A stretch of DNA of 64,000 bases from Ornithinimicrobium cerasi (GTDB taxonomy: Bacteria; Actinomycetota; Actinomycetes; Actinomycetales; Dermatophilaceae): contig NZ_QZMN01000010.1 of the NCBI RefSeq assembly GCF_003702705.1, forward strand, positions 85,699 to 149,698, written 5' to 3'. The notes below the pieces were generated by a model. That model saw only the letters and a list, made by a program, of their open reading frames with translations, ran no database searches and was not told the DNA's origin. Every line of letters starts with the position of its first letter. The stretch's first letter is position 1. Positions 1 through 64,000 of this stretch are shown one piece after another. The position numbers and the translations under genes are program-made.

Positions 1-1291
1 CCAGCGCCCGCATCGCCAGCTCGGCGTCACCGCGCCGGGCGGCGTCGAGCACCGCGCGCGCATGCCGGGTCACCAACGGCCTCAGGTATGCCGTCACCTC
101 ACCCTCCCGGACCCACTCCACCTCCGCGCTGCCCGCCGAGAGCGCGGCGACGACGGCGTCGGCGTCCCCGACGCGCAACGCCTCGGCCAGGGCCCCGATG
201 GTCTCGCCGTAGCGGTGCACGGTCCGCAGGCGGGCGAGGGCGACGGGGGAGGCGAGCGGCGTGCGGGCGGCACCGGCCACGATGTCGGCGAGGACCGCCC
301 CGGCGTCGACGGAGACCAGCTGGTCGGCGTCGCCGACGAGGATCAGCCGGGCAGCGGGCCGCAGTGCCTCCAGCAGCCTCGCCATGTGGGTGAGGGAGAC
401 CATCGACGCCTCGTCGACGAGCACCACGTCGTGGGGGAGCCGGTTGGAGCGGTCGTGCCGGAACCGCGTGCGGCTGTCCGGCCGCCAGCCGAGCAGCCGG
501 TGCAGGGTGAGCGCCTCGACGTCGGCGAGGGGCTCGATCACCGCTCGCGTCGCGGGGTCGGGGGTCCGGGCGAGGATCTCGCCGAGGGCGTCGGCGACGG
601 CTGCCCGGACGCGGGCCGCGGCCTTGCCCGTCGGGGCGGCCAGCCCCACGCGCAGCGGCCGCTCGCTCCCCGCCGCCGCCTGCTCCGCCAGGAGGGCGAG
701 GACGCCCGCCACGGTCGTCGTCTTGCCCGTCCCGGGGCCACCGGTGAGCACGGCGGTCCGGGCGTGGGCGAGCACCTGCGCGGCGGCGCGCTGCTCGGCA
801 TACCCCTCGCCGGGGAAGACGCGCTCGAGCCCGGCCGCCAGGACGACGTCGTCCACCGGCGGGGGACCCTGGGCCGCCCGGGCGCGCAGGTCGTCGACGA
901 CCTGCACCTCCTGGTGGTGGTAGCGCTGCAGGTAGACCAGGCCCTGGTCGACGACGAGCGCGCCCTCCCGGACCAGCCTGCTGCCGGCCACCCGCTCGGT
1001 CCAGCCGTCGGTGGCCGGCCACGGCAGGTCGCGGAGCGGACCCTCGTCGGGGGTGAGATCCGCCAGGTCGACGGCGACGGAGCCGGAGCGGACGGCGCGG
1101 GAGGCCAGCGCGGCGGCGAGCACCGCGTCCTCGTCCTGCTCGTGGCTCACCCGCGCCAGCGTGCGCGCGATGTGCACGTCGGCCGCGGTGAGGAGGCCGG
1201 CCCGGTTGAACGCCCCGAGGGCGCCGCTCGCGCTGAGCGCCAGCCGGCGGTCGTCGCCGCCGACCGGCTCGAACGTCTCCAGCAGGCTCAT
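1..1291 (-). CDS. recD: Exodeoxyribonuclease V subunit alpha RecD (3' end outside window)
   Basis: RecD is the 5'-3' helicase subunit of the RecBCD double-strand-break repair nuclease. About 430 residues are visible and the C-terminus runs off the left edge. The reading begins MSLLETFEPVGGDD. It shows an N-terminal helical region, then a superfamily 1 Walker A motif (GGPGTGKTT, Lys190), a downstream APTGKAAARV segment typical of RecD, and a Walker B region VLVDEASMV followed by LILVGDADQL. The ATG overlaps the RecB stop (ATGA), so the gene is the last of a translationally coupled recC-recB-recD operon. Nothing in the visible part looks damaged. Confidence 0.95.
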   Translation of the reverse strand, partial: MSLLETFEPVGGDDRRLALSASGALGAFNRAGLLTAADVHIARTLARVSHEQDEDAVLAAALASRAVRSGSVAVDLADLTPDEGPLRDLPWPATDGWTERVAGSRLVREGALVVDQGLVYLQRYHHQEVQVVDDLRARAAQGPPPVDDVVLAAGLERVFPGEGYAEQRAAAQVLAHARTAVLTGGPGTGKTTTVAGVLALLAEQAAAGSERPLRVGLAAPTGKAAARVRAAVADALGEILARTPDPATRAVIEPLADVEALTLHRLLGWRPDSRTRFRHDRSNRLPHDVVLVDEASMVSLTHMARLLEALRPAARLILVGDADQLVSVDAGAVLADIVAGAARTPLASPVALARLRTVHRYGETIGALAEALRVGDADAVVAALSAGSAEVEWVREGEVTAYLRPLVTRHARAVLDAARRGDAELAMRAL

Positions 1292-4200
1292 GCGCCGGCG
1301 CTCCTCTCGGGCAGGGCCGTGCCGTCCAGCAGGTCGGAGACGGCTCTGACCAGGGCCACCGGTGGCCGCCAGGAGAACACCCCGCACGGGTGGCCGTCGA
1401 CCTCCGGGGTGCCCGGCCCGCACATGCCCCGCACGTAGAGGTAGAGGACACCGCCCAGGTGACGGGCCGGGTCGTAGCCGCGCAGCCGCCAGCGCAGGAA
1501 GCGGTGGGCCACGACCGCGTAGAGCAGGGCCTGGAGGGGGTAGGAGGAGTGGCCCATGGCCTCGACGAGCATCTCGGGGCGGTAGTCGGCCGCGGTCAGC
1601 GGCTGCTCGGGGCGGCCCAGCCAGTTGGTCTTGTAGTCGACGACGAGGTAGCGACCGCTGGTGCGCAGCACGACGTCGACCGATCCGGTGAGGTAGCCGC
1701 GCAGGTCCTGGGCGCCGAGCTCGGGGCTGTGCTCGAGCACGTCGGCCCACGCCCGGACGGGGTCGCCGCTCGGCAGGTGGGCCCGCAGCAGGGGGGCGAG
1801 ATCGCCGAGCACGGCGGCGGGGGAGGCGTCGCGCCGGCGCAGGTCGCCGCCACCGAGCGGCAGCTCGAAGTCGAGCTCGCACAACCGGTCACCCTGCCCG
1901 ATCTGGCGGAGGGTGGCTCCGCCGGCGAGCGGACCCAGGGAGGTGTCGCACACGGCGACGAGGGCGTCCGCGAGGACGTCCGGGTCGAGGTCGACGGGCC
2001 ACTGCAGGCGCTGCTCCGCGACGTGCTGCAGCAGCTCGGTGCGCAGGTCCGGCGCCTGCGGGTCGGCGTGCTCCAGGATGGCGTGCACCAGCGACCCGAA
2101 GGTGGCTCCGACCGGCAGGTCCGCCATCGGCGAGGGCACGTCGGCACCGGGCACCGGCACCTCCAGCCCGGGCAGGGACGGGGTGAGGTCGAGGACGGGG
2201 TCGGGAGTCTCCGGCTCGTCCTCCCGCGGGGTCACCTCCGGCTCGCTGCCCACCCCACCCGTCAGCTCGAGGCCGGAGGCGTCGCGCGGGGTGGTCAGCG
2301 CGGTGTAGGAGGTGCGCCGCCAGCCGTGGTCGATCCGGCGGGTCCACCGTGCCAGCTCGAGGTCGGGCCGGGGCGGGACGGGCACCGGCGGGACCGCCGC
2401 GGCGGGGTCGGCGCGCTCGAGGACGAAGGCGCCCGCCCCGGCCCAGCGCTGCAGCACCTCGGTGGCCTCGGCGTCGCGGGTCGGCACCTTCACGACGTCG
2501 GGCACCTGCCCCTGGCCGGGCGGGCGCCCGAACAGCACCCGGTGCAGCGGCGAGCTGGCCGCGTTGGTCACCGGCGCCCACCACGTGACGACCTGGGACT
2601 GCGCCCGGGTGAGGGCGACGTAGAGGAGCCGGAGCGACTCCCCGGCGTCCTCGTCCTTGTGCGCCCGCACCGACGCGTCCCAGCCGGGGTTGCCCCGGGC
2701 GCCGCCGACGTCGAGGCAGCGGGTGCGCTCCGGCCCCGGCTCGTGGAAGAGCGGGATGTCGGGGCTGTCGCTGGTCCACCGGTCGGTGAGGGTCGGCAGG
2801 TAGACGACGGGGAACTGCAGGCCCTTGCTGCCGTGGATCGTCATCAGCTGCACGGCGGCGGCGTCGCTGTCCAGCCGTCGGGTCCGCGCGCCGGCCGACT
2901 GCGCGGCGTCCTCGGCCATCCCGGCGCGCAGCCACTCCAGCAGGGCGACGAGCCCCAGCTGGTGGCGGTGCGAGACCTCGTGCAGCAGCTGGGCGACGTG
3001 CCGCAGGTCGGTGAGGACGCGCTCCCCGCTGACCCGGCCCAGGACGCGCGCCGGCAGGCCCTCGACGACGAGGACCTCGAGCACGGCGGCGAGGCCCTGC
3101 CGCGCGTAGACCGCAGCCAGGTCGCGGCAGCGCCCGGCCAGCTCGTCGTCGAGGGGGGCCCCGCCCGCGGCGAGGGCGTGCACGTCATACCCGAGGAGGT
3201 CGGTGAGGGCCGCGGCACGGGTGAGGAGGGAGCGGTGCGGCGCGACCATCGCCTCGAGCAGGGTCAGCCAGTCCTGGGCGGCCCGCCCGTGGAGCACGGT
3301 GGAACCTCCCGTGCTGACGGCGGGGATGCCGAGGGCGTGCAGCTCGCGCTGCGCGAGGGCGAGGTCCTTGCCCTTGTGGGCGATGACCGCGACGTCGCGC
3401 GCCTGCACGGGCCGCCCGTCGAACGTCGCGTCCGAGGCGAGCAGGGACGCGACGTCCTGGGCGAGGTCGCGCGCGATGAACGGGCGCACCGTCGGCATCC
3501 GCCGGTCACCGCCGAGGTGCTCCTTGAGCAGGACCTGCCGCAGCCGGACCGGCGCGGGCGTCCCGCCCTCGGGGGTATGCGGTGCGCCCGCCAGTCGCGA
3601 GCCGGACAGGCGTGCGCTGACCCGGTGCACGGTGATCTTCTCGTCCCCGAGCTCCGCGCCGCCGAGCAGGACGCCGAGAGCGCCGACCACGCCCGCGTCG
3701 GACCGGAAGTTGTGGGGGAGCGTGCAGCTCGCCCCCGCGGTGGCCGCGGCCGTGAGGTAGGTGACGACGTCGCCGCCGCGGAAGGCGTAGATCGCCTGCT
3801 TGGGGTCCCCGATCAGCACCATCGCGAGCGCCTGCCCGGTGAAGGCCCGGTCGAGGACCTTCCACTGGACGGGGTCGGTGTCCTGGAACTCGTCGACGAG
3901 AACGACCTTCCAGCGCTGCCGCATCCGCTGGCGGGCGGGGGAGTCCTCCTCCTCCAGGGCGTCGGCGAGCTGGGTGAGCAGGTCGTTGTAGTGCATGACC
4001 TGCAGCCGGCGCTTCCGCACGTCCAGCTCGGCACGGACCGCGCCGGCGAAGCGCACCCGACGGTCGGCGGGGCTGCCGCGCTCCGCGCTGGTCGGGCGCA
4101 GCTCGGCGTGCACGTCGTCGACGACGGTGCGGGCGATCCGCAGCGCCTCGGACCGGTCGAACAGCGGCACCTTTTCGTCCCGGAGGAAGCCGCGCAGGTA

Positions 4201-4716
4201 GATGTCGTCCACGACGTCGACCAGCAGGTCGTCGAGGTCCTCGACGAGGGTCGCGCCGGCGTCGGCGGTGCCGGCGACCCCGAGGCTGCGCAGCACCTGC
4301 TGGCAGAACTGGTGCGTGGTGGCGATGGTGGCGGCGTCGAAGTGGGTCAGCGCGGCGCGCAGCCGCGCCCGCCGTGCCCGCAGCTCCGCCTGGTCGGCGT
4401 CGAGGAGGAGGCTGACCAGCTCGTCCCGCGTCTCCTCCGGCGGGGGGGAGGAGAGGGCGTGCTCGGCCGCGACGAGCTGCTCCCGCACCCGGGCCCGCAG
4501 CTCCTGGCTGGCGGCGCGGCCGAAGGTCACGACGAGCATCTCGGGCAGCGCGACGACGCCCTCGGCGACGAACCGCGTCACGAGCGCGGCGATCGTCCAG
4601 GTCTTGCCGGTCCCGGCGCTCGCCTCGAGCAGGACCGTGCCGCGGGGGAGGTCGTCGCGGATGGAGAAGGAGGTCCGGCCGGTGGCGCGGTCGAGGGGGA
4701 AGGGGAGGATCGTCAT
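1288..4716 (-). CDS. recB: Exodeoxyribonuclease V subunit beta RecB
   Basis: RecB is the 3'-5' helicase and nuclease subunit of RecBCD, 1142 residues here, near the usual length. It starts MTILPFPLDRATG; the ATG overlaps the recC stop. The UvrD-type motor is clear: Walker A in SAGTGKT (Lys38), the Walker B/II motif VDEFQDTDPVQW, GDPKQAIYAFRGGD, and LMTIHGSKGLQFPVVYL. The C-terminal nuclease domain keeps the catalytic VDYKTNW box (Asp1027, Lys1029) preceded by GSVDVVLR. Many actinobacteria rely on AdnAB instead, so a complete RecBCD is worth noting. The reading frame is open further upstream, but that extension lies inside recC and is not used. Confidence 0.95.
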   Translation of the reverse strand: MTILPFPLDRATGRTSFSIRDDLPRGTVLLEASAGTGKTWTIAALVTRFVAEGVVALPEMLVVTFGRAASQELRARVREQLVAAEHALSSPPPEETRDELVSLLLDADQAELRARRARLRAALTHFDAATIATTHQFCQQVLRSLGVAGTADAGATLVEDLDDLLVDVVDDIYLRGFLRDEKVPLFDRSEALRIARTVVDDVHAELRPTSAERGSPADRRVRFAGAVRAELDVRKRRLQVMHYNDLLTQLADALEEEDSPARQRMRQRWKVVLVDEFQDTDPVQWKVLDRAFTGQALAMVLIGDPKQAIYAFRGGDVVTYLTAAATAGASCTLPHNFRSDAGVVGALGVLLGGAELGDEKITVHRVSARLSGSRLAGAPHTPEGGTPAPVRLRQVLLKEHLGGDRRMPTVRPFIARDLAQDVASLLASDATFDGRPVQARDVAVIAHKGKDLALAQRELHALGIPAVSTGGSTVLHGRAAQDWLTLLEAMVAPHRSLLTRAAALTDLLGYDVHALAAGGAPLDDELAGRCRDLAAVYARQGLAAVLEVLVVEGLPARVLGRVSGERVLTDLRHVAQLLHEVSHRHQLGLVALLEWLRAGMAEDAAQSAGARTRRLDSDAAAVQLMTIHGSKGLQFPVVYLPTLTDRWTSDSPDIPLFHEPGPERTRCLDVGGARGNPGWDASVRAHKDEDAGESLRLLYVALTRAQSQVVTWWAPVTNAASSPLHRVLFGRPPGQGQVPDVVKVPTRDAEATEVLQRWAGAGAFVLERADPAAAVPPVPVPPRPDLELARWTRRIDHGWRRTSYTALTTPRDASGLELTGGVGSEPEVTPREDEPETPDPVLDLTPSLPGLEVPVPGADVPSPMADLPVGATFGSLVHAILEHADPQAPDLRTELLQHVAEQRLQWPVDLDPDVLADALVAVCDTSLGPLAGGATLRQIGQGDRLCELDFELPLGGGDLRRRDASPAAVLGDLAPLLRAHLPSGDPVRAWADVLEHSPELGAQDLRGYLTGSVDVVLRTSGRYLVVDYKTNWLGRPEQPLTAADYRPEMLVEAMGHSSYPLQALLYAVVAHRFLRWRLRGYDPARHLGGVLYLYVRGMCGPGTPEVDGHPCGVFSWRPPVALVRAVSDLLDGTALPERSAGA

Positions 4717-7700
4717 ACCCGCTCCAGCCGCTCCGCACCCGGTGCCAGGACCGGCCCCCAGACCCGCAGCGCGAGCTGCCCGAGGCGGGACTCGACCCCG
4801 GGCGTCCACCGCTCGTCGTCCCTGGGGGTGCCCAGCAGGTCGTTCAGCGGCACCGCGCCCCCGTGGACGTAGCTCCAGCTGGGGTCGTCCTGCTCCTTGG
4901 GGAACGCCTTCTCGAAGGTGTCGCTGGTCTGCCACTCGCGGTTGGCGTCCAGGGTGGCGGCCGGCGCGTCGGCCGGGCCGGACAGGTAGCTCTGCGCCCA
5001 GCGGAGGGAGGTCTGCAGCGGGAGCGGGAGCGGCTCGCGGAGCCCGCGATCGCGCAGGTCGACGAGCTGGTCCAGCAGCTCCAGCGCCCGGTCCGGGTCG
5101 TGGGGGCCGTGGGTGACGTGCACGTAACCGGGAGCGCGACCCCAGCGGTAGCGCCCGAGGACGTGGCTCGCGGCCTGCGGCCCGAGGGTGGCCGAGAGGG
5201 CGAGCGAGGTGATCCAGGACCGCAGGCGCTGCTTGGCCTTCACCGAGGAGTAGGTGAGCGTGAGGGCGCGCTCGCCGACCACGCCGGCGACGGTGCCGGT
5301 CAGCCGGCGCCCGCCGGGCAGGACGAGGTCGACGTCGACGACCTCCCTCGGCAGCTCGGTGCCGAGCCCGCCCTGGCCGGTGATGCTCCAGGCCGCCTCG
5401 CACAGCGCCTTCACGTCGGTCGCGACCTGCTGGAGGGTCCGGGTGCCGAGCTCGCCGGGCGGCAGCTCGCCCCGCCAGTGCTCCGCGTCGAAGGTGCCCA
5501 CGGGGTCGCGTCCGGAGAGCACGGCGGCGAGCACGCGATCGCCGATCGCCCAGGTCTGCAGCCCGTCGAGCTCGATCGGGATGCCCTCCCCCCGCACCTC
5601 GGCGACCTCGGGCAGGAGCAGCCCGAGCCTGTTGCGGAGGTAGGCACGGGCCGGGTTGTCGAAGAAGCGCAGCAGCTCTCCGAGGTCGACGTCGGCCCCG
5701 GGGCCGCCCGGCGGGTCGAGCACCTGGGAGGCGAGCACCGACTGGGTCTCGCGCTCGTCGATCGCCTCGCGCCCGCCGGCCAGCGCGGCCGGGTCGTAGC
5801 TGAACGGGCGATCCTGCGGCAGCAGGGGAGCGCGGTCGTCGGTGGCGGCGCCCAGGTTGCGGGCGTCGAAGGGCTGCAGCGGGTGGCAGGTCAGCACCCG
5901 CTCCACCCCCTCGCCCGTCGCCGTGCCGTTGACGGCGTCGACCAGCTCGCCCAGCGGCACGGCGGGCGGCCGCTCACGGCCCGTGTGCTCGTCGAAGCCG
6001 GTGTAGGTGATGACCAGCGTGTCGCCGGCCGACATCAGGGCGTCGAGGAGGAGCTGGCGGTCCTCGCTGCGCAGGTCGCGCTCCCCGGTGACCGGTCGAC
6101 GGGCCAGGGCGTCGTCGCCGTCGGGTGTCGTGGAGCGGGGGAAGTCACCGTCGTCGAGCCCGACGAGGCAGACGACCCGGTGGGGCACCGAGCGCATGGG
6201 GACCATCGTGCAGACGGTCAGGGTGCCGGTGCGGAAGTTCGAGCGGGTGGCCCGGCCGCTCGCCTGCTCCGACAGGAGCGCGTGGACGTCCGGGAGGGTC
6301 AGGGACGACCCGCCCCCACCGGCGCCGATACGCGCCAGCTCGGTCTCCAGCTGGGTCAGCTGCCAGGCGTCGCGGTAGGACACGTCGGCCAGGCCGAGCA
6401 CCCCCTGGTGCAGGGCGGTGACCCATTGCTCCACGCCGTCGGCCGACTGCAGCCGCCGCAGGGTCACGCCCAGCCGGTCGACCAGCTCGGCCATCCGTCC
6501 GGCGAGGTCGAGGTCACCGCTGTCCAGGTCGTCGAGCGCGAGGGTGGTGCCGAGGTGGTCGGTGTCCCGTCCGTCCACCGCTGCGCCGACCAGGATGCGG
6601 TCCAGTCCGGCCCGCCAGGTGTTCTGGGTCAGGTGCGGCAGCTGGTAGGCCGCGCGGTGCTCCTCGTCGAGCCCCCACCGCACCGCGACACCCTCCGCCC
6701 AGTCGCCGAGGCGCTCGAGCGCGTCGTCGTCCAGCCCGAACCGGTGACGGACGGGACCGCTGCGGGCCAGGTCCAGCACCTCGCTCGCCGTGAGCCGGCC
6801 GCCGGCCAGCGTGAGCAGGCGCAGCGCGAGGGCGAGCAGCGGGTTGGTCCGGAGCGGGGCCCGGTCGGCCAGCCGCACCCGCAGCCCGTGGGCCGGGTGC
6901 GCCTCCGCGGGGCCGACGACCTCCCCGAGGCCGAAGCCCGCGTGGACCAGGGGGGTGTAGGCGTCGATGTCGGGGCACATCACGAGGATGTCGCGGGGCT
7001 CGAGGGTCGGGTCGTGCTCGAGGAGGTCGGCGAGGACGTCGCGGAGCACCTCGACCTGCCGGGCCCGGCCGTGGCAGGCTCGCACCTGGACGCTGCGGTC
7101 GTCCGCCCCGACCACCCGCGTGCCGCGCTCGGCCTGGTCCGGGACGTGGTCCTGGGCCAGGTCGGACTGGAGCAGCCCCAGCAGCGTCGGGGCGACGGTC
7201 CGCCCGGTGGGGCCGTGGTGCTCGTCCACGCCGCCCGCGAGCGCCAGCGTGCGCTGCAGCTCGCGGGCGTCGCGGCCCAGGCTGGCCAGCAGCGGGTGCC
7301 GGACGAGCGCCCCCGAGCGGTCCTCGTCCCGCGGCACCGGCCCGGCGGTGGCCGCCCCGGCGAGGGCGTCCCAGGCACCGGGGGAGGCCTGCGGGAGCCA
7401 GAGGTGGACGTCGAGGTGCTCACCGAGCGCTGCCAGGACCTCCACCTCGCTCCGGGCGACCCGGGTGTGGCCGAACAGGGACAGCCGGCCGGGCAGGACG
7501 AGGTCCCGACCGAGCCTGAGACCCTCCGCGCTGCGTCCCCGCAGGTCTGCGACGACGCGAGCCTGCCGGACGTCGGGCGGCTCCCCGTCCACCTCGGCGA
7601 GGACCCGGCGCCACAGCTCCGGCTGCCAGGCGAGGTCGTCGGCGACCCGCCCGCCGAGCCCGTCACCGGAGCCGCCCTCGCGCCAGTCCGTCAGCAGGTC

Positions 7701-8159
7701 GGGACGCTGGGCCGCGTAGTCGGCGAAGAGGCCGGCCAGCCGACGGGCGAGGGCGTAGCGACGGCCTCGCCGCAGCTCGGCCTCGGTGCCGGACGCGCCA
7801 TACCCGAGGTGGATGGAGAGCGTCCTCGCCCAGGGCTCGCCGAGGCTCGCGTCGAGCGCGCGCAGCACCGACCAGGCGAGCTGGCCGGGGTGCCACGGGT
7901 CGTCGCGCCCGATCCCCAGCACGAGCGCCACGAGGGAGTGCGGGTTGAGGAAGCGCACCCCCGCGCACACCCCGTCGGACCCCTCCGGACCGGTGCCGAG
8001 CCGGTGCGAGAGACGCTGCGCCAGCCAGCGCTCGACGCCCTTGGCGGGCACCGCGACGACCTCCTCGGCGAACGGGTCCGGCAGCGGCTCCACAAGGAGC
8101 TCGGCCAGCCCGTCGGCGAGCACGTCGGTGCTCTGCGCTCGGTGCACGTACAAGGTCAC
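4713..8159 (-). CDS. recC: Exodeoxyribonuclease V subunit gamma RecC
   Basis: RecC is the scaffold and Chi-scanning subunit of RecBCD, 1148 residues. It opens MTLYVHRAQSTDVLADGL (GTG start), a typical RecC N-terminus, followed by VERWLAQRLSHRLG. The inactive helicase-like core includes LVMCPDIDAYTPLV-type and VCLVGLDDGDFPR segments. The C-terminus carries an inactivated nuclease-like fold ending in PLNDLLGTP and RLGQLALRVW. It is the first gene of the operon. No Shine-Dalgarno sequence precedes the GTG; instead a TAGGGT -10 element lies 7 nt upstream, suggesting a leaderless transcript. Confidence 0.93.
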   Translation of the reverse strand: MTLYVHRAQSTDVLADGLAELLVEPLPDPFAEEVVAVPAKGVERWLAQRLSHRLGTGPEGSDGVCAGVRFLNPHSLVALVLGIGRDDPWHPGQLAWSVLRALDASLGEPWARTLSIHLGYGASGTEAELRRGRRYALARRLAGLFADYAAQRPDLLTDWREGGSGDGLGGRVADDLAWQPELWRRVLAEVDGEPPDVRQARVVADLRGRSAEGLRLGRDLVLPGRLSLFGHTRVARSEVEVLAALGEHLDVHLWLPQASPGAWDALAGAATAGPVPRDEDRSGALVRHPLLASLGRDARELQRTLALAGGVDEHHGPTGRTVAPTLLGLLQSDLAQDHVPDQAERGTRVVGADDRSVQVRACHGRARQVEVLRDVLADLLEHDPTLEPRDILVMCPDIDAYTPLVHAGFGLGEVVGPAEAHPAHGLRVRLADRAPLRTNPLLALALRLLTLAGGRLTASEVLDLARSGPVRHRFGLDDDALERLGDWAEGVAVRWGLDEEHRAAYQLPHLTQNTWRAGLDRILVGAAVDGRDTDHLGTTLALDDLDSGDLDLAGRMAELVDRLGVTLRRLQSADGVEQWVTALHQGVLGLADVSYRDAWQLTQLETELARIGAGGGGSSLTLPDVHALLSEQASGRATRSNFRTGTLTVCTMVPMRSVPHRVVCLVGLDDGDFPRSTTPDGDDALARRPVTGERDLRSEDRQLLLDALMSAGDTLVITYTGFDEHTGRERPPAVPLGELVDAVNGTATGEGVERVLTCHPLQPFDARNLGAATDDRAPLLPQDRPFSYDPAALAGGREAIDERETQSVLASQVLDPPGGPGADVDLGELLRFFDNPARAYLRNRLGLLLPEVAEVRGEGIPIELDGLQTWAIGDRVLAAVLSGRDPVGTFDAEHWRGELPPGELGTRTLQQVATDVKALCEAAWSITGQGGLGTELPREVVDVDLVLPGGRRLTGTVAGVVGERALTLTYSSVKAKQRLRSWITSLALSATLGPQAASHVLGRYRWGRAPGYVHVTHGPHDPDRALELLDQLVDLRDRGLREPLPLPLQTSLRWAQSYLSGPADAPAATLDANREWQTSDTFEKAFPKEQDDPSWSYVHGGAVPLNDLLGTPRDDERWTPGVESRLGQLALRVWGPVLAPGAERLERV

Positions 8160-8195
8160 GTCCGCGACCCTAGCCGCGTGTGCCGACAGACCGAT
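8160..8195 (-). promoter_or_regulatory. Probable leaderless promoter of recC-recB-recD
   Basis: On the minus strand a TAGGGT hexamer (8172 down to 8167) stands 7 nt before the GTG of recC, the spacing expected when transcription begins at the start codon. No ribosome binding site is present. The -35 region is not well conserved. The rest of the gap to the divergent gene at 8343 shows no further structure that I could identify. Confidence 0.5.
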
Positions 8196-8342
8196 AGCAG
8201 GTCGTTGGGACTCGCGCTATGGGTAGAAGTACCCACCACCCCCACGTCCGTCGGGGTCTTCCGCGATGCTCCTTTCCAGCAGCACCCCGGTGCCTGGGTC
8301 CGCTCTCGTCGGGCCGCCGGGGTGGGACGGAGGGCAGCCGAG

Positions 8343-9323
8343 ATGGACGAGGTCGACCGCGCCAGGATCGAGAAGGACACCTATCGCTACGTCCGGTGGA
8401 TGATGATCGTGCTCCCCGGCCTGCTGCTGGGGGTGACGCTCGTGATCGCACGGGTGCAGGGTGAGCTGGAGACGTCGATCAGCGCCTACTACGGGGGTCC
8501 CGTCCGTGACATCCTCGTCGGCACACTGATCGCCACCGCCGCCTGCCTGGTCGCCTACCAGGGTGTCGGCCTGCTGGAGGACTACGCGCTCAACGGTGCC
8601 GGCTTCTACGCCGTCTTCGTCGCGCTGGTGCCGACCGGGTTCGCGGACATCATGGCCGACCTGCGGGCGCAGCCCACGGCAGACGGCATGACCGCCACCG
8701 ACTACGGGCAGTTCCTCAGGGTGGCGCTGACCGGTGTCGTGCTGCTGTGCCTCGTGCTGTTCGTCCGAGAGCTGGTCTCTGGCCGGATCGCCGAGCTCGT
8801 CAGGGCCAGGACGGACACGGTGTCCAAGAGCCTCACGCGGGTCTTCGTCGGCCTGACCTCGGTGGTCCTCATGTGGTTCCTGGCGCTCGCGATGCTGCAG
8901 CTGTGGCGAGGGCCGGCCGACCAGATCACGATGGAAGGGGTCCGGCTGATGGGGTGGCAGGTCTCGATCCACTTCCTCGCGGCGGTCTTCCTCATCGTCT
9001 CCCTGACGGTGGCCGTCCTGACCAACACCTGGCCCTTCTTCGCCTGGGACCGCTCCCTCTGGCGTTCCGGTCGTGGGGCCTACCTGGTGATCGTGGCACT
9101 CATGACGGTCGGCCTCCTGATCCCCTGGGGTGTGTCCCGGGCCTTCGCCCCGGACCACCTCGTCATCCTGCTGGAGTGGTGGGAGCTCGCGATGTTCATC
9201 GGCTTCTGGATCATGGAGACCGTCCGCCTCGGTCGTCGGACACTGGCCCCCGCCACCCCGGGACCGCTGCAGGAACCGCAGCGCGACCCGGTCCCGCAGG
9301 ACGCCCCAGCCTCCTCGCTGTAG
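8343..9323 (+). CDS. Integral membrane protein of unknown function
   Basis: This 326-residue protein has about eight predicted membrane helices (roughly residues 19-36, 56-78, 86-101, 121-141, 160-185, 205-226, 240-260 and 270-288). It has a short charged N-terminus (MDEVDRARIEKDTYRYVR) and a Pro/Gln-rich cytoplasmic-looking tail. The start follows a GGAGGG-like ribosome binding site about 8 nt upstream; longer in-frame extensions lie opposite recC and are rejected. Tyr-Tyr-Gly (AYYGGPVRD) in the first extracellular loop and the Trp-rich LLEWWELAMFIGFW segment may be functional, but I do not recognise the family. It stands alone, divergent from recC. Confidence 0.75.
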   Translation: MDEVDRARIEKDTYRYVRWMMIVLPGLLLGVTLVIARVQGELETSISAYYGGPVRDILVGTLIATAACLVAYQGVGLLEDYALNGAGFYAVFVALVPTGFADIMADLRAQPTADGMTATDYGQFLRVALTGVVLLCLVLFVRELVSGRIAELVRARTDTVSKSLTRVFVGLTSVVLMWFLALAMLQLWRGPADQITMEGVRLMGWQVSIHFLAAVFLIVSLTVAVLTNTWPFFAWDRSLWRSGRGAYLVIVALMTVGLLIPWGVSRAFAPDHLVILLEWWELAMFIGFWIMETVRLGRRTLAPATPGPLQEPQRDPVPQDAPASSL

Positions 9324-9333
9324 CTGACCACAC

Positions 9334-9798
9334 TCAGCGCACCCGGGCCGGCGTGCCGCCGGTGAGACTCACCAGCTCCTCGAAGGTCAGCGCCATGACG
9401 GTGTCCGGCGTGCCTCCGGCTGCCCACACCTCGACGAACGCCCCCAGGTCGGTGTCGACGAGGGCCCGCAACCGGCTCGGGTGACCGGTCGGCGCGACCC
9501 CGCCGATCGCCATACCAGTGGCTGTGCGGACGAAGGCCGCGCTCGCCCGCTCGACCCGCTCCGCGCCCACGGTGCGGGCGACGAGGTCGGTGTCCACGCG
9601 CGCGGCCCCGCTGGCCATCACGAGCAGCGGTTCGCCGTCGGCGTCGAAGACAAGGCTGTTAGCGATCGCACCGACGTCGCAGCCGATCTGCGCCGCGGCC
9701 AGCGCCGCGGTCCGGGCGTGCTCGTCGAGCCAGACCATGCGCGGGGTGATGCCGGCGGCCTCGACCGCAGCGAGGACCGTCCGGTTGGTAGCGTGCAT
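9334..9798 (-). CDS. YbaK/EbsC-family aminoacyl-tRNA deacylase-like protein
   Basis: This is a 154-residue single-domain protein of the YbaK/ProX family, whose members hydrolyse mischarged tRNAs (Cys-tRNAPro, Ala-tRNAPro). The start MHATNRTVLAAVEAAG gives the usual length. Visible family features are GAIANSLVF, DGEPLLVMASGAARVD and GGVAPTGHP. The Lys that many members carry in the (V/I)VKSLVF strand is Asn here (ANSLVF), so the substrate or activity may differ from characterised YbaK. It converges on the membrane protein gene and is divergent from the protease gene, with a 65-bp gap. No strong ribosome binding site is visible. Confidence 0.85.
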   Translation of the reverse strand: MHATNRTVLAAVEAAGITPRMVWLDEHARTAALAAAQIGCDVGAIANSLVFDADGEPLLVMASGAARVDTDLVARTVGAERVERASAAFVRTATGMAIGGVAPTGHPSRLRALVDTDLGAFVEVWAAGGTPDTVMALTFEELVSLTGGTPARVR

Positions 9799-9863
9799 GC
9801 GACGAGTCTGCACGACGCCGGGCGAGGGGCCCGGGACCTGGCTCGCGGCAGGAGGGACCGGGG

Positions 9864-12242
9864 ATGGGTGCACGGACGAGGGCGGTCGTTGCGGCACTGG
9901 CGGCGCTGGCGCTCGCGGGCGGCCCGCTGCCCGCTCAGGGCTCGCCGGGAGCGGACGAGGGGCCTGCGCCGCGCACGATCAAGGAGGCGGTCGCCGACGA
10001 CCTCGGGATCACCATGACGGAGTTCGTCGAGGCGGGGGCGGCGGCCGAGCTCGCGGCCCCGCGACTGGGGCTGGAGGGTGACCGGACCGTTGGCACCGTC
10101 GGTCCACCGCCCCTCGCGCTCCTCACCGACGACGGCGTCGAGATCCTGGAGAGCGGTGCGGGGGAGGGCGCCCACGGCGCGTTCGCCGACCTGGAGGAGC
10201 TGCGCGGGCGTTACCTCGCCGACGTCGGTCCGGACGGCCTGACCGGTCTGGCCTACACCCTGAACGGCTACGAGGTCCTGGTCACGGACCCGGACGAGGC
10301 CCGGGAGCGAGGGCGCACGGACCCGTCCTCCCCGGTGCGCTCACCGAGGCAGTGGGCCGCCGAGCACCCCGGGGTCACCGTCGTCGGGACCACCGGCCCG
10401 CGGGCCGGGGCGACCCTCCGCGGTGGCGCGCCCATCTCCTTCGGGTCCTCGGCCTGCACGCACGGGTTCAACGGCTACTACAACAGGGCCCAGGTCGGTC
10501 TCGCCGCGGGACACTGCGCCCACGGGGGCGGGAGCGCGGTCTGGGCCGGTTCGACCCGGGTCGGCACCGTCACCTGGTTCCAGTTCGGGGCGCCGGGGTC
10601 GGCCCTGGAGTCCTACGGCACGGACCTGACGACCTACAGCCAGGGGTCCGCCTTCACCTACCCGCCGTCGGTGACCGCAGGCTCGAGCAGCGTGACGATC
10701 ACCGGCCGTGCCCCGGCCGTCCTGGGTCTGCCGGTCTGCAAGATGGGCCGTCAGACCGGCTGGACGTGCAGCACCGTGAACAGGATCGGCTGGCAGTGGA
10801 TCGGCGACGGCTCGGGCGACATCTCCCGGCCCAAGCGGTGGGTCTGGTCCCTCTTCGCCGACCTCCGGGTCATCCCCGGTGACTCCGGGGGTCCCTGGGT
10901 GGCCGGCAACAAGGCGGTCGGCGTCACCTCCTCCTACGACTGGTACGCCGACGGCCGGCCCTACTCCACCGCCGCCCTCCTCACCTCGCTCGACGACTAC
11001 CGTCCCGGTGCCCAGGTGAAGGTCTGGCTGGGCAGCCCGTCGGTGGGTGGCGTCGAGAAGGTCGACGCCACCACGGCGCTGGCCCGGTGGGCCAGGGGCC
11101 GCGTGGTCAGCGGCACCCTCAGCAGGCCGTCGGGCGACTCGATCTCGCCGGGCACGGTGATGGACGTCGTCGTGGACGGCACCCGGGTGGCCTCGCCGTC
11201 GGTGGCGGCCGACGGCACGTTCAGCTTCTCCTACCCCGGCTCGGACGCCACGGCCCACACCGTCACCATCCAGGCACGCCAGGGGGACTCCCGCGGGAGC
11301 GTGCTCCGGGTCCTCGACGAACCGGCAGGGTCCGCGCCGAAGGTGGTCCGCCACGCCGGCGCCAACCGCTACGCGACCGCCGCGACCGTCGCGAGGACCT
11401 TCTACGCGCCGGGGGTGGACACCGTCTACGTCGCCTCGGGCCAGGACTTCGCCGACGCGCTGTCGGGGGGCGCCCGGGCGGGGTCCGACGGGGTGCCCGT
11501 CGTCCTCACGCCGGCCACCGGGCTGCACACCGCCACGCGGGACGCGCTCACCCATCTCGCCCCGCGCCGCATCGTCGTGCTCGGGGGGACGGTCGCGGTC
11601 TCGGGCGCGGTGGAGAGGGAGCTGCGCACCTACGCCCCCGTCGTGGAGCGGGTCGAGGGCCTGGACCGCTACCACGTCTCCGCCGCGGTCTCCCGGACCT
11701 ACCCGGCCGGCCAGAGCACGGTCTTCGTGGTCAGCGGGCAGGCCTTCCCGGACGCCCTGGGCGCCTCGGCGCAGGCGGGGTCCCTCGGCGTCCCGCTCGT
11801 GCTGACCCGGTCCACGAGCCTGCCTGCGGTCGTGGCCACCGAGCTCGCGCGCCTGCGCCCCGCCGAGATCGTCGTCGTGGGCGGCACCGTGGCCGTGAAC
11901 GGGGACGTGGAGGCGGCGCTGCGGGCCTACGCCCCGAAGGTCACCCGCATCGCCGGCAGGGACCGCTACATCGTCTCGGCCCTGCTCGCCCAGAGGTATG
12001 CCGTGCCCGCCCAGGAGGCGTGGGTGGCCCGCGGGACCGACTTCCCGGACGCGCTCGCGGCCGCGCCCGTCGCGGCCCGGGAGGGCGCACCCGTCGTGCT
12101 GACGCGACCGACCGGGCTCCCGGCGGTGGTGGGGACCGCGCTGGAGCAGGTCCGGGCGCCGGTGGTCCGCATCGCCGGCGGGACCGTGTCGGTGGACCAG
12201 GTCGTGGAGCGCGACCTGAGGTGGCTGACGTACCCGTTGTGA
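9864..12242 (+). CDS. Secreted trypsin-like serine protease with three C-terminal CWB2 repeats
   Basis: The predicted exoprotease of 792 residues starts with a signal peptide (residues 1-26, cleavage near PAQGSPGA). A roughly 150-residue propeptide-like region follows, then a chymotrypsin-fold domain with His217 (AAGHC), Asp254 (SYGTDLTTY) and Ser341 (GDSGGPW), the complete S1 triad arrangement of streptogrisin-like enzymes. A short beta-sandwich-like linker (about 395-490) leads to three cell-wall-binding type 2 repeats (about 492-590, 590-690 and 690-790), each with an NRYATA/DRYHVS-like start and a VVLGGTVAVS-like core. CWB2 domains anchor proteins non-covalently to wall polymers, so the enzyme probably stays at the surface. 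Monocistronic. Confidence 0.92.
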   Translation: MGARTRAVVAALAALALAGGPLPAQGSPGADEGPAPRTIKEAVADDLGITMTEFVEAGAAAELAAPRLGLEGDRTVGTVGPPPLALLTDDGVEILESGAGEGAHGAFADLEELRGRYLADVGPDGLTGLAYTLNGYEVLVTDPDEARERGRTDPSSPVRSPRQWAAEHPGVTVVGTTGPRAGATLRGGAPISFGSSACTHGFNGYYNRAQVGLAAGHCAHGGGSAVWAGSTRVGTVTWFQFGAPGSALESYGTDLTTYSQGSAFTYPPSVTAGSSSVTITGRAPAVLGLPVCKMGRQTGWTCSTVNRIGWQWIGDGSGDISRPKRWVWSLFADLRVIPGDSGGPWVAGNKAVGVTSSYDWYADGRPYSTAALLTSLDDYRPGAQVKVWLGSPSVGGVEKVDATTALARWARGRVVSGTLSRPSGDSISPGTVMDVVVDGTRVASPSVAADGTFSFSYPGSDATAHTVTIQARQGDSRGSVLRVLDEPAGSAPKVVRHAGANRYATAATVARTFYAPGVDTVYVASGQDFADALSGGARAGSDGVPVVLTPATGLHTATRDALTHLAPRRIVVLGGTVAVSGAVERELRTYAPVVERVEGLDRYHVSAAVSRTYPAGQSTVFVVSGQAFPDALGASAQAGSLGVPLVLTRSTSLPAVVATELARLRPAEIVVVGGTVAVNGDVEAALRAYAPKVTRIAGRDRYIVSALLAQRYAVPAQEAWVARGTDFPDALAAAPVAAREGAPVVLTRPTGLPAVVGTALEQVRAPVVRIAGGTVSVDQVVERDLRWLTYPL

Positions 12243-12302
12243 CCCGCCACCTCGGGTGAGTCGCACGTCACAGCCCCCTGCTGGTGTGGATCGGAGGATT
12301 TG

Positions 12303-12321
12303 TTACTACGCTAAATAGTGG
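12303..12321. promoter_or_regulatory. Candidate dyad operator upstream of cueP
   Basis: An AT-rich island in GC-rich DNA holds TACTAC (12304-12309) and ATAGTG (12315-12320), an imperfect inverted repeat. The left half matches the TACTAC half-site of BlaI/CopY-type operators exactly; the right half and the spacing deviate. It lies 32 bp before the cueP start codon, where a metal-responsive repressor could act. No CsoR-type box was seen. Confidence 0.35.
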
Positions 12322-12352
12322 AATTGCCGCCGGCCCACCTTGAGGAAGCACC

Positions 12353-12970
12353 ATGCACCGTCGTCCCGCCGCCCTGCTCGCCGTCGCCGCCCTCGCCGTG
12401 GGGTTGAGCGGCTGCACCACCGAGGAGCCGACCCCTGCCGCCACCGCCTCGACCCAGGCGACGCCGGCGGCCGACGAGCAGCAGCTCCCGGACGACCTCA
12501 CCAGCGCGCTCGCGGGCTTCGGCGTGGACGCTGCCGACATGCGTTCCGCCATCACCGAGCTGGACCAGGTCGACCAGGAGCGCCCGCTCGACGTCCAGGC
12601 GTCGGTCCGCGCCCACGAGGTGGTCTTCACGGGTGCCTCCGGCGAGGTCTCCATGCCGATCGAGGGCGAGGAGATGTACGTCTCGATCGCCCCCTACGTC
12701 GACCAGACCCACGAGTGCTACTACCACGCCCTCGGTGGTTGCCAGGGCGAGATGACCGGGGAGGACGTCCACGTGACGATCACCGCCGAGGACGGCACGG
12801 TGCTGGTCGACGAGGACGTGACGACCTACGCCAACGGGTTCGTCGGGTTCTGGCTGCCGCGGGACGTCACGGGCACGGTGGCGGTGACCGCGGGTGACCT
12901 CACCGGGGAGACGCCCTTCGACACCACCGACGAGGGCCCCACCTGCATCACCACGCTCCAGCTGGCCTGA
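12353..12970 (+). CDS. cueP: CueP-family copper-binding lipoprotein
   Basis: A 205-residue exported lipoprotein: signal peptide with lipobox LSGC, lipidated Cys21, then a Thr/Ala-rich linker. The globular part carries CueP hallmarks: YVDQTHECYYHALGGCQGE, DVHVTITAEDGTVLVDE, TYANGFVGFWLPRD and a final PTCITTLQLA. Three Cys in the mature domain (two in ECYYHALGGC, one in PTCIT) are the likely copper ligands. Salmonella CueP stores periplasmic copper and supplies superoxide dismutase; in this Gram-positive the protein would sit on the outer face of the membrane. The start is supported by GAGGA about 7 nt upstream. It stands alone. Confidence 0.85.
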   Translation: MHRRPAALLAVAALAVGLSGCTTEEPTPAATASTQATPAADEQQLPDDLTSALAGFGVDAADMRSAITELDQVDQERPLDVQASVRAHEVVFTGASGEVSMPIEGEEMYVSIAPYVDQTHECYYHALGGCQGEMTGEDVHVTITAEDGTVLVDEDVTTYANGFVGFWLPRDVTGTVAVTAGDLTGETPFDTTDEGPTCITTLQLA

Positions 12971-12994
12971 CGGTCACCGGTCCCGCCCGGGACG

Positions 12995-14323
12995 TCAGAC
13001 CTCGGTGAGCAGGGTCGCCGGCTCCTCCACGCAGTCGGCGACGAACCGCAGGAACCCGCCGGCGGTGCCGCCGTCGCACACGCGGTGGTCGAAGGTGAAC
13101 GAGAGCTGGGTCACCTTGCGCACCCGCAGCCTGCCCTTGTGCACCCACGGCTTGTCGACGATGCGACCGACCCCGAGCATCCCCGTCTCGGGGTGGTTGA
13201 TGATCGGGGTGGAGCCGTCCACGCCGTGGACGCCGTAGTTGTTCAGGGTGAACGTCCCCCCGCTCATCTGGGCCGGCGACAGGCTGCCCTCCCGCGCGGC
13301 CGAGGTCAGCTCCCGCAGGGCGGCCGCCAGCTCCGGGGTGGACATCTCCGAGGCCCCGTGGACCACGGGCACGACGAGGCCGCGCGGGCTCTGCGCCGCG
13401 AAGCCCAGGTTGACCCTCCCGTGGTGCACGACCTCACCGGCGTCCAGGTCGACCGAGGAGTTCAGCGCGGGATACCTCCGGAGCCCGGCGACGACGATCC
13501 TGGCCAGGAGCGGCAGCACGCCGATCCCGGCGTCCGGCCGGGCCTGCTTCAGCGCGTCCTTGGTCCGCATCAGGCGCGTCGCGTCGACGTCCACCCAGGT
13601 CGTGGCGTCCGGGATCTCGCGGCGGGACCTGCTCAGCCGCTCGACCATCACCTTGCTCACGCCCTGGATGGGCACCCGGACGTCGCCGGCACCGCCAGCA
13701 CGGTATGCCGTCCCGTCCGGGGTGCCGGACCCACCGGACCGCTCCTGGCGGGCCGCCTCCAGGTCCGCCCGGCGGACCACCCCGGTCGGACCAGGCTGCA
13801 CGCTCGTCAGGTCTATCCCCCACTCGCTCGCCAGCCTGCGCACGAGGGGGGAGATCACGCGGACCGCCGCCCTGCCGGCGACGGACGGCGGGCCCGGTGG
13901 CGCGGGCGTCTGCGCAGCGGCCGCCCCACCTCGTCGACCCCCACGGCGACGCCGCTCGGGGCCGGCGCCCGCGCCATACCCGATGAGCGGTCGCTCGGGG
14001 GAGTCCTGCGCGCCGGGGTCCCCCTGAGGGACCTGGGCTCCGGCCCGCTCCTCGGAGCGGTATTGCTCGCCCGCCGCGTCGCCGCCGGCGATGGTGATGA
14101 GCGGGGAGCCGACGGCCAGGACGGTGCCCGGCTCGGCGTGCAGCTCGGCGACCGCGCCGGCGTAGGGGCAGGGGACGTCCACCGACGCCTTCGCCGTCTC
14201 GACGGTGACGACCTCCTGGTCCACACCCACCTCGTCCCCGACGACCACGTGCCAGGCGACGACCTCGGCCTCGGTCAGGCCCTCACCGAGGTCGGGCAGG
14301 CGGAAGACCTGCGCCGTGCTCAC
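12995..14323 (-). CDS. bkdC: 2-oxoacid dehydrogenase E2 (dihydrolipoyl acyltransferase)
   Basis: E2 core of a 2-oxoacid dehydrogenase complex, 442 residues. Residues 1-80 form one lipoyl domain with the lipoylated Lys45 in ETAKASVDV. A long Gly/Ala/Pro-rich linker follows, then a peripheral subunit-binding domain (ISPLVRRLASEWGIDL) and a catalytic acyltransferase domain ending in FTFDHRVCDGG, which holds the catalytic His. The GTG start overlaps the E1-beta stop (GTGA). With only one lipoyl domain and an Lrp regulator nearby it is best read as the branched-chain complex, although pyruvate is not excluded. No E3 gene is present in the window. Confidence 0.9.
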   Translation of the reverse strand: MSTAQVFRLPDLGEGLTEAEVVAWHVVVGDEVGVDQEVVTVETAKASVDVPCPYAGAVAELHAEPGTVLAVGSPLITIAGGDAAGEQYRSEERAGAQVPQGDPGAQDSPERPLIGYGAGAGPERRRRGGRRGGAAAAQTPAPPGPPSVAGRAAVRVISPLVRRLASEWGIDLTSVQPGPTGVVRRADLEAARQERSGGSGTPDGTAYRAGGAGDVRVPIQGVSKVMVERLSRSRREIPDATTWVDVDATRLMRTKDALKQARPDAGIGVLPLLARIVVAGLRRYPALNSSVDLDAGEVVHHGRVNLGFAAQSPRGLVVPVVHGASEMSTPELAAALRELTSAAREGSLSPAQMSGGTFTLNNYGVHGVDGSTPIINHPETGMLGVGRIVDKPWVHKGRLRVRKVTQLSFTFDHRVCDGGTAGGFLRFVADCVEEPATLLTEV

Positions 14324-15351
14324 GCGGGCACCCCCTGCGCGCCGGCGGTGGCATGCGTGAGGTCGGGTTCGTCGTCCCACTGGAGGCGGGCGATCGTGTC
14401 GAGGATCCGGTCGACCCCGGGCAGGTGGGTGTGCTCGAGGATCGGTGGGGGATAGGGGATGTCGAGACCGCTGACCCGGAGCACGGGGGCGGCGAGCGAG
14501 TGGAAGCACCGCTCGGACACGCGGGCCGCGATCTCCGCGCCCATCCCGCCGAAGCCCTGCGCCTCGGCGAGCACGACGGCCCGCCCGGTCCTGCGGACCG
14601 ACGCGGCGACGGTCTCGTCGTCGAACGGCACCAGCGAGCGCAGGTCGATCACCTCGACGCTCCAGTCCTCCTCCGCCGCAGCGACTTCCGCGGCCTTGAG
14701 GGCGTTCGGGACCTGCGGGCCGTAGGTGATGAGGGTGACGTCCGTGCCCTCCCGGCGCACCACGGCGCGCCCGATCGGCTCGGTCCGGGCCGGGAGCTCG
14801 AGCTCGGCCTTGGACCAGTAGAGCGACTTCGGCTCCAGGAAGATCACCGGGTCCGGGGACGCGATCGCCTCGCGGAGCAGGCTGTAGGCGTCCGCGGGCG
14901 TCGACGGGGTCACCACGTGCAGGCCGGGCGTGTGGACGTAGTAGCCCTCGGAGGAGTCGCAGTGGTGCTCGACCCCGCCGATGCCGCCGGCGTAGGGGTA
15001 GCGGATGACCATCGGCAGGGTCAGCCGTCCGCGCGTGCGGTTGCGCATCTTGGCCACGTGCGAGACGACCTGCTCGAACGCCGGGTAGCCGAAGGCGTCG
15101 AACTGCATCTCGATCACCGGCCGGAACCCCTGCGTGCACAGCCCCACCGCGAACCCGGCGATGCCGGCCTCGGCGAGCGGGGTGTCGAAGCAGCGGTCCT
15201 CGCCGAAGTCCCTCGTCAGCCCGTCGGTGATCCGGAAGACGCCACCGAGGGCCCCGACGTCCTCGCCGAGCACCAGCACCGACTCGTCCTCGCGGAGCGA
15301 GTCGCGCAGCGCGGCGTTGAGGGCCTGGGCGTAGGTCGTGGGCTGGCTCAT
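14320..15351 (-). CDS. bkdB: 2-oxoacid dehydrogenase E1 beta subunit
   Basis: The beta chain (343 residues) of the thiamine-diphosphate E1 component, which decarboxylates branched-chain 2-oxoacids. Diagnostic stretches are VLVLGEDVGALGGVFR, FDTPLAEAGIAGFAVG, PYAGGIGGVEHHCDSSEGYY and LEPKSLYWSKAEL. The transketolase C-terminal domain includes EVIDLRSLVPFD and VLAEAQGFGGMGAEI. The ATG overlaps the E1-alpha stop (ATGA), and the gene's own stop overlaps the E2 start, so all three subunits are translationally coupled. Confidence 0.93.
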   Translation of the reverse strand: MSQPTTYAQALNAALRDSLREDESVLVLGEDVGALGGVFRITDGLTRDFGEDRCFDTPLAEAGIAGFAVGLCTQGFRPVIEMQFDAFGYPAFEQVVSHVAKMRNRTRGRLTLPMVIRYPYAGGIGGVEHHCDSSEGYYVHTPGLHVVTPSTPADAYSLLREAIASPDPVIFLEPKSLYWSKAELELPARTEPIGRAVVRREGTDVTLITYGPQVPNALKAAEVAAAEEDWSVEVIDLRSLVPFDDETVAASVRRTGRAVVLAEAQGFGGMGAEIAARVSERCFHSLAAPVLRVSGLDIPYPPPILEHTHLPGVDRILDTIARLQWDDEPDLTHATAGAQGVPA

Positions 15352-16499
15352 CGCGCCGTCTCCTTCGTGGTCGAGGGCGTCCCGGACGCCCCGGCCGTCG
15401 ACGCCGTGGCGGCGATCTCCTGCCGGACCATCTCCGCCTGCTCGCGCAGCTGCGGCGTCGGCTCGGCGTACACGTGCGCGAACAGCTCCATCGGGTCGAC
15501 GACCGGCTCGGCGTTCATCCGGGTGCGCAGGTCGGCGGCGAGGTCCTCGGCCTCCACCCGCACCTCCTCGACCCGGGTGTCGTCCAGCACGCCCTGGCCG
15601 ACGAGGTAGGCCTGCAGGCGCACGACGGGGTCCTGCCCCGTCCAGCCGTCGACCTCCTCGGGGGTGCGGTAGCGGGTCGCGTCGTCGGCGTTGGTGTGCG
15701 CCTCCATGCGGTAGGTGTGGGCCTCGATCAGGACGGGGCCGTGGCCCTCGCGGGCGTGCCGGTATGCCGCGCGCGTCACCGCGAGCACGGCGGCGGGGTC
15801 GTTCCCGTCGACCTGCTCGCTCCGCACGCCGTAGCCGATCCCCTTGTAGGCCAGCGCCGGTGCCTTGGTCTGCTTGGCGAGAGGGACGGAGATGGCGTAC
15901 TTGTTGTTCTGCACGAGGTAGACGACCGGGGCCGTGTAGACCCCGGCGAAGTTCAGGCCCTCGTGGAAGTCGCCCTCGGAGGTCGCGCCGTCGCCGACGA
16001 GGCACAGCGCGATGCCGCCGGTCTTCCTGCGGCGCATGCCGTCCGCGGCGCCGGCGGCGTGCACGGCCTGCGTCGCCAGAGGAGTGCACTGGGCGGCCGT
16101 CCGGGTGGCGACGGGGTCGTAGCCGCAGTGCCAGTCGCCGCGCAGCAGGGTCAGCACCTCGACGGGGTCGATGCCCCTGGTGACGAGGGCCATCGAGTCG
16201 CGGTAGGTGGGGAAGAGCCAGTCCTGCTCCTCGAGGGCCAGGACCGGGGCGACCTGGCAGGCGTCCTGCCCGCGGGAGCTGGGGTAGACGGCGAGGCGTC
16301 CCTGCTTCGTCAACGCGGTGGCCTGGGCGTCGAAGCGCCGGCCCAGGACCATGCCGCGCCAGACGGCGAGCAGGTCGTCGGTGCCGGGCAGCTCGTAGCC
16401 GCGCTCGGTCATCTCGGGGGTGGGTGCGGCGCGGGAGCCGTCGGGCTCCAGGAACCGCACGGGCTGCGGGCAGGGCAGCAGCGTGCTGATGTCGCTCAT
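15348..16499 (-). CDS. bkdA: 2-oxoacid dehydrogenase E1 alpha subunit
   Basis: The alpha chain (383 residues) of the heterotetrameric E1. The thiamine diphosphate motif is clear (GDGATSEGDFHEG ending in VQNNKYAISVP), as is SRGQDACQVAPVLALEEQDW near the N-terminus. The start chosen is the ATG at 16499 because GGAGGA lies 7-8 nt upstream; a GTG at 16514 falls inside that ribosome binding site. It is the first gene of the operon, divergent from an Lrp/AsnC regulator across 101 bp. Confidence 0.93.
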   Translation of the reverse strand: MSDISTLLPCPQPVRFLEPDGSRAAPTPEMTERGYELPGTDDLLAVWRGMVLGRRFDAQATALTKQGRLAVYPSSRGQDACQVAPVLALEEQDWLFPTYRDSMALVTRGIDPVEVLTLLRGDWHCGYDPVATRTAAQCTPLATQAVHAAGAADGMRRRKTGGIALCLVGDGATSEGDFHEGLNFAGVYTAPVVYLVQNNKYAISVPLAKQTKAPALAYKGIGYGVRSEQVDGNDPAAVLAVTRAAYRHAREGHGPVLIEAHTYRMEAHTNADDATRYRTPEEVDGWTGQDPVVRLQAYLVGQGVLDDTRVEEVRVEAEDLAADLRTRMNAEPVVDPMELFAHVYAEPTPQLREQAEMVRQEIAATASTAGASGTPSTTKETAR

Positions 16500-16600
16500 C
16501 GTCGAGTCCTCCACAGACGTTCGTTCGTCCTATCGTCGCGCACCCGAGACGTCGTCCCCTCCCTCAGTCGGGAGGTCAAGACGTCTGGCACGATCAGGGG
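16500..16600. promoter_or_regulatory. Divergent bkd/lrp control region with three phased AGACGT sites
   Basis: AGACGT occurs at 16515-16520, 16547-16552 and 16579-16584, exactly 32 bp apart, close to three helical turns. The third copy extends to the palindrome AGACGTCT. Such phasing suits an Lrp/AsnC octamer that wraps DNA, and the neighbouring regulator is the obvious candidate ligand. No sharp -10 box was assigned to either gene. Confidence 0.55.
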
Positions 16601-17095
16601 ATGGATGAGAGCAGATCGTCCGGGCAGCCACCCCTCATCGGGTCACCGTCGAGACACGCGGCGCACCTCGACGACACCGACCGCCAGATCGTCGGCGCCC
16701 TCCGCCTGGACGGCCGGCTCTCCGTGCGCGCCCTGGCGGAGCAGGTGCACATCTCGCGGGCCAACGCCTACGCCCGCCTCGAGCGCCTCCAGCGGGACGG
16801 CGTCATCACCGGCTTCACCGCGACGGTGGACCCGGACCGGATGGGTCTGGCGACCTCGGCGTTCGTGTCGGTGAGCATCGAGCAGGACAGCTGGCGTCGC
16901 GTCGCCCAGGCGCTCTCGGACCTCCCCGGCGTGGAGCGCATCGCGCTCGTCGGCGCCGAGTTCGACATCCTCGTCCAGGTGCGGGCGCACGACAACCACG
17001 AGCTGCGCGACGTGGTCCTGGAGCAGATCCAGGCGGTGCCCGGCGTCCGCGCGACGCGGACCTGGCTGATCTTCGACGAGTGGACCACAGGGTGA
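16601..17095 (+). CDS. Lrp/AsnC-family transcriptional regulator, likely of the bkd operon
   Basis: A 164-residue feast/famine regulator. After a 20-residue variable N-terminus there is a winged helix-turn-helix (LDDTDRQIVGALRLDGRLS through ARLERLQRDGVITGF). An AsnC ligand-binding domain follows (about residues 85-155) with the usual core GVERIALVGAEFDILVQV. Position and orientation, back-to-back with bkdA, match known BkdR-type regulators that sense branched-chain amino acids or their oxoacids. That role is inference from synteny. The three evenly spaced sites in the shared promoter region support autoregulation. Confidence 0.88.
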   Translation: MDESRSSGQPPLIGSPSRHAAHLDDTDRQIVGALRLDGRLSVRALAEQVHISRANAYARLERLQRDGVITGFTATVDPDRMGLATSAFVSVSIEQDSWRRVAQALSDLPGVERIALVGAEFDILVQVRAHDNHELRDVVLEQIQAVPGVRATRTWLIFDEWTTG

Positions 17096-17131
17096 CCCAT
17101 GCGCTCCGGGGACGTGACAGTGGTTCACCGC

Positions 17132-17247
17132 CCGACCCAGTCGACTCATTGGTCCGCGGGGTGAACCAGCAGACTCATCGGCTCCGAGGATGAACCATCA
17201 GACTCAGTGGATCTGAGGGTGAACCAGTCGACCCATTGGGTCATGCG
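17132..17247. repeat. Four tandem imperfect 29-bp repeats between convergent genes
   Basis: Four contiguous units begin at 17132, 17161, 17190 and 17219. They share a core close to GAACCAGTCGACTCATTGG and a variable GC-rich tail. There are no spacers, so this is not a CRISPR array. It sits between the 3' ends of the Lrp gene and the LigD-like gene. No clear terminator with a T-run is visible in the gap. Confidence 0.7.
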
Positions 17248-17284
17248 CGGGACCAGTGTCACGTGGTCCGGGGGCATCCGTGCC

Positions 17285-18925
17285 TCACCGCACGCGCGGC
17301 AGCTGCTGGTCGGCGCGCTGGACGCCCCGGAACGGGTCGCCCTGCTCAGCCAGTCGGTCCGGCACGGTGCGGATGGTCCACCGGTCGGGCCGGAGGTCGG
17401 GGTCGTCCAGCTCGTCCCAGGTGATCGGCACCGAGACCGGCGCCCCCGCGGCCGGCCTGGGGCTGTAGGGCGCCACGAGAGTCTTGTTGACCGCGTTCTG
17501 GGTGTAGTCGAGCCGAGCGAGTCCTTTGCGGGCCGAGACCTCCCAGCTCCAGCTGACCAGGTCGGGCACCACGGCCCCGATGCTCCGGGACACCTTCTCG
17601 GCCCAGCGGCGTGTGTCCTCGAAGCTCGGACCCAGCTGGATCGGCACCCACACCTGGATCCCGCGCTGACCGGTCACCTTGAAGTAGGCGCGCAGCTGCA
17701 GGTGCTCGAAGGCCGTCCGGTGCAGGCGGGCGAGGACCAGCGTCTCCTCCCAGGTGGTGCGCTCCCCGGGGTCGATGTCGAACATCACGGAGGACGGGTG
17801 GTCCGGCGCGGTCGTCCTCGACGTCCACGGGTGCCACTCCAGCGCGCCGAGGTTCGCGGCCCACACCAGGGCCGCAGCCTCGTCGACGACGAGGTAGGTC
17901 CTCGTCTCCCCGGGTCCGGCGCCCGGGTTGTCCCAGCGGGGCAGCCAGCCGGGCGCGTGCGAGGGGAGCTCCTTGTGCCAGAAACCCTTCTTGTCCGCGC
18001 CGTCGGGGTAGCGGTGCAGGTTGAGCGCCCGCCCGGCCAGGTAGGGGAGGGAGACCGGGGCGACCTGTGCGGCATACCTGATCAGGTCGCGCTTGGTGAC
18101 CGGCTCCTCGCCCTCGCGAGCGGGGAAGAGGACCTTGTCGAGGTTGGTCACCTTCAGCGTCCGGCCGAAGACCTCCCAGCGGCCCTCCGCGCCGAGCGCA
18201 TCCAGCGCCGCGATCTGCTCCGCGGTCGGCGGGTGCGGCACCTCCACGCGGAGCGACTCCTCTGCCTCAGCCGCGGGCCGGTCGGAGTGCCAGAGACGGT
18301 CGGGGTCGGCCCTCACCTCCTCGTTGGTACGGCCGGTCAGCACCGAGCGGGGGTGGTCCTCGGCGTCCCACCCCGGGACGACGTGCCCGTCGTGCTTGTG
18401 GAAGAGCAGCCACTGCTCCTTGTCCCCCTCCTGCCGTGCGGTGCGGACCAGCATGAACTCCCCGCTCAGCTTCTCCCCGTGCAGCCGCACGTGCAGCGTC
18501 CCCGCGCGGAGCGCCGCCGTGACGTCCTCGTCGTGCGAGTCCCAGGTCCCGGTGTCCCAGACGATCACGTCACCGCCGCCGTACTCACCGGAGGGGATGA
18601 CGCCCTCGAAGTGGAGGTACTCCATGGGGTGGTCCTCGACGTGGATCGCCAGCCGGCGGACCTCCGGGTCCAGCGTCGGGCCCTTGGGCACCGCCCAGCT
18701 GGCGAGGACCCCGTCGACCTCGAGGCGGAAGTCGTAGTGCAGCCGCGTGGCCCGGTGGCGCTGCACGACGAAGACCCGCTCCCCGGAGGCGTCGGCGGGG
18801 CTGGGTCCGCCGCTCGGTTCGGGCGTGCGTGTGAAGTCGCGCATCCGCTGGTAGCGGGCCAACGGGTCGGGGTCCGCAGGCGGGGACGGCGGCTCCGCCG
18901 GGGAGGTATGCCGCTCGCGCACCAT
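17285..18925 (-). CDS. ligD: LigD-like DNA repair protein: phosphoesterase plus polymerase domains, no ligase domain
   Basis: The protein (546 residues from ATG 18925) joins two modules of bacterial non-homologous end joining. The 3'-phosphoesterase domain shows RLHYDFRLE (His63, Asp65, Arg67), HFEGVIPSGEYGGGD and KLSGEFMLVR. The primase-type polymerase domain shows LTNLDKVLFP-like text, PYLAGRALNLHRYPDG, the catalytic MFDIDPG pair and LDYTQNAVNKTLVAPYS. The ATP-dependent ligase domain of mycobacterial LigD is absent, so a separate ligase must act. Start choice is uncertain: a GTG at 18934 is also possible and neither has a clear ribosome binding site. No Ku gene lies in the window. Usual actinobacterial order is Pol first, so PE-Pol here is notable. 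Confidence 0.88.
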   Translation of the reverse strand: MVRERHTSPAEPPSPPADPDPLARYQRMRDFTRTPEPSGGPSPADASGERVFVVQRHRATRLHYDFRLEVDGVLASWAVPKGPTLDPEVRRLAIHVEDHPMEYLHFEGVIPSGEYGGGDVIVWDTGTWDSHDEDVTAALRAGTLHVRLHGEKLSGEFMLVRTARQEGDKEQWLLFHKHDGHVVPGWDAEDHPRSVLTGRTNEEVRADPDRLWHSDRPAAEAEESLRVEVPHPPTAEQIAALDALGAEGRWEVFGRTLKVTNLDKVLFPAREGEEPVTKRDLIRYAAQVAPVSLPYLAGRALNLHRYPDGADKKGFWHKELPSHAPGWLPRWDNPGAGPGETRTYLVVDEAAALVWAANLGALEWHPWTSRTTAPDHPSSVMFDIDPGERTTWEETLVLARLHRTAFEHLQLRAYFKVTGQRGIQVWVPIQLGPSFEDTRRWAEKVSRSIGAVVPDLVSWSWEVSARKGLARLDYTQNAVNKTLVAPYSPRPAAGAPVSVPITWDELDDPDLRPDRWTIRTVPDRLAEQGDPFRGVQRADQQLPRVR

Positions 18926-18984
18926 GGTGCTCACGGTGCCACGGGAGGGGGGTCCACGGTGCGGTCGTGTCCACAGGAACAGTG

Positions 18985-19019
18985 TGTGACATCTGTGTGA
19001 CATCGGCTAGGGTGGCAGC
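18985..19019 (+). promoter_or_regulatory. Leaderless mazEF promoter with 11-bp-spaced direct repeats
   Basis: TGTGACATC occurs at 18985-18993 and again at 18996-19004, exactly 11 bp apart. The first copy supplies a -35 element (TGTGAC); 17 bp later TAGGGT (19008-19013) serves as -10. The ATG at 19020 is 6 nt further, implying a leaderless mRNA. Repeats on one DNA face inside the promoter are typical for autoregulation by ribbon-helix-helix antitoxins. Confidence 0.6.
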
Positions 19020-19250
19020 ATGGGTGTGGTGAACGTGCGGATCTCGGGGGAGGCCGAGCAGGCGTTGGCGGAGCTGACTGCCGACGGGACGAGCACCTCG
19101 GAGGCGGTGCGGCGGGCGCTCGTGGAGGCGGTGCGGCTGCGTCGCCGGGAGACGATGCGCCTGGATGCCCGACGTGCCATGGCCGACCCTTCGGACCGGG
19201 AGGCCGTGCGTCGCGCCATGGAGGAGTGGGCCGATGTGGATCAGGGGTGA
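19020..19250 (+). CDS. mazE: Ribbon-helix-helix antitoxin of a MazEF-type module
   Basis: A 76-residue acidic/basic protein. Its first 40 residues (VVNVRISGEAEQALAEL, then TSTSEAVRRALVEA) form a ribbon-helix-helix DNA-binding fold; the C-terminal tail (EEWADVDQG) is acidic and would thread into the toxin's active site. It overlaps the toxin gene by 17 nt. The pair is transcribed from its own promoter with direct repeats that the antitoxin probably binds. It could also be called VapB/RelB-like; the MazF-type partner settles the class. Confidence 0.8.
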   Translation: MGVVNVRISGEAEQALAELTADGTSTSEAVRRALVEAVRLRRRETMRLDARRAMADPSDREAVRRAMEEWADVDQG

Positions 19251-19560
19251 CGTCTACGAGGTCCCTGCGCCCGGGGGCGCCAGGGGGCACGAGCAGCGGG
19301 GGCGTCGGCTGGGAGTCATCGTCCAGTCGGACGACCTCCCCCTCTCTACGGTCGTCCTCGCACCAACGTCCCGCTCGGCCCCACCGAGGATCTTCCGCCC
19401 GGAGGTCGAGGTCGGGGGTGAGCGGACGTGCGTCCTCGTCGAGCAGCTGCGCACGATCGACGTGAACCGCCTGGGACGTCTCGTGGGACACCTGGGCCGC
19501 GACGACCACCGAGCGGTCGACCAGGCCCTGGAGATGGTGCTGGCGCTCGACCTTCGCTGA
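19234..19560 (+). CDS. mazF: MazF/PemK-family mRNA interferase toxin
   Basis: A 108-residue toxin starting MWIRGDVYEVPAPGG, the classical beginning of MazF (RGDVY..). It continues with RRLGVIVQSDDLPLSTVVLAP and CVLVEQLRTIDVNRLG, matching the SH3-like fold of PemK/MazF ribonucleases that cut single-stranded mRNA at short sequences. The conserved Arg of RGD and the QSD loop expected near the active site are present. Translational coupling with the antitoxin keeps production balanced. An earlier in-frame start would lie deep inside the antitoxin gene and is rejected. Confidence 0.88.
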   Translation: MWIRGDVYEVPAPGGARGHEQRGRRLGVIVQSDDLPLSTVVLAPTSRSAPPRIFRPEVEVGGERTCVLVEQLRTIDVNRLGRLVGHLGRDDHRAVDQALEMVLALDLR

Positions 19561-19602
19561 CCTGGCCAGCACGGAGGGTCTCCTCGGTCCCGCGCTAACC
19601 GG

Positions 19603-20820
19603 TCACCCCACCCAGACCTGGTCCGGGGCCGGGTGGGAGAGGAAGTGGGTCATCGCCTGCGTGTAGGCGTAGGCACCGGCCTGGCCGAACACGACGACGT
19701 CACCCGGGCGCAGGTCGGCAGGCAGGTCGCCGGTGCCGACGCGGTCCAGGGAGGTGCACAGCGGGCCGGCGAGGGTCGTCGGCAGGAGGTCGGGTCGGTC
19801 GCAGGAGGCACCACCTCCCAGGACGCCGACACCCGGCCGGACCGCCAGCGTGGGGAACGACTGCCCGGTCATCAGCGGGCGCAGCAGGTGGTTGATCCCG
19901 CCCTCGAGCATGACGAACCGCTCGCCCCGCGAGACCTTCGTGCGCACCACCCGGGCGCAGTAGACGCCGGTCGGGGCGGACAGCCACCGGCCCGGCTCCA
20001 GCAGCAGCTCACCGGTGAACCAGGGGTTCTCGTCGAGCACGCGACCCAGCCCCGCGCCGAGGGCGCGCACGTCCAGCGACGGCTCGCTCACGGCATACCG
20101 CACCCCGAGCCCGCCCCCGAGGTCGACGAGGTCGAGCTCGCGCCCCAGCAGCTCCTGCAGCCGGCGCGCGATGACCATCGAGGTCCGGTGGTTGGTCAGC
20201 AGGCGCCCGGCGTCGAGCTCGTTGCTCGCGGCGAAGACCTGCAGGCCGGTGATCCGCACCCGCCCGTGGTGCGCCGCCTCGGCCACGAACGCCTCGAGAT
20301 CCTCCTCGTCCACGCCGAACGCGCTCGGGCCGCCACCACCGATGATCGTCGCGCCCTCCGACACACCTGACGCGGGGTTGACCCGGACGCTCACCGGGAG
20401 CGGCCGGTCCCCGGTGTGCAGCGCGTGCAGCCGGGCGACGTCCTCGATGCCGTCCACCTGGACCCGTGCGCCGGCGAACAGCGCCGCCTGCAGGTCGCGC
20501 TCGGACTTGGCCGGTCCCGCCACGACCATGCCGGAGCCGGTGCCCCCCGCCGCCAGCACCGCGGAGACCTCGCCGGCGCTCGCGCAGTCGAACCACGCAC
20601 CCTCGGCCGCGAACGTCTCCAGCAGCGGCAGACCGGGGTTGGACTTCACGGCGTAGGCGAGCCGGACCCGGGCGGGCAGCGCCCTGCGCAGCCGGCGGTA
20701 GCGCTCCCGCGCGGCGGCGAGGTCGTAGGCGAAGAACGGCGAGGCGTGCGCGCTCGCCAGCTCCAGCAGCCGCTCCTCGTCGAAGGCGAACAGGTCGGTC
20801 GTCGCAGCGGTCAGGATCAT
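19603..20820 (-). CDS. Fold-type III PLP decarboxylase, diaminopimelate-decarboxylase-like
   Basis: An alanine-racemase-fold decarboxylase of 405 residues. The PLP Lys59 is in LAYAVKSNPGLPLL. A glycine-rich phosphate loop (LVDLGGGLGV) and LLLEPGRWLSAPTG follow, and the C-terminus reads GPLCTSLDRV, then GAYAYTQAMTHFLSHP. Classical LysA has CESGD where this protein has CTSLD; the latter resembles decarboxylases of secondary pathways (BtrK-like and PEP-CTERM-associated types). The substrate may therefore be a DAP-like compound other than meso-DAP, although lysine formation remains possible. It is the last gene of the operon, its ATG overlapping the aminotransferase stop. Confidence 0.8.
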   Translation of the reverse strand: MILTAATTDLFAFDEERLLELASAHASPFFAYDLAAARERYRRLRRALPARVRLAYAVKSNPGLPLLETFAAEGAWFDCASAGEVSAVLAAGGTGSGMVVAGPAKSERDLQAALFAGARVQVDGIEDVARLHALHTGDRPLPVSVRVNPASGVSEGATIIGGGGPSAFGVDEEDLEAFVAEAAHHGRVRITGLQVFAASNELDAGRLLTNHRTSMVIARRLQELLGRELDLVDLGGGLGVRYAVSEPSLDVRALGAGLGRVLDENPWFTGELLLEPGRWLSAPTGVYCARVVRTKVSRGERFVMLEGGINHLLRPLMTGQSFPTLAVRPGVGVLGGGASCDRPDLLPTTLAGPLCTSLDRVGTGDLPADLRPGDVVVFGQAGAYAYTQAMTHFLSHPAPDQVWVG

Positions 20821-21977
20821 GCCTCCCACCAGGGCGCCAGGCGCCGCAGTCCTTCCTCGAGCTCCTCCAGAGGGCCGCCGAGGCTGACCCGCAGGAAGCC
20901 GGCGCCGCGCGCTCCGAACGCCGACCCCGGGACCGTCGTGACCAGGCTCTCGTCGCGCACCCGCAGGGCGAACGCCTCCGTCTCCTCCGCCGGGACACCA
21001 CCGGGCAGCGGGAGCCACAGGTAGAACCCGGCCCGCGGGCCGTCGCCCGCCGTCGCGGACAGGCCGGGGGCGACCCGGGCGAGCGTCGCCCAGCGCCGCC
21101 GTACGTGCTCCCGCGCCCCGGGCAGCACACGGTCGGCCGCACCGAGCAGCGCCACCGCCGCATCCTGCGACGGCTGCGCGGGCGCGGTGGTCATGGCGTT
21201 GTGGACGATGCGCGCGGGGGCGAGGACCTCGGGGTCCCCGACCGCCCAGCCGATGCGCAGCCCGGGCGCGCCGAACGCCTTGCTCAGCGAGCCGAGCACG
21301 ACGCCCGCCTCGACGCCCGCCACGTCGTGCAGACCGACGGGCGCGGCATCGAGCCACAGCTCCTTGTAGACCTCGTCGCTGACGAGCAGCGCACCCGCCC
21401 GTGCGCACGCCTCGGCGACGGTCGCGAGGCCCCTGGCGCTCGCCATACCCCCCGTGGGGTTGGCGGGGTGGTTGAGGACCACGACGGAGGTATGCCGTGT
21501 CGTCCCCAGGGTCCGCACGAGCGCCTCCGCGTCGAGGTCGCCGCCGGGGCCGAGCGGGTAGGGGACGGCCCGGGCGCCGCAGAGCCCGGCCAGCGAGACG
21601 TAGGAGACGAACCCGGGGTCGGGGACGAGGACGTCGGAGCCCCGGGTGGCGTGGGCCCGGAAGAGCGCGAAGAGCGCCGCCTGGCTCCCCGAAGTGACCA
21701 TGACCTGCTCCGGTGACACGGCGGACCCGTCGGGGTGGGCGGACCTCGCGGAGAACGCCGCGACGGCCTCGACGAGGTCGGGGCGACCGGAGTTGGGTCC
21801 GTAGGGGAGGCGGGCGTCCGTCCCGCCGAGGTCGCGCAGGGCCTGGCGCGCGACCTGGGGCAGCGGCCAGCCCGGCTCGCCGAGGGCGAGGCTGACCGTG
21901 CCGGGGGGTGCGCCGAGGGCCATGCGCCGGATGGGCGAGAGGCTCGGGCCGCCCACCGTCGGGGTCGGGGCGCTCAC
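20817..21977 (-). CDS. Class I/II aminotransferase, DapC-like
   Basis: A 386-residue PLP aminotransferase of fold type I. Visible are SLALGEPGWPLP, PYGPNSGRPDLVEAVAAF, MVTSGSQAALFALF, the substrate loop NHPANPTGG, DEVYKELWLD and the PLP lysine in SLSKAFGAPGLRIGW. In this operon it probably aminates N-succinyl-2-amino-6-oxopimelate, the DapC step that follows DapD. The GTG start overlaps the dapD stop (GTGA). Similar enzymes act on alanine, aspartate or kynurenine, so the assignment rests on context. Confidence 0.8.
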   Translation of the reverse strand: MSAPTPTVGGPSLSPIRRMALGAPPGTVSLALGEPGWPLPQVARQALRDLGGTDARLPYGPNSGRPDLVEAVAAFSARSAHPDGSAVSPEQVMVTSGSQAALFALFRAHATRGSDVLVPDPGFVSYVSLAGLCGARAVPYPLGPGGDLDAEALVRTLGTTRHTSVVVLNHPANPTGGMASARGLATVAEACARAGALLVSDEVYKELWLDAAPVGLHDVAGVEAGVVLGSLSKAFGAPGLRIGWAVGDPEVLAPARIVHNAMTTAPAQPSQDAAVALLGAADRVLPGAREHVRRRWATLARVAPGLSATAGDGPRAGFYLWLPLPGGVPAEETEAFALRVRDESLVTTVPGSAFGARGAGFLRVSLGGPLEELEEGLRRLAPWWEA

Positions 21978-22798
21978 CGCAGGGCGCCCTCGAGCGTCGT
22001 GGCGGCGTCGGTGGAGCCGTCGCGGTACTTGACGACGACGGGCGCGTAGAGGGAGAGGCCGAGCACGTCCGCGTAGTCGCCGCGGGCCGGGCGCGACCCG
22101 GGCACCACGACCGCGCCCTCCGGGACCTCGCCCCGCAGCTCGGTCTGGTGGACGAGGTCGTAGATCGTCGTGCCGGCGGTGAGGACGACGCCGGGTGCCA
22201 GCACCGCGCGCTCGCGGACGACGACGCCCTCGTAGAGCCCGCACTGCGCGCCGACGAAGACCCCGTCCTCGACGACGACCGGACGGGCGCCGACGGGCTC
22301 GAGCACGCCACCGAGCTGGACGGCGGTCGAGAGGTGGACGTCGCTGCCCACCTGGGCGCACGAGCCGACGAGCACGTGGCTGTCGACCATCGTGCCCCGG
22401 CCCACCGACGCACCCACGTTGACGTAGCTCGGGGGCATGACGACCACCCCGCGCGCGAGGTGGGCGCCCCGTCGCACGGACGTGCCGCCGGGGACGAGTC
22501 GCACGCCGTCGGCCAGGCCGAACCGCCGCGCCGGCACGAGGGACCTGTCCACGGCACCGCCGGGCCAGTCGAGCTCGACCGTCTCGCTGTGCCGGAAGGC
22601 GGCGAGGATGCCGCGCTTGACCCAGGCGTGCGAGCGCCAGGTGCCCTCCGGCGTGCGCGAGGCGGCGCGGACGACCCCGCGCTCGAGCGCGTCGAGCAGC
22701 TGGGCCACCCGCTCGAGCGTCTCGTGCTCGGGAGCGCTGTCGAGGCCGTGGGTGAAGAAGTCCTCCAGCGAGGTGCGTGGTCCGGTCACGGCCGTCAC
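21974..22798 (-). CDS. dapD: Tetrahydrodipicolinate N-succinyltransferase of the E. coli class
   Basis: A left-handed beta-helix acyltransferase of 274 residues, the length of E. coli DapD. It shows the class signatures RSHAWVKRGILAAFR, MPPSYVNVGASVGRGTMVDS, VGSCAQVGSDVHLS and GGVLEPVGARPVVVEDG. Actinobacterial DapD as known from Mycobacterium is about 317 residues and belongs to a different sequence class, so this gene looks foreign to the phylum or belongs to a specialised pathway. It succinylates tetrahydrodipicolinate from DapA/DapB. Both ends overlap neighbours by 4 nt. Confidence 0.88.
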   Translation of the reverse strand: MTAVTGPRTSLEDFFTHGLDSAPEHETLERVAQLLDALERGVVRAASRTPEGTWRSHAWVKRGILAAFRHSETVELDWPGGAVDRSLVPARRFGLADGVRLVPGGTSVRRGAHLARGVVVMPPSYVNVGASVGRGTMVDSHVLVGSCAQVGSDVHLSTAVQLGGVLEPVGARPVVVEDGVFVGAQCGLYEGVVVRERAVLAPGVVLTAGTTIYDLVHQTELRGEVPEGAVVVPGSRPARGDYADVLGLSLYAPVVVKYRDGSTDAATTLEGALR

Positions 22799-23784
22799 GA
22801 CGCCAGCCCGACGAGGCGCTGGCTGAGGCGCTCGGTGCGGCGGTGCGCCTGGAGCCCGGCCAGGGCGCGCTGCACCTGCGTCCACGTGCCCGGCTCGGCC
22901 GGCGACAGCGGGAGCCGGACCGTGGCGGTGGACAGGCCGAGGCACGCGAGGGCGGCCTTGAGCGGCACCGGGTTGGTCTCGACGAACATCGCGTCCATCA
23001 CCGGCGCCAGCAGCGCCGCCGCGTCCCGTGCGGCGGTCAGGTCGCCCGCCGTGGCGGCGTGCACGAGGCGACGGGTCTCGACCGGGGCGACGTTGGCGGT
23101 GACCGAGATCAGCCCCCGGGCGCCGACGGCGATCGCCGCGAGCGCGAGGTCGTCGTCGCCGGCGAGCACGACGCGGCCCTCCGGCGCCTCCTGGCACAGC
23201 CGCGCGATCTGCCGGACGTCGCCGGAGCTCTCCTTGAGCGCGACGACCTGGTCGACGGCCCAGATCTGCCGCATCGCGGCCGGGGTGATGTTGCAGCCGG
23301 TGCGTCCCGGCACGTTGTAGGCGATGATCGGCAGCCCCGGCGCGGCCTCGGCGACGGCACGGTAGTGCGCGACCAGCCCGCTGACCTGGGGCTTGTTGTA
23401 GTAGGGAGTGACGACGAGCAGACCGTCGGCGCCGGACGCGGCCGCCTGGGCGGCGAGCTCGCAGGTGCGGAGGGTGTCGTTGTGCCCGACCCCGACGACC
23501 ACCGGGGTGCCGTGCCCGGCCTCCCGGGCCAGCTCGACGGCCTGCCGCACGAGCGCGAGCCGCTCCACGTCGGAGACCGTCGCGGCCTCGCCGGTGGAGC
23601 CGAGGACGACGAGGTGGTCGACGCCCCGGCCCCCGGCGAGGACGTGCCGCACGAGCCGCCCGAACGCCGGGTGGTCGACCTGCGGCGTGCGCGCCCCACC
23701 CACGGCGTCGGTGCCCGTGGTGAACGGCGTCGCGAGGGCGACGCCGAGGCCGGTGAAGGGGGGAGCGGGGAGGCTGCTGGTCAT
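22795..23784 (-). CDS. dapA: 4-hydroxy-tetrahydrodipicolinate synthase
   Basis: A 329-residue TIM-barrel aldolase of the DapA family, condensing pyruvate with aspartate semialdehyde. It has GSTGEAATV near the N-terminus, the YNVPGRTGCNI loop with the catalytic Tyr, and VVALKESSG with the Schiff-base Lys. DapA proteins are normally about 290-300 residues; the extra length lies in the N-terminal THR/Gly-rich part and the C-terminal tail. The ATG has a GAAAGGA ribosome binding site. A 45-bp gap separates it from dapB, the widest gap in the operon. Confidence 0.92.
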   Translation of the reverse strand: MTSSLPAPPFTGLGVALATPFTTGTDAVGGARTPQVDHPAFGRLVRHVLAGGRGVDHLVVLGSTGEAATVSDVERLALVRQAVELAREAGHGTPVVVGVGHNDTLRTCELAAQAAASGADGLLVVTPYYNKPQVSGLVAHYRAVAEAAPGLPIIAYNVPGRTGCNITPAAMRQIWAVDQVVALKESSGDVRQIARLCQEAPEGRVVLAGDDDLALAAIAVGARGLISVTANVAPVETRRLVHAATAGDLTAARDAAALLAPVMDAMFVETNPVPLKAALACLGLSTATVRLPLSPAEPGTWTQVQRALAGLQAHRRTERLSQRLVGLAS

Positions 23785-23829
23785 GGCGGCCGTCCTTTCG
23801 GGGAGAGGGGTATGCCGTGCTGGCGTCGG

Positions 23830-24582
23830 TCAGGCGGCGCTGCCGGCCGCAGGAGCGGCGGGGCGGTGAGCGAGGGAGGGGCGAGCGGTCGGGACGAGGA
23901 GGTGGCGCAGGGTGTCCTCGGCCAGGTCGTCGAGGGTGTAGCGGCCGGGAGCCGTTCGGCCGGCGAGCCAGAGCGCGGCGGTCAGGGCGCCGGTGGCGAA
24001 GAGCCGGCGGTCGTGGGCCACGTGGCGCAGCGTGATCGTCTCCAGCTCGGAGACCGCGAGGACCTCGTGCTCGCCGACGACCCCGCCCACACGCAGGCTC
24101 GTCGTCTGCACGGTGTCGCTCGTCCGGCCCGCCCCCTCGGCCAGCGCCTCGCGCAGGGCGAGGGCGGTGCCGCTGGGGGAGTCCACCTTGGAGCGGTGGT
24201 GCGACTCGGTGACGGCGAGGTCGACGTCGACCGGTGCCGACGCGGCATACCCGCCGAGGGCGTGAGCCAGCCGGCGCACCAGGGCGACGCCGAGGGAGAA
24301 GTTGGGTGCCACGAGGACGGGGACGCCGACGTCGTCGCGAAGCAGCGCGGGGTCCCAGCCGGTGGTGCCGACGACGAGCGGCGTGCCGGTGGCCTGCGCC
24401 CAGGCGAGGTGGTGGGCGACGGCGTCCGGGTGGCTGACGTCGACCGCGACGTCCACGCGGTCGGCCGGCGGCGTCCCGCGCCCGACCGCCCAGGCCGTCG
24501 TGACGTCGCCGCGCGCGTCGGCGAGGTCCCGGATCGCCGAGCCGAGGCGTCCGGTGCCGAGGAGTCCGAGAGTGGTGGGCAC
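23830..24582 (-). CDS. dapB: 4-hydroxy-tetrahydrodipicolinate reductase
   Basis: A 250-residue NAD(P)H-dependent reductase. It starts with a Rossmann motif (LGLLGTGRLGSAIRDL), followed by VVGTTGWDPALL and APNFSLGVALVRRLA, and carries the DapB signature ESHHRSKVDSPSGTA with the catalytic His and Lys. The first gene of the operon, it begins at a GTG with no ribosome binding site, 6 nt after a CATACT -10-like element. Together with dapA, dapD and the aminotransferase it covers aspartate semialdehyde to N-succinyl-LL-DAP; dapE and dapF are not in the window. Confidence 0.92.
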   Translation of the reverse strand: MPTTLGLLGTGRLGSAIRDLADARGDVTTAWAVGRGTPPADRVDVAVDVSHPDAVAHHLAWAQATGTPLVVGTTGWDPALLRDDVGVPVLVAPNFSLGVALVRRLAHALGGYAASAPVDVDLAVTESHHRSKVDSPSGTALALREALAEGAGRTSDTVQTTSLRVGGVVGEHEVLAVSELETITLRHVAHDRRLFATGALTAALWLAGRTAPGRYTLDDLAEDTLRHLLVPTARPSLAHRPAAPAAGSAA

Positions 24583-24620
24583 CCGACCAGTATGCAGCTC
24601 CCCGGACGGCCCTCCGGGTC
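24583..24620 (-). promoter_or_regulatory. Probable leaderless promoter of the dap-like operon
   Basis: On the minus strand CATACT (24594 down to 24589) is followed by 6 nt and then the GTG of dapB. Just upstream, 24601-24618 form a 6-bp inverted repeat CCCGGA/TCCGGG with a 6-nt loop, overlapping the expected -35 area; it may be an operator. There is no room for a lysine riboswitch between this promoter and the start codon. Confidence 0.45.
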
Positions 24621-24807
24621 GTGTTTGTGCAGGTCAGAGCGCTTTTCCCGCCAGGAGGGGAGCGAGCCTCGAGATCGTCCGGCCCCGGCGGCCGGTGGCC
24701 GGACGATCGGCCGGGCGGGGGTCGAAAGTCGGTACGCGGCGGTGCCGCCCGCCCGCCCACCCGCCGCACCCCCCACCCGCCGCCCAGGGACCAGCACCGC
24801 CACCCCC

Positions 24808-24880
24808 CAACTCACAGGCGCAAAACGTGATGACGGGCGGATGCATGACCCGTCAGGAACGGCTTGCCTCCTGTGAGTTG
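24808..24880. other. Long hairpin-forming element of unknown role
   Basis: The outer arms CAACTCACAGG (24808-24818) and CCTGTGAGTTG (24870-24880) are a perfect 11-bp inverted repeat. Inside, GCAA/TTGC, CGT/ACG and the perfect 7-bp TGACGGG (24831-24837) / CCCGTCA (24849-24855) continue the stem, giving about 25 base pairs around an 11-nt loop. It lies downstream of the response regulator gene and upstream of dapB. No T-run follows, so it is not a standard terminator. Confidence 0.7.
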
Positions 24881-24900
24881 CGGGGAAGGGGGCCGCCGCG

Positions 24901-24950
24901 AGGGAGGCGGCGGCGCGGGGCAAGGAGGGAGGCGGCGGCGCGGGGCAAGG
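24901..24950. repeat. Perfect 25-bp tandem duplication
   Basis: Two identical 25-bp purine-rich units (24901-24925 and 24926-24950) lie in the non-coding gap after the response regulator. Together with the hairpin at 24808-24880 this accounts for most of the 410-bp stretch without genes; nothing else was recognised there. Confidence 0.85.
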
Positions 24951-24992
24951 AGGAGGGGAGGGGGCGCGCGGCGCGACCGGTGCGGCAGGCCG

Positions 24993-25658
24993 TCAGGGGC
25001 GCACGAGCCCGGAGCGGAAGGCTAGGGCGACGAGCTGGGCGCGTTCGTGGGAGCCGGTCTTCATGAGCATCCGCGAGATGTGCGTCTTGACCGTCGACTC
25101 CGAGACGAACAGCGCGGCGGCGAGCTCGGTGTTGGACGGGGCGTCGGCGAGCAGCCGCAGGACCTCGACCTCGCGCGGGGTGAGCATGTCGAGGCGGGGC
25201 CGGCCGCTGCGGTCCTGCGGTGACGTCTCGCGCAAGCGGCTGATCACCTTGCCGGCGACGCTGTGGTCGATCCAGCTGTCACCGGTCGCGATGAGCCGGA
25301 TGACCTCGCCGAGGTGGGCGGGGGCGGACTGCTTGAGCATGAAGCCGGACGCGCCCGCCCGCAGTGCGCCGTAGAGGGCGGTGTCGTGGTCGAACGTCGT
25401 GAGCACCAGCACGGCGGTCATCGCGTCGGCGTCCTCGCGGTCCGCCGTGATCCGACGGGTCGCCTCGACGCCGTCGACGCCGGGCATCCGGAAGTCCATG
25501 ACGACCACGTCCGGCTCCTCCCGCGCGGCGAGGGCCACGGCCTGGACCCCGTCCTCGGCGACCCCGACCACCTCGATGTCCGGCTCGGCGGCGAGCATCA
25601 TCGTCAGGCCGTCGCGTACCTCGCGCTGGTCGTCGGCGATCACCACCCTGATCGTCAT
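24993..25658 (-). CDS. NarL/LuxR-family response regulator
   Basis: A 221-residue two-component regulator. The receiver domain (1-125) has the acidic pocket VIADDQ, the phosphorylated Asp in VVVMDFRMPG, the Thr switch in LVLTTF and the Lys in FMLKQSA. The LuxR-type helix-turn-helix is at about 155-215 (LTPREVEVLRLLADAPSNTELA, then VSESTVKTHISRMLMK). The ATG overlaps the stop of the kinase gene, so the pair is co-translated. The target is unknown; no neighbouring transporter suggests a signal. Confidence 0.93.
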   Translation of the reverse strand: MTIRVVIADDQREVRDGLTMMLAAEPDIEVVGVAEDGVQAVALAAREEPDVVVMDFRMPGVDGVEATRRITADREDADAMTAVLVLTTFDHDTALYGALRAGASGFMLKQSAPAHLGEVIRLIATGDSWIDHSVAGKVISRLRETSPQDRSGRPRLDMLTPREVEVLRLLADAPSNTELAAALFVSESTVKTHISRMLMKTGSHERAQLVALAFRSGLVRP

Positions 25659-27079
25659 GCGGCCCCGTCCGCGGGGTCGTCCACCGACCGGATGTGCGTC
25701 GGCCGCCCGCCCTCGACACGCCCGCCCTCGCCGTGCCCGCCCTCGGCGCGCCCGCCCTCGGCGCGCCCGGTCTCGACGCGCTCGCCATCGCCACGCCCGC
25801 CCGCCGTCCGTGGCGCGGTGAGCGGCAGCACGGCGGTCGTGACGAACTCGTCCCCGACCCAGTCCGCCTCGAACGTCCCGCCCACGAGCTCGACCCGCTC
25901 CCGCAGCCCCACCAGGCCGGTGCCGCTGCCCGGGGTGCCGGGGCGCGCGCCGTCGTGGCCGCCGCGGCTGCGGACCTGCAGCTGGAGCCGGTCCGGCTGC
26001 CAGCTCTTGAAGAGGTCGACGACGGCGCCCCGTCCGGCGTGCTTCATGGCGTTGGCGAGGGACTCCTGGGCCACGCGATAGCCCGCCAGCCGCACCGAGG
26101 GGTCGAGCTCGACGGCCTCGCCCGCACGGTGGATCTGGACGACGAGGCCGCTCTGCCGCGTCAGCTCGGCCAGCGCGTCGATGTCCCCGATGCCCGGTCG
26201 CCGGCCGCCGTCCTCGGTGACGTCGAGCACCAGCGTCCCGTCGCCGTCCTCCCGCAGGGCGCTGAGCAGGCGGTGCAGCTCGCGCATGCTCTGCGCACCC
26301 GTGCGCTCGATGGTCGTCAGTGCCGCCTCGACGGTGCCGAGCCGAGGTTCCGTCGCCTGGTCGCCGGCGATCGTGCGGGTCAGCGCGGCCGCGCCCGCCG
26401 CCTGCATCATCATCGCGCTCACCGAGTGGGCGAGGATGTCGTGCAGCTCGCGGGCGATCCGCTGCCGCTCCTGCGTCGCGGCCTCCTGGCCCAGCGCCTC
26501 GAGCTCGTCGCGCAGCTGCGCGGTCGTCCGGTCGGCGCGGTTCTCCCGTCGGCCGAACAACCACACCCCCAGCGCCACGCAGAAGAGGATCGCCATCCCC
26601 AGGACGACGTCGAGGCTCGTGAGCTCGCCGACCCGGAGCGCCGGACCGGACCACAACGGTGCGGACCCGACGGCCAGGGCCACGAGGGCGGGTCGTGGGG
26701 GGAGGCTGCGGGCGGCGGTATAGAGCACGACGAGCACGGCCGAGATCGGCTGCGACCACTCGGTGCTCGCCGTCAGGGCGACGCTGGCGCCCGAGATGGT
26801 CACGAGGACCGCCAACGGGTGCCGGCGACGCAGCAGGACCACGCCGAGCCACACCACCCCCATGGTCACGACGACGTTCCACACGGAGACGTCCAGCCGC
26901 CCCCACATCAGGTAGTGGTGGCCGTCCCGCAGGTCGGCCGGGGGGATGGTCATGTAGAGGTCGAGCGCGGTGGCCACGAGCGTCACGGCGACGTAGGGCA
27001 CCTGGGGGAGCCACGACGGTCCGCGCGGCCAGCGGCGCTCACGGGCCTCCGGCCCCGAGACCTGGTCGTGCTGCGCCAT
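25655..27079 (-). CDS. DesK/NarX-type sensor histidine kinase
   Basis: A 474-residue membrane kinase. Residues 1-150 hold four to six hydrophobic helices without a large extracellular domain, so the signal is probably sensed in the membrane. The dimerisation/phosphoacceptor box is [20 protein letters not shown] (HisKA_3). A short HATPase domain follows, with the N-box in [12 protein letters not shown] and the G-box [13 protein letters not shown]. The C-terminal tail is a low-complexity Gly/Glu/Arg repeat. The ATG at 27079 is preferred because AAGG lies 5-8 nt upstream; a GTG at 27112 is the alternative. Confidence 0.9.
25704..25793 (-). repeat. Six 15-bp coding repeats in the kinase C-terminus
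   Basis: Six units of 15 bp start at 25704, 25719, 25734, 25749, 25764 and 25779. They are close to CGCCCGCCCTCGGCG on the plus strand and encode pentapeptides like GRAEG in the kinase tail. A 15-bp period keeps the frame when units are gained or lost, so length variation between strains is likely. Confidence 0.85.
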
Positions 27080-27354
27080 CGTGCCTTGCCTCTCCGTCGC
27101 TGCCGGCTCCACCGTAGGTGACCACGGGCACGCCGCGACGCGTCATGCCCGACCCTGCCGCCCCCTGCCGCGGCAGGGACGGGCACGCGCGACAACCGCG
27201 TCCTGCGGTTGCACCCTGCTAGTGTCCTCGTCCGATCCGGACCTTCCGTCATCCTCGGGGAGGATCTTCATCCCGTCCGCGGGGCCGTCGCCCGGGTGTG
27301 GCAGGCTGGAGCCCCCGGTCGACCCGGGGGACGGGACACGCGAGAGGACACTCC
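27080..27354. promoter_or_regulatory. Divergent intergenic region with a 16-bp palindrome
   Basis: The region separates the kinase gene from the esterase gene. A perfect palindrome, CCCTGCCGCGGCAGGG, lies at 27163-27178 and could be an operator for either gene. A TAGTGT hexamer at 27220-27225 could be a -10 for the esterase, but no convincing -35 was found. The rest is featureless to my eye. Confidence 0.4.
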
Positions 27355-28098
27355 ATGGAGCGGGTGCAGGTCGACCTCGACACGTTGGGGATCGGGCGCG
27401 GGACCGTCATCCGCTACGGCCACTGGGGGCGGCCTGTCCTGGTCTTCGCCTCCGAGGCCGGGCGCGCGTGGGACTTCGAGAACAACGGCATGGTCGAGGC
27501 GGTCGCGCCGCTCCTCGAGGCCGGTCGGGTCAAGCTCTACTGCGTCGACGCCTTCGACCACCTGACCTGGTCCGACAACAGCCTGCCCACCGAGGACCGC
27601 GCCCGCCGCCACGGCGCCTTCGAGTCCTGGATCCTCGACACCGTCGTCCCGCGCATCGACGCCGACTCGCCCGGGCACGCCGGGATCGTCGCCACCGGCT
27701 GCAGCATGGGCGCCTACCACGCGGTCCACCTCGGTCTGAAGCGCCCGGACGTCGTCCGCGTCGCCATCGGCCTCTCCGGCAACTACGACCCGACCTCCTG
27801 GCACGCGTGGGGCGAGATGGGCGAGGCCACCTACTTCGCCAACCCGACGGCCTACGTCGCCAACATGGAGGGCGAGCACCTGCGCTGGGTGCGCGAGCAC
27901 GCCAACGTCGTGCTGGTCTGCGGCCAGGGCGCCTTCGAGGTGCACCCGACGCAGTCGCTGCCCGGCGCCCAGCGGATGGCGGCGGTCCTCGCGGAGAAGC
28001 AGATCCCGCACGAGTTCGACCTCTGGGGCTTCGACAGCGCGCACGACTGGCCGTGGTGGCGCAAGCAGCTCGCGCACCACCTGCCCCGCTTCTGCTGA
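27355..28098 (+). CDS. Esterase-like alpha/beta-hydrolase
   Basis: A 247-residue cytoplasmic protein of the esterase D/PHB depolymerase-like alpha/beta-hydrolase group. It has the nucleophile elbow GCSMGAYHAV, an acid region near LVCGQGAFE and a terminal His in FDSAHDWPWWR. No signal peptide is present. The start MERVQVDLDTLG has GAGAGGA upstream; an earlier in-frame ATG at 27298 lacks one. The natural substrate is unknown. An ATP-grasp protein gene lies 1.4 kb downstream on the same strand; similar pairs occur in other genomes to my memory, which suggests a shared pathway, but this is weak evidence. Confidence 0.75.
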   Translation: MERVQVDLDTLGIGRGTVIRYGHWGRPVLVFASEAGRAWDFENNGMVEAVAPLLEAGRVKLYCVDAFDHLTWSDNSLPTEDRARRHGAFESWILDTVVPRIDADSPGHAGIVATGCSMGAYHAVHLGLKRPDVVRVAIGLSGNYDPTSWHAWGEMGEATYFANPTAYVANMEGEHLRWVREHANVVLVCGQGAFEVHPTQSLPGAQRMAAVLAEKQIPHEFDLWGFDSAHDWPWWRKQLAHHLPRFC

Positions 28099-28125
28099 GC
28101 GGCGCCCGGGGGCACCACGCTCCCC

Positions 28126-28320
28126 GGTATGCCGGTCACGCGCCACTCACGTGCGTGGCCGACGCCCGCCGACCGCCCGGTATGCCGTCCACGCGCCACT
28201 CACGTGCGTGGCCGACGCCCGCCGACCGCCGGTATGCCGTGCACGACCCACTCACGTGCGTGGCCGACGCCCACCGACCGCCCGGATGCCGTGCACGACC
28301 CACTCAGGCGAGTGAGGTCT
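28126..28320. repeat. Four tandem 52-53-bp repeats with CACGTG cores
   Basis: Units begin at 28126, 28179, 28231 and 28284. Each of the first three starts with GGTATGCC and contains an 18-bp near-palindrome, GCCACTCACGTGCGTGGC or a variant. The last unit loses one T in the first motif and ends in CACTCAGGCGAGTG, a hairpin that may terminate the esterase transcript. The array fills the gap between two convergent genes. Confidence 0.85.
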
Positions 28321-28351
28321 GCTCCGGGACGGCCGGCGGGGGCAGCCCGGC

Positions 28352-28993
28352 TCAGCCCTCCGCCGGAGGCACGTAGAACCCCGTCGTCGCCGCGACGTTC
28401 GCCTCGACGCGGGCGGCGTCGTCACCCGCCGCCAGCTGCGCCTCGCCCCAGGCCCGTGCCGCCCGGGTGTTGAACTCCCGCACCGCCGGATGGGCCGCGA
28501 CCTCCTCCGGCGACATCCCCAGCTCCTGCCCCGCGAGGTGCAGGGCGAGACCCAGCAGCGCGCCGTCCCAGCCGACGCCGACCGCGCCCGGACCGAACTC
28601 GTCCCACATCTCCGGCGGCACCTGGGCCCGGTGCTCGAGCTCGAGCCGGGTGCTCGCGCCGTCCTCGGTCAGGCGCACCTCGACCAGCGACGTGTCCGCG
28701 GGGCCGGCGGGGCCCATCTCCCACGTCACGACGAGGCGCCGCGGCGCCTCGCACTCGCGGACCACGCCGCCGGCGTTGCCCTCGACCTGGAAGCGCCCGC
28801 CGACCTCCAGGTCCCCGCTCACCGGCAGGAACCACCGCGCCAGCCGGTCCCGGTCGGTCAGCGCGTCCCACACGTCGTCGGCGGCCGCGGGGTACGTGCG
28901 CGTCAGCAGCACCACCTTCGCCGGCCCCGCCGGCACCTCGCCGTCGCGCACCGTGCGCTCCACCGAGGTCAGCTCCTCGAGCAGGTCCTTCAT
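28352..28993 (-). CDS. SRPBCC/AHSA1-like protein
   Basis: A 213-residue member of the START-like (SRPBCC) superfamily, AHSA1 branch. The N-terminal strand VVLLTRTYPAAADDVWDALTDRDRLARWF and the later LVVTWEMG and LELEHRA strands outline the helix-grip fold, which usually binds a hydrophobic ligand. A C-terminal helical extension (from about residue 165) is longer than in minimal members. The ATG overlaps the stop of the ArsR gene; such ArsR-AHSA1 pairs are common and often linked to stress or toxin response. The ligand is unknown. Confidence 0.85.
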   Translation of the reverse strand: MKDLLEELTSVERTVRDGEVPAGPAKVVLLTRTYPAAADDVWDALTDRDRLARWFLPVSGDLEVGGRFQVEGNAGGVVRECEAPRRLVVTWEMGPAGPADTSLVEVRLTEDGASTRLELEHRAQVPPEMWDEFGPGAVGVGWDGALLGLALHLAGQELGMSPEEVAAHPAVREFNTRAARAWGEAQLAAGDDAARVEANVAATTGFYVPPAEG

Positions 28994-29406
28994 GCCATCC
29001 TCCTGGGGTCGGGCGCGGCGGCTGCCGCACCGGTCTGGGGTATGCCGTGCGCGCGCGCCCCGGCGGGCGCCCGCCGCTGCCGCCGGCCTCTCGCGAGCTC
29101 GGTCCCGAGCGCGTCGAGGCGCTGCGACCAGAAGCCGCGCACGTCGGCGAGCCAGCGCTCGGCCTCGGCGAGCGGCTCCTCGCGCAGGCCGTAGATGCGG
29201 CGGGTGCCCTCCTGCCGGACGGTGACGAGGTCGGCGTCGCGCAGGACGCGCAGGTGCTGCGAGACCGCCGGCTGGCTGATCCCGAACTCCTCCCGGACCA
29301 GGGCCACGACACCGCCCGCCGAGAGCTCCCCGCCGCGGGCGAGGTGCTCGAGGACGCGCCGGCGGACCGGCTCGGCCAGCACCTCGAAGACGTCCACGCA
29401 CCCCAT
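28990..29406 (-). CDS. ArsR-family transcriptional repressor
   Basis: A 138-residue winged-helix regulator. The core reads FEVLAEPVRRRVLEHLARGG, then the recognition helix ISQPAVSQHLRVLRDADLV and the wing VRQEGTRRIYGL. It lacks the Cys ligands of metal-sensing ArsR proteins in these helices, so a metal sensor role is unlikely. The ATG at 29406 places the operator at 29421-29444 just upstream, fitting autorepression; a TTG at 29433 lies inside that operator. The C-terminal 35 residues are Ala/Arg-rich and poorly conserved. Confidence 0.87.
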   Translation of the reverse strand: MGCVDVFEVLAEPVRRRVLEHLARGGELSAGGVVALVREEFGISQPAVSQHLRVLRDADLVTVRQEGTRRIYGLREEPLAEAERWLADVRGFWSQRLDALGTELARGRRQRRAPAGARAHGIPQTGAAAAAPDPRRMA

Positions 29407-29420
29407 CCTGGCGCCACGAC

Positions 29421-29444
29421 ATACATAAGTCAAGTCTTATATAT
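29421..29444. promoter_or_regulatory. ArsR operator: 24-bp AT-rich inverted repeat
   Basis: The arms ATACATAAG and CTTATATAT flank TCAAGT and pair at 8 of 9 positions. This is one of the most AT-rich spots in the window and sits immediately upstream of the repressor's start codon. On the minus strand it also contains TTGACT, a possible -35 element. Confidence 0.7.
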
Positions 29445-29475
29445 AGTGCAGGTGACGGGGCACCCGGGCCACCTC

Positions 29476-29511
29476 CTGACGGGACGGTGGCCGAGGGGAT
29501 AGGTTCTGGCC
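29476..29511 (+). promoter_or_regulatory. Leaderless promoter of the ATP-grasp gene
   Basis: CTGACG (29476-29481), an 18-bp spacer, TAGGTT (29500-29505) and then 6 nt to the ATG. No ribosome binding site is present. The arrangement matches the mazEF promoter. Confidence 0.55.
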
Positions 29512-30768
29512 ATGACCAATGACGTGCGCTCCCACCTGGTCGGTCTGCTGCTCGGTGCGGAGGAGGACTGGCCGCGTGCCTTCGAGGCGATCCTGAAGAT
29601 GGTGGGGCCGCTGAAGGCGGGTGGGACGACCCACACGCTGGAGACCGAGCGGGTGCGGATCCACCCCTTCGACCTCACCGACGACGTCCGGCACGAGATG
29701 GTCATCGACCGGCTCGCGTACTGGTACTACCACCCGCGCGAGTGGCTGAAGAAGGCCGCGCTGATGAACGACACGTACCTGCTGAACAGCCCGTTCACCT
29801 TCCAGGCGATGGAGAAGCACAGCGCCTACTGCGCGATGCTGCGGCTCGGGATGAAGATCCCCAAGACGGTCCTCGTCCCCTACAAGAACCCGGTCGACAA
29901 CGTGCGCTGGGCCTACACCTCGGCGAAGTACAACGACCCGTTCGACCTCGACGCGATCGCCGACGAGGTGGGCTACCCGCTCTACATGAAGCCCTTCGAC
30001 GGCGGCGGCTGGCGCGGCGTGTCCCGCGTCGACGACCGCGAGTCGCTGCACCGGTCCTACGACGAGTCCGGCAACATGCTCATGCACCTGCAGGCGACGA
30101 TCGACTACGACCACTTCGCCCGCGCGCTCTCGATCGGTCCCGAGACGATGGTCATGGACTTCCGGCCCGGCGAGCCGATGCACTCCCGGTATGCCGTCAC
30201 GCACAACTTCCTCTCCCAGCAGGCCGGGTGGGAGACCGAGACGGTCAGCAAGGTGGTCAACGCCTTCTTCGGCTGGGAGTTCAACAGCTGCGAGATGCTG
30301 GTCCGGGGTGACGACGTGCACCCGATCGACTACGCCAACGCGTGCCCCGACGTCGCGGTGACCTCGCTGCACTACTACTTCCCGTGGGCGATGACCGCGC
30401 TGGTGCGCTGGTCGGCCTACTGCCTGGTGACGGGTCGCAAGAGCTTCATCGGGGTGCGCTCGCCGCGGGCCTACTTCGACATCGCCGACGACCCGGACCG
30501 CAGCTACCTGGAGAAGATGCAGGCCTACCGGGCGCTGGCCGACCAGGAGTTCGACTCCGAGCGCTACTGGCAGTGGTGCGAGGACAACCTGTCGCACCTG
30601 CCCGAGCGGGTGCTGGAGTGGGTCGCCTCGCCGGCGTTCGACACCCTGCTCACCGACACGGTCCGGGCGACCTACCCGCAGCACGAGCACGAGCAGTTCA
30701 TGGCGCACTTCCGCGGGCTCACCGGCCTGTGGGTCAAGGACCAGCAGATCCTGCGCGGCGCCCGCTGA
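29512..30768 (+). CDS. ATP-grasp-like protein of unknown substrate
   Basis: A 418-residue protein whose middle resembles the ATP-grasp fold. Evidence is the lid-like region VGYPLYMKPFDGGGWRGVSRV (a Lys and Gly-rich loop like the ATP-binding strand of carboxylate-amine ligases), followed by MLMHLQATIDYDHFARALSIG and acidic metal-site candidates near NSCEMLVRGDDVHPIDYANACPD. Such enzymes join a carboxylate to an amine or thiol through an acyl phosphate. The N-terminal 100 residues are unusual, rich in aromatic residues (LAYWYYHPREWLKKAAL). Substrates cannot be inferred. It lies back-to-back with the ArsR repressor, whose operator could also affect this gene. Confidence 0.7.
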   Translation: MTNDVRSHLVGLLLGAEEDWPRAFEAILKMVGPLKAGGTTHTLETERVRIHPFDLTDDVRHEMVIDRLAYWYYHPREWLKKAALMNDTYLLNSPFTFQAMEKHSAYCAMLRLGMKIPKTVLVPYKNPVDNVRWAYTSAKYNDPFDLDAIADEVGYPLYMKPFDGGGWRGVSRVDDRESLHRSYDESGNMLMHLQATIDYDHFARALSIGPETMVMDFRPGEPMHSRYAVTHNFLSQQAGWETETVSKVVNAFFGWEFNSCEMLVRGDDVHPIDYANACPDVAVTSLHYYFPWAMTALVRWSAYCLVTGRKSFIGVRSPRAYFDIADDPDRSYLEKMQAYRALADQEFDSERYWQWCEDNLSHLPERVLEWVASPAFDTLLTDTVRATYPQHEHEQFMAHFRGLTGLWVKDQQILRGAR

Positions 30769-30777
30769 CCCCCTGAC

Positions 30778-32436
30778 CTACCCCCGGCGCCCGAGCACGC
30801 GCGCGACGGCCTCCGCGGCACCCTCGCCGCCGGGGAGTCGGGCGGCGGTGTGCGCGTCGGGGCGCACGAGCCACCAGTCGCCCTCCTCCCAGGCCAGCCC
30901 GGCCATCACGGCCTCGGCGCCGGGGAGGGTCGAGAGGTCGACGACGGTCCCGGGCGCCCCCTCGGGCAGCGTCTGGTCCAGGGTGCGGCGTGCGGCGGCG
31001 GCGGCGTCCGCGGAGTCGACGAGCAGGCTCAGCCTCCCGCGCACCAGGTCGCGCATCCGCAGCCGGCCGAAGGTCGGTCGGACCTCCAGGTCCGCCAGTG
31101 ACGCGTCGTCGACCTCCAGGGCGGCATCGGGGAGCACCACGCCCGGGACCGGTGCCGGTGGCTCGCCCCGTGGCGGCCGCCCCGGCCACGGGCGGGACGG
31201 GTCGGGCGTGGTGAGGGGGGAGTCGACATACCAGAAGGGCTCCGCGAGACGACCCGAGTCGACCCGGTCGCGCGCCGCCTCGTCGTGGACGGCGGCGGTG
31301 AGGAGGGTATGGCGCGCCTCGGCGGCGGCGGGGGTGCGCGGCACGAGGAAGTCCATGGTCGCGGTGGTGACCTCGAGGTTCTCGCGCGCCGCCGCCCGCC
31401 GCTCGACCTCGTAGCTGTCGAGCAGGGAGTCCTCCGCCCACCCGCGCAGCACCGCGACCAGCTTCCAGACGAGGTTGTCGACGTCGCCGACCCCCGAGTT
31501 GAGCCCGCGCGCGCCGAACGGCGAGACGAGGTGGGCCACGTCACCGGCCAGCAGCGCGCGTCCGACGCGGAAGTGCGAGGCCAGCCGGGCGTGGAAGCGG
31601 TAGACGGAGCTCCACACGACCTCGTAGGGGACGTCCGGCCCGAGGACCTGCTGGATCCGCTGGTCGAGGCTCCCGTCCCGTCGCGCCACCTGGAGGTCGA
31701 ACGTCGGGTCCACCTGCCAGTCGATCCGGTGGACCGACCCTGGGCAGGGGTGGATGAGCACCTGCCGGCCGGGGTTCCACGTCGGGTCGAAGTAGAACCG
31801 CCGCTCGCTCTCCCAGCCCGGCAGGTCGGCGCGGATGTCGCAGATGAGGAAGGCCTCGTCGAAGGTCCGGCCGGGGAAGGTGACGTCCAGGGCCGTGCGC
31901 AGCGCCGACCCGCGTGCCCCGCCGCAGGCGACGAGGTAGCTGCCGTCCACGTCGTCGGGACCGTGCGGGGTGCTGCAGCGCACGCGGACGTGGGTGTCGT
32001 GGTCCTGGCGGTCCTCGACCGTCCAGCCCCACCGCACCTCCACCAGCGGCTCCCCGGCGATCCGCTCGTCGAGCAGCTCCTCGGTGCGGCTCTGGGAGAT
32101 GTTGACGAAGGGCGGCATCGGGGAGGCGCCAGGGTCCGGCAGGTCGATGCTGAAGAGCTCGTGGGTGCGGTAGAAGGTGCGCGCGCGGGTCCACGTCAGC
32201 CCCTCCTCGGCGATCTGCGGCACCCCGGCCCAGGCCCAGACGTCGAGGACGTCGCGCTGCTGGCAGATCGCCTTGCTGCCCTCGGGGTCGCGCCGGGGAC
32301 GCCCGTCCAGCAGGACCACGGGTATGCCGTGGCGCGCCAGCAGGAGGGCCGCGGTCTGGCCGACCGGCCCGTTTCCCGCGACGACCACGGGTTGGGCCGG
32401 GGGTGGGGGCGGCGGCGGGGGTGTGGCGGAGGTCAT
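30778..32436 (-). CDS. FAD-dependent aromatic monooxygenase (MhpA/PheA-like)
   Basis: A 552-residue flavoprotein hydroxylase. It begins with a Pro run, then the dinucleotide motif VVVAGNGPVGQTAALLLA. The second FAD motif reads LLAGDVAHLVSPFGARG, followed by LNSGVGDVDNLVWKL, as in class A flavoprotein hydroxylases. The middle DG motif (normally CDGARS) is degenerate, CGGARG. A thioredoxin-like C-terminal domain (from about 420) is typical of phenol and 3-(3-hydroxyphenyl)propionate hydroxylases. It is the last gene of the liv-linked operon, 5 bp after the MBL gene, so it probably acts on the imported compound. Confidence 0.87.
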   Translation of the reverse strand: MTSATPPPPPPPPAQPVVVAGNGPVGQTAALLLARHGIPVVLLDGRPRRDPEGSKAICQQRDVLDVWAWAGVPQIAEEGLTWTRARTFYRTHELFSIDLPDPGASPMPPFVNISQSRTEELLDERIAGEPLVEVRWGWTVEDRQDHDTHVRVRCSTPHGPDDVDGSYLVACGGARGSALRTALDVTFPGRTFDEAFLICDIRADLPGWESERRFYFDPTWNPGRQVLIHPCPGSVHRIDWQVDPTFDLQVARRDGSLDQRIQQVLGPDVPYEVVWSSVYRFHARLASHFRVGRALLAGDVAHLVSPFGARGLNSGVGDVDNLVWKLVAVLRGWAEDSLLDSYEVERRAAARENLEVTTATMDFLVPRTPAAAEARHTLLTAAVHDEAARDRVDSGRLAEPFWYVDSPLTTPDPSRPWPGRPPRGEPPAPVPGVVLPDAALEVDDASLADLEVRPTFGRLRMRDLVRGRLSLLVDSADAAAAARRTLDQTLPEGAPGTVVDLSTLPGAEAVMAGLAWEEGDWWLVRPDAHTAARLPGGEGAAEAVARVLGRRG

Positions 32437-32441
32437 CCTGC

Positions 32442-33398
32442 TCAGCCCTGGAGCTGGTCCCAGACGGAGCGGTCACGCTCCGCCGTCCAGATGACCGGAC
32501 GCTCCACGCCGGAGAGCTCGTCCCACACGCGGGACACGTCGAAGGGGAGGGTGTGCTCGAAGATCGGCCAGTGGCCGTAGTCCGGCGAGAGGGCGGCGTG
32601 GGTGGCGTCGAAGGCCTCCTTGAGGCTGCCCTGCCGGTCGTGCACCTCCCGGACGCAGCGGACCATCTCGCTCAGGAAGTGTCGGGTCTGCGCGACGGCC
32701 GCCGCGACGCCGTCACCGGTGACGACCTCACCCCGGCCGCCGACGAGCTGGTCGGCGCCGAGCGCGGCGACGCGGTCGAGGGTGGGACCCATCCAGTCGT
32801 GGTGGAAGGCGTCGCCGGTGTAGAGCGCGGCCTGCGCCTCGACGAGGTCCCCCGCGAAGAGGATGCGCTGCTGCGGCAGCCAGGCGACGACGTCACCCTC
32901 GGTGTGGCCGCGACCGCAGTACTGCAGCACCAGGTCGCCGCGCTCCCCGCCGAGGGGGATGACCAGCCGGTCGGAGAAGGTGACCGTCGGCCAGGTCAGC
33001 CCGGGGATGGTCTCGGGGTGCTTGAAGAGCCGCGGCATCCGGCCGTACTCGGACTCCCAGTCCTGCTGGCCCCGCTCGGCGATGAGGTCCCTGGTCAGCT
33101 CGTGGGCGATGATCTCCGCGGCCCCGAACGCCGCCGCGCCGAGGACCCGCACCGCGTGGTAGTGGCTGAGGACGAGGTGGCGCACGGGCTTGTCGGTCAG
33201 CTCCCGCAGGGCGGTCAGCCACTCCTCCGCGGCCGCCGGCGTGGCCAGCGCCTCGAAGCAGACGAGGAAGTCCTCACCCTCGATCGCCCCGACGTTGGGG
33301 TCGCCCTCGGCGGTGCGGGCGTAGACGCCGGGGGCCAGGACCTCGATCCGGGCCTGCTTGTCGGTGAGGTCGGCGCTGGAGGCGAAGCTCTTGGTCAT
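32442..33398 (-). CDS. Metallo-beta-lactamase-fold hydrolase with altered metal motif
   Basis: A 318-residue MBL-fold protein. The first metal motif, normally HxHxDH, reads HYHAVRV: two His are kept, but the Asp and third His are lost. The rest of the fold is intact, including YCGRGHTEGDVVAWLPQQ and ILFAGDLVEAQ, which supply the later His and Asp ligands. Either one metal only is bound or the family uses other ligands. The gene overlaps livF by 4 nt and precedes the monooxygenase, suggesting hydrolysis of an ester, thioester or lactone in the same pathway. Confidence 0.82.
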   Translation of the reverse strand: MTKSFASSADLTDKQARIEVLAPGVYARTAEGDPNVGAIEGEDFLVCFEALATPAAAEEWLTALRELTDKPVRHLVLSHYHAVRVLGAAAFGAAEIIAHELTRDLIAERGQQDWESEYGRMPRLFKHPETIPGLTWPTVTFSDRLVIPLGGERGDLVLQYCGRGHTEGDVVAWLPQQRILFAGDLVEAQAALYTGDAFHHDWMGPTLDRVAALGADQLVGGRGEVVTGDGVAAAVAQTRHFLSEMVRCVREVHDRQGSLKEAFDATHAALSPDYGHWPIFEHTLPFDVSRVWDELSGVERPVIWTAERDRSVWDQLQG

Positions 33399-34216
33399 CG
33401 CGGGTCTCCTGGGGGTGGTCCGGCGGGGGGATCGTGCACCTCGTGGTCGTAGCGCGCCACCGCCGTGGCCACCCGCCGGACGTTGTCCTCCGGCATCGTG
33501 GTCGCGCTGCCGCCCAGGTAGGCCGCCTGCACGCGTGGGTCGTCGCGCAGCTGCTCGACCGTCCCCTCGACGAGGACCCGCCCGCGCTCCATGACGACGG
33601 CGCGGTCGGCGACCGAGAACGCCGCGCGGATGTTCTGCTCGACGAGCAGCACCGCGAGGTTGCGGTTGTCGCGCAGGTGCGCGAGCGCCGCGACGATCTC
33701 GCCCACGACCTTCGGGGCCAGGCCCAGGCTCGGCTCGTCGAGCACGATGACGGAGGGGTCGGCCATCAGGCCGCGGGCCATCGCCAGCATCTGCTGCTCG
33801 CCGCCGGAGAGGGCACCGGCCTGCAGGGCGATCCGGTCCGCGAGGCGGGGGAAGAGCTCGAGCGCGGCGGCGCGGCGCTCGGCATACCTCTTGTCCCGCT
33901 TGCGGTTCCACCCACCCAGCTGGAGGTTGTCCTCGACGGACAAGGAGGGGAAGACGAGCCGGTTCTCCGGGACGTGGGCCAGGCCGAGGGCGGAGATCCG
34001 CTCGGCTCCCAGCCGGGTGATCTCGCGGTCGTCGAGGTGCACGCTGCCGCCCGTCGGCTGGAGCAGGCCCGAGACGGCGCGCAGGACCGTCGTCTTGCCC
34101 GCGCCGTTGGCGCCGACCATGGCGACGATCTCTCCCGGGTCGACCTGCAGGCTCACGCCGTGGAGGACGGCGAGCCCCTCGTAGGAGGCGGTGAGGTCGC
34201 GGACGACGAGGCTCAT
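33395..34216 (-). CDS. livF: Branched-chain-type ABC transporter ATPase LivF
   Basis: A 273-residue ATPase of the hydrophobic-amino-acid uptake (HAAT) family. It has Walker A GANGAGKTT, the Q-loop in LAHVPENRLVF, signature LSGGEQQML, Walker B VIVLDEPSLGLAP and the switch His position in LLVEQNI (Gln-Asn, as usual for LivF). The C-terminus is extended by about 35 residues that are Pro/Asp-rich. ATG overlaps the livMG stop. Together with LivMG, LivH and LivK it forms a complete importer. Confidence 0.92.
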   Translation of the reverse strand: MSLVVRDLTASYEGLAVLHGVSLQVDPGEIVAMVGANGAGKTTVLRAVSGLLQPTGGSVHLDDREITRLGAERISALGLAHVPENRLVFPSLSVEDNLQLGGWNRKRDKRYAERRAAALELFPRLADRIALQAGALSGGEQQMLAMARGLMADPSVIVLDEPSLGLAPKVVGEIVAALAHLRDNRNLAVLLVEQNIRAAFSVADRAVVMERGRVLVEGTVEQLRDDPRVQAAYLGGSATTMPEDNVRRVATAVARYDHEVHDPPAGPPPGDPR

Positions 34217-36081
34217 CGCTGGTCTCCTTCCCTGGCCGGTCCGGAGCGTGTGTGGACGACGGCGTCGTCGTCCTCGTCGGAGCCGAGGTAGGCGGCGATG
34301 ACGGCCGGGTCGCGGCGGATCTCGGCGGGGGTGCCCTCGGCGATCCGCACCCCGTCGTCGAGGACGACGATGCGGTCGGCCAGCGCCATGACGGCGGCGA
34401 CGTCGTGCTCGACGAGCAGGACCGCGATGCCCGCGCCGCGGACCCGCCGGAGCATCTCGCCCAGGTGGTCGCGCTCGCCCGAGGACAGCCCGGCCATCGG
34501 CTCGTCCAGGAGCAGCAGGCTCGGCGCGAGGGCCAGGGCCCGGGCGACCTCCACCTGCCGCTGCTGGCCGAAGGAGAGGGCGGTGATCGGGCGGTCGGCG
34601 TGGGCGGCCAGCCCGGTGGCGGTGAGCACCCGGTCGGCCTCCCGGCGGGTGCGGCGCTCCTCGGCGAGGTCGAGCCCGAGCATCCCGGGCACCAGCCCCG
34701 CCCGGCTGCGCAGGTGGCGCGCCACCATGACGTTGCCGCGGACGGTGCTGCTGCGGAAGACCTGCAGGTTCTGGAAGGTGCGGGTCGCCCCGAGGGCGGC
34801 GACGACGTGCGGCCGGCGGCCCTGCACCTCCTGGCCGCGGACGGTGACCGACCCCTCGGTGGGACCCATCACGCCGGTGATGATGTTGAACGCGGTCGTC
34901 TTGCCGGCGCCGTTGGGGCCGATGAGCGCGACGATCTCGCCGGCGTGGACGTCGAGGTCCACCTCGGACAGCGCGACGACCCCGCCGTAGCGCTTGGTGA
35001 GCCCCCGGACCTGCAGGATCGGCGATCCCCGCTCGGGCACGTCGGCCTGGGCGAGCAGGTCGTCCAGCTCCTCCCCGAGGGCGGCCGGCGCGTCCTCGGC
35101 GACGCCGGGGTCGGCGCGGGTGCCACGGAACCGGCGGACCAGGGCGGACCACAGCTGGGCCAGGCCGCCCGGGACGAGGATGATGACCAGGACCAGGACG
35201 ACGCCGAACCCGAGCAGCTGCACCTCGCCGGAGGCGCCGGGGATGATCTGGGGGATGAGGGTCCGCATGCCCTCGTCGAGGGTCTCCACCAGGATGGCGC
35301 CGGTGAGCGCTCCCCAGACGGTGCCCAGGCCGCCGAGGACCACCATGAGCAGGAACGAGACCGACAGGGGGAAGTTGGCGGCCTCGGGGCTGACGACGGC
35401 GAGCCAGTGGGCGTAGAAGACGCCCGCGAGCCCGGCGTAGCCGGCGGCGAGGACGAAGACCCGCAGCCGCAGCCCGGAGGTGTCGACACCGAGGCACTCG
35501 GCCGCCACCTCGGAGTCGTTCACGGCCCCGAGGGCGCGGCCGATGCGGGAGTGGGTGAGCTTCTGGGCGAGGGCGATCGAGAGCACGACCACCGGTGCCA
35601 GAAGCCAGAAGAACTCCGCGGGCGTGTTGTAGACGCGCCCGCCGAACTCCGGCTTGGGGATGCCGAAGATCCCGCTGGTGCCGCCGGTGTAGTCGAGCTC
35701 ACGGACGACGACGGTGACGATGATGCCCAGCCCGAGCGTCGCGAGCGCGAGGAAGTGCCCGCGCAGCCGGAGCAGGGGCACGCCGACGAGCAGCGCCAGG
35801 AGCATCGCCGCGGCCACCGCGACGGGCAGGGCGGCCAGCATGGACCAGCCGTGCTTGGTCACGAGGATCGCCTGGGTGTAGGCGCCGACGGCGAAGAACG
35901 CCGCCTGGCCCAGGCTGACCTGGCCGGCGAGACCCATGAGGAGGGAGAGCCCGACCGCGGCGACGGTGAAGATCAGGACGTAGACGCCGATGTTGACGAG
36001 GTTGGTCGAGGCCACGAGCGGGAACAGGACGAGGCCGACGACGAGCAGCAGGTAGGGGAGCAGCGTGCGGAGCCGGGGCAT
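34213..36081 (-). CDS. livMG: Fused LivM permease - LivG ATPase
   Basis: One 622-residue reading frame joins a LivM-type permease (about 1-325, eight or nine membrane helices, with GLAGQVSLGQAAFFAVGAYT and LGGLGTVWGALTGA) to a LivG ATPase (about 365-610). The ATPase has Walker A GPNGAGKTT, TFQNLQVF, LSFGQQRQVEVARAL and LLLDEPMAGLS with LLVEHDV. The linker RADPGVAEDAPAALGEELDD is acidic. Such fusions occur in other actinobacteria and proteobacteria; they fix stoichiometry. No frameshift is involved, because the frame is continuous. The start overlaps the livH stop by 1 nt. Confidence 0.92.
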   Translation of the reverse strand: MPRLRTLLPYLLLVVGLVLFPLVASTNLVNIGVYVLIFTVAAVGLSLLMGLAGQVSLGQAAFFAVGAYTQAILVTKHGWSMLAALPVAVAAAMLLALLVGVPLLRLRGHFLALATLGLGIIVTVVVRELDYTGGTSGIFGIPKPEFGGRVYNTPAEFFWLLAPVVVLSIALAQKLTHSRIGRALGAVNDSEVAAECLGVDTSGLRLRVFVLAAGYAGLAGVFYAHWLAVVSPEAANFPLSVSFLLMVVLGGLGTVWGALTGAILVETLDEGMRTLIPQIIPGASGEVQLLGFGVVLVLVIILVPGGLAQLWSALVRRFRGTRADPGVAEDAPAALGEELDDLLAQADVPERGSPILQVRGLTKRYGGVVALSEVDLDVHAGEIVALIGPNGAGKTTAFNIITGVMGPTEGSVTVRGQEVQGRRPHVVAALGATRTFQNLQVFRSSTVRGNVMVARHLRSRAGLVPGMLGLDLAEERRTRREADRVLTATGLAAHADRPITALSFGQQRQVEVARALALAPSLLLLDEPMAGLSSGERDHLGEMLRRVRGAGIAVLLVEHDVAAVMALADRIVVLDDGVRIAEGTPAEIRRDPAVIAAYLGSDEDDDAVVHTRSGPAREGDQR

Positions 36082-36950
36082 CAGACGCGCACCCCGCTCC
36101 CGCGGAGCGCCAGACCCTGCGGGCGCAGGACCAGGACGAGGACGAGGACGATGAAGGCCACGGCGTCGCGGTAGCCGGAGTCGAGGTAGCCCGCCACGAG
36201 GTTCTCGAGCACACCGAGCATCAGGCCACCGATGAAGGCGACGCGGAAGGAGACCAGCCCGCCGAGGGTGGCGGCGACGAAGCCCTTGAGGCCGAGGGTC
36301 AGCCCGTGCTCCCAGGAGGCGAAGTAGATCGGCGAGCCGATGACGCCGGCCACGGCGCCCACGAGGCCGGCGATGGCGAAGGCGACCATGGTCGCCGTGC
36401 GGGGGGAGATGCCGACGAGGCGGGCCGCCACCGGCTGCTCCGCGCAGGCCCGCAGCGCCTTGCCGTGGAGGGTGTGCTCGTAGAACCAGACCACGGCATA
36501 CCCGAGGACGGCGGCGATGCCGAGGATCCACAGCTCCTGGGAGCGGATGCTCACCCCCGCGACCGTGAAGTTCTGCCCGGGGAAGGTCGAGAGGCTGCGG
36601 GCCTCCGGGCCCCAGACCAGCAGCATGATCGCCTTGAGGGCGGTCGAGACGCCGAGCGTGAGGATGATCGAGACCAGGGGGGTCATCTTCTTCACCGGGG
36701 CGATCGCCACCCGCTCGATGAGCACCGAGACGAGGACGACGAAGGGCACGACGAGGAGGATGACCACGAGGAGCGGCAACCCTGCCGCCACGCCGCTGAT
36801 CGCGGCGAGGCCGGCCAGGGCGGCGTACTCGCCCTGGGCGAGGTTGACGATCTCCCGGACCGAGAAGATCGCGACGAACCCGAGCGCGATCAGGCCGTAG
36901 ACCGCTCCCTGCGCCAACCCCGAGAAGGTCAGCTGCAGCAGGTCGGTCAT
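36081..36950 (-). CDS. livH: Branched-chain-type ABC permease LivH
   Basis: A 289-residue inner-membrane permease with eight hydrophobic segments. Typical stretches are GLAQGAVYGLIALGFVAIFSV, REIVNLAQGEYAALAG, the EAA-like KALRACAEQPVAARLVGI and GFVAATLGGLVSFRVAFIGG. It pairs with the LivM half of the fusion. The ATG overlaps the livK stop (ATGA). Confidence 0.92.
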   Translation of the reverse strand: MTDLLQLTFSGLAQGAVYGLIALGFVAIFSVREIVNLAQGEYAALAGLAAISGVAAGLPLLVVILLVVPFVVLVSVLIERVAIAPVKKMTPLVSIILTLGVSTALKAIMLLVWGPEARSLSTFPGQNFTVAGVSIRSQELWILGIAAVLGYAVVWFYEHTLHGKALRACAEQPVAARLVGISPRTATMVAFAIAGLVGAVAGVIGSPIYFASWEHGLTLGLKGFVAATLGGLVSFRVAFIGGLMLGVLENLVAGYLDSGYRDAVAFIVLVLVLVLRPQGLALRGSGVRV

Positions 36951-38212
36951 CGACCGGTGGACCCGGCCGCGTCCGCACCCTCGGCGATGGTCCAGCCACC
37001 GTCCTGGATCTCGACGAGGACGAGGGCGTCCTTGGTCAGGCCGGAGTGGTCCTCGGGGGTCATCGTGAAGATGCCGGAGACGCCGGGCCAGTCGGCCGTC
37101 GCCTCGATGGCGTCGCGCAGCGCCTGCGGGTCGGTGCCCGCCTCCTCGATCGCGTTGACGGCGATCCAGAAGCCGTCGTAGGCGTGGCCGGCGAAGGTCG
37201 AGGGCTTCTTGTCCCACTTCGCCTCGTAGTCGGAGACGAAGGTGTTGACGACCTCCTTCTGCGGGTCGTCGTCGGGCAGCTGGTCGGCGACGAGCATCTT
37301 GCCGAGCGGGGCGAGCAGGCCCTCCGCGGACTCGCCCGCCTCGTCGAGGAAGACCTGGTTGCCGATGCCGTGCGACTGGTAGACCGGCTTGTCGATGCCG
37401 AGCTGGACGTAGGCCTTCTGCGCGAGCGCGGCGGCCGGCGGGATGCCCCAGATGAGGACGGCGTCGGGGTTGGCGTCGCGCACGTTGACCATCTGCGCGG
37501 TGAAGTCGGTGGCGTCGGGGGCGAACTTCTCGACGGCGGTCACCTCGATGCCGGCGTCGGAGCCGATCTCGGTGAGCATCTCCGGGATGCCCTCGCCGAA
37601 GCCGGAGGCGTCACGGGCCACGGCGACCTTCGTGTAGCCCTTGGCGGCCATGTCGTCGACCATCTTCTCCAGGACGACGCGGTCGTTCTGGGCGGTCTTG
37701 AACACCCACTCCGAGCCGTCGACGATCTTCTGGTTGGCGGCGAGGGAGATCATCGGGATCTCGGCCTGCTCCGCGAGCGGCCGCATCGCGAGGCTGGGCC
37801 CGGTCCGGGACGCGCCGAGGAGGATGTGCACCTCGTCCGTCGTCAGCAGCTTGTTGGTCGCCTTGGCCGCGCCGTCCTCGGTCGACTGGTTGTCCTCGAT
37901 GATCACCTCGAGCTCGCGGCCGCCGATGCCGCCCTCGTCGTTGACCTGCTCGGCGAGCAGCTCGATCGTCTCGCGCTCGGCGACGCCCAGGGAGGCACCC
38001 GCTCCGGTGATGTCGAGGACGACCCCCATCTTGACGGGGCCCGACTCGTCACCGCCGCCGGCGCTGCCGGTCGCGCCGTCGCCCCCGGCCCCAGGGTCGG
38101 CCGTCTCCTCCGCGCACCCGGAGGCGGTGAGAGCCAGGGCGGCCGCGAGGGCGACGAGCGTGCGTCGTGCGGCGGCGGGGCCGGAGGTGTGGGGGCCAGC
38201 AGTGCGGCGCAT
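36947..38212 (-). CDS. livK: ABC substrate-binding lipoprotein LivK
   Basis: A 421-residue type I periplasmic-binding-fold lipoprotein. The signal peptide ends in TASGC (lipidated Cys33), followed by a Gly/Ser/Asp linker. Then comes the LivJ-like start VKMGVVLDITGAGASLGVAERE, GIGGRELEVIIEDNQSTEDGAAKA and ILLGASRTGPSLAM. The ligand is unknown; monooxygenase and MBL genes in the same operon suggest an aromatic or other organic acid rather than an amino acid. First gene of the operon, with AAGGAG before the ATG. Confidence 0.9.
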   Translation of the reverse strand: MRRTAGPHTSGPAAARRTLVALAAALALTASGCAEETADPGAGGDGATGSAGGGDESGPVKMGVVLDITGAGASLGVAERETIELLAEQVNDEGGIGGRELEVIIEDNQSTEDGAAKATNKLLTTDEVHILLGASRTGPSLAMRPLAEQAEIPMISLAANQKIVDGSEWVFKTAQNDRVVLEKMVDDMAAKGYTKVAVARDASGFGEGIPEMLTEIGSDAGIEVTAVEKFAPDATDFTAQMVNVRDANPDAVLIWGIPPAAALAQKAYVQLGIDKPVYQSHGIGNQVFLDEAGESAEGLLAPLGKMLVADQLPDDDPQKEVVNTFVSDYEAKWDKKPSTFAGHAYDGFWIAVNAIEEAGTDPQALRDAIEATADWPGVSGIFTMTPEDHSGLTKDALVLVEIQDGGWTIAEGADAAGSTGR

Positions 38213-38230
38213 GTCGGACTCCTTCGTCGT

Positions 38231-38245
38231 GCTCTATAGTAGAGC
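38231..38245. promoter_or_regulatory. Palindromic operator between livK and the IclR gene
   Basis: A perfect inverted repeat, GCTCTA-TAG-TAGAGC, lies in the 78-bp divergent gap. TATAGT (plus) or TACTAT (minus) within it could be part of a -10 element, so a bound IclR protein would block or reposition polymerase for both genes. Confidence 0.65.
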
Positions 38246-38290
38246 GCTGCGCTTCGATTAACGGTCACAGAGTATGACGGAGGCACCACA

Positions 38291-39055
38291 GTGGCAAGGG
38301 TGGACCGCACCGGCCCGAGAGATCGGGGTGACCTGGGCCCGGTCGCGACCGCGGCGGGGTTGCCCGCGGGCGGGCTGCCGGACGGCATCGGGTCGCAGAC
38401 CCTGGACCGCGGCCTGCTCGTCCTGGAGGCCGTGACCGAGGCCCAGGAACCGCTGAGCGTGGCCGACCTCGTCGACCGGACCGGCCTGCACCGCTCGATC
38501 GTCTACCGGATGGTCCGCACCCTGGAGCACCACCGCCTGCTGAGCCGCGCCGCGGACGGGCGCTACCGGCCCGGCGCGCGCCTGGCGGTGCTGGCCCGCA
38601 CCGTCTTCCCCAGCCTGCGTACCGCCGCCGCCTCACCTCTGGTCGAGCTCGCCCGGCGGACCGGCATGACCGCGTTCGTCGTGGTTCCGGAGGGTGATCT
38701 CGCCGTGACCCTCGACGTGGAGGAGCCGCGGCGCTCGCTGGCCCACGTGTCCTACCGCCCGGGCGTGCAGCACCCGCTGTCGGCCGGCGCCCCGGGCCTG
38801 GCGATCCTCGCCGGGAGGCCCCCGGTCGAGGGGGAGCGCCCCGAGGTCGAGGAGGCCCGCCGGCGCGGCTGGACCCGGTCCCACGGGGAGGTCATCCCCG
38901 GCTACCGGTCGTGCGCTGCGCCCCTCAGGGACCGCACGGGGGCGTGCGTCGGCGCGATCTGCGTCGTCTACGTCGGGGACACCCCGGCCGAGGACCTCGC
39001 CCCTCACCTGACGGCGGCGGCGCGGGCCACCGAGGACGCGCTCGCCGGAGCCTGA
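38291..39055 (+). CDS. IclR-family regulator of the first liv operon
   Basis: A 254-residue IclR regulator: winged helix (LDRGLLVLEAV, LSVADLVDRTGLHRSIVYRMVRTLEHHRLL) at about 37-100, then a GAF-like effector domain ending in GAICVVYVGDTPAEDLAPHL. The GTG start is preceded by GGAGG 7 nt upstream. IclR proteins commonly control aromatic and acetate catabolism genes placed divergently, as here. The effector is probably the substrate of the transporter or a product of the monooxygenase. Confidence 0.88.
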   Translation: MARVDRTGPRDRGDLGPVATAAGLPAGGLPDGIGSQTLDRGLLVLEAVTEAQEPLSVADLVDRTGLHRSIVYRMVRTLEHHRLLSRAADGRYRPGARLAVLARTVFPSLRTAAASPLVELARRTGMTAFVVVPEGDLAVTLDVEEPRRSLAHVSYRPGVQHPLSAGAPGLAILAGRPPVEGERPEVEEARRRGWTRSHGEVIPGYRSCAAPLRDRTGACVGAICVVYVGDTPAEDLAPHLTAAARATEDALAGA

Positions 39056-39059
39056 CGCC

Positions 39060-39250
39060 GACGCCCGGGGTGGGCTGCTGCTGCCCTGGCGACACCGATC
39101 CACCCCGGTCCCGACCGGCACGCCGACGCCTGGGGTGGTCTGCTGCTGCCCTGGCGACACCGATCCACCCCGGTCCCGACCGGCACGCCGACGCCTGGGG
39201 TGGTCTGCTGCTGCCCTGGCGACACCGATCCACCCCGGTCCCCACGTCGG
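39060..39250. repeat. Three tandem copies of a 65-bp hairpin repeat
   Basis: Units begin at 39060, 39125 and 39190 with an exact 65-bp period. Each has GGGGTGG, then a conserved CCTGGCGACA core, then CCACCCC, so each can fold into a hairpin with 7-bp arms (for example 39067-39073 with 39100-39106). The array lies between two convergent genes. Two further single copies are at 40312 and 43011. Confidence 0.85.
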
Positions 39251-39276
39251 CAGCGAGTTGCCGCAACGTCGACCGC

Positions 39277-40209
39277 TCACCGCAGCCGAGGCTGGCGCCC
39301 GACCGGGCAGGTCGGTCCGCAGGCGCGCGGTCGTCCCTGCCAACCCCGCGCGATCTGCACCAGCGCCACGTCCACCGCCAGCTCGCAGGGCCGCTCGGTC
39401 ACCTCGAACCAGCCGGCGCGCAGGGTGACCTCGCCGGTGCCCGCGACCTCCCGGTCGCGACCGCGATCCCGCACCTGACGACCGCGGTGGTAGAGCTCGC
39501 CGTCGATCTCCATCCCGATGCCACGCTCGCGGTCCTTGAAGTCGAGGCGCCTCACCCGTCCACCAGCGGCCGACCCGTCGACGGGCACCTGCCGCTCCAT
39601 GGAGGGCAGGCCGTGCGGACGCTCGACGCGATCGACATACCTGACCTCGGCCACGCTCTCGAATCCCTCCGCTGCCGCGGTGAGCACCTCGGCGAGGGTG
39701 GACCTGCGCGGGTGCTGGGGATGGTGGCGCAGCTCCGCCCGCAGCGACCCGACCGTGACGTGCCCGCGGCTCACGGCCCGGGTGACCAGGGCGACGTCGT
39801 CGTCGAGCGTCCGCCCGGGCAGCGCCAGCACATCCAGCACCGTCTGCGCGGCCGAGGTCACGGGTATGCCGTAGCGCCGCGCCGTGCTCATCCGTCGTCT
39901 CCTCCGCACGCGCACGCCCGGGAGGCGACCGGAGCGGTGCTTCTCCCACGGCTCGGCGAGCGTGAGGATCTGCGGCTCACGGTCGCCGAGGCCCCAGAGG
40001 ACGAGGGCGCACTCCAGACTGGCCACGGCCCCGTCCCCCCGGGCGAGGGTCGCGGCCAGGAGCCGCTCGCGCCAGGTGGGTGAGCCGCTGTGCGTGAGGT
40101 AGACCCCGGGGAAGAGGCGCTGCCACCGGCCGGTCGCGAGGAGGTGGCGGACCGCAGCGGCGGTGAGTCCGTCGGCCAGGGCCTGGCGTCGGGTGGTGAC
40201 GTTCCTCAT
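39277..40209 (-). CDS. AbiEi-like winged-helix / DUF559-type endonuclease-fold protein
   Basis: A 310-residue protein of a class frequent in actinobacteria. The N-terminal 50 residues (RRQALADGLTAAAVRHLLATGRWQRLFPGVYL) resemble the winged helix of AbiEi antitoxins. The C-terminal third (RRLDFKDRERGIGMEIDGELYH, then VTLRAGWFEVTERPCELAVDV) matches the restriction-endonuclease-like fold of DUF559/Vsr proteins, with a candidate D-ExD active site. No toxin partner of the AbiEii type is adjacent. The function is unknown; a defence or DNA-repair role is plausible but unproved. Confidence 0.72.
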   Translation of the reverse strand: MRNVTTRRQALADGLTAAAVRHLLATGRWQRLFPGVYLTHSGSPTWRERLLAATLARGDGAVASLECALVLWGLGDREPQILTLAEPWEKHRSGRLPGVRVRRRRRMSTARRYGIPVTSAAQTVLDVLALPGRTLDDDVALVTRAVSRGHVTVGSLRAELRHHPQHPRRSTLAEVLTAAAEGFESVAEVRYVDRVERPHGLPSMERQVPVDGSAAGGRVRRLDFKDRERGIGMEIDGELYHRGRQVRDRGRDREVAGTGEVTLRAGWFEVTERPCELAVDVALVQIARGWQGRPRACGPTCPVGRQPRLR

Positions 40210-40311
40210 GCCGCCACGCTCGCGGATCCTCAGGACGCGCCGTCGGACTTGTCCACAGGGGTGGCGCTGCAGGAGGCGCTGCAGGAGGCGCCAGCGACGG
40301 GGCCACAGGGG

Positions 40312-40360
40312 GCCTGGGGTGGGGTGCTGCTGCCCTGGCGACAGTCAGCCACCCCGGACG
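40312..40360. repeat. Single copy of the GGGGTGG...CCACCCC hairpin repeat
   Basis: This copy has GGGGTGG, TGCTGCTGCCCTGGCGACA and CCACCCC in the same order as the tandem units at 39060-39250. It lies directly after the stop of the adenylate-forming-like gene and could act as its transcription terminator. Confidence 0.75.
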
Positions 40361-40366
40361 TCGACG

Positions 40367-42208
40367 TCAGCCCTCGCCGGAGGCCGCGACGAGCTGCTCC
40401 CACGTCACCCGGCGCGGGGTTCCGGCGCGGTCGGGGGTCGCGAGGGCGGCGATGGCACGGCTGAACGCCTCGCGGCCCAGCTCCTCGCCGAAGCGGTCCA
40501 CCACGAGCACGGCCCGCGGCCGGGCGAGGCCGCCGAGGTCCTCCCGGACGGCCGTCATCAGCTCGACCGCGACGGCGTCGAGGTCGGGGCCGCCCCCGAC
40601 GTCCTCCGCCAGCACCACGGCCGCCACGATCGCCCGCCCGAGCTCGACGTCCTTGCGCACGCTCACCCGCGCCGCGGCCACGAACGGGTGGTCGACGAGC
40701 ACCTCCCGCACCTCCCGCAGCGACACGAGCTGGCCCGACACCGAGACCACGTCGTCCGCCCGCCCGAGGAAGGTCACCGTCCCGTCCGCCGCCCGCGACG
40801 CGAGGTCCCCGGTGGCGTACACCCCCGGGTGCCGCTCCCAGTGCCCCCAGTGGTCCTGCTCGTCCGACCCGTCCACCCCGACCATCACGCCCGCCCACGG
40901 CCGCCGCAGCACGACCTCGCCGGCGACCCCGTCCTCCACGACGTTCCCCGTGCGGTCGACGACCTCCATGCCGCAGTCCGGCATCGGCTCCCGCTCACCG
41001 GGCGCCCGCCCGGTCACCCGGACCACGCCGCCGAGCTCGAGCTGCCCCCAGGCGTCGAGCACCTCGAGGTCGCGCCCGAACGCCTCGAGCATCCACGCGC
41101 CGAGCTCGTCCTCCACCGGCTCGCCCGCCGTCGCGATCCGCCGCAGCGACGGCGCCGCGGTCAGCTCGCGCATGTCCCGCGACCACCCCCGGATGGTGCG
41201 CATCACCGACGGGCTGGTGACCAGCGTCTCCACGCCGTAGCGCCGGATGATCTCCCACGCGCGCCGGTGGTGGGGCACGTCGAGCGTCCCCTCGTACATC
41301 ACCGACGCGTCGCCCCACGCCAGCGGCCCGTAGACCGCGTGGAACTGCGTGACCGCCCAGGCGATGTCGCCCGCGCACCAGAACGGCCCGCCCGTGCGCA
41401 GGTGGCCGTGCACCGCGATCGCGTTGGCCAGCACCGAGGCGGTCCCGTGCACCACCGACACCGGCTGGCCGCCACGGTTGGCGATCGGCACCGAGGCGAC
41501 CGGGTGGCTCGCGTCGAGCGCCACCGGCTCCGGGGTATGCCGTGCCCGCCCGCTCTCCCCGCGCACCGGCCTGGGCTCGGCCGCGACGACGTCGTGATAC
41601 CAGCGGTCGCCCTCGTACCACGCCACGTCCATCCCGGTCCGCCGCACCACGATCGTGTGCTGCACGCTGCCCACGGCCGACAGCGCGTCGTCGACCCGGG
41701 CCTTGAGCGGCAGCACCGTGCCGTGCCGCCAGGCGCCGTCCTGGGTGAAGAGCACCTGCAGGTCGAGCAGCCCGAGCCGGTCGGCGAGCGGGCCCGGCGG
41801 CAGCGACGACGGCAGCACGCTGTGCACCGCCCCGATCCGCGCGCAGGCGAGCATCGCGACGACGGTCTCCGGCAGCCAGCCCAGGTGCAGCCCGACCCGG
41901 TCGCCCGGCCCGACGCCCATCGCGGTCAGCGCCCGCGCGAGGGTGACGACCTGCTCGTGCAGCTCGCGGTAGGTCAGGTCGCGACGGTCCCCGGGCTCGC
42001 CCTCCCAGTGGATCGCGACGGCGTCCCCACGCTCGGCGAGGTGCCGGTCCAGGCAGGTGACGGACAGGTTGAGCGTGGCCCCGGGCAGCCACCGCCCGCC
42101 GTGCCCGCCCTCGCCCCAGAGCGCGGTCGGCCCGGTCAGCAGGTGCATCCGCGCCGCGACGTCGGCCCAGCGCGGGTCGGGCGGGAGCGGGGTCACGCGC
42201 TCAGCCAT
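40367..42208 (-). CDS. Acetyl-CoA-synthetase-like protein lacking catalytic motifs (probable pseudoenzyme)
   Basis: A 613-residue member of the adenylate-forming family, aligned over its full length with acetyl-CoA synthetases (TWEQ-type ends, FWCAGDIAWAVTQFHAVYGPLAWG, VYATGDLAS, RADDVVSVSGQLVSLREVREVL). The phosphate-binding loop, normally YTSGSTGKPKG, reads PIANRGGQPVSVV, and the C-terminal catalytic Lys region (TRSGKIMRR) reads RFGEELGREAFSR. Both losses predict no adenylation. The frame is long and intact, so it is not simply a decaying gene; a regulatory or scaffold role is possible. It overlaps the IclR gene by 8 nt and is co-transcribed with it. Confidence 0.8.
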   Translation of the reverse strand: MAERVTPLPPDPRWADVAARMHLLTGPTALWGEGGHGGRWLPGATLNLSVTCLDRHLAERGDAVAIHWEGEPGDRRDLTYRELHEQVVTLARALTAMGVGPGDRVGLHLGWLPETVVAMLACARIGAVHSVLPSSLPPGPLADRLGLLDLQVLFTQDGAWRHGTVLPLKARVDDALSAVGSVQHTIVVRRTGMDVAWYEGDRWYHDVVAAEPRPVRGESGRARHTPEPVALDASHPVASVPIANRGGQPVSVVHGTASVLANAIAVHGHLRTGGPFWCAGDIAWAVTQFHAVYGPLAWGDASVMYEGTLDVPHHRRAWEIIRRYGVETLVTSPSVMRTIRGWSRDMRELTAAPSLRRIATAGEPVEDELGAWMLEAFGRDLEVLDAWGQLELGGVVRVTGRAPGEREPMPDCGMEVVDRTGNVVEDGVAGEVVLRRPWAGVMVGVDGSDEQDHWGHWERHPGVYATGDLASRAADGTVTFLGRADDVVSVSGQLVSLREVREVLVDHPFVAAARVSVRKDVELGRAIVAAVVLAEDVGGGPDLDAVAVELMTAVREDLGGLARPRAVLVVDRFGEELGREAFSRAIAALATPDRAGTPRRVTWEQLVAASGEG

Positions 42209-42977
42209 GTCCGAGCGTCCTCCCGGCGGCCTTCGCCGCCCTCCCCAGGTATGCCGCCACCTCCGCCGCGCGCTCCTCGCCCCCGCGGCCGGCCGGGTCG
42301 GGAGTCCCGCCGGCCGTCCCGGTCAGGTCGGCCGCGAGGGCGCCGACGGCCGCGCCGGCCGCGTCGAGCACCGGGACGGCGACCTCGGCCGGGACCGTGC
42401 GGTCGGAGGGGCGGTGGGCCAGCCACTCGGCGCCCCGCCACTCCTCCCGGGACGCCTCGGCGTCGGCCCGGTCCTCCTCGCCCGCGGCAGCCAGGGCCAG
42501 GGCCCAGCCGTCCTCGTCGGAGCGGGCCGCGAGCAGCCGGCCGCCGGCCGTGGACAGCGCCGGGTGCACCCGGTGGCTGTCGCGGAAGGGGCCGGAGGCG
42601 TCCGAGTCGACGCGATCGACATACACGACCTCGCCCCGGACGAGCACCTCGACGTGCACGGTCGCGCCCACCTGGTCGCGGACCTGGGAGAGGTAGGGGG
42701 AGAGGGCGCCGAGCAGGGGCAGCCGCCCGAGGTAGTGGTGCGAGAGGCGGCTCAGCTCCGGGCCGAGGCCGTAGCGGGAGGTGGCGCGGTCCTGGACGGC
42801 GAGGTCGGCCAGGACCAGGGAGCGCAGCAGGCGGTGGACGGTCGGGATCGACATCGAGGAGCGCTCGGCGAGGTCGGTGAGCTGGTGGTACGCCGGGCCC
42901 TGCGCCAGCAGCTCGAGCAGCTGGACCGCGTTGCGCACGGTGCCCAGCCCGCCGCGCGCAGCATCACCGTTCGGCAT
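42201..42977 (-). CDS. IclR-family regulator of the second liv cluster
   Basis: A 258-residue IclR regulator. The helix-turn-helix is TVRNAVQLLELLAQG followed by ERSSMSIPTVHRLLRSLVLADL; the effector domain includes GATVHVEVLVRGEVVYVDRVDS and EVAVPVLDAAGAAVGALA. The ATG follows AAGGAGGG; a longer in-frame version would run into the repeat at 43011. It is divergent from livG, with an AT-rich palindrome between them, and is followed by the synthetase-like gene. Confidence 0.88.
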   Translation of the reverse strand: MPNGDAARGGLGTVRNAVQLLELLAQGPAYHQLTDLAERSSMSIPTVHRLLRSLVLADLAVQDRATSRYGLGPELSRLSHHYLGRLPLLGALSPYLSQVRDQVGATVHVEVLVRGEVVYVDRVDSDASGPFRDSHRVHPALSTAGGRLLAARSDEDGWALALAAAGEEDRADAEASREEWRGAEWLAHRPSDRTVPAEVAVPVLDAAGAAVGALAADLTGTAGGTPDPAGRGGEERAAEVAAYLGRAAKAAGRTLGHG

Positions 42978-43010
42978 CCGACCCTCCTTCCGTCGACGTC
43001 CGTGGGGCCC

Positions 43011-43060
43011 GACCGGGGTGGCCCGGTGTCGTCCTGGCGACAGCGATCCACCCCGCTGCC
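43011..43060. repeat. Diverged copy of the hairpin repeat
   Basis: This copy keeps GGGGTGG, the core CCTGGCGACA and CCACCCC but differs between them (GGTGTCGT instead of CTGCTGCTG). It lies 34 bp upstream of the IclR start codon, on the side of the shared promoter region. Confidence 0.7.
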
Positions 43061-43147
43061 GCGCGGCCCGGCCTCGATCTGACCCTGATTGTGCACCATC
43101 CGGAGTCACCGTGACCGAATCTGCATGAACTTTCCTGCTAGACCCCC

Positions 43148-43176
43148 TTGCTTTTCAGATAGTGAAAACCTATCGT
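43148..43176 (+). promoter_or_regulatory. livG promoter overlapped by a palindromic operator
   Basis: TTGCTT (43148-43153), a 17-bp spacer and TATCGT (43171-43176) form a good -35/-10 pair. Between them lies the perfect inverted repeat TTTTCA-GATAG-TGAAAA (43152-43168), AT-rich against its surroundings. The divergent IclR regulator is the likely binder, with repression by blocking polymerase. Confidence 0.65.
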
Positions 43177-43221
43177 CTCTCTCAGACGTCCTGGATCACC
43201 GCCGACCCGAAGAGGACCCCC

Positions 43222-44133
43222 GTGCTCACACGTGCCTACCAGCACTCGCTCAACGGCAGCCACCTGCCCGACGGCGAACCGCTGCTCGAGGTCGACGCCG
43301 TCTCGCTGCGCTTCGGCGGCGTCAAGGCGCTCACCGACATCAGCTTCACCGTCACCCAGGGCCACGTCCACGCGATCATCGGCCCCAACGGCGCCGGCAA
43401 GTCCTCGATGCTCAACTGCATCAGCGGGATCTACCACCCGCAGGAGGGCGAGATCCGCCTGCACACCGCGGCCGCCGACGGCACCCGCACCCTCTCCACC
43501 CTGACCAAGCTGCCGCCCCACCGCATCGCCCGCCTCCGCGTGGCCCGCAGCTTCCAGAACATCGAGCTGTTCTCGCACCTCACCGTGCTCGAGAACCTCA
43601 TGCTCGGCCGGCACATCCACATGAACCACAGCGTCCTCGCCTCGATGCTCTGGTTCGGCCCGGCCCGGCGCCAGGAGATCCAGCACCGCCAGCTGGTCGA
43701 GGAGGTCATCGACCTCCTCCAGCTGCAGGCCTACCGCAGCAAGCCCGTCGGCGCCCTCGCCTACGGCATCCAGAAGCGGGTCGAGCTCGGCCGGGCGCTC
43801 TGCATCCAGCCCGCCCTGCTCCTGCTCGACGAGCCGATGGCCGGCATGAACGCCGAGGAGAAGGAGGACATGGCCCGCTACATCCTCGACGTCCACGAGC
43901 TCGCCGGCGTCACCGTCGTCCTCATCGAGCACGACATGAACGTCGTCATGGACATCTCCGACCGGGTCAGCGTCCTGGACTTCGGCCGGCTCATCGCCGA
44001 CGGCACGCCCGACGAGGTCAAGGCCGACCCCGCGGTGATCGAGGCCTACCTCGGCTCCGAGGAGGAGGACGCCGACGTCCGCGAGGCCGTCGAGCACATG
44101 CAGCGGCTGACCGAGGAGGAGAGCCGTGGCTGA
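43222..44133 (+). CDS. livG: ABC transporter ATPase LivG
   Basis: A 303-residue LivG-type ATPase with Walker A GPNGAGKSS, RVARSFQNIELFSHLTVLEN, the signature region LAYGIQKRVELGRAL and Walker B LLLDEPMAGMN with VLIEHDM. An insertion after the Walker A region (LHTAAADGTRTLSTLTK) and a charged C-terminal tail make it longer than usual (about 255). The GTG at 43222 has AGAGGA upstream; a GTG at 43162 overlaps the promoter palindrome and is rejected. The gene overlaps fadD by 8 nt. Confidence 0.88.
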   Translation: MLTRAYQHSLNGSHLPDGEPLLEVDAVSLRFGGVKALTDISFTVTQGHVHAIIGPNGAGKSSMLNCISGIYHPQEGEIRLHTAAADGTRTLSTLTKLPPHRIARLRVARSFQNIELFSHLTVLENLMLGRHIHMNHSVLASMLWFGPARRQEIQHRQLVEEVIDLLQLQAYRSKPVGALAYGIQKRVELGRALCIQPALLLLDEPMAGMNAEEKEDMARYILDVHELAGVTVVLIEHDMNVVMDISDRVSVLDFGRLIADGTPDEVKADPAVIEAYLGSEEEDADVREAVEHMQRLTEEESRG

Positions 44134-46144
44134 GCGTCGCACCCGGCTGGCGAACCGCACCGACGCCACCGCCCCGGGCGCAGGCCCCAGCGCCGCGCAG
44201 ACCTTCCCCCGCCTCCTGGAGCACCTGGCCACGCAGCGCCCCGACGGGGTCGCGATGCAGGAGAAGCTCTACGGCATCTGGCAGCCCCTCACCTGGGCGG
44301 AGTACCGCCGCCGCGTCGAGGACTTCGCGCACGGTCTCTCGGGGTATGGCGTGCAGCGCGGCGAGATCGTCGCCGTCCTCGGTGACAACCGCCCGGAGTG
44401 GCTCATCGCCGAGCTCGCCGCCCAGAGCATCGGCGCGGCCGTCGTCGGCATCTACCCGACCTCGATCGGCGAGGAGCTGGAGCACATCCTCGCGACGTCC
44501 CGCGCCCGCGTCGTCGTCGTCGAGGACCAGGAGCAGGTGGACAAGCTGCTCAAGCTGCGCGAGAGCGTCCCCGACCTCCTCGTCGAGCGGGTCGTCTACT
44601 ACGACCCCCACGGCCTGGAGTCCTACGACGACCCGTGGCTGGTGGACTTCACCGAGGTCGAGCGGGTCGGGCGCGAGCGCGCCGAGCAGCACCCCGGCTG
44701 GTATGCCGAGCAGGTCGCCCGGAGCTCCCCCGAGGACATCGCCGTCATCTGCACGACGTCCGGCACGACGTCCAAGCCCAAGCTCGGCGAGCTCTCGCAC
44801 GCCAACCTGCTCGCGATGGCCGACCACCTCACCGAGATCGACCCGGCCGACGCCTCGTTCCGCTACGTCTCGTTCCTGCCCTTCGCGTGGATCGGCGAGC
44901 AGATGCTCGCCGTCGCCATCGGCCTCTCCCGCGGCCTGACGCTCAGCTTCCCCGAGGACGCGTCGACCCAGCGCTCGGACCTGCGCGAGATCGGCCCGGA
45001 CGTGATGTTCTCCCCGCCGCGGATCTGGGAGTCGATGCTCTCCGAGGTCCAGGTGCGCATCGACGAGGCCGGCTGGCTCAAGCGCAAGGTCTTCGGCTGG
45101 GGGTATGACGTGGGCGACCGGGCCGCGCAGGCGCGCACCACGGGCAAGGGCGGGGGCACGACCCCTCTGACCTGGGTGGCGGACGCGGTCTCGACCCGCC
45201 CGGTGCGCGACCAGCTCGGCCTGGCCCGCGTGCGCCGCGCCTACACCGGCGGTGCGCCGCTGGGCCCCGACGTCTTCCGCTTCTTCCACGCGATCGGCGT
45301 CAACCTCAAGCAGATCTACGGCCAGACCGAGATCTGCGGCATCGCGGTGGTGCACCGCGACGACGACATCGCCTTCAACACCGTCGGCACCCCGATCCCC
45401 GGCACCGACCTGCGGATCAGCGACGAGGGCGAGATCCTCCTGCGGTCGCCCTCGGTCTTCCGCGGCTACCACAAGCAGCCGGAGGAGACCGCGAAGACGG
45501 TCGACCCGGACGGCTGGCTGCACACCGGCGACGCCGGCTACGTCGACGAGAAGGGCCACCTGGTCGTCATCGACCGCCAGAAGGACGTCCTCACCGCGCC
45601 CGACGGCAGCCGCTACTCCAGCGCGTTCATCGAGAACAAGCTGAAGTTCAGCCCCTACGTCGAGGAGGCCGTGACCTTCGGCCCGCGGACGTCGGGCGAG
45701 GGGATGACGGCGATGATCACGATCGACCCCGGGACCGTCGGGTCGTGGGCCGAGCACGAGCGGCTGAGCTACACGACCTACTCCGACCTCGCGCAGAAGG
45801 AGGAGGTCTACGACCTGCTCGCCGAGGAGATCACCCGCGCCAACGAGGACCTGCCCGAGGCGATCCGGGTGCGCCGGTTCGTGCTGCTGCACAAGCAGCT
45901 GGACCCCGACGACGACGAGATCACCCGCACCCGCAAGGTCCGGCGCAACGTCATCGACGAGCGCTACGCCGACATCATCGCCGCCCTGCGCGCCGGCGAC
46001 GACGCGGCCCGGATCAGCAGCCGGGTGACCTACCAGGACGGCAGCTCCGTCGTCCGCGAGCTGCAGCTGCGCATCTTCGACCTGACCACCTACGAGATCC
46101 CGCAAGGGCGGGCTCGCCGACCTGTCTGGAGCGGACGCCGATGA
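44126..46144 (+). CDS. fadD: Long-chain acyl-CoA synthetase (FadD15-like)
   Basis: A 672-residue AMP-forming acyl-CoA ligase. Motifs present: phosphate loop TTSGTTSKPK, the fatty-acid gate region YVSFLPFAWIGEQ, YGQTEICG, DGWLHTGDAGYVDEKGHLV and the C-terminal lysine in ITRTRKVRRNVID. Unlike the two other adenylate-forming genes nearby it appears catalytically complete. Placement inside a liv cluster suggests that the imported acid is activated with CoA at once. GTG start within the end of livG. Very long-chain versus aryl substrates cannot be told apart from sequence. Confidence 0.87.
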   Translation: MAERRTRLANRTDATAPGAGPSAAQTFPRLLEHLATQRPDGVAMQEKLYGIWQPLTWAEYRRRVEDFAHGLSGYGVQRGEIVAVLGDNRPEWLIAELAAQSIGAAVVGIYPTSIGEELEHILATSRARVVVVEDQEQVDKLLKLRESVPDLLVERVVYYDPHGLESYDDPWLVDFTEVERVGRERAEQHPGWYAEQVARSSPEDIAVICTTSGTTSKPKLGELSHANLLAMADHLTEIDPADASFRYVSFLPFAWIGEQMLAVAIGLSRGLTLSFPEDASTQRSDLREIGPDVMFSPPRIWESMLSEVQVRIDEAGWLKRKVFGWGYDVGDRAAQARTTGKGGGTTPLTWVADAVSTRPVRDQLGLARVRRAYTGGAPLGPDVFRFFHAIGVNLKQIYGQTEICGIAVVHRDDDIAFNTVGTPIPGTDLRISDEGEILLRSPSVFRGYHKQPEETAKTVDPDGWLHTGDAGYVDEKGHLVVIDRQKDVLTAPDGSRYSSAFIENKLKFSPYVEEAVTFGPRTSGEGMTAMITIDPGTVGSWAEHERLSYTTYSDLAQKEEVYDLLAEEITRANEDLPEAIRVRRFVLLHKQLDPDDDEITRTRKVRRNVIDERYADIIAALRAGDDAARISSRVTYQDGSSVVRELQLRIFDLTTYEIPQGRARRPVWSGRR

Positions 46145-46163
46145 GCGACAGGAACGTGACGCG

Positions 46164-47036
46164 ATGAGTCAGTTCGTGAGCATGCTGGCCTACGGGCTGG
46201 CCGACGGCGCGATCCTGGCGCTCGCCGCGCTCGGATTCGTGCTGATCTACAAGGCGACGTCCGTCATCAACTTCGCCCAGGGCGAGTTCCTGCTCGTGGG
46301 CGCCTACATGTTCTACACGGCCTTCGTCGTGCTGCGGCTGCCATTGCTGCTCGCCGTCGTGGTCGGCGTGGTCGTGGCCACGGTCATCGGCGTGCTGGTC
46401 GAGCGGCTGATCCTGAGGCCGATGATCGGGGAGAGCCCGATCAGCATCATCATGGTCACGATCGGGCTGTCCTCGCTGCTGCGGGCCCTGGTGCAGATGT
46501 TCTACGGCACCAGCGTCAAGCCGATGCCCAAGATCCTGCCGACCGGCTCGGTCGACATCCTCGGTGCGACCGTGCCGCTCAACCGGTTGCTGGTCATCGT
46601 CGTCGCGGCCGTGGTGCTCACCGCGTTCACGATCTTCTTCCGCCGGTCCCGGCACGGCATCGCCATGCGCGCCGTCGCCGACGACCAGCAGGCGGCGATG
46701 ACGATGGGCATCTCGGTGCGCCGCATCTTCGCGATGGCCTGGGCGCTGGCCGGGGTCAGCGCCCTCATCGCCGGCGTGCTGCTCGCCGACATCTCCGCGG
46801 TCGACCAGAACCTCGCGGCGTTCGGCCTGCTGGTCTTCCCCGTCGTCATCCTCGGCGGTCTCGACTCGGTGCCCGGCACCATCGTCGGCGGCATCATCAT
46901 CGGCCTCCTCAAGCAGGGGACGGCTGTCTACTGGGAGCCCGGCCTGGCCACCGTCGTCCCCTACGTCGTGCTCGTCCTGATCCTGCTGGTCAAGCCCTAC
47001 GGTCTCTTCGGCGAGACCCGCATCGAGAGGGTGTGA
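46164..47036 (+). CDS. livH: ABC permease LivH
   Basis: A 290-residue permease with eight membrane segments. Characteristic stretches are ILALAALGFVLIYKATSVINFAQGEF, the loop HGIAMRAVADDQQAAMTMGI and FPVVILGGLDSVPGTIVGG. It follows fadD after 19 bp and precedes livM by 7 bp. Sequence differs clearly from the livH at 36081, so the two transporters are not a recent duplication. Confidence 0.92.
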   Translation: MSQFVSMLAYGLADGAILALAALGFVLIYKATSVINFAQGEFLLVGAYMFYTAFVVLRLPLLLAVVVGVVVATVIGVLVERLILRPMIGESPISIIMVTIGLSSLLRALVQMFYGTSVKPMPKILPTGSVDILGATVPLNRLLVIVVAAVVLTAFTIFFRRSRHGIAMRAVADDQQAAMTMGISVRRIFAMAWALAGVSALIAGVLLADISAVDQNLAAFGLLVFPVVILGGLDSVPGTIVGGIIIGLLKQGTAVYWEPGLATVVPYVVLVLILLVKPYGLFGETRIERV

Positions 47037-47043
47037 CCAGGCC

Positions 47044-48114
47044 ATGGCCATGACCGCCACCGGGATCCACCACCGTTCCTACGTCTCCGAGCTGCGGCTG
47101 CGGGCGACCCGGGCGGAGTACGTCCGCCTCGCCCTGATGGGCGTCCTGCTCGTCGTCGTGCCGTTCGTGCTCGACAACTACTGGATGTCGATCGCCAACA
47201 CGATCCTCATCGCCGTCATCGGCGCCGTCGGGCTGAACATCCTCGTCGGCTACACCGGACAGATCTCCCTGGGCCAGGGCGGCTTCCTCGCGGTCGGCGC
47301 CTACACCTCGGTGATCCTCTCCGACCGGATGGGCCTGCCCACACCGCTGTCGATCGCCTTCGCGGTGGTCTTCACCGCGGTGATCGGCACCTTCTTCGGG
47401 CTCCCGGGGCTGCGGCTCAAGGGCCTCTACCTGGCGATCGCGACCCTCGCCAGCCAGCAGATCATCGAGTTCCTCATCCGCCGGGACATCGGCGACTTCC
47501 TCACCGGCGGGCTCGGCTACATCAACGTCGAGCGGTTCTCCTTCCTCGGCTTCCAGGTCGGCGGGCGGGACGTCTTCGAGCGGCAGTGGTACGTCATCCT
47601 CGCCATCCTCGCGATCCTCGCGGTGATGGCCGGCCGCAACCTCTTCCGCACCGGGCTGGGCCGCTCGTTCATGGCGGTCCGCGACCAGGACATCGCCGCC
47701 GAGGCGATCGGCGTCAACCTCACCCGGGCCAAGCTCACCGCCTTCGCCGTCTCCTCCGGCTTCGTCGGCCTCGCCGGTGCGCTCACCGCGCACTACAGCG
47801 AGGTCGTGTCCTGGGAGAAGTTCACCCTGGAGGTCTCGATCCTCTACCTGGCGATGATCATCGTCGGCGGTCTGGGCAGCATCGCCGGGTCGGTCTACGG
47901 CGCGATCTTCATGACCCTGCTGCCGGTCGTCATCCGCAACGTCGCCAACGCGCTCGACTCGGTCGTGCCGTTCCTGGGCGACCAGCTCCCCGCCGTGCAG
48001 AACGCCACCTTCGGCCTGGTCATCATCCTCTTCCTCATCATCGAACCTCGAGGGCTCAACCGGCTGTGGGAGCGCATCAAGGAGTTCTTCCGCTTCTGGC
48101 CCTTCCGCTACTGA
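47044..48114 (+). CDS. livM: ABC permease LivM
   Basis: A 356-residue permease with about ten hydrophobic segments. Family landmarks are AVGLNILVGYTGQISLGQGGFLAVGAYT, RDQDIAAEAIGVNLTRAKLTAFAVSSGF and AMIIVGGLGSIAGSVYGAIF. An ATG at 47050 could also serve as start. The C-terminus (RGLNRLWERIKEFFRFWPFRY) is strongly basic and aromatic. It forms the membrane dimer with the preceding LivH. Confidence 0.92.
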   Translation: MAMTATGIHHRSYVSELRLRATRAEYVRLALMGVLLVVVPFVLDNYWMSIANTILIAVIGAVGLNILVGYTGQISLGQGGFLAVGAYTSVILSDRMGLPTPLSIAFAVVFTAVIGTFFGLPGLRLKGLYLAIATLASQQIIEFLIRRDIGDFLTGGLGYINVERFSFLGFQVGGRDVFERQWYVILAILAILAVMAGRNLFRTGLGRSFMAVRDQDIAAEAIGVNLTRAKLTAFAVSSGFVGLAGALTAHYSEVVSWEKFTLEVSILYLAMIIVGGLGSIAGSVYGAIFMTLLPVVIRNVANALDSVVPFLGDQLPAVQNATFGLVIILFLIIEPRGLNRLWERIKEFFRFWPFRY

Positions 48115-48193
48115 CCCACCCCAACGCACCACCCGGCACGACCCACCCACCCAGCACACGACATACCCGCACCACCATCCCAAGGAGAAGCAC
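48115..48193 (+). promoter_or_regulatory. C-rich, G-poor leader before livK
   Basis: From 48115 to about 48183 the plus strand consists almost only of C and A (for example CCCACCCCAACGCACCACCC) and cannot fold. AAGGAG follows 8 nt before the ATG. Such a stretch could be a Rho-loading site or an unstructured translation enhancer that favours high LivK output relative to the permeases. Confidence 0.4.
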
Positions 48194-49402
48194 ATGATCC
48201 GCACCCGACGCGGCGCCCTCGTCGCCTCCCTCGCCGCCCTCACGCTCGGCCTGTCGGCCTGCGGCGGGGCTGACGGCGGAGGCGGCGGCGACGACGCCGC
48301 CCCGATCAACATCGGCATCATCGCCGACCTCTCCGGCGCCACCGGCGACGTCGGCACGCCCTACAACCAGGGCATGCTCGCCTACATCGAGCACCTCAAC
48401 GCCGAGGGCGGCATCGACGGCCGGCAGATCGAGGCCGACTCCAACGACTACGCCTACGAGGTCCCGCAGGCCGAGGACCTCTACCGCCAGTACGTCAACG
48501 ACGGTGTCGTGGCGATCCAGGGCTGGGGCACCGGGGACACCGAGGCGCTCTCCTCCCGGGTGGCGAGCGACGAGCTGCCCTTCATGTCCGGCTCGTTTGC
48601 CGAGAGCCTGACGGACCCCGAGGAGGCGCCGTACAACTTCGTCGTCGCCCCGACCTACTCCGACCAGATGCGCGTCGCGCTCAACTGGATCGCCGAGGAC
48701 GCCGGCGGCGAGGCCGAGGTGGCGGTCTTCCACAACGACAGCCCGTTCGGCCAGGCCCCCGTCGCCGACGGCGAGGCGTGGATCGAGGAGCAGGGCCTCG
48801 GACTGGGCTACCAGGCCTACCCGATGCCCGGCGGCCAGCAGAACTACGTCGGTCTGCTCTCCCAGGCGCAGAGCCAGGGCGCGAAGTACATCGTCATCCA
48901 GAACGTCGCCAGCCCCGCCGCGCTCGTCGCCCGGGACATCGCCGACCAGAACCTGGACATGAAGATCGTCTGCCTCAACTGGTGCGCCAACGAGCTCTTC
49001 ATCACCACGGCCGGCGAGGAGGTGGCCGAGGGTCACATCCTCGTCCAGCCCTTCGCGCCGCTGGCCGCGGAGAAGGAGGGCCACGGGGTCATCACCGAGT
49101 ACATCGAGGCCGAGGGCATCGACGCCGCAGACGTCGGCACCTCCTGGGTGCAGGGCTGGTACGTCATGCACGTCATGGCCGAGGGCATCCGGCACGCCAT
49201 CGAGAACAACGACGGCGAGGAGCTCACCGGCGCGATGATCCGCGAGTCCCTGGAGACCATGGGCCCCATCGACACCGGCGGCGTCGTCGGCGACGGCACC
49301 GTCGAGTTCTCCGCCGAGAGCCACCGCGGTTCCACGAGCACCGGCGTCTACATGGCCGAGGGTGGCCAGATGGTCGAGGTCGAGGCGGGCGCGACGCCAT
49401 GA
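48194..49402 (+). CDS. livK: ABC substrate-binding lipoprotein LivK
   Basis: A 402-residue lipoprotein with signal peptide, lipobox LSAC (Cys23) and a Gly/Asp linker. The periplasmic-binding fold begins INIGIIADLSGATGDVGTPY and includes GGIDGRQIEADSNDYAYEV. Two Cys in KIVCLNWCANELF are unusual for this family and might form a disulfide near the hinge. It belongs to the branch often found beside acyl-CoA ligase genes; the ligand is unknown. Its stop overlaps the livF start (ATGA). Confidence 0.9.
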   Translation: MIRTRRGALVASLAALTLGLSACGGADGGGGGDDAAPINIGIIADLSGATGDVGTPYNQGMLAYIEHLNAEGGIDGRQIEADSNDYAYEVPQAEDLYRQYVNDGVVAIQGWGTGDTEALSSRVASDELPFMSGSFAESLTDPEEAPYNFVVAPTYSDQMRVALNWIAEDAGGEAEVAVFHNDSPFGQAPVADGEAWIEEQGLGLGYQAYPMPGGQQNYVGLLSQAQSQGAKYIVIQNVASPAALVARDIADQNLDMKIVCLNWCANELFITTAGEEVAEGHILVQPFAPLAAEKEGHGVITEYIEAEGIDAADVGTSWVQGWYVMHVMAEGIRHAIENNDGEELTGAMIRESLETMGPIDTGGVVGDGTVEFSAESHRGSTSTGVYMAEGGQMVEVEAGATP

Positions 49403-50253
49403 GCACCGCTGCAGCCCCGGCGGGGACGGGTCAGCCCGTCCCCGCCGGGGCCGGGGCGGCCGCCATGCTCACGCTCAACAACGTCGAGGTCATCTACGAC
49501 GACGTGATCCTGGTGCTGCGGGGCCTGTCCCTGGAGGTGCCGGAGGGCAAGATCGTGGCGCTGCTCGGCTCCAACGGCGCCGGCAAGTCGACGACCCTGA
49601 AGGCCGTCTCGGGCCTCCTGCCCAGCGAGCACGGCGAGGTCACCGACGGGACGATCCACTTCTCGGGTGAGGACATCACGCGCGTGGACGCCTCCGACCG
49701 GGTGACCCGCGGGATGAGCCTGTGCATGGAGGGTCGGCACGTCTTCGAGCACCTCAGCGTGGCGGAGAACCTCGTCGCCGGCGCCTACACCCGTTCGGGC
49801 AAGGAGTCGGCCGAGGACCTGGAGAAGGTCTACGAGTTCTTCCCCAAGCTGGCCGACATGCGGGCGCGGATCGCCGGCTACCTCTCCGGGGGCGAGCAGC
49901 AGATGCTGGCGATCGGGCGGGCGCTGATGTCCCGCCCCCGCCTGCTGATGCTGGACGAGCCGTCACTGGGCCTGGCCCCGTTGCTCGTCCAGGAGATCTT
50001 CGGCTACATCAAGCGGCTCAACACCGAGACCGGTCTGACCGTCCTCGTCATCGAGCAGAACGCCCGGCGGGCCCTCGAGATCGCCGACCACGGCTACATC
50101 ATGGAGCAGGGCCGGATCGTGCTCGAGGGCGACGCGGCCGAGCTGCGGGAGAACCCGGACGTCAAGGAGTTCTACCTGGGCCTCGGCGAGGAGGGCGGTC
50201 GCAAGAGCTACCGCGACGTCAAGCACTACAAGCGGCGCAAGCGCTGGCTGTAG
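49399..50253 (+). CDS. livF: ABC transporter ATPase LivF
   Basis: A 284-residue ATPase with Walker A GSNGAGKST, MEGRHVFEHLSVAENL, signature LSGGEQQMLAIGRAL, Walker B LLMLDEPSLGLAP and VLVIEQN. The first 24 residues (Ala/Gly/Pro-rich) precede the usual LivF start MLTLNNVEVIYDD, so translation might also begin at the internal ATG at 49465. The C-terminus ends in a basic tail (KHYKRRKRWL). Confidence 0.9.
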   Translation: MSTAAAPAGTGQPVPAGAGAAAMLTLNNVEVIYDDVILVLRGLSLEVPEGKIVALLGSNGAGKSTTLKAVSGLLPSEHGEVTDGTIHFSGEDITRVDASDRVTRGMSLCMEGRHVFEHLSVAENLVAGAYTRSGKESAEDLEKVYEFFPKLADMRARIAGYLSGGEQQMLAIGRALMSRPRLLMLDEPSLGLAPLLVQEIFGYIKRLNTETGLTVLVIEQNARRALEIADHGYIMEQGRIVLEGDAAELRENPDVKEFYLGLGEEGGRKSYRDVKHYKRRKRWL

Positions 50254-50285
50254 CCCGCACGCCATACCGACCCAAGGAGTGACCC

Positions 50286-51506
50286 ATGTCGATCGAGGCT
50301 GCCCTCCGGGCGCGTGAGGAGACGCTGGCGCCCGCGCTCACCGAGGTGCTGGCGCGGGCCGCCGGACGGGTGCCGGGCTTCGCCGCCCGGCTCGCCGGGG
50401 CGGGGCTGACCCCCGATGAGGTATGTCGTCCCGGCGGGCTGTCCCGGTTGCCGCTCCTGTCCAAGGACGACCTGATCGAGGACCAGCGCGCCGACCCGCC
50501 GCACGGCGGCCTGCTCGCCCCGGACGCGGTGGTGGCGCGGTGGTTCCAGTCGCCGGGCCCGCTCTACGAGCCCCAGCTGGAGGGCGCGGACTGGCGGTGG
50601 GGGCAGGCGCTGGCCGACCTCGGCGTCGGCCCGGACGACGTGGTGCTCAACTGCTTCGGCTACCACCTCTCCCCGGCCGGGGCGATGCTCGAGCAGGGTG
50701 CGCGGTCGGTCGGGGCGGCGGTGGTGGCCGGGGGGATCGGCAACCAGGACCTGCAGGCGCGCGCGATCGCGGACCTGGGCGTCACGGCATACACCGGTCT
50801 GCCGTCCTATCTCAAGGCGCTGCTCGAGGCCTTCGACGCGGCGGGTCTGGACGCGGACCGCTGGCGGCTGACGCGTGCCCTGGTGACGGCCGAGCCGCTG
50901 CCGGACTCGCTGCGGGCGCTGCTGACCGAGCGGGTGCCGCAGGTGCGGATGGCCTACGGGACGGGGGAGACGGGGCTGCTCGCCTGGGAGCCGGCCGACG
51001 AGGAGCCCGGTGCCGGGCTCGTGCTCGCCGACGGCGTCGACGTGCAGGTGTGCGCGATCGGCACGGGTGAGCCGGTGACGGACGCGACCGAGGGCGAGGT
51101 CGTCGTGACGCTGCTGCGCAGCGACTACCCGCTGGTGCGGTTCGGCACCGGGGACCTGTCGGGCTGGACCCTCGGGCCGGACGGGTCGCTGCGGCTGCGC
51201 GGCGTGCTCGGTCGGGTGGGGCAGGCGGTGAAGGTCAAGGGGATGTTCCTGCACCCGCGGCAGGTCTCGTCGGTGATGGACGACGTGGCGGGGGTGGCGG
51301 GCTACCGGTTCGTCATCGACCGGGTGGACCACAAGGACGAGCTCTCCTGCCTCGTCGTGCCGGACGGGTCGGTGGCGGGGGCGACCCTGGCCGAGGAGGT
51401 GGCCGAGAGGGTGCGGGGCGGCCTGCGGTTCCGGGTCGCGGTGCAGGTCGTGGAGTCGCTCGACGAGGGGGACGGTGCGATGGTGGACCGGCGCGACTGG
51501 AGCTGA
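50286..51506 (+). CDS. PaaK-family adenylate-forming-like protein with altered phosphate loop
   Basis: A 406-residue protein of the phenylacetate-CoA ligase family, judged by LSRLPLLSKDDLIEDQ near the N-terminus, GLPSYLKALLEA, MAYGTGETGLL and RFGTGDLSGW in order. The phosphate-binding loop, normally TSGSTGxP, reads FQSPGPLYEP, and the C-terminal end (GDGAMVDRRDWS) lacks the catalytic lysine. Similar proteins with SPGP are, as I recall, recurrent in liv operons, so this may be a conserved non-canonical subfamily rather than a decayed gene. AAGGAG precedes the ATG. It is the last gene of the cluster. Confidence 0.78.
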   Translation: MSIEAALRAREETLAPALTEVLARAAGRVPGFAARLAGAGLTPDEVCRPGGLSRLPLLSKDDLIEDQRADPPHGGLLAPDAVVARWFQSPGPLYEPQLEGADWRWGQALADLGVGPDDVVLNCFGYHLSPAGAMLEQGARSVGAAVVAGGIGNQDLQARAIADLGVTAYTGLPSYLKALLEAFDAAGLDADRWRLTRALVTAEPLPDSLRALLTERVPQVRMAYGTGETGLLAWEPADEEPGAGLVLADGVDVQVCAIGTGEPVTDATEGEVVVTLLRSDYPLVRFGTGDLSGWTLGPDGSLRLRGVLGRVGQAVKVKGMFLHPRQVSSVMDDVAGVAGYRFVIDRVDHKDELSCLVVPDGSVAGATLAEEVAERVRGGLRFRVAVQVVESLDEGDGAMVDRRDWS

Positions 51507-51510
51507 CCCG

Positions 51511-54500
51511 TCAGGGCAGGCGGGTCAGCGGCTTCGTCGTCCACAGCACCGCGTCGGTCATGGGGCCGCGGAAGTGCTCCCGGGGCAGCCGCAGCTGGTC
51601 GCCGTCGAGCTCCCAGCCGACCTCCGCGAGGTGGAAGTCCAGGCACCACGAGCCCCGGTCGGCCCCGAGCAGCAACCGGTCCGGGCGGCCGTCCACCCGT
51701 GACACCGCCCCGGCGCAGTACTCCTCGCCGTGCTCCCCACGGGTGATGACGTAGCTCGCGGGGCCCAGCTCCAGCACGTAGTCGCCGGTCTGGATCTCGA
51801 GCAGGCTGGACAGCTCGGCGCGGCTGCGGTCGTCCAGCGGCGCCCCGAACGCCTCCTCGTAGTAGGCGGTCGTGGCCTCCTCCAGCTCGGCGCGGGGCCA
51901 GCTCACGGCATACCTGCCCCGGAGCTCGACCGGCACGGTCGACGCCTCGCCGCGCAGCTCGGCCAGGCTCGGGCACGGCTCGACGCGGTATGCCGTGCAC
52001 TCGGTCGCGGTCAACCCGCGGGTGAGCGCGGCGCGGGCCAGGGCGAGGAGACGGTCGGGGTCGGTGGTCACCGTCACCACGTCGCCGAGGTTGCTCATCA
52101 CCAGGAGGTCACGGTCGTCCAGCCACTGCACGCCCTCGACGCTGCCCGGCCCGGGTGACGCCTGGTCGACGAGGGTGCCGGTCGTCAGGTCCCAGATCCG
52201 CACCGCACCGTCGCTGGTGCCCAGGGCCAGCCGGGTGCCGTCGGGGGAGACGTCCGCCGCGCGCACGGAGTCCTGGGTGACGTTGGTCCACACCGTCCGG
52301 CTCAGCAGGGTCACCGGGTCGACGAGGAGCACCGACGTGGGCGGGGTGGTGTCGCGGTAGGGGGTGACGACAACCAGCGAGCCGTCCGCGGCATACCCGA
52401 GGGTGCCGGCGGTCCCGGAGCCCTGGACGTCGAGGGGGGCGGAGGTGACCAGCGTCCAGTCACCCGTCCCGAAGGCCACGAGGTGACCGCCGGTGGTCGA
52501 GACGACGAGCCGGTCGGAGGTGGGGGAGAACAGCAGCTCGCGCGGTGCGCCGTACGCCTCCTGCCCGGGAGACCCCTGCGTCAGCAGGGTGGTGACGACG
52601 GCCCCGGTCGACGCGTCCCAGACCGCGACCGCACCGTGGTGGGGGTCGGCGGCCGCGACCCACCGGCCGTCCGGCGACCAGCGCACCCGGTGGGCGTCGA
52701 GGGCGAACGGTGCTTCCGGTGGCAGCGGGCACCCCGCCTCCTCCGGACGGCCTCGGGGGTGCTCGCACAGACCCTCCAGGGTGAGGGTGACCTCCCCGGT
52801 GGCGATGTCGCGCAGCTCGAGGGCGCCGACGAGGACGTGCCCCGCCTCCTCGTCGAGACGCCCCAGCTGGGAGACCAGCAGGCGGTCGTCGGGGGAGGTC
52901 TCGAACGCCGCCGTCCAGTTGACGTCCTCCCACCCGCGCAGGTCGGTGCCGCCCAGGGTCACGGCCTGCACCTGCCCGACCTCGGGGAAGCCGCACTCCC
53001 GGCCGACGACGACGTGGTCGCCGGCGACCCGGAACTGGTCGGCCCAGCCGTTGCCGCCGCAGGAGGGGAGCGACCATCCCTCGCTCGAGGGCCGCTCGTC
53101 GAGGACGACCGCGCCGTAGGTCGGCGAGCGCGGCACGACGATCCTGCCCTCCCCGCCCGCCGAGGGACGGCCGCTGCCGGCGGCGGGGTAGCGGCGCAGC
53201 ACCGCGCCGGACCGGGCGTCCCACTCCACCACGGCGTTGTCCGCCGCGCTGGTGAGCACCGTGGACCCGTCGGGACCGAAGGCACCGTAGGAGGAGATGG
53301 CCTGATGGCCGGCGAACGCGGCGACCACGCTCCCGTCGGCCACCGAGACCACCTTCCACGCGGACGTCACGTTGGCGACGTCGAGCACCAGGAGGTGCTC
53401 CCCGGTGGGGTCGAGGTCGTGCGGCAGAACGGCGGGGACGCGCGTGAGCTCCTCCCCGGTGGCCGGGTCCACGACCAGGGCATAGCCCGTCGACCCTGAC
53501 CCCTGGTGGACCGCCGCGACCGAGCCGTCGTCGCTGAGGGCGGCGCCGATCGACCAGGTCATGTCCGCGTGGGTGCGCCCGAGCAGGCGCTCCTTCCCGG
53601 TCTCCAGGTCGACGACGGAGTTGGCGACCTCCCCCTCGTCCCACAGGCACCCGTCCAGCACCCGCCGCCGCTCGTCCTCGTCGGTGCCGGGAGGGACGGT
53701 GAGGGTGCGCACGAGGGCGACACCTCCGCCCACGGCGAGGGGCCAGCCGCCGCACGGGCCGACGTCGAGGACCCGCAGTCGCTCGTGCGTGGAGCCGTCC
53801 CGGACGTGGAGGCCGACCAGGTCCTCCGGTGGCGGGGGAGCGTCCTCGACGGGGCCTCCCACCCGCATCCAGTGCCACGGCTGCCAGACGACGCCGCTCA
53901 CGAGAAGCGACCCGTCGGGGGAGTAGACGGCGCCGGCCATGAAGGCCGACTCGTGCCCCGGTGTGTCCGGGCGCACCCACTCCCAGACCAGGTCGCCGGT
54001 GAGGGCGTCGTGCACCTCCAGGGCGAGAGCGGGCTCGCCCCTGCTCTCGCCCGTCATGGCGATGCGGGACCCGTCGGGGGAGAGAACGGCGGCGAGGCGG
54101 TTGGTGAAGTGGTTCATGCTCACCCGCGCGACGATGCTGTCGGCGGCGAGGCTGCTGTGAAGGGCGCCGCTCGACTGCAGGCTGGGTGGGGCGACCTCGG
54201 CACCGAGCACCGCGAGCGCCTTGGCCAGCGGAGGGTCCTGGTCGAGCGCGGCGAGGGCGGACGCGGAGAGCTCGTTGGCGCGGGCACGGGCGGCCTCGGA
54301 GGTGGCCACCGCCTGGGAGTCCTGCGCGGCGCGCCACTGCAGCCGCGCCGCCGTGCCGAAGCCGGCCGCGGCGAGAGCCAGGACGAGGGCCGCGGTGACC
54401 AGCACCCGCAGCCGGCGGTTCGCGCGACCCTGCCGTCGGGCCTCGTCCTCGACCCGCGCGAACTCCGTCCGGTGGGCCGCCTCGCTCGCGTCGAGGAAGG

Positions 54501-56385
54501 CGTCCTCGACGCTGCCGAGACGGTGGGTGCCGGTGTCGCGCCACTCCCGGGCGGCCTCGAGGCGGGCCCCGCGGTAGAGCTCGCTGTCCGGCCGCCCCAT
54601 GGCGTCCCAGGCCTCGGCGCTGGAGGCGAGGTGGTGCCGGATGCGCTCGCCCTCGACGTCGTCGGCGAGCCAGGACTGCAGGCGCGGCCACGCGCGGGCC
54701 AGAGCCTCGTGGGCGATCTCCAGCCGGTCCGCCCCGGCGGTCACCAGCCGGGCCCGCACGAGCTGCTCGACGAGGGCGCGGTGCTCCTCGTCGGCCACGG
54801 CGCCCCGGGCCAGGCTGGTGAGCACGGGGGTGCCGTCACGACCGGGTTGCACCATCCGCAGCAGCAGCTCGCGCAGCGTGTGCCGCTGCTGCGGGGTGGC
54901 GGCCTCGTAGACCCGCTCGGCCGACTGGGCGACGGCTCCACGGATGCCGCCGGAGGCCCGGTATCCGTCGACGGTGAGCGTGATGCCCTCACGCCGTTCC
55001 CAGGTCTGGCGCAGGGCGTGCGCGAGCAGCGGGAGGGAGCCCGGCTCGCCCTCGACGTCGCGGGTCAGCAGGTCGACGAGGCCCTGCTCGAGGATCAGCC
55101 CGGCCTGCCGGGCGGGCTGCTCGATGGCCTCGCGCAGCCCGTCCGTCGTCATGTCCTTGAGGAGGTAGAGCCCGTCCTCGACCAGCCGCGCCATCGGGGG
55201 GTAGGCCGAGAGGTCCCCGAGGCGGTCGGCCCGCAGGGTGATCAGCACCGGACCGTGAGAGGCGTGCCCGACCACGCTGCCGAGGAAACCCGCCCGCACC
55301 TCGGGCGGCACGGTCGCGGCGAAGATCTCCTCGCACTGGTCGACGACGAGGACCGTCCCCGGCGCCACCCCCGCCGTGGCCGCCGACGGCGTTCCCGTCG
55401 GGTGGGGGCCGGGGGTGATCACCTCGACGCCACGCCCCTGGTGGCGCAGGCGGGCGGCGAGCCCGGCCCGCACCAGGGAGGACTTGCCGGACCCGGATGG
55501 TCCGACCAGGGCGAGGACACCGGCCCGGTCGAGGCGCTGGAGGCACTCGGTGAGCTCGGCGTCCCGGCCGAAGAAAGCGTCGGTGTCCTCGACGTCGTAG
55601 GCGGCCAGCCCGGGCCAGGGGCAGACCGCCGGTGGTGCGCCGACGGCGGCGACGTCCAGCGCCGGGTCCTGCTGCAGCATGGCCCGTTCGAGCTCGACGA
55701 GCTCGGGGCTGCGGTCCAGACCCAGCTCGGCGACGAGGACGTCGCCGGCGCGGCGGAGCGTCGCCAGGGCGTCGGCCTGTCTCCCGGACTGGTACTGCGC
55801 CCGGGCGAGCAGCGCCCACCGGTGCTCCCTCAGCGGCTCCTCCCGCACCCGCAGCGTCACCTCCGGCAGCACCTCCGCGTGACGTCCCGACGCGAGCAGG
55901 GCGTCGAGGCGCAGCTCCTCGGCCTGCCGTCGGAGCTCGACGAGCCGCTGCGCCTCCCCGCGGCCGGGGGTCCAGTCGTCCAGCTCCCCGAGCGGTTGAC
56001 CGCGCCACAGGCTGAGGGCCTCGTCGACGGCATACGCGGCCTGATCGGCGTGGCCGATCGCGAGCAGGTCCCGGGCCCGGTGCACGAGCCGCTCGAAGCG
56101 TCCCGCGTCCACGTCGTCCGCCGGGACCACGAGCCGGTAGCCGCCCGGGACGGTGAGGATCGCCGCGTCGCCCAGGCGTCGCCGCAGCCGCCCGACGCAC
56201 CCCTGCACCACCTTGACCGCGGACGCCGGCGGGTGTTCGCCCCACAGCGCCTCGGCGAGCGTGTCCGAGGAGACCTCGTGCCCGAGGCGGGTGACGAGGA
56301 CGGAGAGCACCACGCGGTCCCGCGGCGAGGGGGCGGGCCCCCCGTCCTCCACACCGACGGGACCCAGCACGGTGATGCCGGTCAT
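51511..56385 (-). CDS. BTAD / STAND-type NTPase / beta-propeller signalling protein
   Basis: A very large protein (1624 residues). Order of parts: an OmpR-like DNA-binding domain (about 1-90, LSVLVTRLGHEVSSDTLAEAL); a bacterial transcriptional activation domain of helical repeats (about 95-240); a STAND ATPase of the nSTAND1 type (about 270-640) with Walker A GPSGSGKSS (Lys301) and Walker B VLVVDQCEEIF (Asp349); a membrane helix near 656-675 (VLVTAALVLALAAAGFGTAA); and WD40-like repeats to the end (for example VVEWDARSG and VRIWDLTTG). A membrane helix between the DNA-binding part and the propeller places the propeller outside the cell. Start MTGITVLGPVG. It is convergent with the PaaK-like gene. 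Confidence 0.88.
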   Translation of the reverse strand: MTGITVLGPVGVEDGGPAPSPRDRVVLSVLVTRLGHEVSSDTLAEALWGEHPPASAVKVVQGCVGRLRRRLGDAAILTVPGGYRLVVPADDVDAGRFERLVHRARDLLAIGHADQAAYAVDEALSLWRGQPLGELDDWTPGRGEAQRLVELRRQAEELRLDALLASGRHAEVLPEVTLRVREEPLREHRWALLARAQYQSGRQADALATLRRAGDVLVAELGLDRSPELVELERAMLQQDPALDVAAVGAPPAVCPWPGLAAYDVEDTDAFFGRDAELTECLQRLDRAGVLALVGPSGSGKSSLVRAGLAARLRHQGRGVEVITPGPHPTGTPSAATAGVAPGTVLVVDQCEEIFAATVPPEVRAGFLGSVVGHASHGPVLITLRADRLGDLSAYPPMARLVEDGLYLLKDMTTDGLREAIEQPARQAGLILEQGLVDLLTRDVEGEPGSLPLLAHALRQTWERREGITLTVDGYRASGGIRGAVAQSAERVYEAATPQQRHTLRELLLRMVQPGRDGTPVLTSLARGAVADEEHRALVEQLVRARLVTAGADRLEIAHEALARAWPRLQSWLADDVEGERIRHHLASSAEAWDAMGRPDSELYRGARLEAAREWRDTGTHRLGSVEDAFLDASEAAHRTEFARVEDEARRQGRANRRLRVLVTAALVLALAAAGFGTAARLQWRAAQDSQAVATSEAARARANELSASALAALDQDPPLAKALAVLGAEVAPPSLQSSGALHSSLAADSIVARVSMNHFTNRLAAVLSPDGSRIAMTGESRGEPALALEVHDALTGDLVWEWVRPDTPGHESAFMAGAVYSPDGSLLVSGVVWQPWHWMRVGGPVEDAPPPPEDLVGLHVRDGSTHERLRVLDVGPCGGWPLAVGGGVALVRTLTVPPGTDEDERRRVLDGCLWDEGEVANSVVDLETGKERLLGRTHADMTWSIGAALSDDGSVAAVHQGSGSTGYALVVDPATGEELTRVPAVLPHDLDPTGEHLLVLDVANVTSAWKVVSVADGSVVAAFAGHQAISSYGAFGPDGSTVLTSAADNAVVEWDARSGAVLRRYPAAGSGRPSAGGEGRIVVPRSPTYGAVVLDERPSSEGWSLPSCGGNGWADQFRVAGDHVVVGRECGFPEVGQVQAVTLGGTDLRGWEDVNWTAAFETSPDDRLLVSQLGRLDEEAGHVLVGALELRDIATGEVTLTLEGLCEHPRGRPEEAGCPLPPEAPFALDAHRVRWSPDGRWVAAADPHHGAVAVWDASTGAVVTTLLTQGSPGQEAYGAPRELLFSPTSDRLVVSTTGGHLVAFGTGDWTLVTSAPLDVQGSGTAGTLGYAADGSLVVVTPYRDTTPPTSVLLVDPVTLLSRTVWTNVTQDSVRAADVSPDGTRLALGTSDGAVRIWDLTTGTLVDQASPGPGSVEGVQWLDDRDLLVMSNLGDVVTVTTDPDRLLALARAALTRGLTATECTAYRVEPCPSLAELRGEASTVPVELRGRYAVSWPRAELEEATTAYYEEAFGAPLDDRSRAELSSLLEIQTGDYVLELGPASYVITRGEHGEEYCAGAVSRVDGRPDRLLLGADRGSWCLDFHLAEVGWELDGDQLRLPREHFRGPMTDAVLWTTKPLTRLP

Positions 56386-56541
56386 GTCAGCGATGGTCCT
56401 CCTGCCCTGGGACCTGCACAAGGCCGCGAGCGGGCGTTGATGACGGACTGATACCGCGTCGCTCACGAGTCGATACCGCCGGACCTGACGGTGGTCGTGG
56501 AGGGGGCCACCCCGGCTCCCCGGCACCGGAAGGACATGACC

Positions 56542-56925
56542 ATGAGACACCCACGATCGCCTCGCACCACCGCCGGCCGGCTGCTGGTCCCGCTGCTCGC
56601 CGCCCTCGCGCTCGGCGGGTGCGGGGGCGGCACGGCCACCGTCGACGGGGCACCGGACCGAGCCCCGGAGCAGGTCAGGCTCGACGCCGCCGGTCGTGCC
56701 GCGGCCGCCTCGGCCCAGCTCCACGCGGTGCGGCAGACCTACCCGACCGCCGGGCTGGACGTGCCGCCCTCGTCGCTGACGAGGACGGTGGCCGACGGAC
56801 CCCTCCTCCGCACGGCGACGGACCTGCGTCGGGTGGACGGGTTCGACATCGGCTGGCCCGAGATCGCGTCCCGCCCACGGACCGAGGCGCCCGCGGAGAA
56901 GCAGGTGGCACCGCGGGACCGGTGA
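56542..56925 (+). CDS. Small lipoprotein of unknown function
   Basis: A 127-residue predicted lipoprotein: basic N-terminus, hydrophobic stretch LLVPLLAALALGGC with lipidated Cys27, then a soluble, Ala/Arg/Asp-rich domain without recognised motifs. The ATG at 56542 is preferred because GGAAGG lies 8 nt upstream; the ATG at 56536 is too close. Divergent from the BTAD/STAND gene, which is separated by a 156-bp gap in which no clear operator was seen. The two may be functionally linked, but only position supports this. Confidence 0.65.
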   Translation: MRHPRSPRTTAGRLLVPLLAALALGGCGGGTATVDGAPDRAPEQVRLDAAGRAAAASAQLHAVRQTYPTAGLDVPPSSLTRTVADGPLLRTATDLRRVDGFDIGWPEIASRPRTEAPAEKQVAPRDR

Positions 56926-56937
56926 GGGCCGCAGCGC

Positions 56938-57768
56938 TCAGTCGGCGGACGACCCCTCGTCGAGCGCCTGGGCGAACGCTTGGGCCCACTCGTCCGCGGT
57001 GGGCTGGGTCCCCAGCCCGTCGCTGAGGTCGACGAGCGCCACCCGGTCGCTGTTGTCCTGCGCCCAGCCGCCGATGGCGTCGGTCACACCGTCGTCGTAG
57101 AGGTTGTCGGGGCCCACGACCACCAGCACCGGCAGGTCACCGACCTCGGTGAGCAGGGTGTCGAGCTCGTCGGCGACCTCCTCCGCGGCGTCCGCCTGAC
57201 CGAGGCTGACGAGCACCGCGTCCGCGTCCGTGGAGGCGTCGTCGAAACGGGCGAAGCGCTCGGCCGCGTCGGCGACGGTGCTCTCCGGCCTGCTGGCGTT
57301 CCAGACGCGCAGGGCCGGTCCCTCACCCTCCGAGAGCCGCACCGGGTCCGCGAAGCCGTTGTCCGACGTGGGGTTCCAGGTGCGGATCGTCACGGGGCGG
57401 TCGGTCCCCTCCCCGCCGGCCCACAGCTGGACCCACTGCTCGGGGAGCGCGCTGTAACCGTCACCGACGACGAGCAGGTCGGCGTCCGGGCCGGACCACG
57501 CCTCGATCCATCCCTCGACGGACGCGTCGTCGGCCTGGGCGCCGGTGGTGGTCGTGGTGGTGGCAGCGTCGTCGGGCTGCTCGGTGGTCTCCGCGTCGTC
57601 CGTCGGGGCGTCGGGGGCGCCGAAGGTGGCGGTGGCGCCGGGCGTGGTCGGCGGCGTCGCGGTCGCGCCGCCGGAGTTGACCGTGCGGAAGGCGAGGACG
57701 GACAGCCCGACCGCGATCACGCAGAGGATCGCGAGCAGGATGTCCTGGATTCGGGTGGTGGTGAGCAC
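56938..57768 (-). CDS. Membrane-anchored SGNH-hydrolase-like protein, paralogue A
   Basis: A 276-residue protein with an N-terminal membrane helix (about residues 8-28), a long Thr/Ala/Asp-rich stalk (32-83) and a globular domain that starts ADLLVVGDGYSALPEQWVQLW. The GDGYS block (Ser106) resembles block I of SGNH/GDSL hydrolases (GDS); ALRVWNASRPESTVADAAERF resembles the next block. The C-terminal D-x-x-H box is not evident (WAQAFAQALDEGSSAD), so hydrolase activity is doubtful. The GTG start shares one nucleotide with the stop of paralogue B. Probably a partner in extracellular polysaccharide handling. Confidence 0.65.
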   Translation of the reverse strand: MLTTTRIQDILLAILCVIAVGLSVLAFRTVNSGGATATPPTTPGATATFGAPDAPTDDAETTEQPDDAATTTTTTGAQADDASVEGWIEAWSGPDADLLVVGDGYSALPEQWVQLWAGGEGTDRPVTIRTWNPTSDNGFADPVRLSEGEGPALRVWNASRPESTVADAAERFARFDDASTDADAVLVSLGQADAAEEVADELDTLLTEVGDLPVLVVVGPDNLYDDGVTDAIGGWAQDNSDRVALVDLSDGLGTQPTADEWAQAFAQALDEGSSAD

Positions 57769-58658
57769 TAAGGGGTGATTGTGCCAGCCTCGTCGAGCGC
57801 ACGACCAAAGGCGGTGGCCCACTGCTCCGCGTTGGCGAGATCGGGGGCCTCGCCCCGCAGGTCGACGAGCGACACCCGGTCGTCGTTCTCGTCTGCCCAG
57901 TCCGCGATGGCGTCGCTGACGCCGCGGTTGAACAGGCCGGCCGGGCCGACGGTCACCAGGACCGGGAGGTCGTCGTCGATCGCGCCCACGAGCGCGTCGA
58001 GCGAGCCGGGCACGTCCTCGAAGGTGCTGCTCAGCCCGAGAGTGACGAGGACCGCGTCCACGTCGTCAGCCTCTCCGACGAACCGGTCGTAGCGCTGCAC
58101 CGCGGAGTCCACGGTGGCCCCGGCGCGGCTGGCGCTCCAGATGGTCAGCTCAGGGCCGTCGACGTCGGACAGCTCGATCGGGTCGTTGAACGTGCGGTCC
58201 GCGGCCTCGCCCCAGTGGTGGATCTGGACGGGTCGCTCGCGGCCCTCGAGCCGGCCCCACAGCTGCACCCACTGCGAAGGCATGTTGCTGTAGCCGTCGC
58301 CCAGCACCAGCAGGTGGGCGTCGTCGTCGCCGAGGGCCTCGAGCCAGCCGGCGACCGTGGGCAGGACGGGGGGCGCCGCTGTGGGTGTGGGGGAAGCATC
58401 GGTCTCGGTCGGATCCGACGTATCGGTGGTCGGCTCCGATGTCGCGGGAGCCGTCGTCGTGACACCCGCGCTGTCTGGACGTCTTGTGTCGGTGGTGGGC
58501 TGGGGGATAGACGCGGCTGCGGTCGTCGTGCCGTCGGAGACGTCGGCCGAGCTCGGGGGGCGGTTCACGCTCCAGAACGCGAAGGCAGACGCTGCGACCG
58601 CCAACCCTGCCAGCGCGACGAGCAGGCCGTTCTGCGCGCGCTCCGACGGGACCTGCAC
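57768..58658 (-). CDS. Membrane-anchored SGNH-hydrolase-like protein, paralogue B
   Basis: A 296-residue paralogue of the following gene. It has an N-terminal membrane helix (12-31), a Thr/Pro/Ser-rich stalk of about 65 residues, then AHLLVLGDGYSNMPSQWVQLW (Ser124) and ELTIWSASRAGATVDSAV. Identity with paralogue A is strongest around the GDGYS block and around LPVLVTVGPAGLFNRGVSDAI. As in A, no catalytic His box is found at the C-terminus. GTG start directly after the BY-kinase stop (1 nt gap), so both paralogues are expressed with the kinase. Confidence 0.65.
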   Translation of the reverse strand: MQVPSERAQNGLLVALAGLAVAASAFAFWSVNRPPSSADVSDGTTTAAASIPQPTTDTRRPDSAGVTTTAPATSEPTTDTSDPTETDASPTPTAAPPVLPTVAGWLEALGDDDAHLLVLGDGYSNMPSQWVQLWGRLEGRERPVQIHHWGEAADRTFNDPIELSDVDGPELTIWSASRAGATVDSAVQRYDRFVGEADDVDAVLVTLGLSSTFEDVPGSLDALVGAIDDDLPVLVTVGPAGLFNRGVSDAIADWADENDDRVSLVDLRGEAPDLANAEQWATAFGRALDEAGTITP

Positions 58659-58659
58659 C

Positions 58660-60078
58660 TCAGTAGCCCTTCACACCCGACTGGTCCTTGCGGCGGGCCC
58701 GGGTCGGCTCCGCCCGCTTGCCGACGGGGTCGGCCTCGTACGTTTGGTACTCGTAGCTGTAGGCGTCCGGGCCCTTCATCGGCAACCGGTTGAGCACCAT
58801 CCCGAGCACGTTGGCGCCCACCTTGTTGAGCGAGCCGAGCACCCGCTCCAGCTGGTCGCGCTTGACCATGCCGGCACCCACGACGACGAGCACACCGTCG
58901 GCCACGCTCGACAGCACCGCGGCGTCGGTCACCGGGATAAGCGGCGGGGAGTCGATGATGACGTAGTCGAAGTTCTCCCGCAGCTGCCCGACGAGGTGGC
59001 GCATGGAGTGCGACCCCAGGAGCTCGCTCGGGTTGGGGGGGATCATGCCGCTGCCCAGGACGCGGAGGTTGCGCGCGTGCGGCTGGAGGACATCCTCGAG
59101 GTCGGCGCGGTCGATCAGGACGTCGGTGAGCCCTGCGGCGTTCTCCAGACCGAGATATTCGAGCAGCCGCGGTCGGCGCAGGTCACCTTCGACCAGGCAG
59201 ACGCTGTGCTCCGAGGCGGCCAGGGTGAGGGCCAGGTTTGCCGTCGTCGTGCTCTTCCCCTCGCCGGGGATCGACGACGTGACCACGATGACGCTCGACG
59301 CCGTGTCCGGACCGGCGAACTGGAGGTTCGTCCGCAGCGTGCGGAACGCCTCCGCCCGTTGGCTGTGCGGGTCGATGTCCATGACGAGCGGGTGACTTGT
59401 GGCGTCGTTGTCGTGTGCGATGGCGCCCAGTACGGGTTCCTCCGTCACGCGTGCCAGGTCTCCCTCACCGCGCACGCGAGTGTCCAGCAGGTCCCGCAGA
59501 ATGCCGAGGCCGAGGCCGAGCAGGAGGCCAAGCACTGTAGCCAGGGCTATGTTGCGCAGTGGATCGGGGCTGACCGGGCCCAGCGGTGCGGTCGCAGGCC
59601 GGACGACCGTCGCCTTGACCGGACTCTCAGCCCCGGCTGACGTCTGCTCGAGCTCCTGGATCGTCTCCATGAACTGCGTAGCGACCGCGTTGGCGATGCT
59701 GGCAGCCTGTGACGGGTCAGCGTCAACTACCGAGACGTTGATGAGCACGGTGTTGGGAGGCACTGTCGCAGTCACCCGCCCAGCCAACGCGTTGACCGAC
59801 TCGGTCAGTTGTAGTTCTTCGACTACCGGGCTCAAGACAACAGGGGTCGTGACGATGTCCGCGTATGTCGCTACCTGGCGTTGCGTGAAGGACCCACCCT
59901 GGACCAGGTCAGACACGCTTTCCCCGCCAGTGATCGAGACGTACAGATCTGCCTCGGCCCGGTAGTCGCGCGGAGTCATCGCTGTGAGTAGAGCCGCGGC
60001 CGCGATCGTCGCCAGCACGACAGCGGCGACGAGCCGCCAGCTGCGCCGGACGATGCGCAGATAGTCAGTCAGTTCCAT
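58660..60078 (-). CDS. Polysaccharide-biosynthesis tyrosine autokinase (Wzz/BY-kinase)
   Basis: A 472-residue protein that combines a Wzz chain-length domain with a bacterial tyrosine kinase. Two membrane helices (about 17-36 and 175-197) frame an extracellular region. The kinase domain has Walker A SIPGEGKSTTT, Walker A' VEGDLRRPRL and Walker B YVIIDSPPL. The C-terminal cluster contains several tyrosines (DAYSYEYQTYEADP, final GY), the usual autophosphorylation sites. It controls length and export of a Wzy-type polysaccharide. AGGA stands 5 nt before the ATG. GC content is somewhat lower than in the left part of the window. Confidence 0.93.
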   Translation of the reverse strand: MELTDYLRIVRRSWRLVAAVVLATIAAAALLTAMTPRDYRAEADLYVSITGGESVSDLVQGGSFTQRQVATYADIVTTPVVLSPVVEELQLTESVNALAGRVTATVPPNTVLINVSVVDADPSQAASIANAVATQFMETIQELEQTSAGAESPVKATVVRPATAPLGPVSPDPLRNIALATVLGLLLGLGLGILRDLLDTRVRGEGDLARVTEEPVLGAIAHDNDATSHPLVMDIDPHSQRAEAFRTLRTNLQFAGPDTASSVIVVTSSIPGEGKSTTTANLALTLAASEHSVCLVEGDLRRPRLLEYLGLENAAGLTDVLIDRADLEDVLQPHARNLRVLGSGMIPPNPSELLGSHSMRHLVGQLRENFDYVIIDSPPLIPVTDAAVLSSVADGVLVVVGAGMVKRDQLERVLGSLNKVGANVLGMVLNRLPMKGPDAYSYEYQTYEADPVGKRAEPTRARRKDQSGVKGY

Positions 60079-60324
60079 AGGAGTCCTGTGATCGGGGGCG
60101 GTCGGTCAAACGATGCCCAACGTACCGGACCGGGCAGCATTCCCAACCGGCGAAGGGGTCGGGGGCCGCCTAGCCCGGATCGTTCACGGGGTGGCGGTGT
60201 GATCGGCGTGGAGAAGCGCCGAAGTGCTCCCTGAGCAGGGAAGACTTGGACTTGTCTACGGTCCCAGGTCGCCCAGCAGGAATGTCAGCGGCGGCTGCAA
60301 AGTCTTCAGGTTCCGACGGGGTGG
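60079..60324. other. Non-coding stretch upstream of the kinase gene, possible IS remnant
   Basis: No gene was found. CCTAGCCCGGATCGTTCAC (60169-60187) and the following text look like a mobile-element end, perhaps of IS1380 type, but this rests on memory and is weak. The kinase promoter should lie here, yet no convincing -35/-10 pair was seen. Confidence 0.25.
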
Positions 60325-60545
60325 GTTCCACTCAACGTCGCAACACCGGCGGACCTTGGGAGGCTAGCAGCGCGGTGAGCAGCTGGTGCGGCGTGCGGTC
60401 GTCGAGGATCATCCGGGGGCGGTTGTTCAGCTCTTCCTCGACGGCGAGCAGGTGCTCGAGGGTATGGATGCCGAGGTCGGTCCCCTTGGGGAAGTAGTCG
60501 CGCAGCAGCCCGTTGGTTCTCGTTCGACCCGCGCTGCCTTGGGTC
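60325..60545 (-). pseudogene. IS30-family transposase remnant (C-terminal end, frameshifted)
   Basis: The minus strand encodes the final part of an IS30-type DDE transposase: QRGSNEN in one frame, then NGLLRDYFPKGTDLG, VEEELNNRPRMILDDRTP in another, ending PPVLRR. A 2-nt deletion between these parts breaks the frame. The right-end inverted repeat region (60325-60348, with TGTTGCGACG on the minus strand) is still recognisable. The catalytic N-terminal and central parts are missing. Confidence 0.8.
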
Positions 60546-60756
60546 GACGCCGACGACTCGAAGCACGAGTACAGCATCGTCCCCGGTCGCCGAGCCGGAC
60601 GCGGGCGCATACGCAGGTATCATCCTGACCGTCGCCCACGAGCAGTTCCGGACGCTGGGCGCCGAGGGGATCCGCGCCTTCGGCGCTCCTGACTCCCACG
60701 TCCTGTACGACCTCAAGTCGCTCCTCCCCAAGGCCGACTCCGACCTGCGTCTCTGA
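60546..60756 (+). pseudogene. C-terminal remnant of a nucleotide-sugar dehydrogenase
   Basis: The plus strand reads HEYSIV, then after a 1-nt frameshift VAEPDAGAYAGIILTVAH, EQFRTLGAEGIRAFG and SHVLYDLKSLLPKADSDLRL before the stop. This is the typical end of UDP-glucose/UDP-N-acetylhexosamine 6-dehydrogenases (WecC/TviB/VipA type). The upstream 350 residues are absent, replaced by the IS30 remnant. It lies 14 bp before the epimerase gene, so an intact dehydrogenase-epimerase pair (as in uronic-acid sugar synthesis) probably once existed here. Confidence 0.75.
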
Positions 60757-60770
60757 CTCAAGGACCTACC

Positions 60771-61697
60771 TTGCACATTCTCATCACCGGCGGTGCCGGC
60801 TTCATCGGCCACAACCTCGCGCGCCTGGCACTCGGCAAGGGTCACGAGGTCCGGGTAATCGACGACCTGTCGACCGGCTATGCCGACAACATCGACGCCC
60901 TCGACGTCGACTTCCGCGAGGCGTCGATCCTCGACGAGGACGCCGTCGCCTCCGCGATGAAGGGCGTCGACTCGATCGTCCACCTGGGTGCTCTCGGCAG
61001 CGTGCCTCGCAGCATCGAGGACCCGCTGCGCAGCCACCAGGCCAACGCCACCGGCACCCTCACCGTGCTCGATCAAGCCCGTCGGGCCGACGTCAACCAC
61101 GTGATGTGCGCGTCGTCCAGCTCGGTCTATGGCATGAACCCGGCCCTGCCGAAGGGTGAACGCGAGTGGACCCGCCCGATGAGCCCGTACGCCGTGAGCA
61201 AGCTCGCCACAGAGCAGTACGCGCTGGCGTTCCAGCAGTCGTACGGCTTCGACTCGCTGGCCTTCCGCTTCTTCAACGTCTACGGCCCCGGCCAGCGCGC
61301 CGGTCACGTCTACGCGGCGGTCATCCCCACCTGGATCGACGCGATGATGAAGGGCGAGCCCGTCTGGGTCAACGGCGACGGCTCGAACTCCCGCGACTTC
61401 ACCTACGTCGAGACGGTCTGCCACGTCCTCCTCGACGCCTCCGAGCGGCGCGTCTCGCACCCGGAACCGGTCAACTTGGCCTTCGGCACGAACACTTCGC
61501 TGCTCGACCTCATCGAGCAGCTCACCGCACTCAGCGGGATCACGCCCGACGTACGCCACCGCGACCCGCGGCATGGCGACGTGCCGCACTCGATGGCCGA
61601 CAACGCCACCCTGCGCTCGCTTTTCCCGGACGTCACCGCCGTAGAGCTCGAGGCGGGGCTGGAGGAGACGCTGGACTGGTTCCGTACACTGGCCTGA
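60771..61697 (+). CDS. NDP-sugar 4-epimerase (extended SDR)
   Basis: A 308-residue extended short-chain dehydrogenase. The NAD motif is ITGGAGFIGHNLAR; the catalytic triad is Ser in CASSSSVYG and Tyr/Lys in SPYAVSKLATE. Then come FRFFNVYGPGQR and RDFTYVETVCHVL, typical of UDP-glucose or UDP-N-acetylglucosamine 4-epimerases (GalE/WbpP/TviC-like). The start is a TTG with AAGGA 9 nt upstream; no alternative fits the Rossmann motif. It is intact although the gene before it is truncated. Confidence 0.87.
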   Translation: MHILITGGAGFIGHNLARLALGKGHEVRVIDDLSTGYADNIDALDVDFREASILDEDAVASAMKGVDSIVHLGALGSVPRSIEDPLRSHQANATGTLTVLDQARRADVNHVMCASSSSVYGMNPALPKGEREWTRPMSPYAVSKLATEQYALAFQQSYGFDSLAFRFFNVYGPGQRAGHVYAAVIPTWIDAMMKGEPVWVNGDGSNSRDFTYVETVCHVLLDASERRVSHPEPVNLAFGTNTSLLDLIEQLTALSGITPDVRHRDPRHGDVPHSMADNATLRSLFPDVTAVELEAGLEETLDWFRTLA

Positions 61698-61734
61698 GTC
61701 GGACGTACTCGCCGGGGGCGGTGCGTGATAACCC

Positions 61735-61890
61735 GAGCATGGCTTCGTTCTGCGAGATCTCGTCCGGAACCGTTGACCGATGACTCTCGCCGGGCAACCT
61801 CCGACAATGCTGTAGCGGGCACGTCCTTGGTGACTACGGCCGATGCAGCGATCACCGAACCTCGCCCGACCGTGACTCCGCCGGACCATG
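61735..61890 (-). pseudogene. Remnant of a hexapeptide acyltransferase
   Basis: GGVTVGRGSVIAASAVVTKDVP in one frame and YSIVGGCPARVIGQRF in the next match the C-terminal end of the acyltransferase at 63178-63780 (GGVTVGRGSVIGASAVVTKD, YSIVGGNPAKVIRNRF). Only this end survives and it is frameshifted. It probably came from a separate paralogous gene or a partial duplication. Confidence 0.72.
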
Positions 61891-61924
61891 ACTCCATCCT
61901 CGTTCGCAAGGTCAGGAGTCTCTA

Positions 61925-63181
61925 CTACACCCAGGGCGGTTCATGGCGCCTCGGGACAGCGACATCCTTGGTGGCTACGCCGGCCGGGATGCCAGCCTGA
62001 GCCTTGCCTGGGGCTTCTGACCCGTCGAGCCGCACCTGCATAGCGGGGAGGCAGGAGATCACGGCCAGGCTTAACCACAGCACGGGCGACTGGAACCAGA
62101 ACCCTGACAGCAGTATCGGGCCGGTCACCACAACCCATGCACCGACTACGCTGACCCGCCTCGGGTGCGCCCAGGCGCGTGGCTCGACCACCACCGCCAG
62201 GTATAAGGCCCTTGTGAACAGGGCCAGCCCGGCCGCGCCGAAGGCGACGGCCACGTCGAGGACCCAGTTGTGCGCGTCGAACCGGGCTGGGCTCAACCCC
62301 TTGAACACGTCGACGCCGTAGCCGAGGACGGGTCGTTCGGTGATGAACTCTCGGGCGAGGGGCCAGATCGTCAGCCGGCCGTTCAGGTCCCCGGCCTCCC
62401 GCCCAAGTGCACCACTGGAGGCGACGTTCCGGATCGCCCCGTCCGCCCACCCGGTGGCCAAGACAAGACTGGCCACCAAGAATAGACCGATGACCCAGGG
62501 GAACAAGACCTGGTGAAACCGGCCCAGGAACAGCCACACGGCTAGGGCACCCAGGCTCAACAACGCTCCACGAGTGCCGTTCAGCAGGACGCCCACGTAC
62601 AGGGTGGCACTCACCATGGCCATGAGCACGAACGCCGCCCGCTTCCACGTGGCCCCGTAGAAGAACACCGTCATCATCGCCGCGGCGGTGGCGAAGCCGT
62701 ACGCGGTGAAGTTGAAGTTAACGTCACCCAGCGCGACCCGGGCGACCTCAGCCTCGTAGGTCCACCGGACGTCCGCGCCTTGGCCCACGACCATGCGGGC
62801 AACACCGAAAACGGCCCCGGCGACGAGGCCTGCCGTGACCATCAGCACGTCCCGTCGGCGGCGGACGACTGCCCGCACCGCCAGGTACAGCACCGCGCAG
62901 GCCACCACGTTGATGAGGCCGACCCACCCGTCGAACACCGCCCACGTCAACGAGCACAAGGTCATGAGCGCGTACAGGCTCACATAGCCCTCGGACCGGG
63001 ATAGCCGCAACGACCCCAAGCGAGTCACGAGCAGCACAGCCCCGACAGCTGCCCCGGTGCGCAACCCGAAGTTCGGGTTGGTCACAGCCACCGCCGCGAG
63101 GATCGCGAGAGTCACCGATTGGAGGTCGGCAGCGGCACCGGCGGCCTTGCTCTGGCTTCTCACGTCGCTCTTAGCCTTCAC
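61925..63181 (-). CDS. O-antigen ligase / Wzy-type polymerase
   Basis: A 418-residue membrane protein with about ten hydrophobic helices. The Wzy_C signature region is LNGRLTIWPLAREFITERP, VLGYGVDVFKG and AHNWVLDVAVAFGAAGLALF, with the conserved Arg and His (HNW) of WaaL/Wzy enzymes that transfer or polymerise lipid-linked glycans. GTG start overlapping the acyltransferase stop (GTGA). The protein ends in a polar tail. In a Gram-positive the role would be assembly or attachment of a surface polysaccharide. Confidence 0.87.
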   Translation of the reverse strand: MKAKSDVRSQSKAAGAAADLQSVTLAILAAVAVTNPNFGLRTGAAVGAVLLVTRLGSLRLSRSEGYVSLYALMTLCSLTWAVFDGWVGLINVVACAVLYLAVRAVVRRRRDVLMVTAGLVAGAVFGVARMVVGQGADVRWTYEAEVARVALGDVNFNFTAYGFATAAAMMTVFFYGATWKRAAFVLMAMVSATLYVGVLLNGTRGALLSLGALAVWLFLGRFHQVLFPWVIGLFLVASLVLATGWADGAIRNVASSGALGREAGDLNGRLTIWPLAREFITERPVLGYGVDVFKGLSPARFDAHNWVLDVAVAFGAAGLALFTRALYLAVVVEPRAWAHPRRVSVVGAWVVVTGPILLSGFWFQSPVLWLSLAVISCLPAMQVRLDGSEAPGKAQAGIPAGVATKDVAVPRRHEPPWV

Positions 63182-63780
63182 CGACGTGTCGCTCTTCCGA
63201 TCGCTGCCTCATGCTCGGTCACCTGGTTCGGGGTGAACCTATTGCGGATCACCTTGGCCGGGTTTCCCCCGACGATGCTGTAGGACGGCACGTCTTTCGT
63301 CACCACGGCAGACGCGCCGATGACGGACCCTCGCCCGACTGTGACGCCCCCGAGGATGGTCGCGTTCCCCCCGACCCACACGTCGTCCTCGATGACCACG
63401 CCGGGGTCGTCCTCGGGCCGCTTCTCGGCATCGCTGACAGTGTCGATGTAGCGCCCGACCAAGTCGAAACGGTGATTGCCGCCGCGGATGGTGACACCGG
63501 GGCCGAACATGACGTGGTCGCCGATCCTGATAGTGGAGCGGGTCGCCAGCAGGGTCGGGCCGGTGCCGAGGTTGACGTGGTGCCCGACGTGGATGGTGTC
63601 GTAGGAGTAGGTGCCGTCCGGGTCGAACTCGAAGTGGTCACCGTGGGAGGCAAACCGGCCGACGGTGGCGTATCCGCGGACCATGCGACGGGCGCGTTCT
63701 GCGGCGGCGAGCAGTCGATCAACCGCCGTCGCGGCCCGAGCGGTGAGTTGCGACGGGCGGCCTCGTGCGTCAAATCTCAT
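63178..63780 (-). CDS. Left-handed beta-helix O-acyltransferase
   Basis: A 200-residue hexapeptide-repeat acyltransferase, probably acetyl-CoA dependent, that decorates a sugar or polysaccharide. The coils run from about residue 60 (VGHHVNLGTGPTLLATRSTIRIGDHVMFGPGV) to 180 (GGVTVGRGSVIGASAVVTKD, YSIVGGNPAKVI). The catalytic His is probably that of IRGGNHRFD. The start ATG is at 63780. The N-terminal 45 residues are helical and basic. It overlaps the ligase gene and forms a two-gene operon with it. Confidence 0.87.
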   Translation of the reverse strand: MRFDARGRPSQLTARAATAVDRLLAAAERARRMVRGYATVGRFASHGDHFEFDPDGTYSYDTIHVGHHVNLGTGPTLLATRSTIRIGDHVMFGPGVTIRGGNHRFDLVGRYIDTVSDAEKRPEDDPGVVIEDDVWVGGNATILGGVTVGRGSVIGASAVVTKDVPSYSIVGGNPAKVIRNRFTPNQVTEHEAAIGRATRR

Positions 63781-63930
63781 GGCCCCGCACCCTACCCGCC
63801 GACTCTATCCGTGACCGACCGTGCGTCTATGGAACGCCCCCCCGGTGGCGCCGATGCAGTCGAATCAGTCGCCGCCACGGAGACCCTCGAGAAACCGGCC
63901 CATCTTCTGCACCTGCGTTCGAGTGGACAC

Positions 63931-64000
63931 TGAATCGCCCCGGGTTTCGTGGAGGCTCGGTTAGTTGGATCCGACCTCGGTGAGGACCGGGTTCTTACGG
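63931..64000 (+). mobile_element. Left end of an IS3-family insertion sequence (continues beyond the window)
   Basis: TGAATCGCCCCGGGTTTCGT (63931-63950) followed by GGAGGCTC closely resembles the terminal inverted repeat of IS6110 and related IS3 elements (TGAACCGCCCCGG, then GGAGACTC). The transposase genes would start just beyond the edge. Between 63781 and 63930 no gene or clear promoter was found. Confidence 0.65.

Follow-up and report, generated by a model that had tools for sequence, protein, structure and literature searches.

The octamer GGTATGCC is on balance probably a self tag maintained genome-wide at the level of the DNA, and most likely a DNA uptake sequence. It is strongly enriched, shows strand equality, is independent of coding and of RecBCD, and is restricted to one family among those sampled. 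It occurs in dialects that differ at flanking positions, is enriched between genes, forms stem-loop inverted pairs past gene ends (most clearly in one genus), and is absent from one resident prophage.

Copies of the octamer in the window

An exact search of the window, the whole 64-kb stretch of DNA that was analysed, found 26 copies of GGTATGCC, 18 on the + strand and 8 on the − strand, where 100 dinucleotide shuffles gave a mean of 0.60 and a maximum of 4. The preliminary description had put the number of exact copies at 27 or more; the total is slightly lower, while all 23 of the coordinates it listed are correct, and the copies missing from its list are those starting at 28126, 28179 and 28231. 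Its remarks that variants add several more copies and that the octamer is frequently extended both hold: GGTATGGC and GCCATACC contribute 7 further copies, and the longer form GGTATGCCGT accounts for 16 of the 26. The octamer is not palindromic, its reverse complement being GGCATACC, and the palindromic neighbours GGCATGCC and GGTATACC have no copies in the window.

As described earlier, copies occur on both strands, and between genes as well as within them. Sense copies are found within recD (797..804, −), a CWB2-domain gene (11995..12002, +), a LigD-domain gene (18071..18078, −), a PLP-dependent decarboxylase gene (20092..20099, −) and other coding sequence (24244..24251, −; 30188..30195, +; 33881..33888, −; 36495..36502, −; 44700..44707, +; 51907..51914, −; 52390..52397, −). 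The antisense copies, all on the + strand, are within recD (85..92), a 2-oxoacid dehydrogenase acyltransferase gene (13702..13709), a dehydrogenase E1 gene (15761..15768), a LigD-domain gene (18905..18912), an aminotransferase gene (21489..21496) and other coding sequence (29039..29046, 32321..32328, 39863..39870, 41534..41541, 42248..42255 and 51987..51994). One copy is intergenic (23809..23816, +), and three (28126..28133, 28179..28186 and 28231..28238, all +) belong to a tandem array between convergent genes (28123..28306, +), which has a period of 52 and 3.5 copies, three of them with the motif.

Enrichment across the genome

The whole 3.83-Mb genome contains 1127 copies of GGTATGCC (578 and 549 by strand) compared to 18 (6 and 12) of a reversed-pattern control, in keeping with the strong over-representation first reported, and G007, a member of the genus Ornithinimicrobium, contains 2180. 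With the motif masked in an order-3 Markov background, GGTATGCC is enriched about 57-fold in the G007 sample (in which a 15-kb stretch, L079, overlaps L038 by 5 kb, here and in the codon test) and GGTATGCCG about 105-fold in the G000 sample, so that counts are far from the Markov expectation. Words with one mismatch are in modest excess in G007 (373 vs 154), mostly at the first and the tolerated positions, and the flanks of the motif hold little information past about ten bases.

The frame, codon and density tests used genes called by a codon-composition script rather than an annotation. On these calls, the 11 sense copies of the window are all read in the frame xGG-TAT-GCC; within GG-TAY-GCC in G007, TAT is chosen in 75 of 85 cases, compared to 7.2% elsewhere; and 38 of the 59 ATA codons in the G007 sample fall within motif copies. 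The shared frame, and the two 52/53-bp tandem arrays that carry the word, are what might be expected if it were a by-product of codon pairs, of a repeat family or of base composition. However, copies lie on either strand and in several frames when antisense, the word holds a disproportionate share of the rare codons TAT and ATA, and the sparse information in the flanks speaks against an origin as a repeat family. We therefore give this explanation next to no probability; the codon test already refutes it. The earlier view that coding does not account for the copies is borne out, and selection at the DNA level is supported by the codon test, by the use of both strands and by the enrichment between genes.

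This last enrichment is clear in the G000 sample, where the density is 1.79/kb in intergenic sequence, a class that also counts copies overlapping gene edges, and 0.27/kb within genes. When intergenic and gene-edge copies are separated, where flanking genes are visible on both sides, they number 26 and 2 in G000, and 35 and 12 in G007. There is no preference for convergent gaps in G007 (0.84/kb, vs 1.01 for divergent gaps), and 6 of the 8 convergent-gap copies in G000 sit in two tandem arrays. Even spacing of the word was considered and is not seen in G007, where the intervals are close to random (median 940, mean 1360).

Strand orientation and RecBCD

The preliminary description suggested a Chi-like recombination signal. 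The window encodes RecBCD, and the word resembles the Chi sites of RecBCD and AddAB in being an octamer of comparable density, so that RecBCD or another end-processing nuclease might read it. However, the presence of RecC is independent of enrichment in both directions: of 30 enriched genomes from genera other than Ornithinimicrobium, 10 have it and 20 do not, and it is found in 5 of the 9 non-enriched family genomes tested. Genera g67 and g70 even mix enriched members with and without RecC (G167/G165 and G189/G190). Chi in E. coli has a bias towards the leading-strand orientation. No such bias is seen here, either in G007 (138 leading vs 134 lagging, counted in 20 even stretches with strands assigned from GC skew alone) or, at the sampled loci, by local GC skew (464 vs 495). 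A Chi-like function is therefore very improbable.

An even slimmer probability attaches to a polar segregation or architecture word of the KOPS, SRS or AIMS type, read by an FtsK-like translocase. The genome-wide and family-wide distribution would suit such a word, but its orientation is unbiased with respect to GC skew, and forward and reverse counts are balanced along the G007 sample. The earlier interpretation is supported as regards DNA-level maintenance, and not supported as regards RecBCD/Chi and the polar form of a segregation or architecture motif; an uptake sequence was not named there.

Distribution in the family and beyond

A survey of 187 genomes of the family showed many genera to be enriched in the core GTATGCC(G), with roughly 1000–4900 copies of GTATGCC, and the remaining genera to be at control level; the labels enriched and non-enriched are our reading of the counts. 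The reversed control CCGTATG is part of CCGTATGCC, which is common in some dialects, and the control is consequently high there. In a survey of the order (396 genomes, 362 of them outside the family) the highest ratio to control was about 3.2, the core staying close to or at background in the 19 further families sampled, and in a survey of the phylum (246 genomes) ratios elsewhere were at most about 3.5, tiny counts excepted. The octamer GGTATGCC itself has 111 copies in G046 (24 for the control) and 63 in a Nocardioidaceae MAG (16 for the control), both outside the family. Three genomes that we call enriched, G086, G088 and G143, are at only about three times control, no higher than the best ratio outside the family; their copies number 1194–2649, compared to 217 for the best outside. 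Genera g30 and g43 are intermediate, and g30 is not a clean contrast because the ratio of the non-enriched G066 equals that of most of its members.

The dialects are GGTATGCCG[T/C] in G000, GGTATGCC[G/C/T] in G007, GTATG[C/A/G]CG in G034 and G035, and GTATGCCGCG in G106. Enriched genera also contain non-enriched members, namely G023 with 87 copies, and G141 with 40 where G142 has 3866 and G143 has 1194. The word has apparently been lost several times within the family, in nested losses. We infer this history from a small tree of 19 genomes, built from four clusters of comEC-locus proteins with midpoint rooting, in which one node has a support of 0.02. Site by site, 11 of 16 copies are conserved in O. 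tianjinense, the closest relative (P 0.007 vs permuted words), and values in other relatives are near control (6/13, 3/9, 3/9 and 1/3). Conservation of sites was therefore set aside as a general signal, being clearly above control only against the closest relative; such a turnover of positions is in line with an uptake-like self tag.

Inverted pairs

Copies less than 60 bp apart are predominantly inverted: in 115 of 163 sequences, including the in-between locus L098, there are 44 inverted pairs compared to 9 in the same orientation, with 4 more in tandem arrays. With G106 excluded, the numbers are 29 and 8. The arrangement is frequent as hairpins in G106, present in G134, and rare in Ornithinimicrobium. 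In 160 kb of G106, inverted pairs contain 21 of the 46 intergenic copies, and all 11 of the intergenic pairs lie 2–66 bp past the 3′ end of a gene and form stem-loops more stable than shuffles (z −3.5 to −10.1). Most of the G106 hairpins lack a following run of T, so that they are at most candidate terminators.

The prophage and the uptake machinery

The genome from which the window comes carries a 40.3-kb prophage that has no copies of the motif, compared to 16 in 43.7 kb of flanking sequence (P ~7e-6 at genome density); this single island constitutes the test on acquired DNA. The prophage interrupts comEC, and the window organism may therefore not transform today. No shared word of at least 12 bases was found at the two prophage edges.

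Micrococcus luteus has transformation genes of a type that combines a Tad/Flp pilus with ComEA and ComEC (PMC4322843). ComEC matches were found in all 75 genomes searched, and the Flp pilin family in 72 of the 75, in enriched and non-enriched genomes alike; the comEA/comEC locus also has a similar appearance in both. Nothing in these genes consequently ties the word to uptake, and ComEC, Flp pilin and the content of the Tad locus were rejected as an on/off switch. Classical type IV pili were likewise rejected as the reading machinery, with PilT above the cut-off in only 1 of the 75 genomes and a near match in two pieces in G036. A search of the open-licence PubMed Central literature found no report of transformation of a family member.

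A probable DNA uptake sequence and its alternatives

Uptake sequences are marked by extreme over-representation on both strands, by stem-loop inverted pairs downstream of genes, and by absence from recently acquired DNA. The first is found here across the genus and family, the second in 11 of 11 pairs in G106 and rarely in Ornithinimicrobium, and the third in one prophage. From these observations we infer a receptor, an uptake preference, and the maintenance of the word by uptake as opposed to some other process acting on the DNA. A DNA receptor in the envelope or at the surface, belonging to the machinery of natural transformation (Flp/Tad pilus, ComEA and ComEC), would prefer fragments with (G)GTATGCCG; transformation by DNA from kin would then spread the word and keep it in the shared genome, and phage DNA and other newcomers would be without it. 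The chances are about even that the word is, more specifically, a tag ancestral to this family of Gram-positive actinobacteria, with dialects and repeated losses, which is read through Flp/Tad pilus, ComEA and ComEC by a putative sequence-specific receptor and arose independently of the systems in Neisseriaceae and Pasteurellaceae.

An alternative that we consider unlikely is a word comparable to HIP1 of cyanobacteria, which a DNA methyltransferase with a link to mismatch repair, or some other maintenance process, would make and keep without uptake. According to the abstract of PMC4390886, HIP1 is a highly iterated octamer that occurs across a lineage with exceptional losses and whose abundance goes with methyltransferases, and the more generic features of the present word (use of both strands, location in genes and in gaps, absence from a phage) would also suit such a word. 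However, HIP1 is palindromic and the present word is not, and the stem-loop inverted pairs that G106 has past its gene ends are reported for uptake words, while the HIP1 abstract says nothing of them. We rate as more unlikely again a site for a non-polar nucleoid protein or a protein that distinguishes self from non-self, such as a silencer-exclusion site or a BREX-type methylation mark. Absence from the prophage and nested losses would suit any kind of self mark, but inverted pairs past gene ends are known from uptake words. Moreover, to our knowledge, enrichment in the host would not be expected of sites for ordinary restriction or for BREX.

The uptake words named in the literature consulted are those of Neisseria relatives and Pasteurellaceae. 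The DNA uptake sequence (DUS) of Neisseriaceae resembles the present word in several ways: it has thousands of copies in dialects within one family, some members of which are described as having none, and it lies in genes and intergenic regions, with inverted pairs at gene ends and terminators (PMC3630211); it is also over-represented in the core genome and low or absent in recently acquired genes (PMC2734928). In contrast, the CTG core (+6 to +8) given for all DUS dialects (PMC3630211) is missing from the motif profiles here. The host is also different: it is an actinobacterium, Gram-positive, and lacks general type IVa pili. The DUS form AT + GCCGTCTGAA has the seven letters ATGCCGT in common with the word, possibly by chance, and the full DUS 12-mer does not occur in the sampled loci.

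The uptake signal sequence (USS) of Pasteurellaceae differs in sequence from this word, which also lacks its long flanking consensus. It is similar in being short, iterated and present in many copies, and its receptor is described as not established (PMC12616744). For mycobacteria, uptake words are stated to be without any report so far (PMC10526031), and among the open-licence PubMed Central papers listed in literature searches, several of them on neighbouring topics, none reports this word or any actinobacterial uptake sequence. If the proposed uptake function is correct, the word represents a further uptake-word system; the phylum is one in which transformation, as far as known, relies on another type of pilus, and self-recognition through DNA words would have evolved repeatedly. 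The word would then help to predict which actinobacteria are transformable and which DNA is suitable. The contrasts within genera (G141 vs G142 and G143; G023 vs other Ornithinimicrobium) provide material for a search for the reader gene. Among other non-enriched genomes, weak words were seen in G032 (GGATGCCG) and G109 (CCCCCTTCG).

Abundance of the octamer

An exact search of the 64-kb window found 26 copies of the octamer GGTATGCC (core GTATGCC), 18 on the + strand and 8 on the − strand, where 100 dinucleotide shuffles gave a mean of 0.60 and a maximum of 4. The variant GGTATGGC/GCCATACC supplies 7 further copies, and 16 of the 26 have the extended form GGTATGCCGT. By codon-composition gene calls, 22 copies are genic, 11 of them sense and 11 antisense, and 4 are intergenic; the copies at 85 and 797 were assigned to recD. 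The whole genome (3.83 Mb, 87 contigs, with the window at C2:85699-149698) contains 578 + 549 copies, compared with 6 + 12 for the word read backwards, our control for genome counts. The preliminary description counted at least 27, which is one too high; each of its 23 listed coordinates is right, as are its claims of strong over-representation, of several additional variant copies, and of copies on both strands, in genes and in gaps.

The word's abundance is not explained by coding, as had been argued from the avoided codons TAT and ATA. In 415 kb of a second Ornithinimicrobium genome (G007, one contig), GG-TAY-GCC was spelled with TAT 75 times and with TAC 10 times, while TAT makes up 7.2% of tyrosine codons elsewhere, and 38 of the 59 ATA codons lie inside copies of the word. 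Against a motif-masked Markov background, GGTATGCC was observed 280 times in this sample (4.9 expected) and GGTATGCCG 86 times in 249 kb of the O. cerasi genome, prophage part included (0.82 expected). In G032, a non-enriched genome (that is, one with the word at background level), GGTATGCC occurred twice (0.56 expected).

No copy falls in the final 11.6 kb of the window (52398-64000), where about 6 are expected from the rest; this is possibly a more recently acquired stretch.

Distribution and dialects

Ornithinimicrobium is placed by NCBI in Ornithinimicrobiaceae, Micrococcales; its GTDB family is probably Dermatophilaceae. Named relatives were taken from 15 RecC-based loci, and 10 of their genomes were searched. 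The word is abundant in O. tianjinense (1283 copies, control 17), O. pekingense (817, 11), O. cavernae (532, 31), an Ornithinimicrobium MAG (395, 31) and Ornithinimicrobium sp. F0845 (293, 19). These five totals coincide with those of five genomes grouped in the window's own genus (G017, G001, G008, G025 and G019). Counts are low in Piscicoccus intestinalis (35, 22), Occultella glacieicola (49, 28), Occultella gossypii (63, 32) and two Nocardioidaceae MAGs (63 and 61, controls 16 and 28).

Across 187 family genomes GTATGCC occurs roughly 1000-4900 times in many genera and at control level in others; where CCGTATGCC is the dialect the control is high, so that ratios in those genomes understate the enrichment. 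The survey of the order (396 genomes, 362 of them outside the family, in 19 families) gave a top ratio outside the family of about 3.2 (217 vs 67), and that of the phylum (246 genomes) gave ratios outside the family of at most about 3.5 (for example 107 vs 31), apart from tiny counts (15 vs 2 and 20 vs 4). Two non-enriched genomes lie within enriched genera: G023 in Ornithinimicrobium, with 87 GTATGCC, and G141 in genus g58, with 40 compared with 3866 and 1194 in its congeners. On a small tree of 19 genomes, enriched genomes occur in most main branches and non-enriched ones are nested several times. The simplest reading, which is no proof, would be an old family trait that has been lost repeatedly.

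In the O. cerasi sample G flanks the core on both sides (0.94 after it, 0.79 before it), then comes T or C, with little information past about ten bases. G007 has G (0.51), C (0.36) or T (0.12) directly 3′ of the core; two genomes of other genera (G034 and G035) also allow A or G at the sixth base, GTATG[CAG]CG; and G106 uses GTATGCCGCG. These flank forms are genus dialects round a common core.

Individual positions turn over. Where window copies could be aligned, the word was intact at 11 of 16 sites in O. tianjinense (0.355 for permuted words), at 6 of 13 in O. pekingense (0.364), at 3 of 9 each in G012 (0.245) and G004 (0.307), and at 1 of 3 in G003 (0.320). What is kept is the density of the word, more than its position.

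RecBCD and strand balance

As the preliminary description noted, the window encodes RecBCD: RecB and RecC lie on the minus strand at 1291-8159, and the cut-off gene preceding them matches recD, as a fragment below the model's cut-off. The Chi-like signal proposed on this basis was rejected, since RecC does not track enrichment and the strands are balanced. RecC is present in 31 of 32 Ornithinimicrobium genomes, non-enriched G023 included, and in none of five genomes from other genera of the family, although three of those five are enriched. A second panel, sharing G034-G036 with the first, had RecC in 10 of its 30 enriched genomes and in 4 of the 6 that are non-enriched, and two genera (g67 and g70) each have enriched members with and without it. 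With strands assigned by GC skew rather than from dnaA, G007 showed no leading-strand bias (138 leading vs 134 lagging), nor did those sampled loci of enriched genomes in which the skew was clear (464 copies on the G-rich vs 495 on the C-rich strand); a polar word was rejected on the same counts.

Beside recC, at 9864-12242, the window encodes a large protein that has three CWB2 (cell-wall-binding) repeats and weakly matches a serine protease.

Placement and stem-loops

In 213 kb of the O. cerasi genome, the 8% of bases outside called genes (counting gene edges) hold 31 of 84 copies, at 1.79 per kb vs 0.27 inside; for 400 kb of G007 the densities are 1.11 and 0.63. O. cerasi gaps carry 1.97 (tandem), 2.27 (convergent) and 0.59 (divergent) copies per kb, with 6 of the 8 convergent-gap copies belonging to two tandem arrays, while G007 shows no gap-type preference (0.82, 0.84 and 1.01). 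One array, of 52-bp units at window 28123-28306, carries 3 of the 4 intergenic window copies; the second, also intergenic, lies at C1 about 148889-149002 (18889-19002 of sampled locus L001). Both carry the word in units of 52/53 bp, stand between convergent genes and have similar following sequence.

Copies less than 60 bp apart in 1.98 Mb of enriched loci comprise 44 inverted and 9 same-way pairs, plus 4 same-way in arrays; without G106 the count is 29 inverted vs 8 same-way (P 0.0008). Many of the inverted pairs form nearly perfect stem-loops in which the stem varies while the word stays constant, for example at L111 12957 (G134) and L126 10873 (G106); in Ornithinimicrobium such pairs are few. 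The 11 intergenic inverted pairs found in 160 kb of G106 all lie 2-66 bp past a gene 3′ end and contain 21 of the 46 intergenic copies. Each of the 11 gives a more stable fold than its base-shuffled counterparts (z −3.5 to −10.1), mostly with no T run following. DUS likewise form inverted pairs at terminators, according to the available text of PMC3630211.

Absence from a prophage

In O. cerasi, comEC is split (C66:47721-47819 and 88165-88884) by a phage-like element with an integrase at C66:47820-88164. Ten proteins of the intervening stretch were searched, with matches including phage integrase, exonuclease, helicase, terminase, portal, head and tape-measure families. The word is absent from these 40.3 kb, compared with 16 copies in 43.7 kb of flank (P about 7e-6 at genome density); this one island constitutes our foreign-DNA test. 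Its GC content in 4-kb pieces (0.71-0.73) is slightly lower than that of the flank (0.72-0.77). With its comEC interrupted, the strain may currently lack the ability to transform. A comparable insertion is the comK prophage of Listeria. DUS are similarly absent from recently acquired genes, as described in the accessible part of PMC2734928.

A second split comEC was observed in G125, a genome of another genus, g53 (C1:2175993-2204556); its two parts lie about 28 kb from each other, and the break is at about the same place in the protein (profile position about 30).

Predicted function

Balanced strands, dialects, apparent losses, placement between genes and in stem-loops at gene ends, turnover and absence from a phage together make up the profile of an uptake sequence, and we predict with moderate confidence that the word is a DNA uptake sequence. 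Micrococcus luteus transforms by a Tad/Flp pilus plus ComEA/ComEC (PMC4322843, text available in part); the family carries this route, which would serve uptake of word-bearing DNA. In a panel of 75 family genomes, all had a ComEC match and 72 a match to the Flp pilin family; the Tad locus of O. cerasi (L099) includes Flp together with minor pilins, and that of non-enriched G032 (L110) has all but one of its gene clusters. Neither ComEC and Flp pilin in this panel nor the Tad genes in this pair of genomes separate enriched from non-enriched genomes. This is where the uptake reading is weakest. A HIP1-like word, of the kind linked to methylation (PMC4390886, in the portion available) and kept without uptake, is a less likely alternative.

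Among the papers listed in literature searches, none appeared to report the word or an actinobacterial uptake sequence; the available text of PMC10526031 states that none is reported in mycobacteria, and that of PMC6299819, on ComEC, does not mention one. Uptake sequences are a known kind, and on these sources the word and the phylum appear new.

The Flp pilin family DUF4244 gave two half matches only in both G129 (C78) and G136 (C1) of genus g55, about 73 and 160 kb apart. A true PilT-type ATPase, rare in the family panel, is encoded in G143 at C2:219671-221944, and G036 has a near match to PilT, in pieces.
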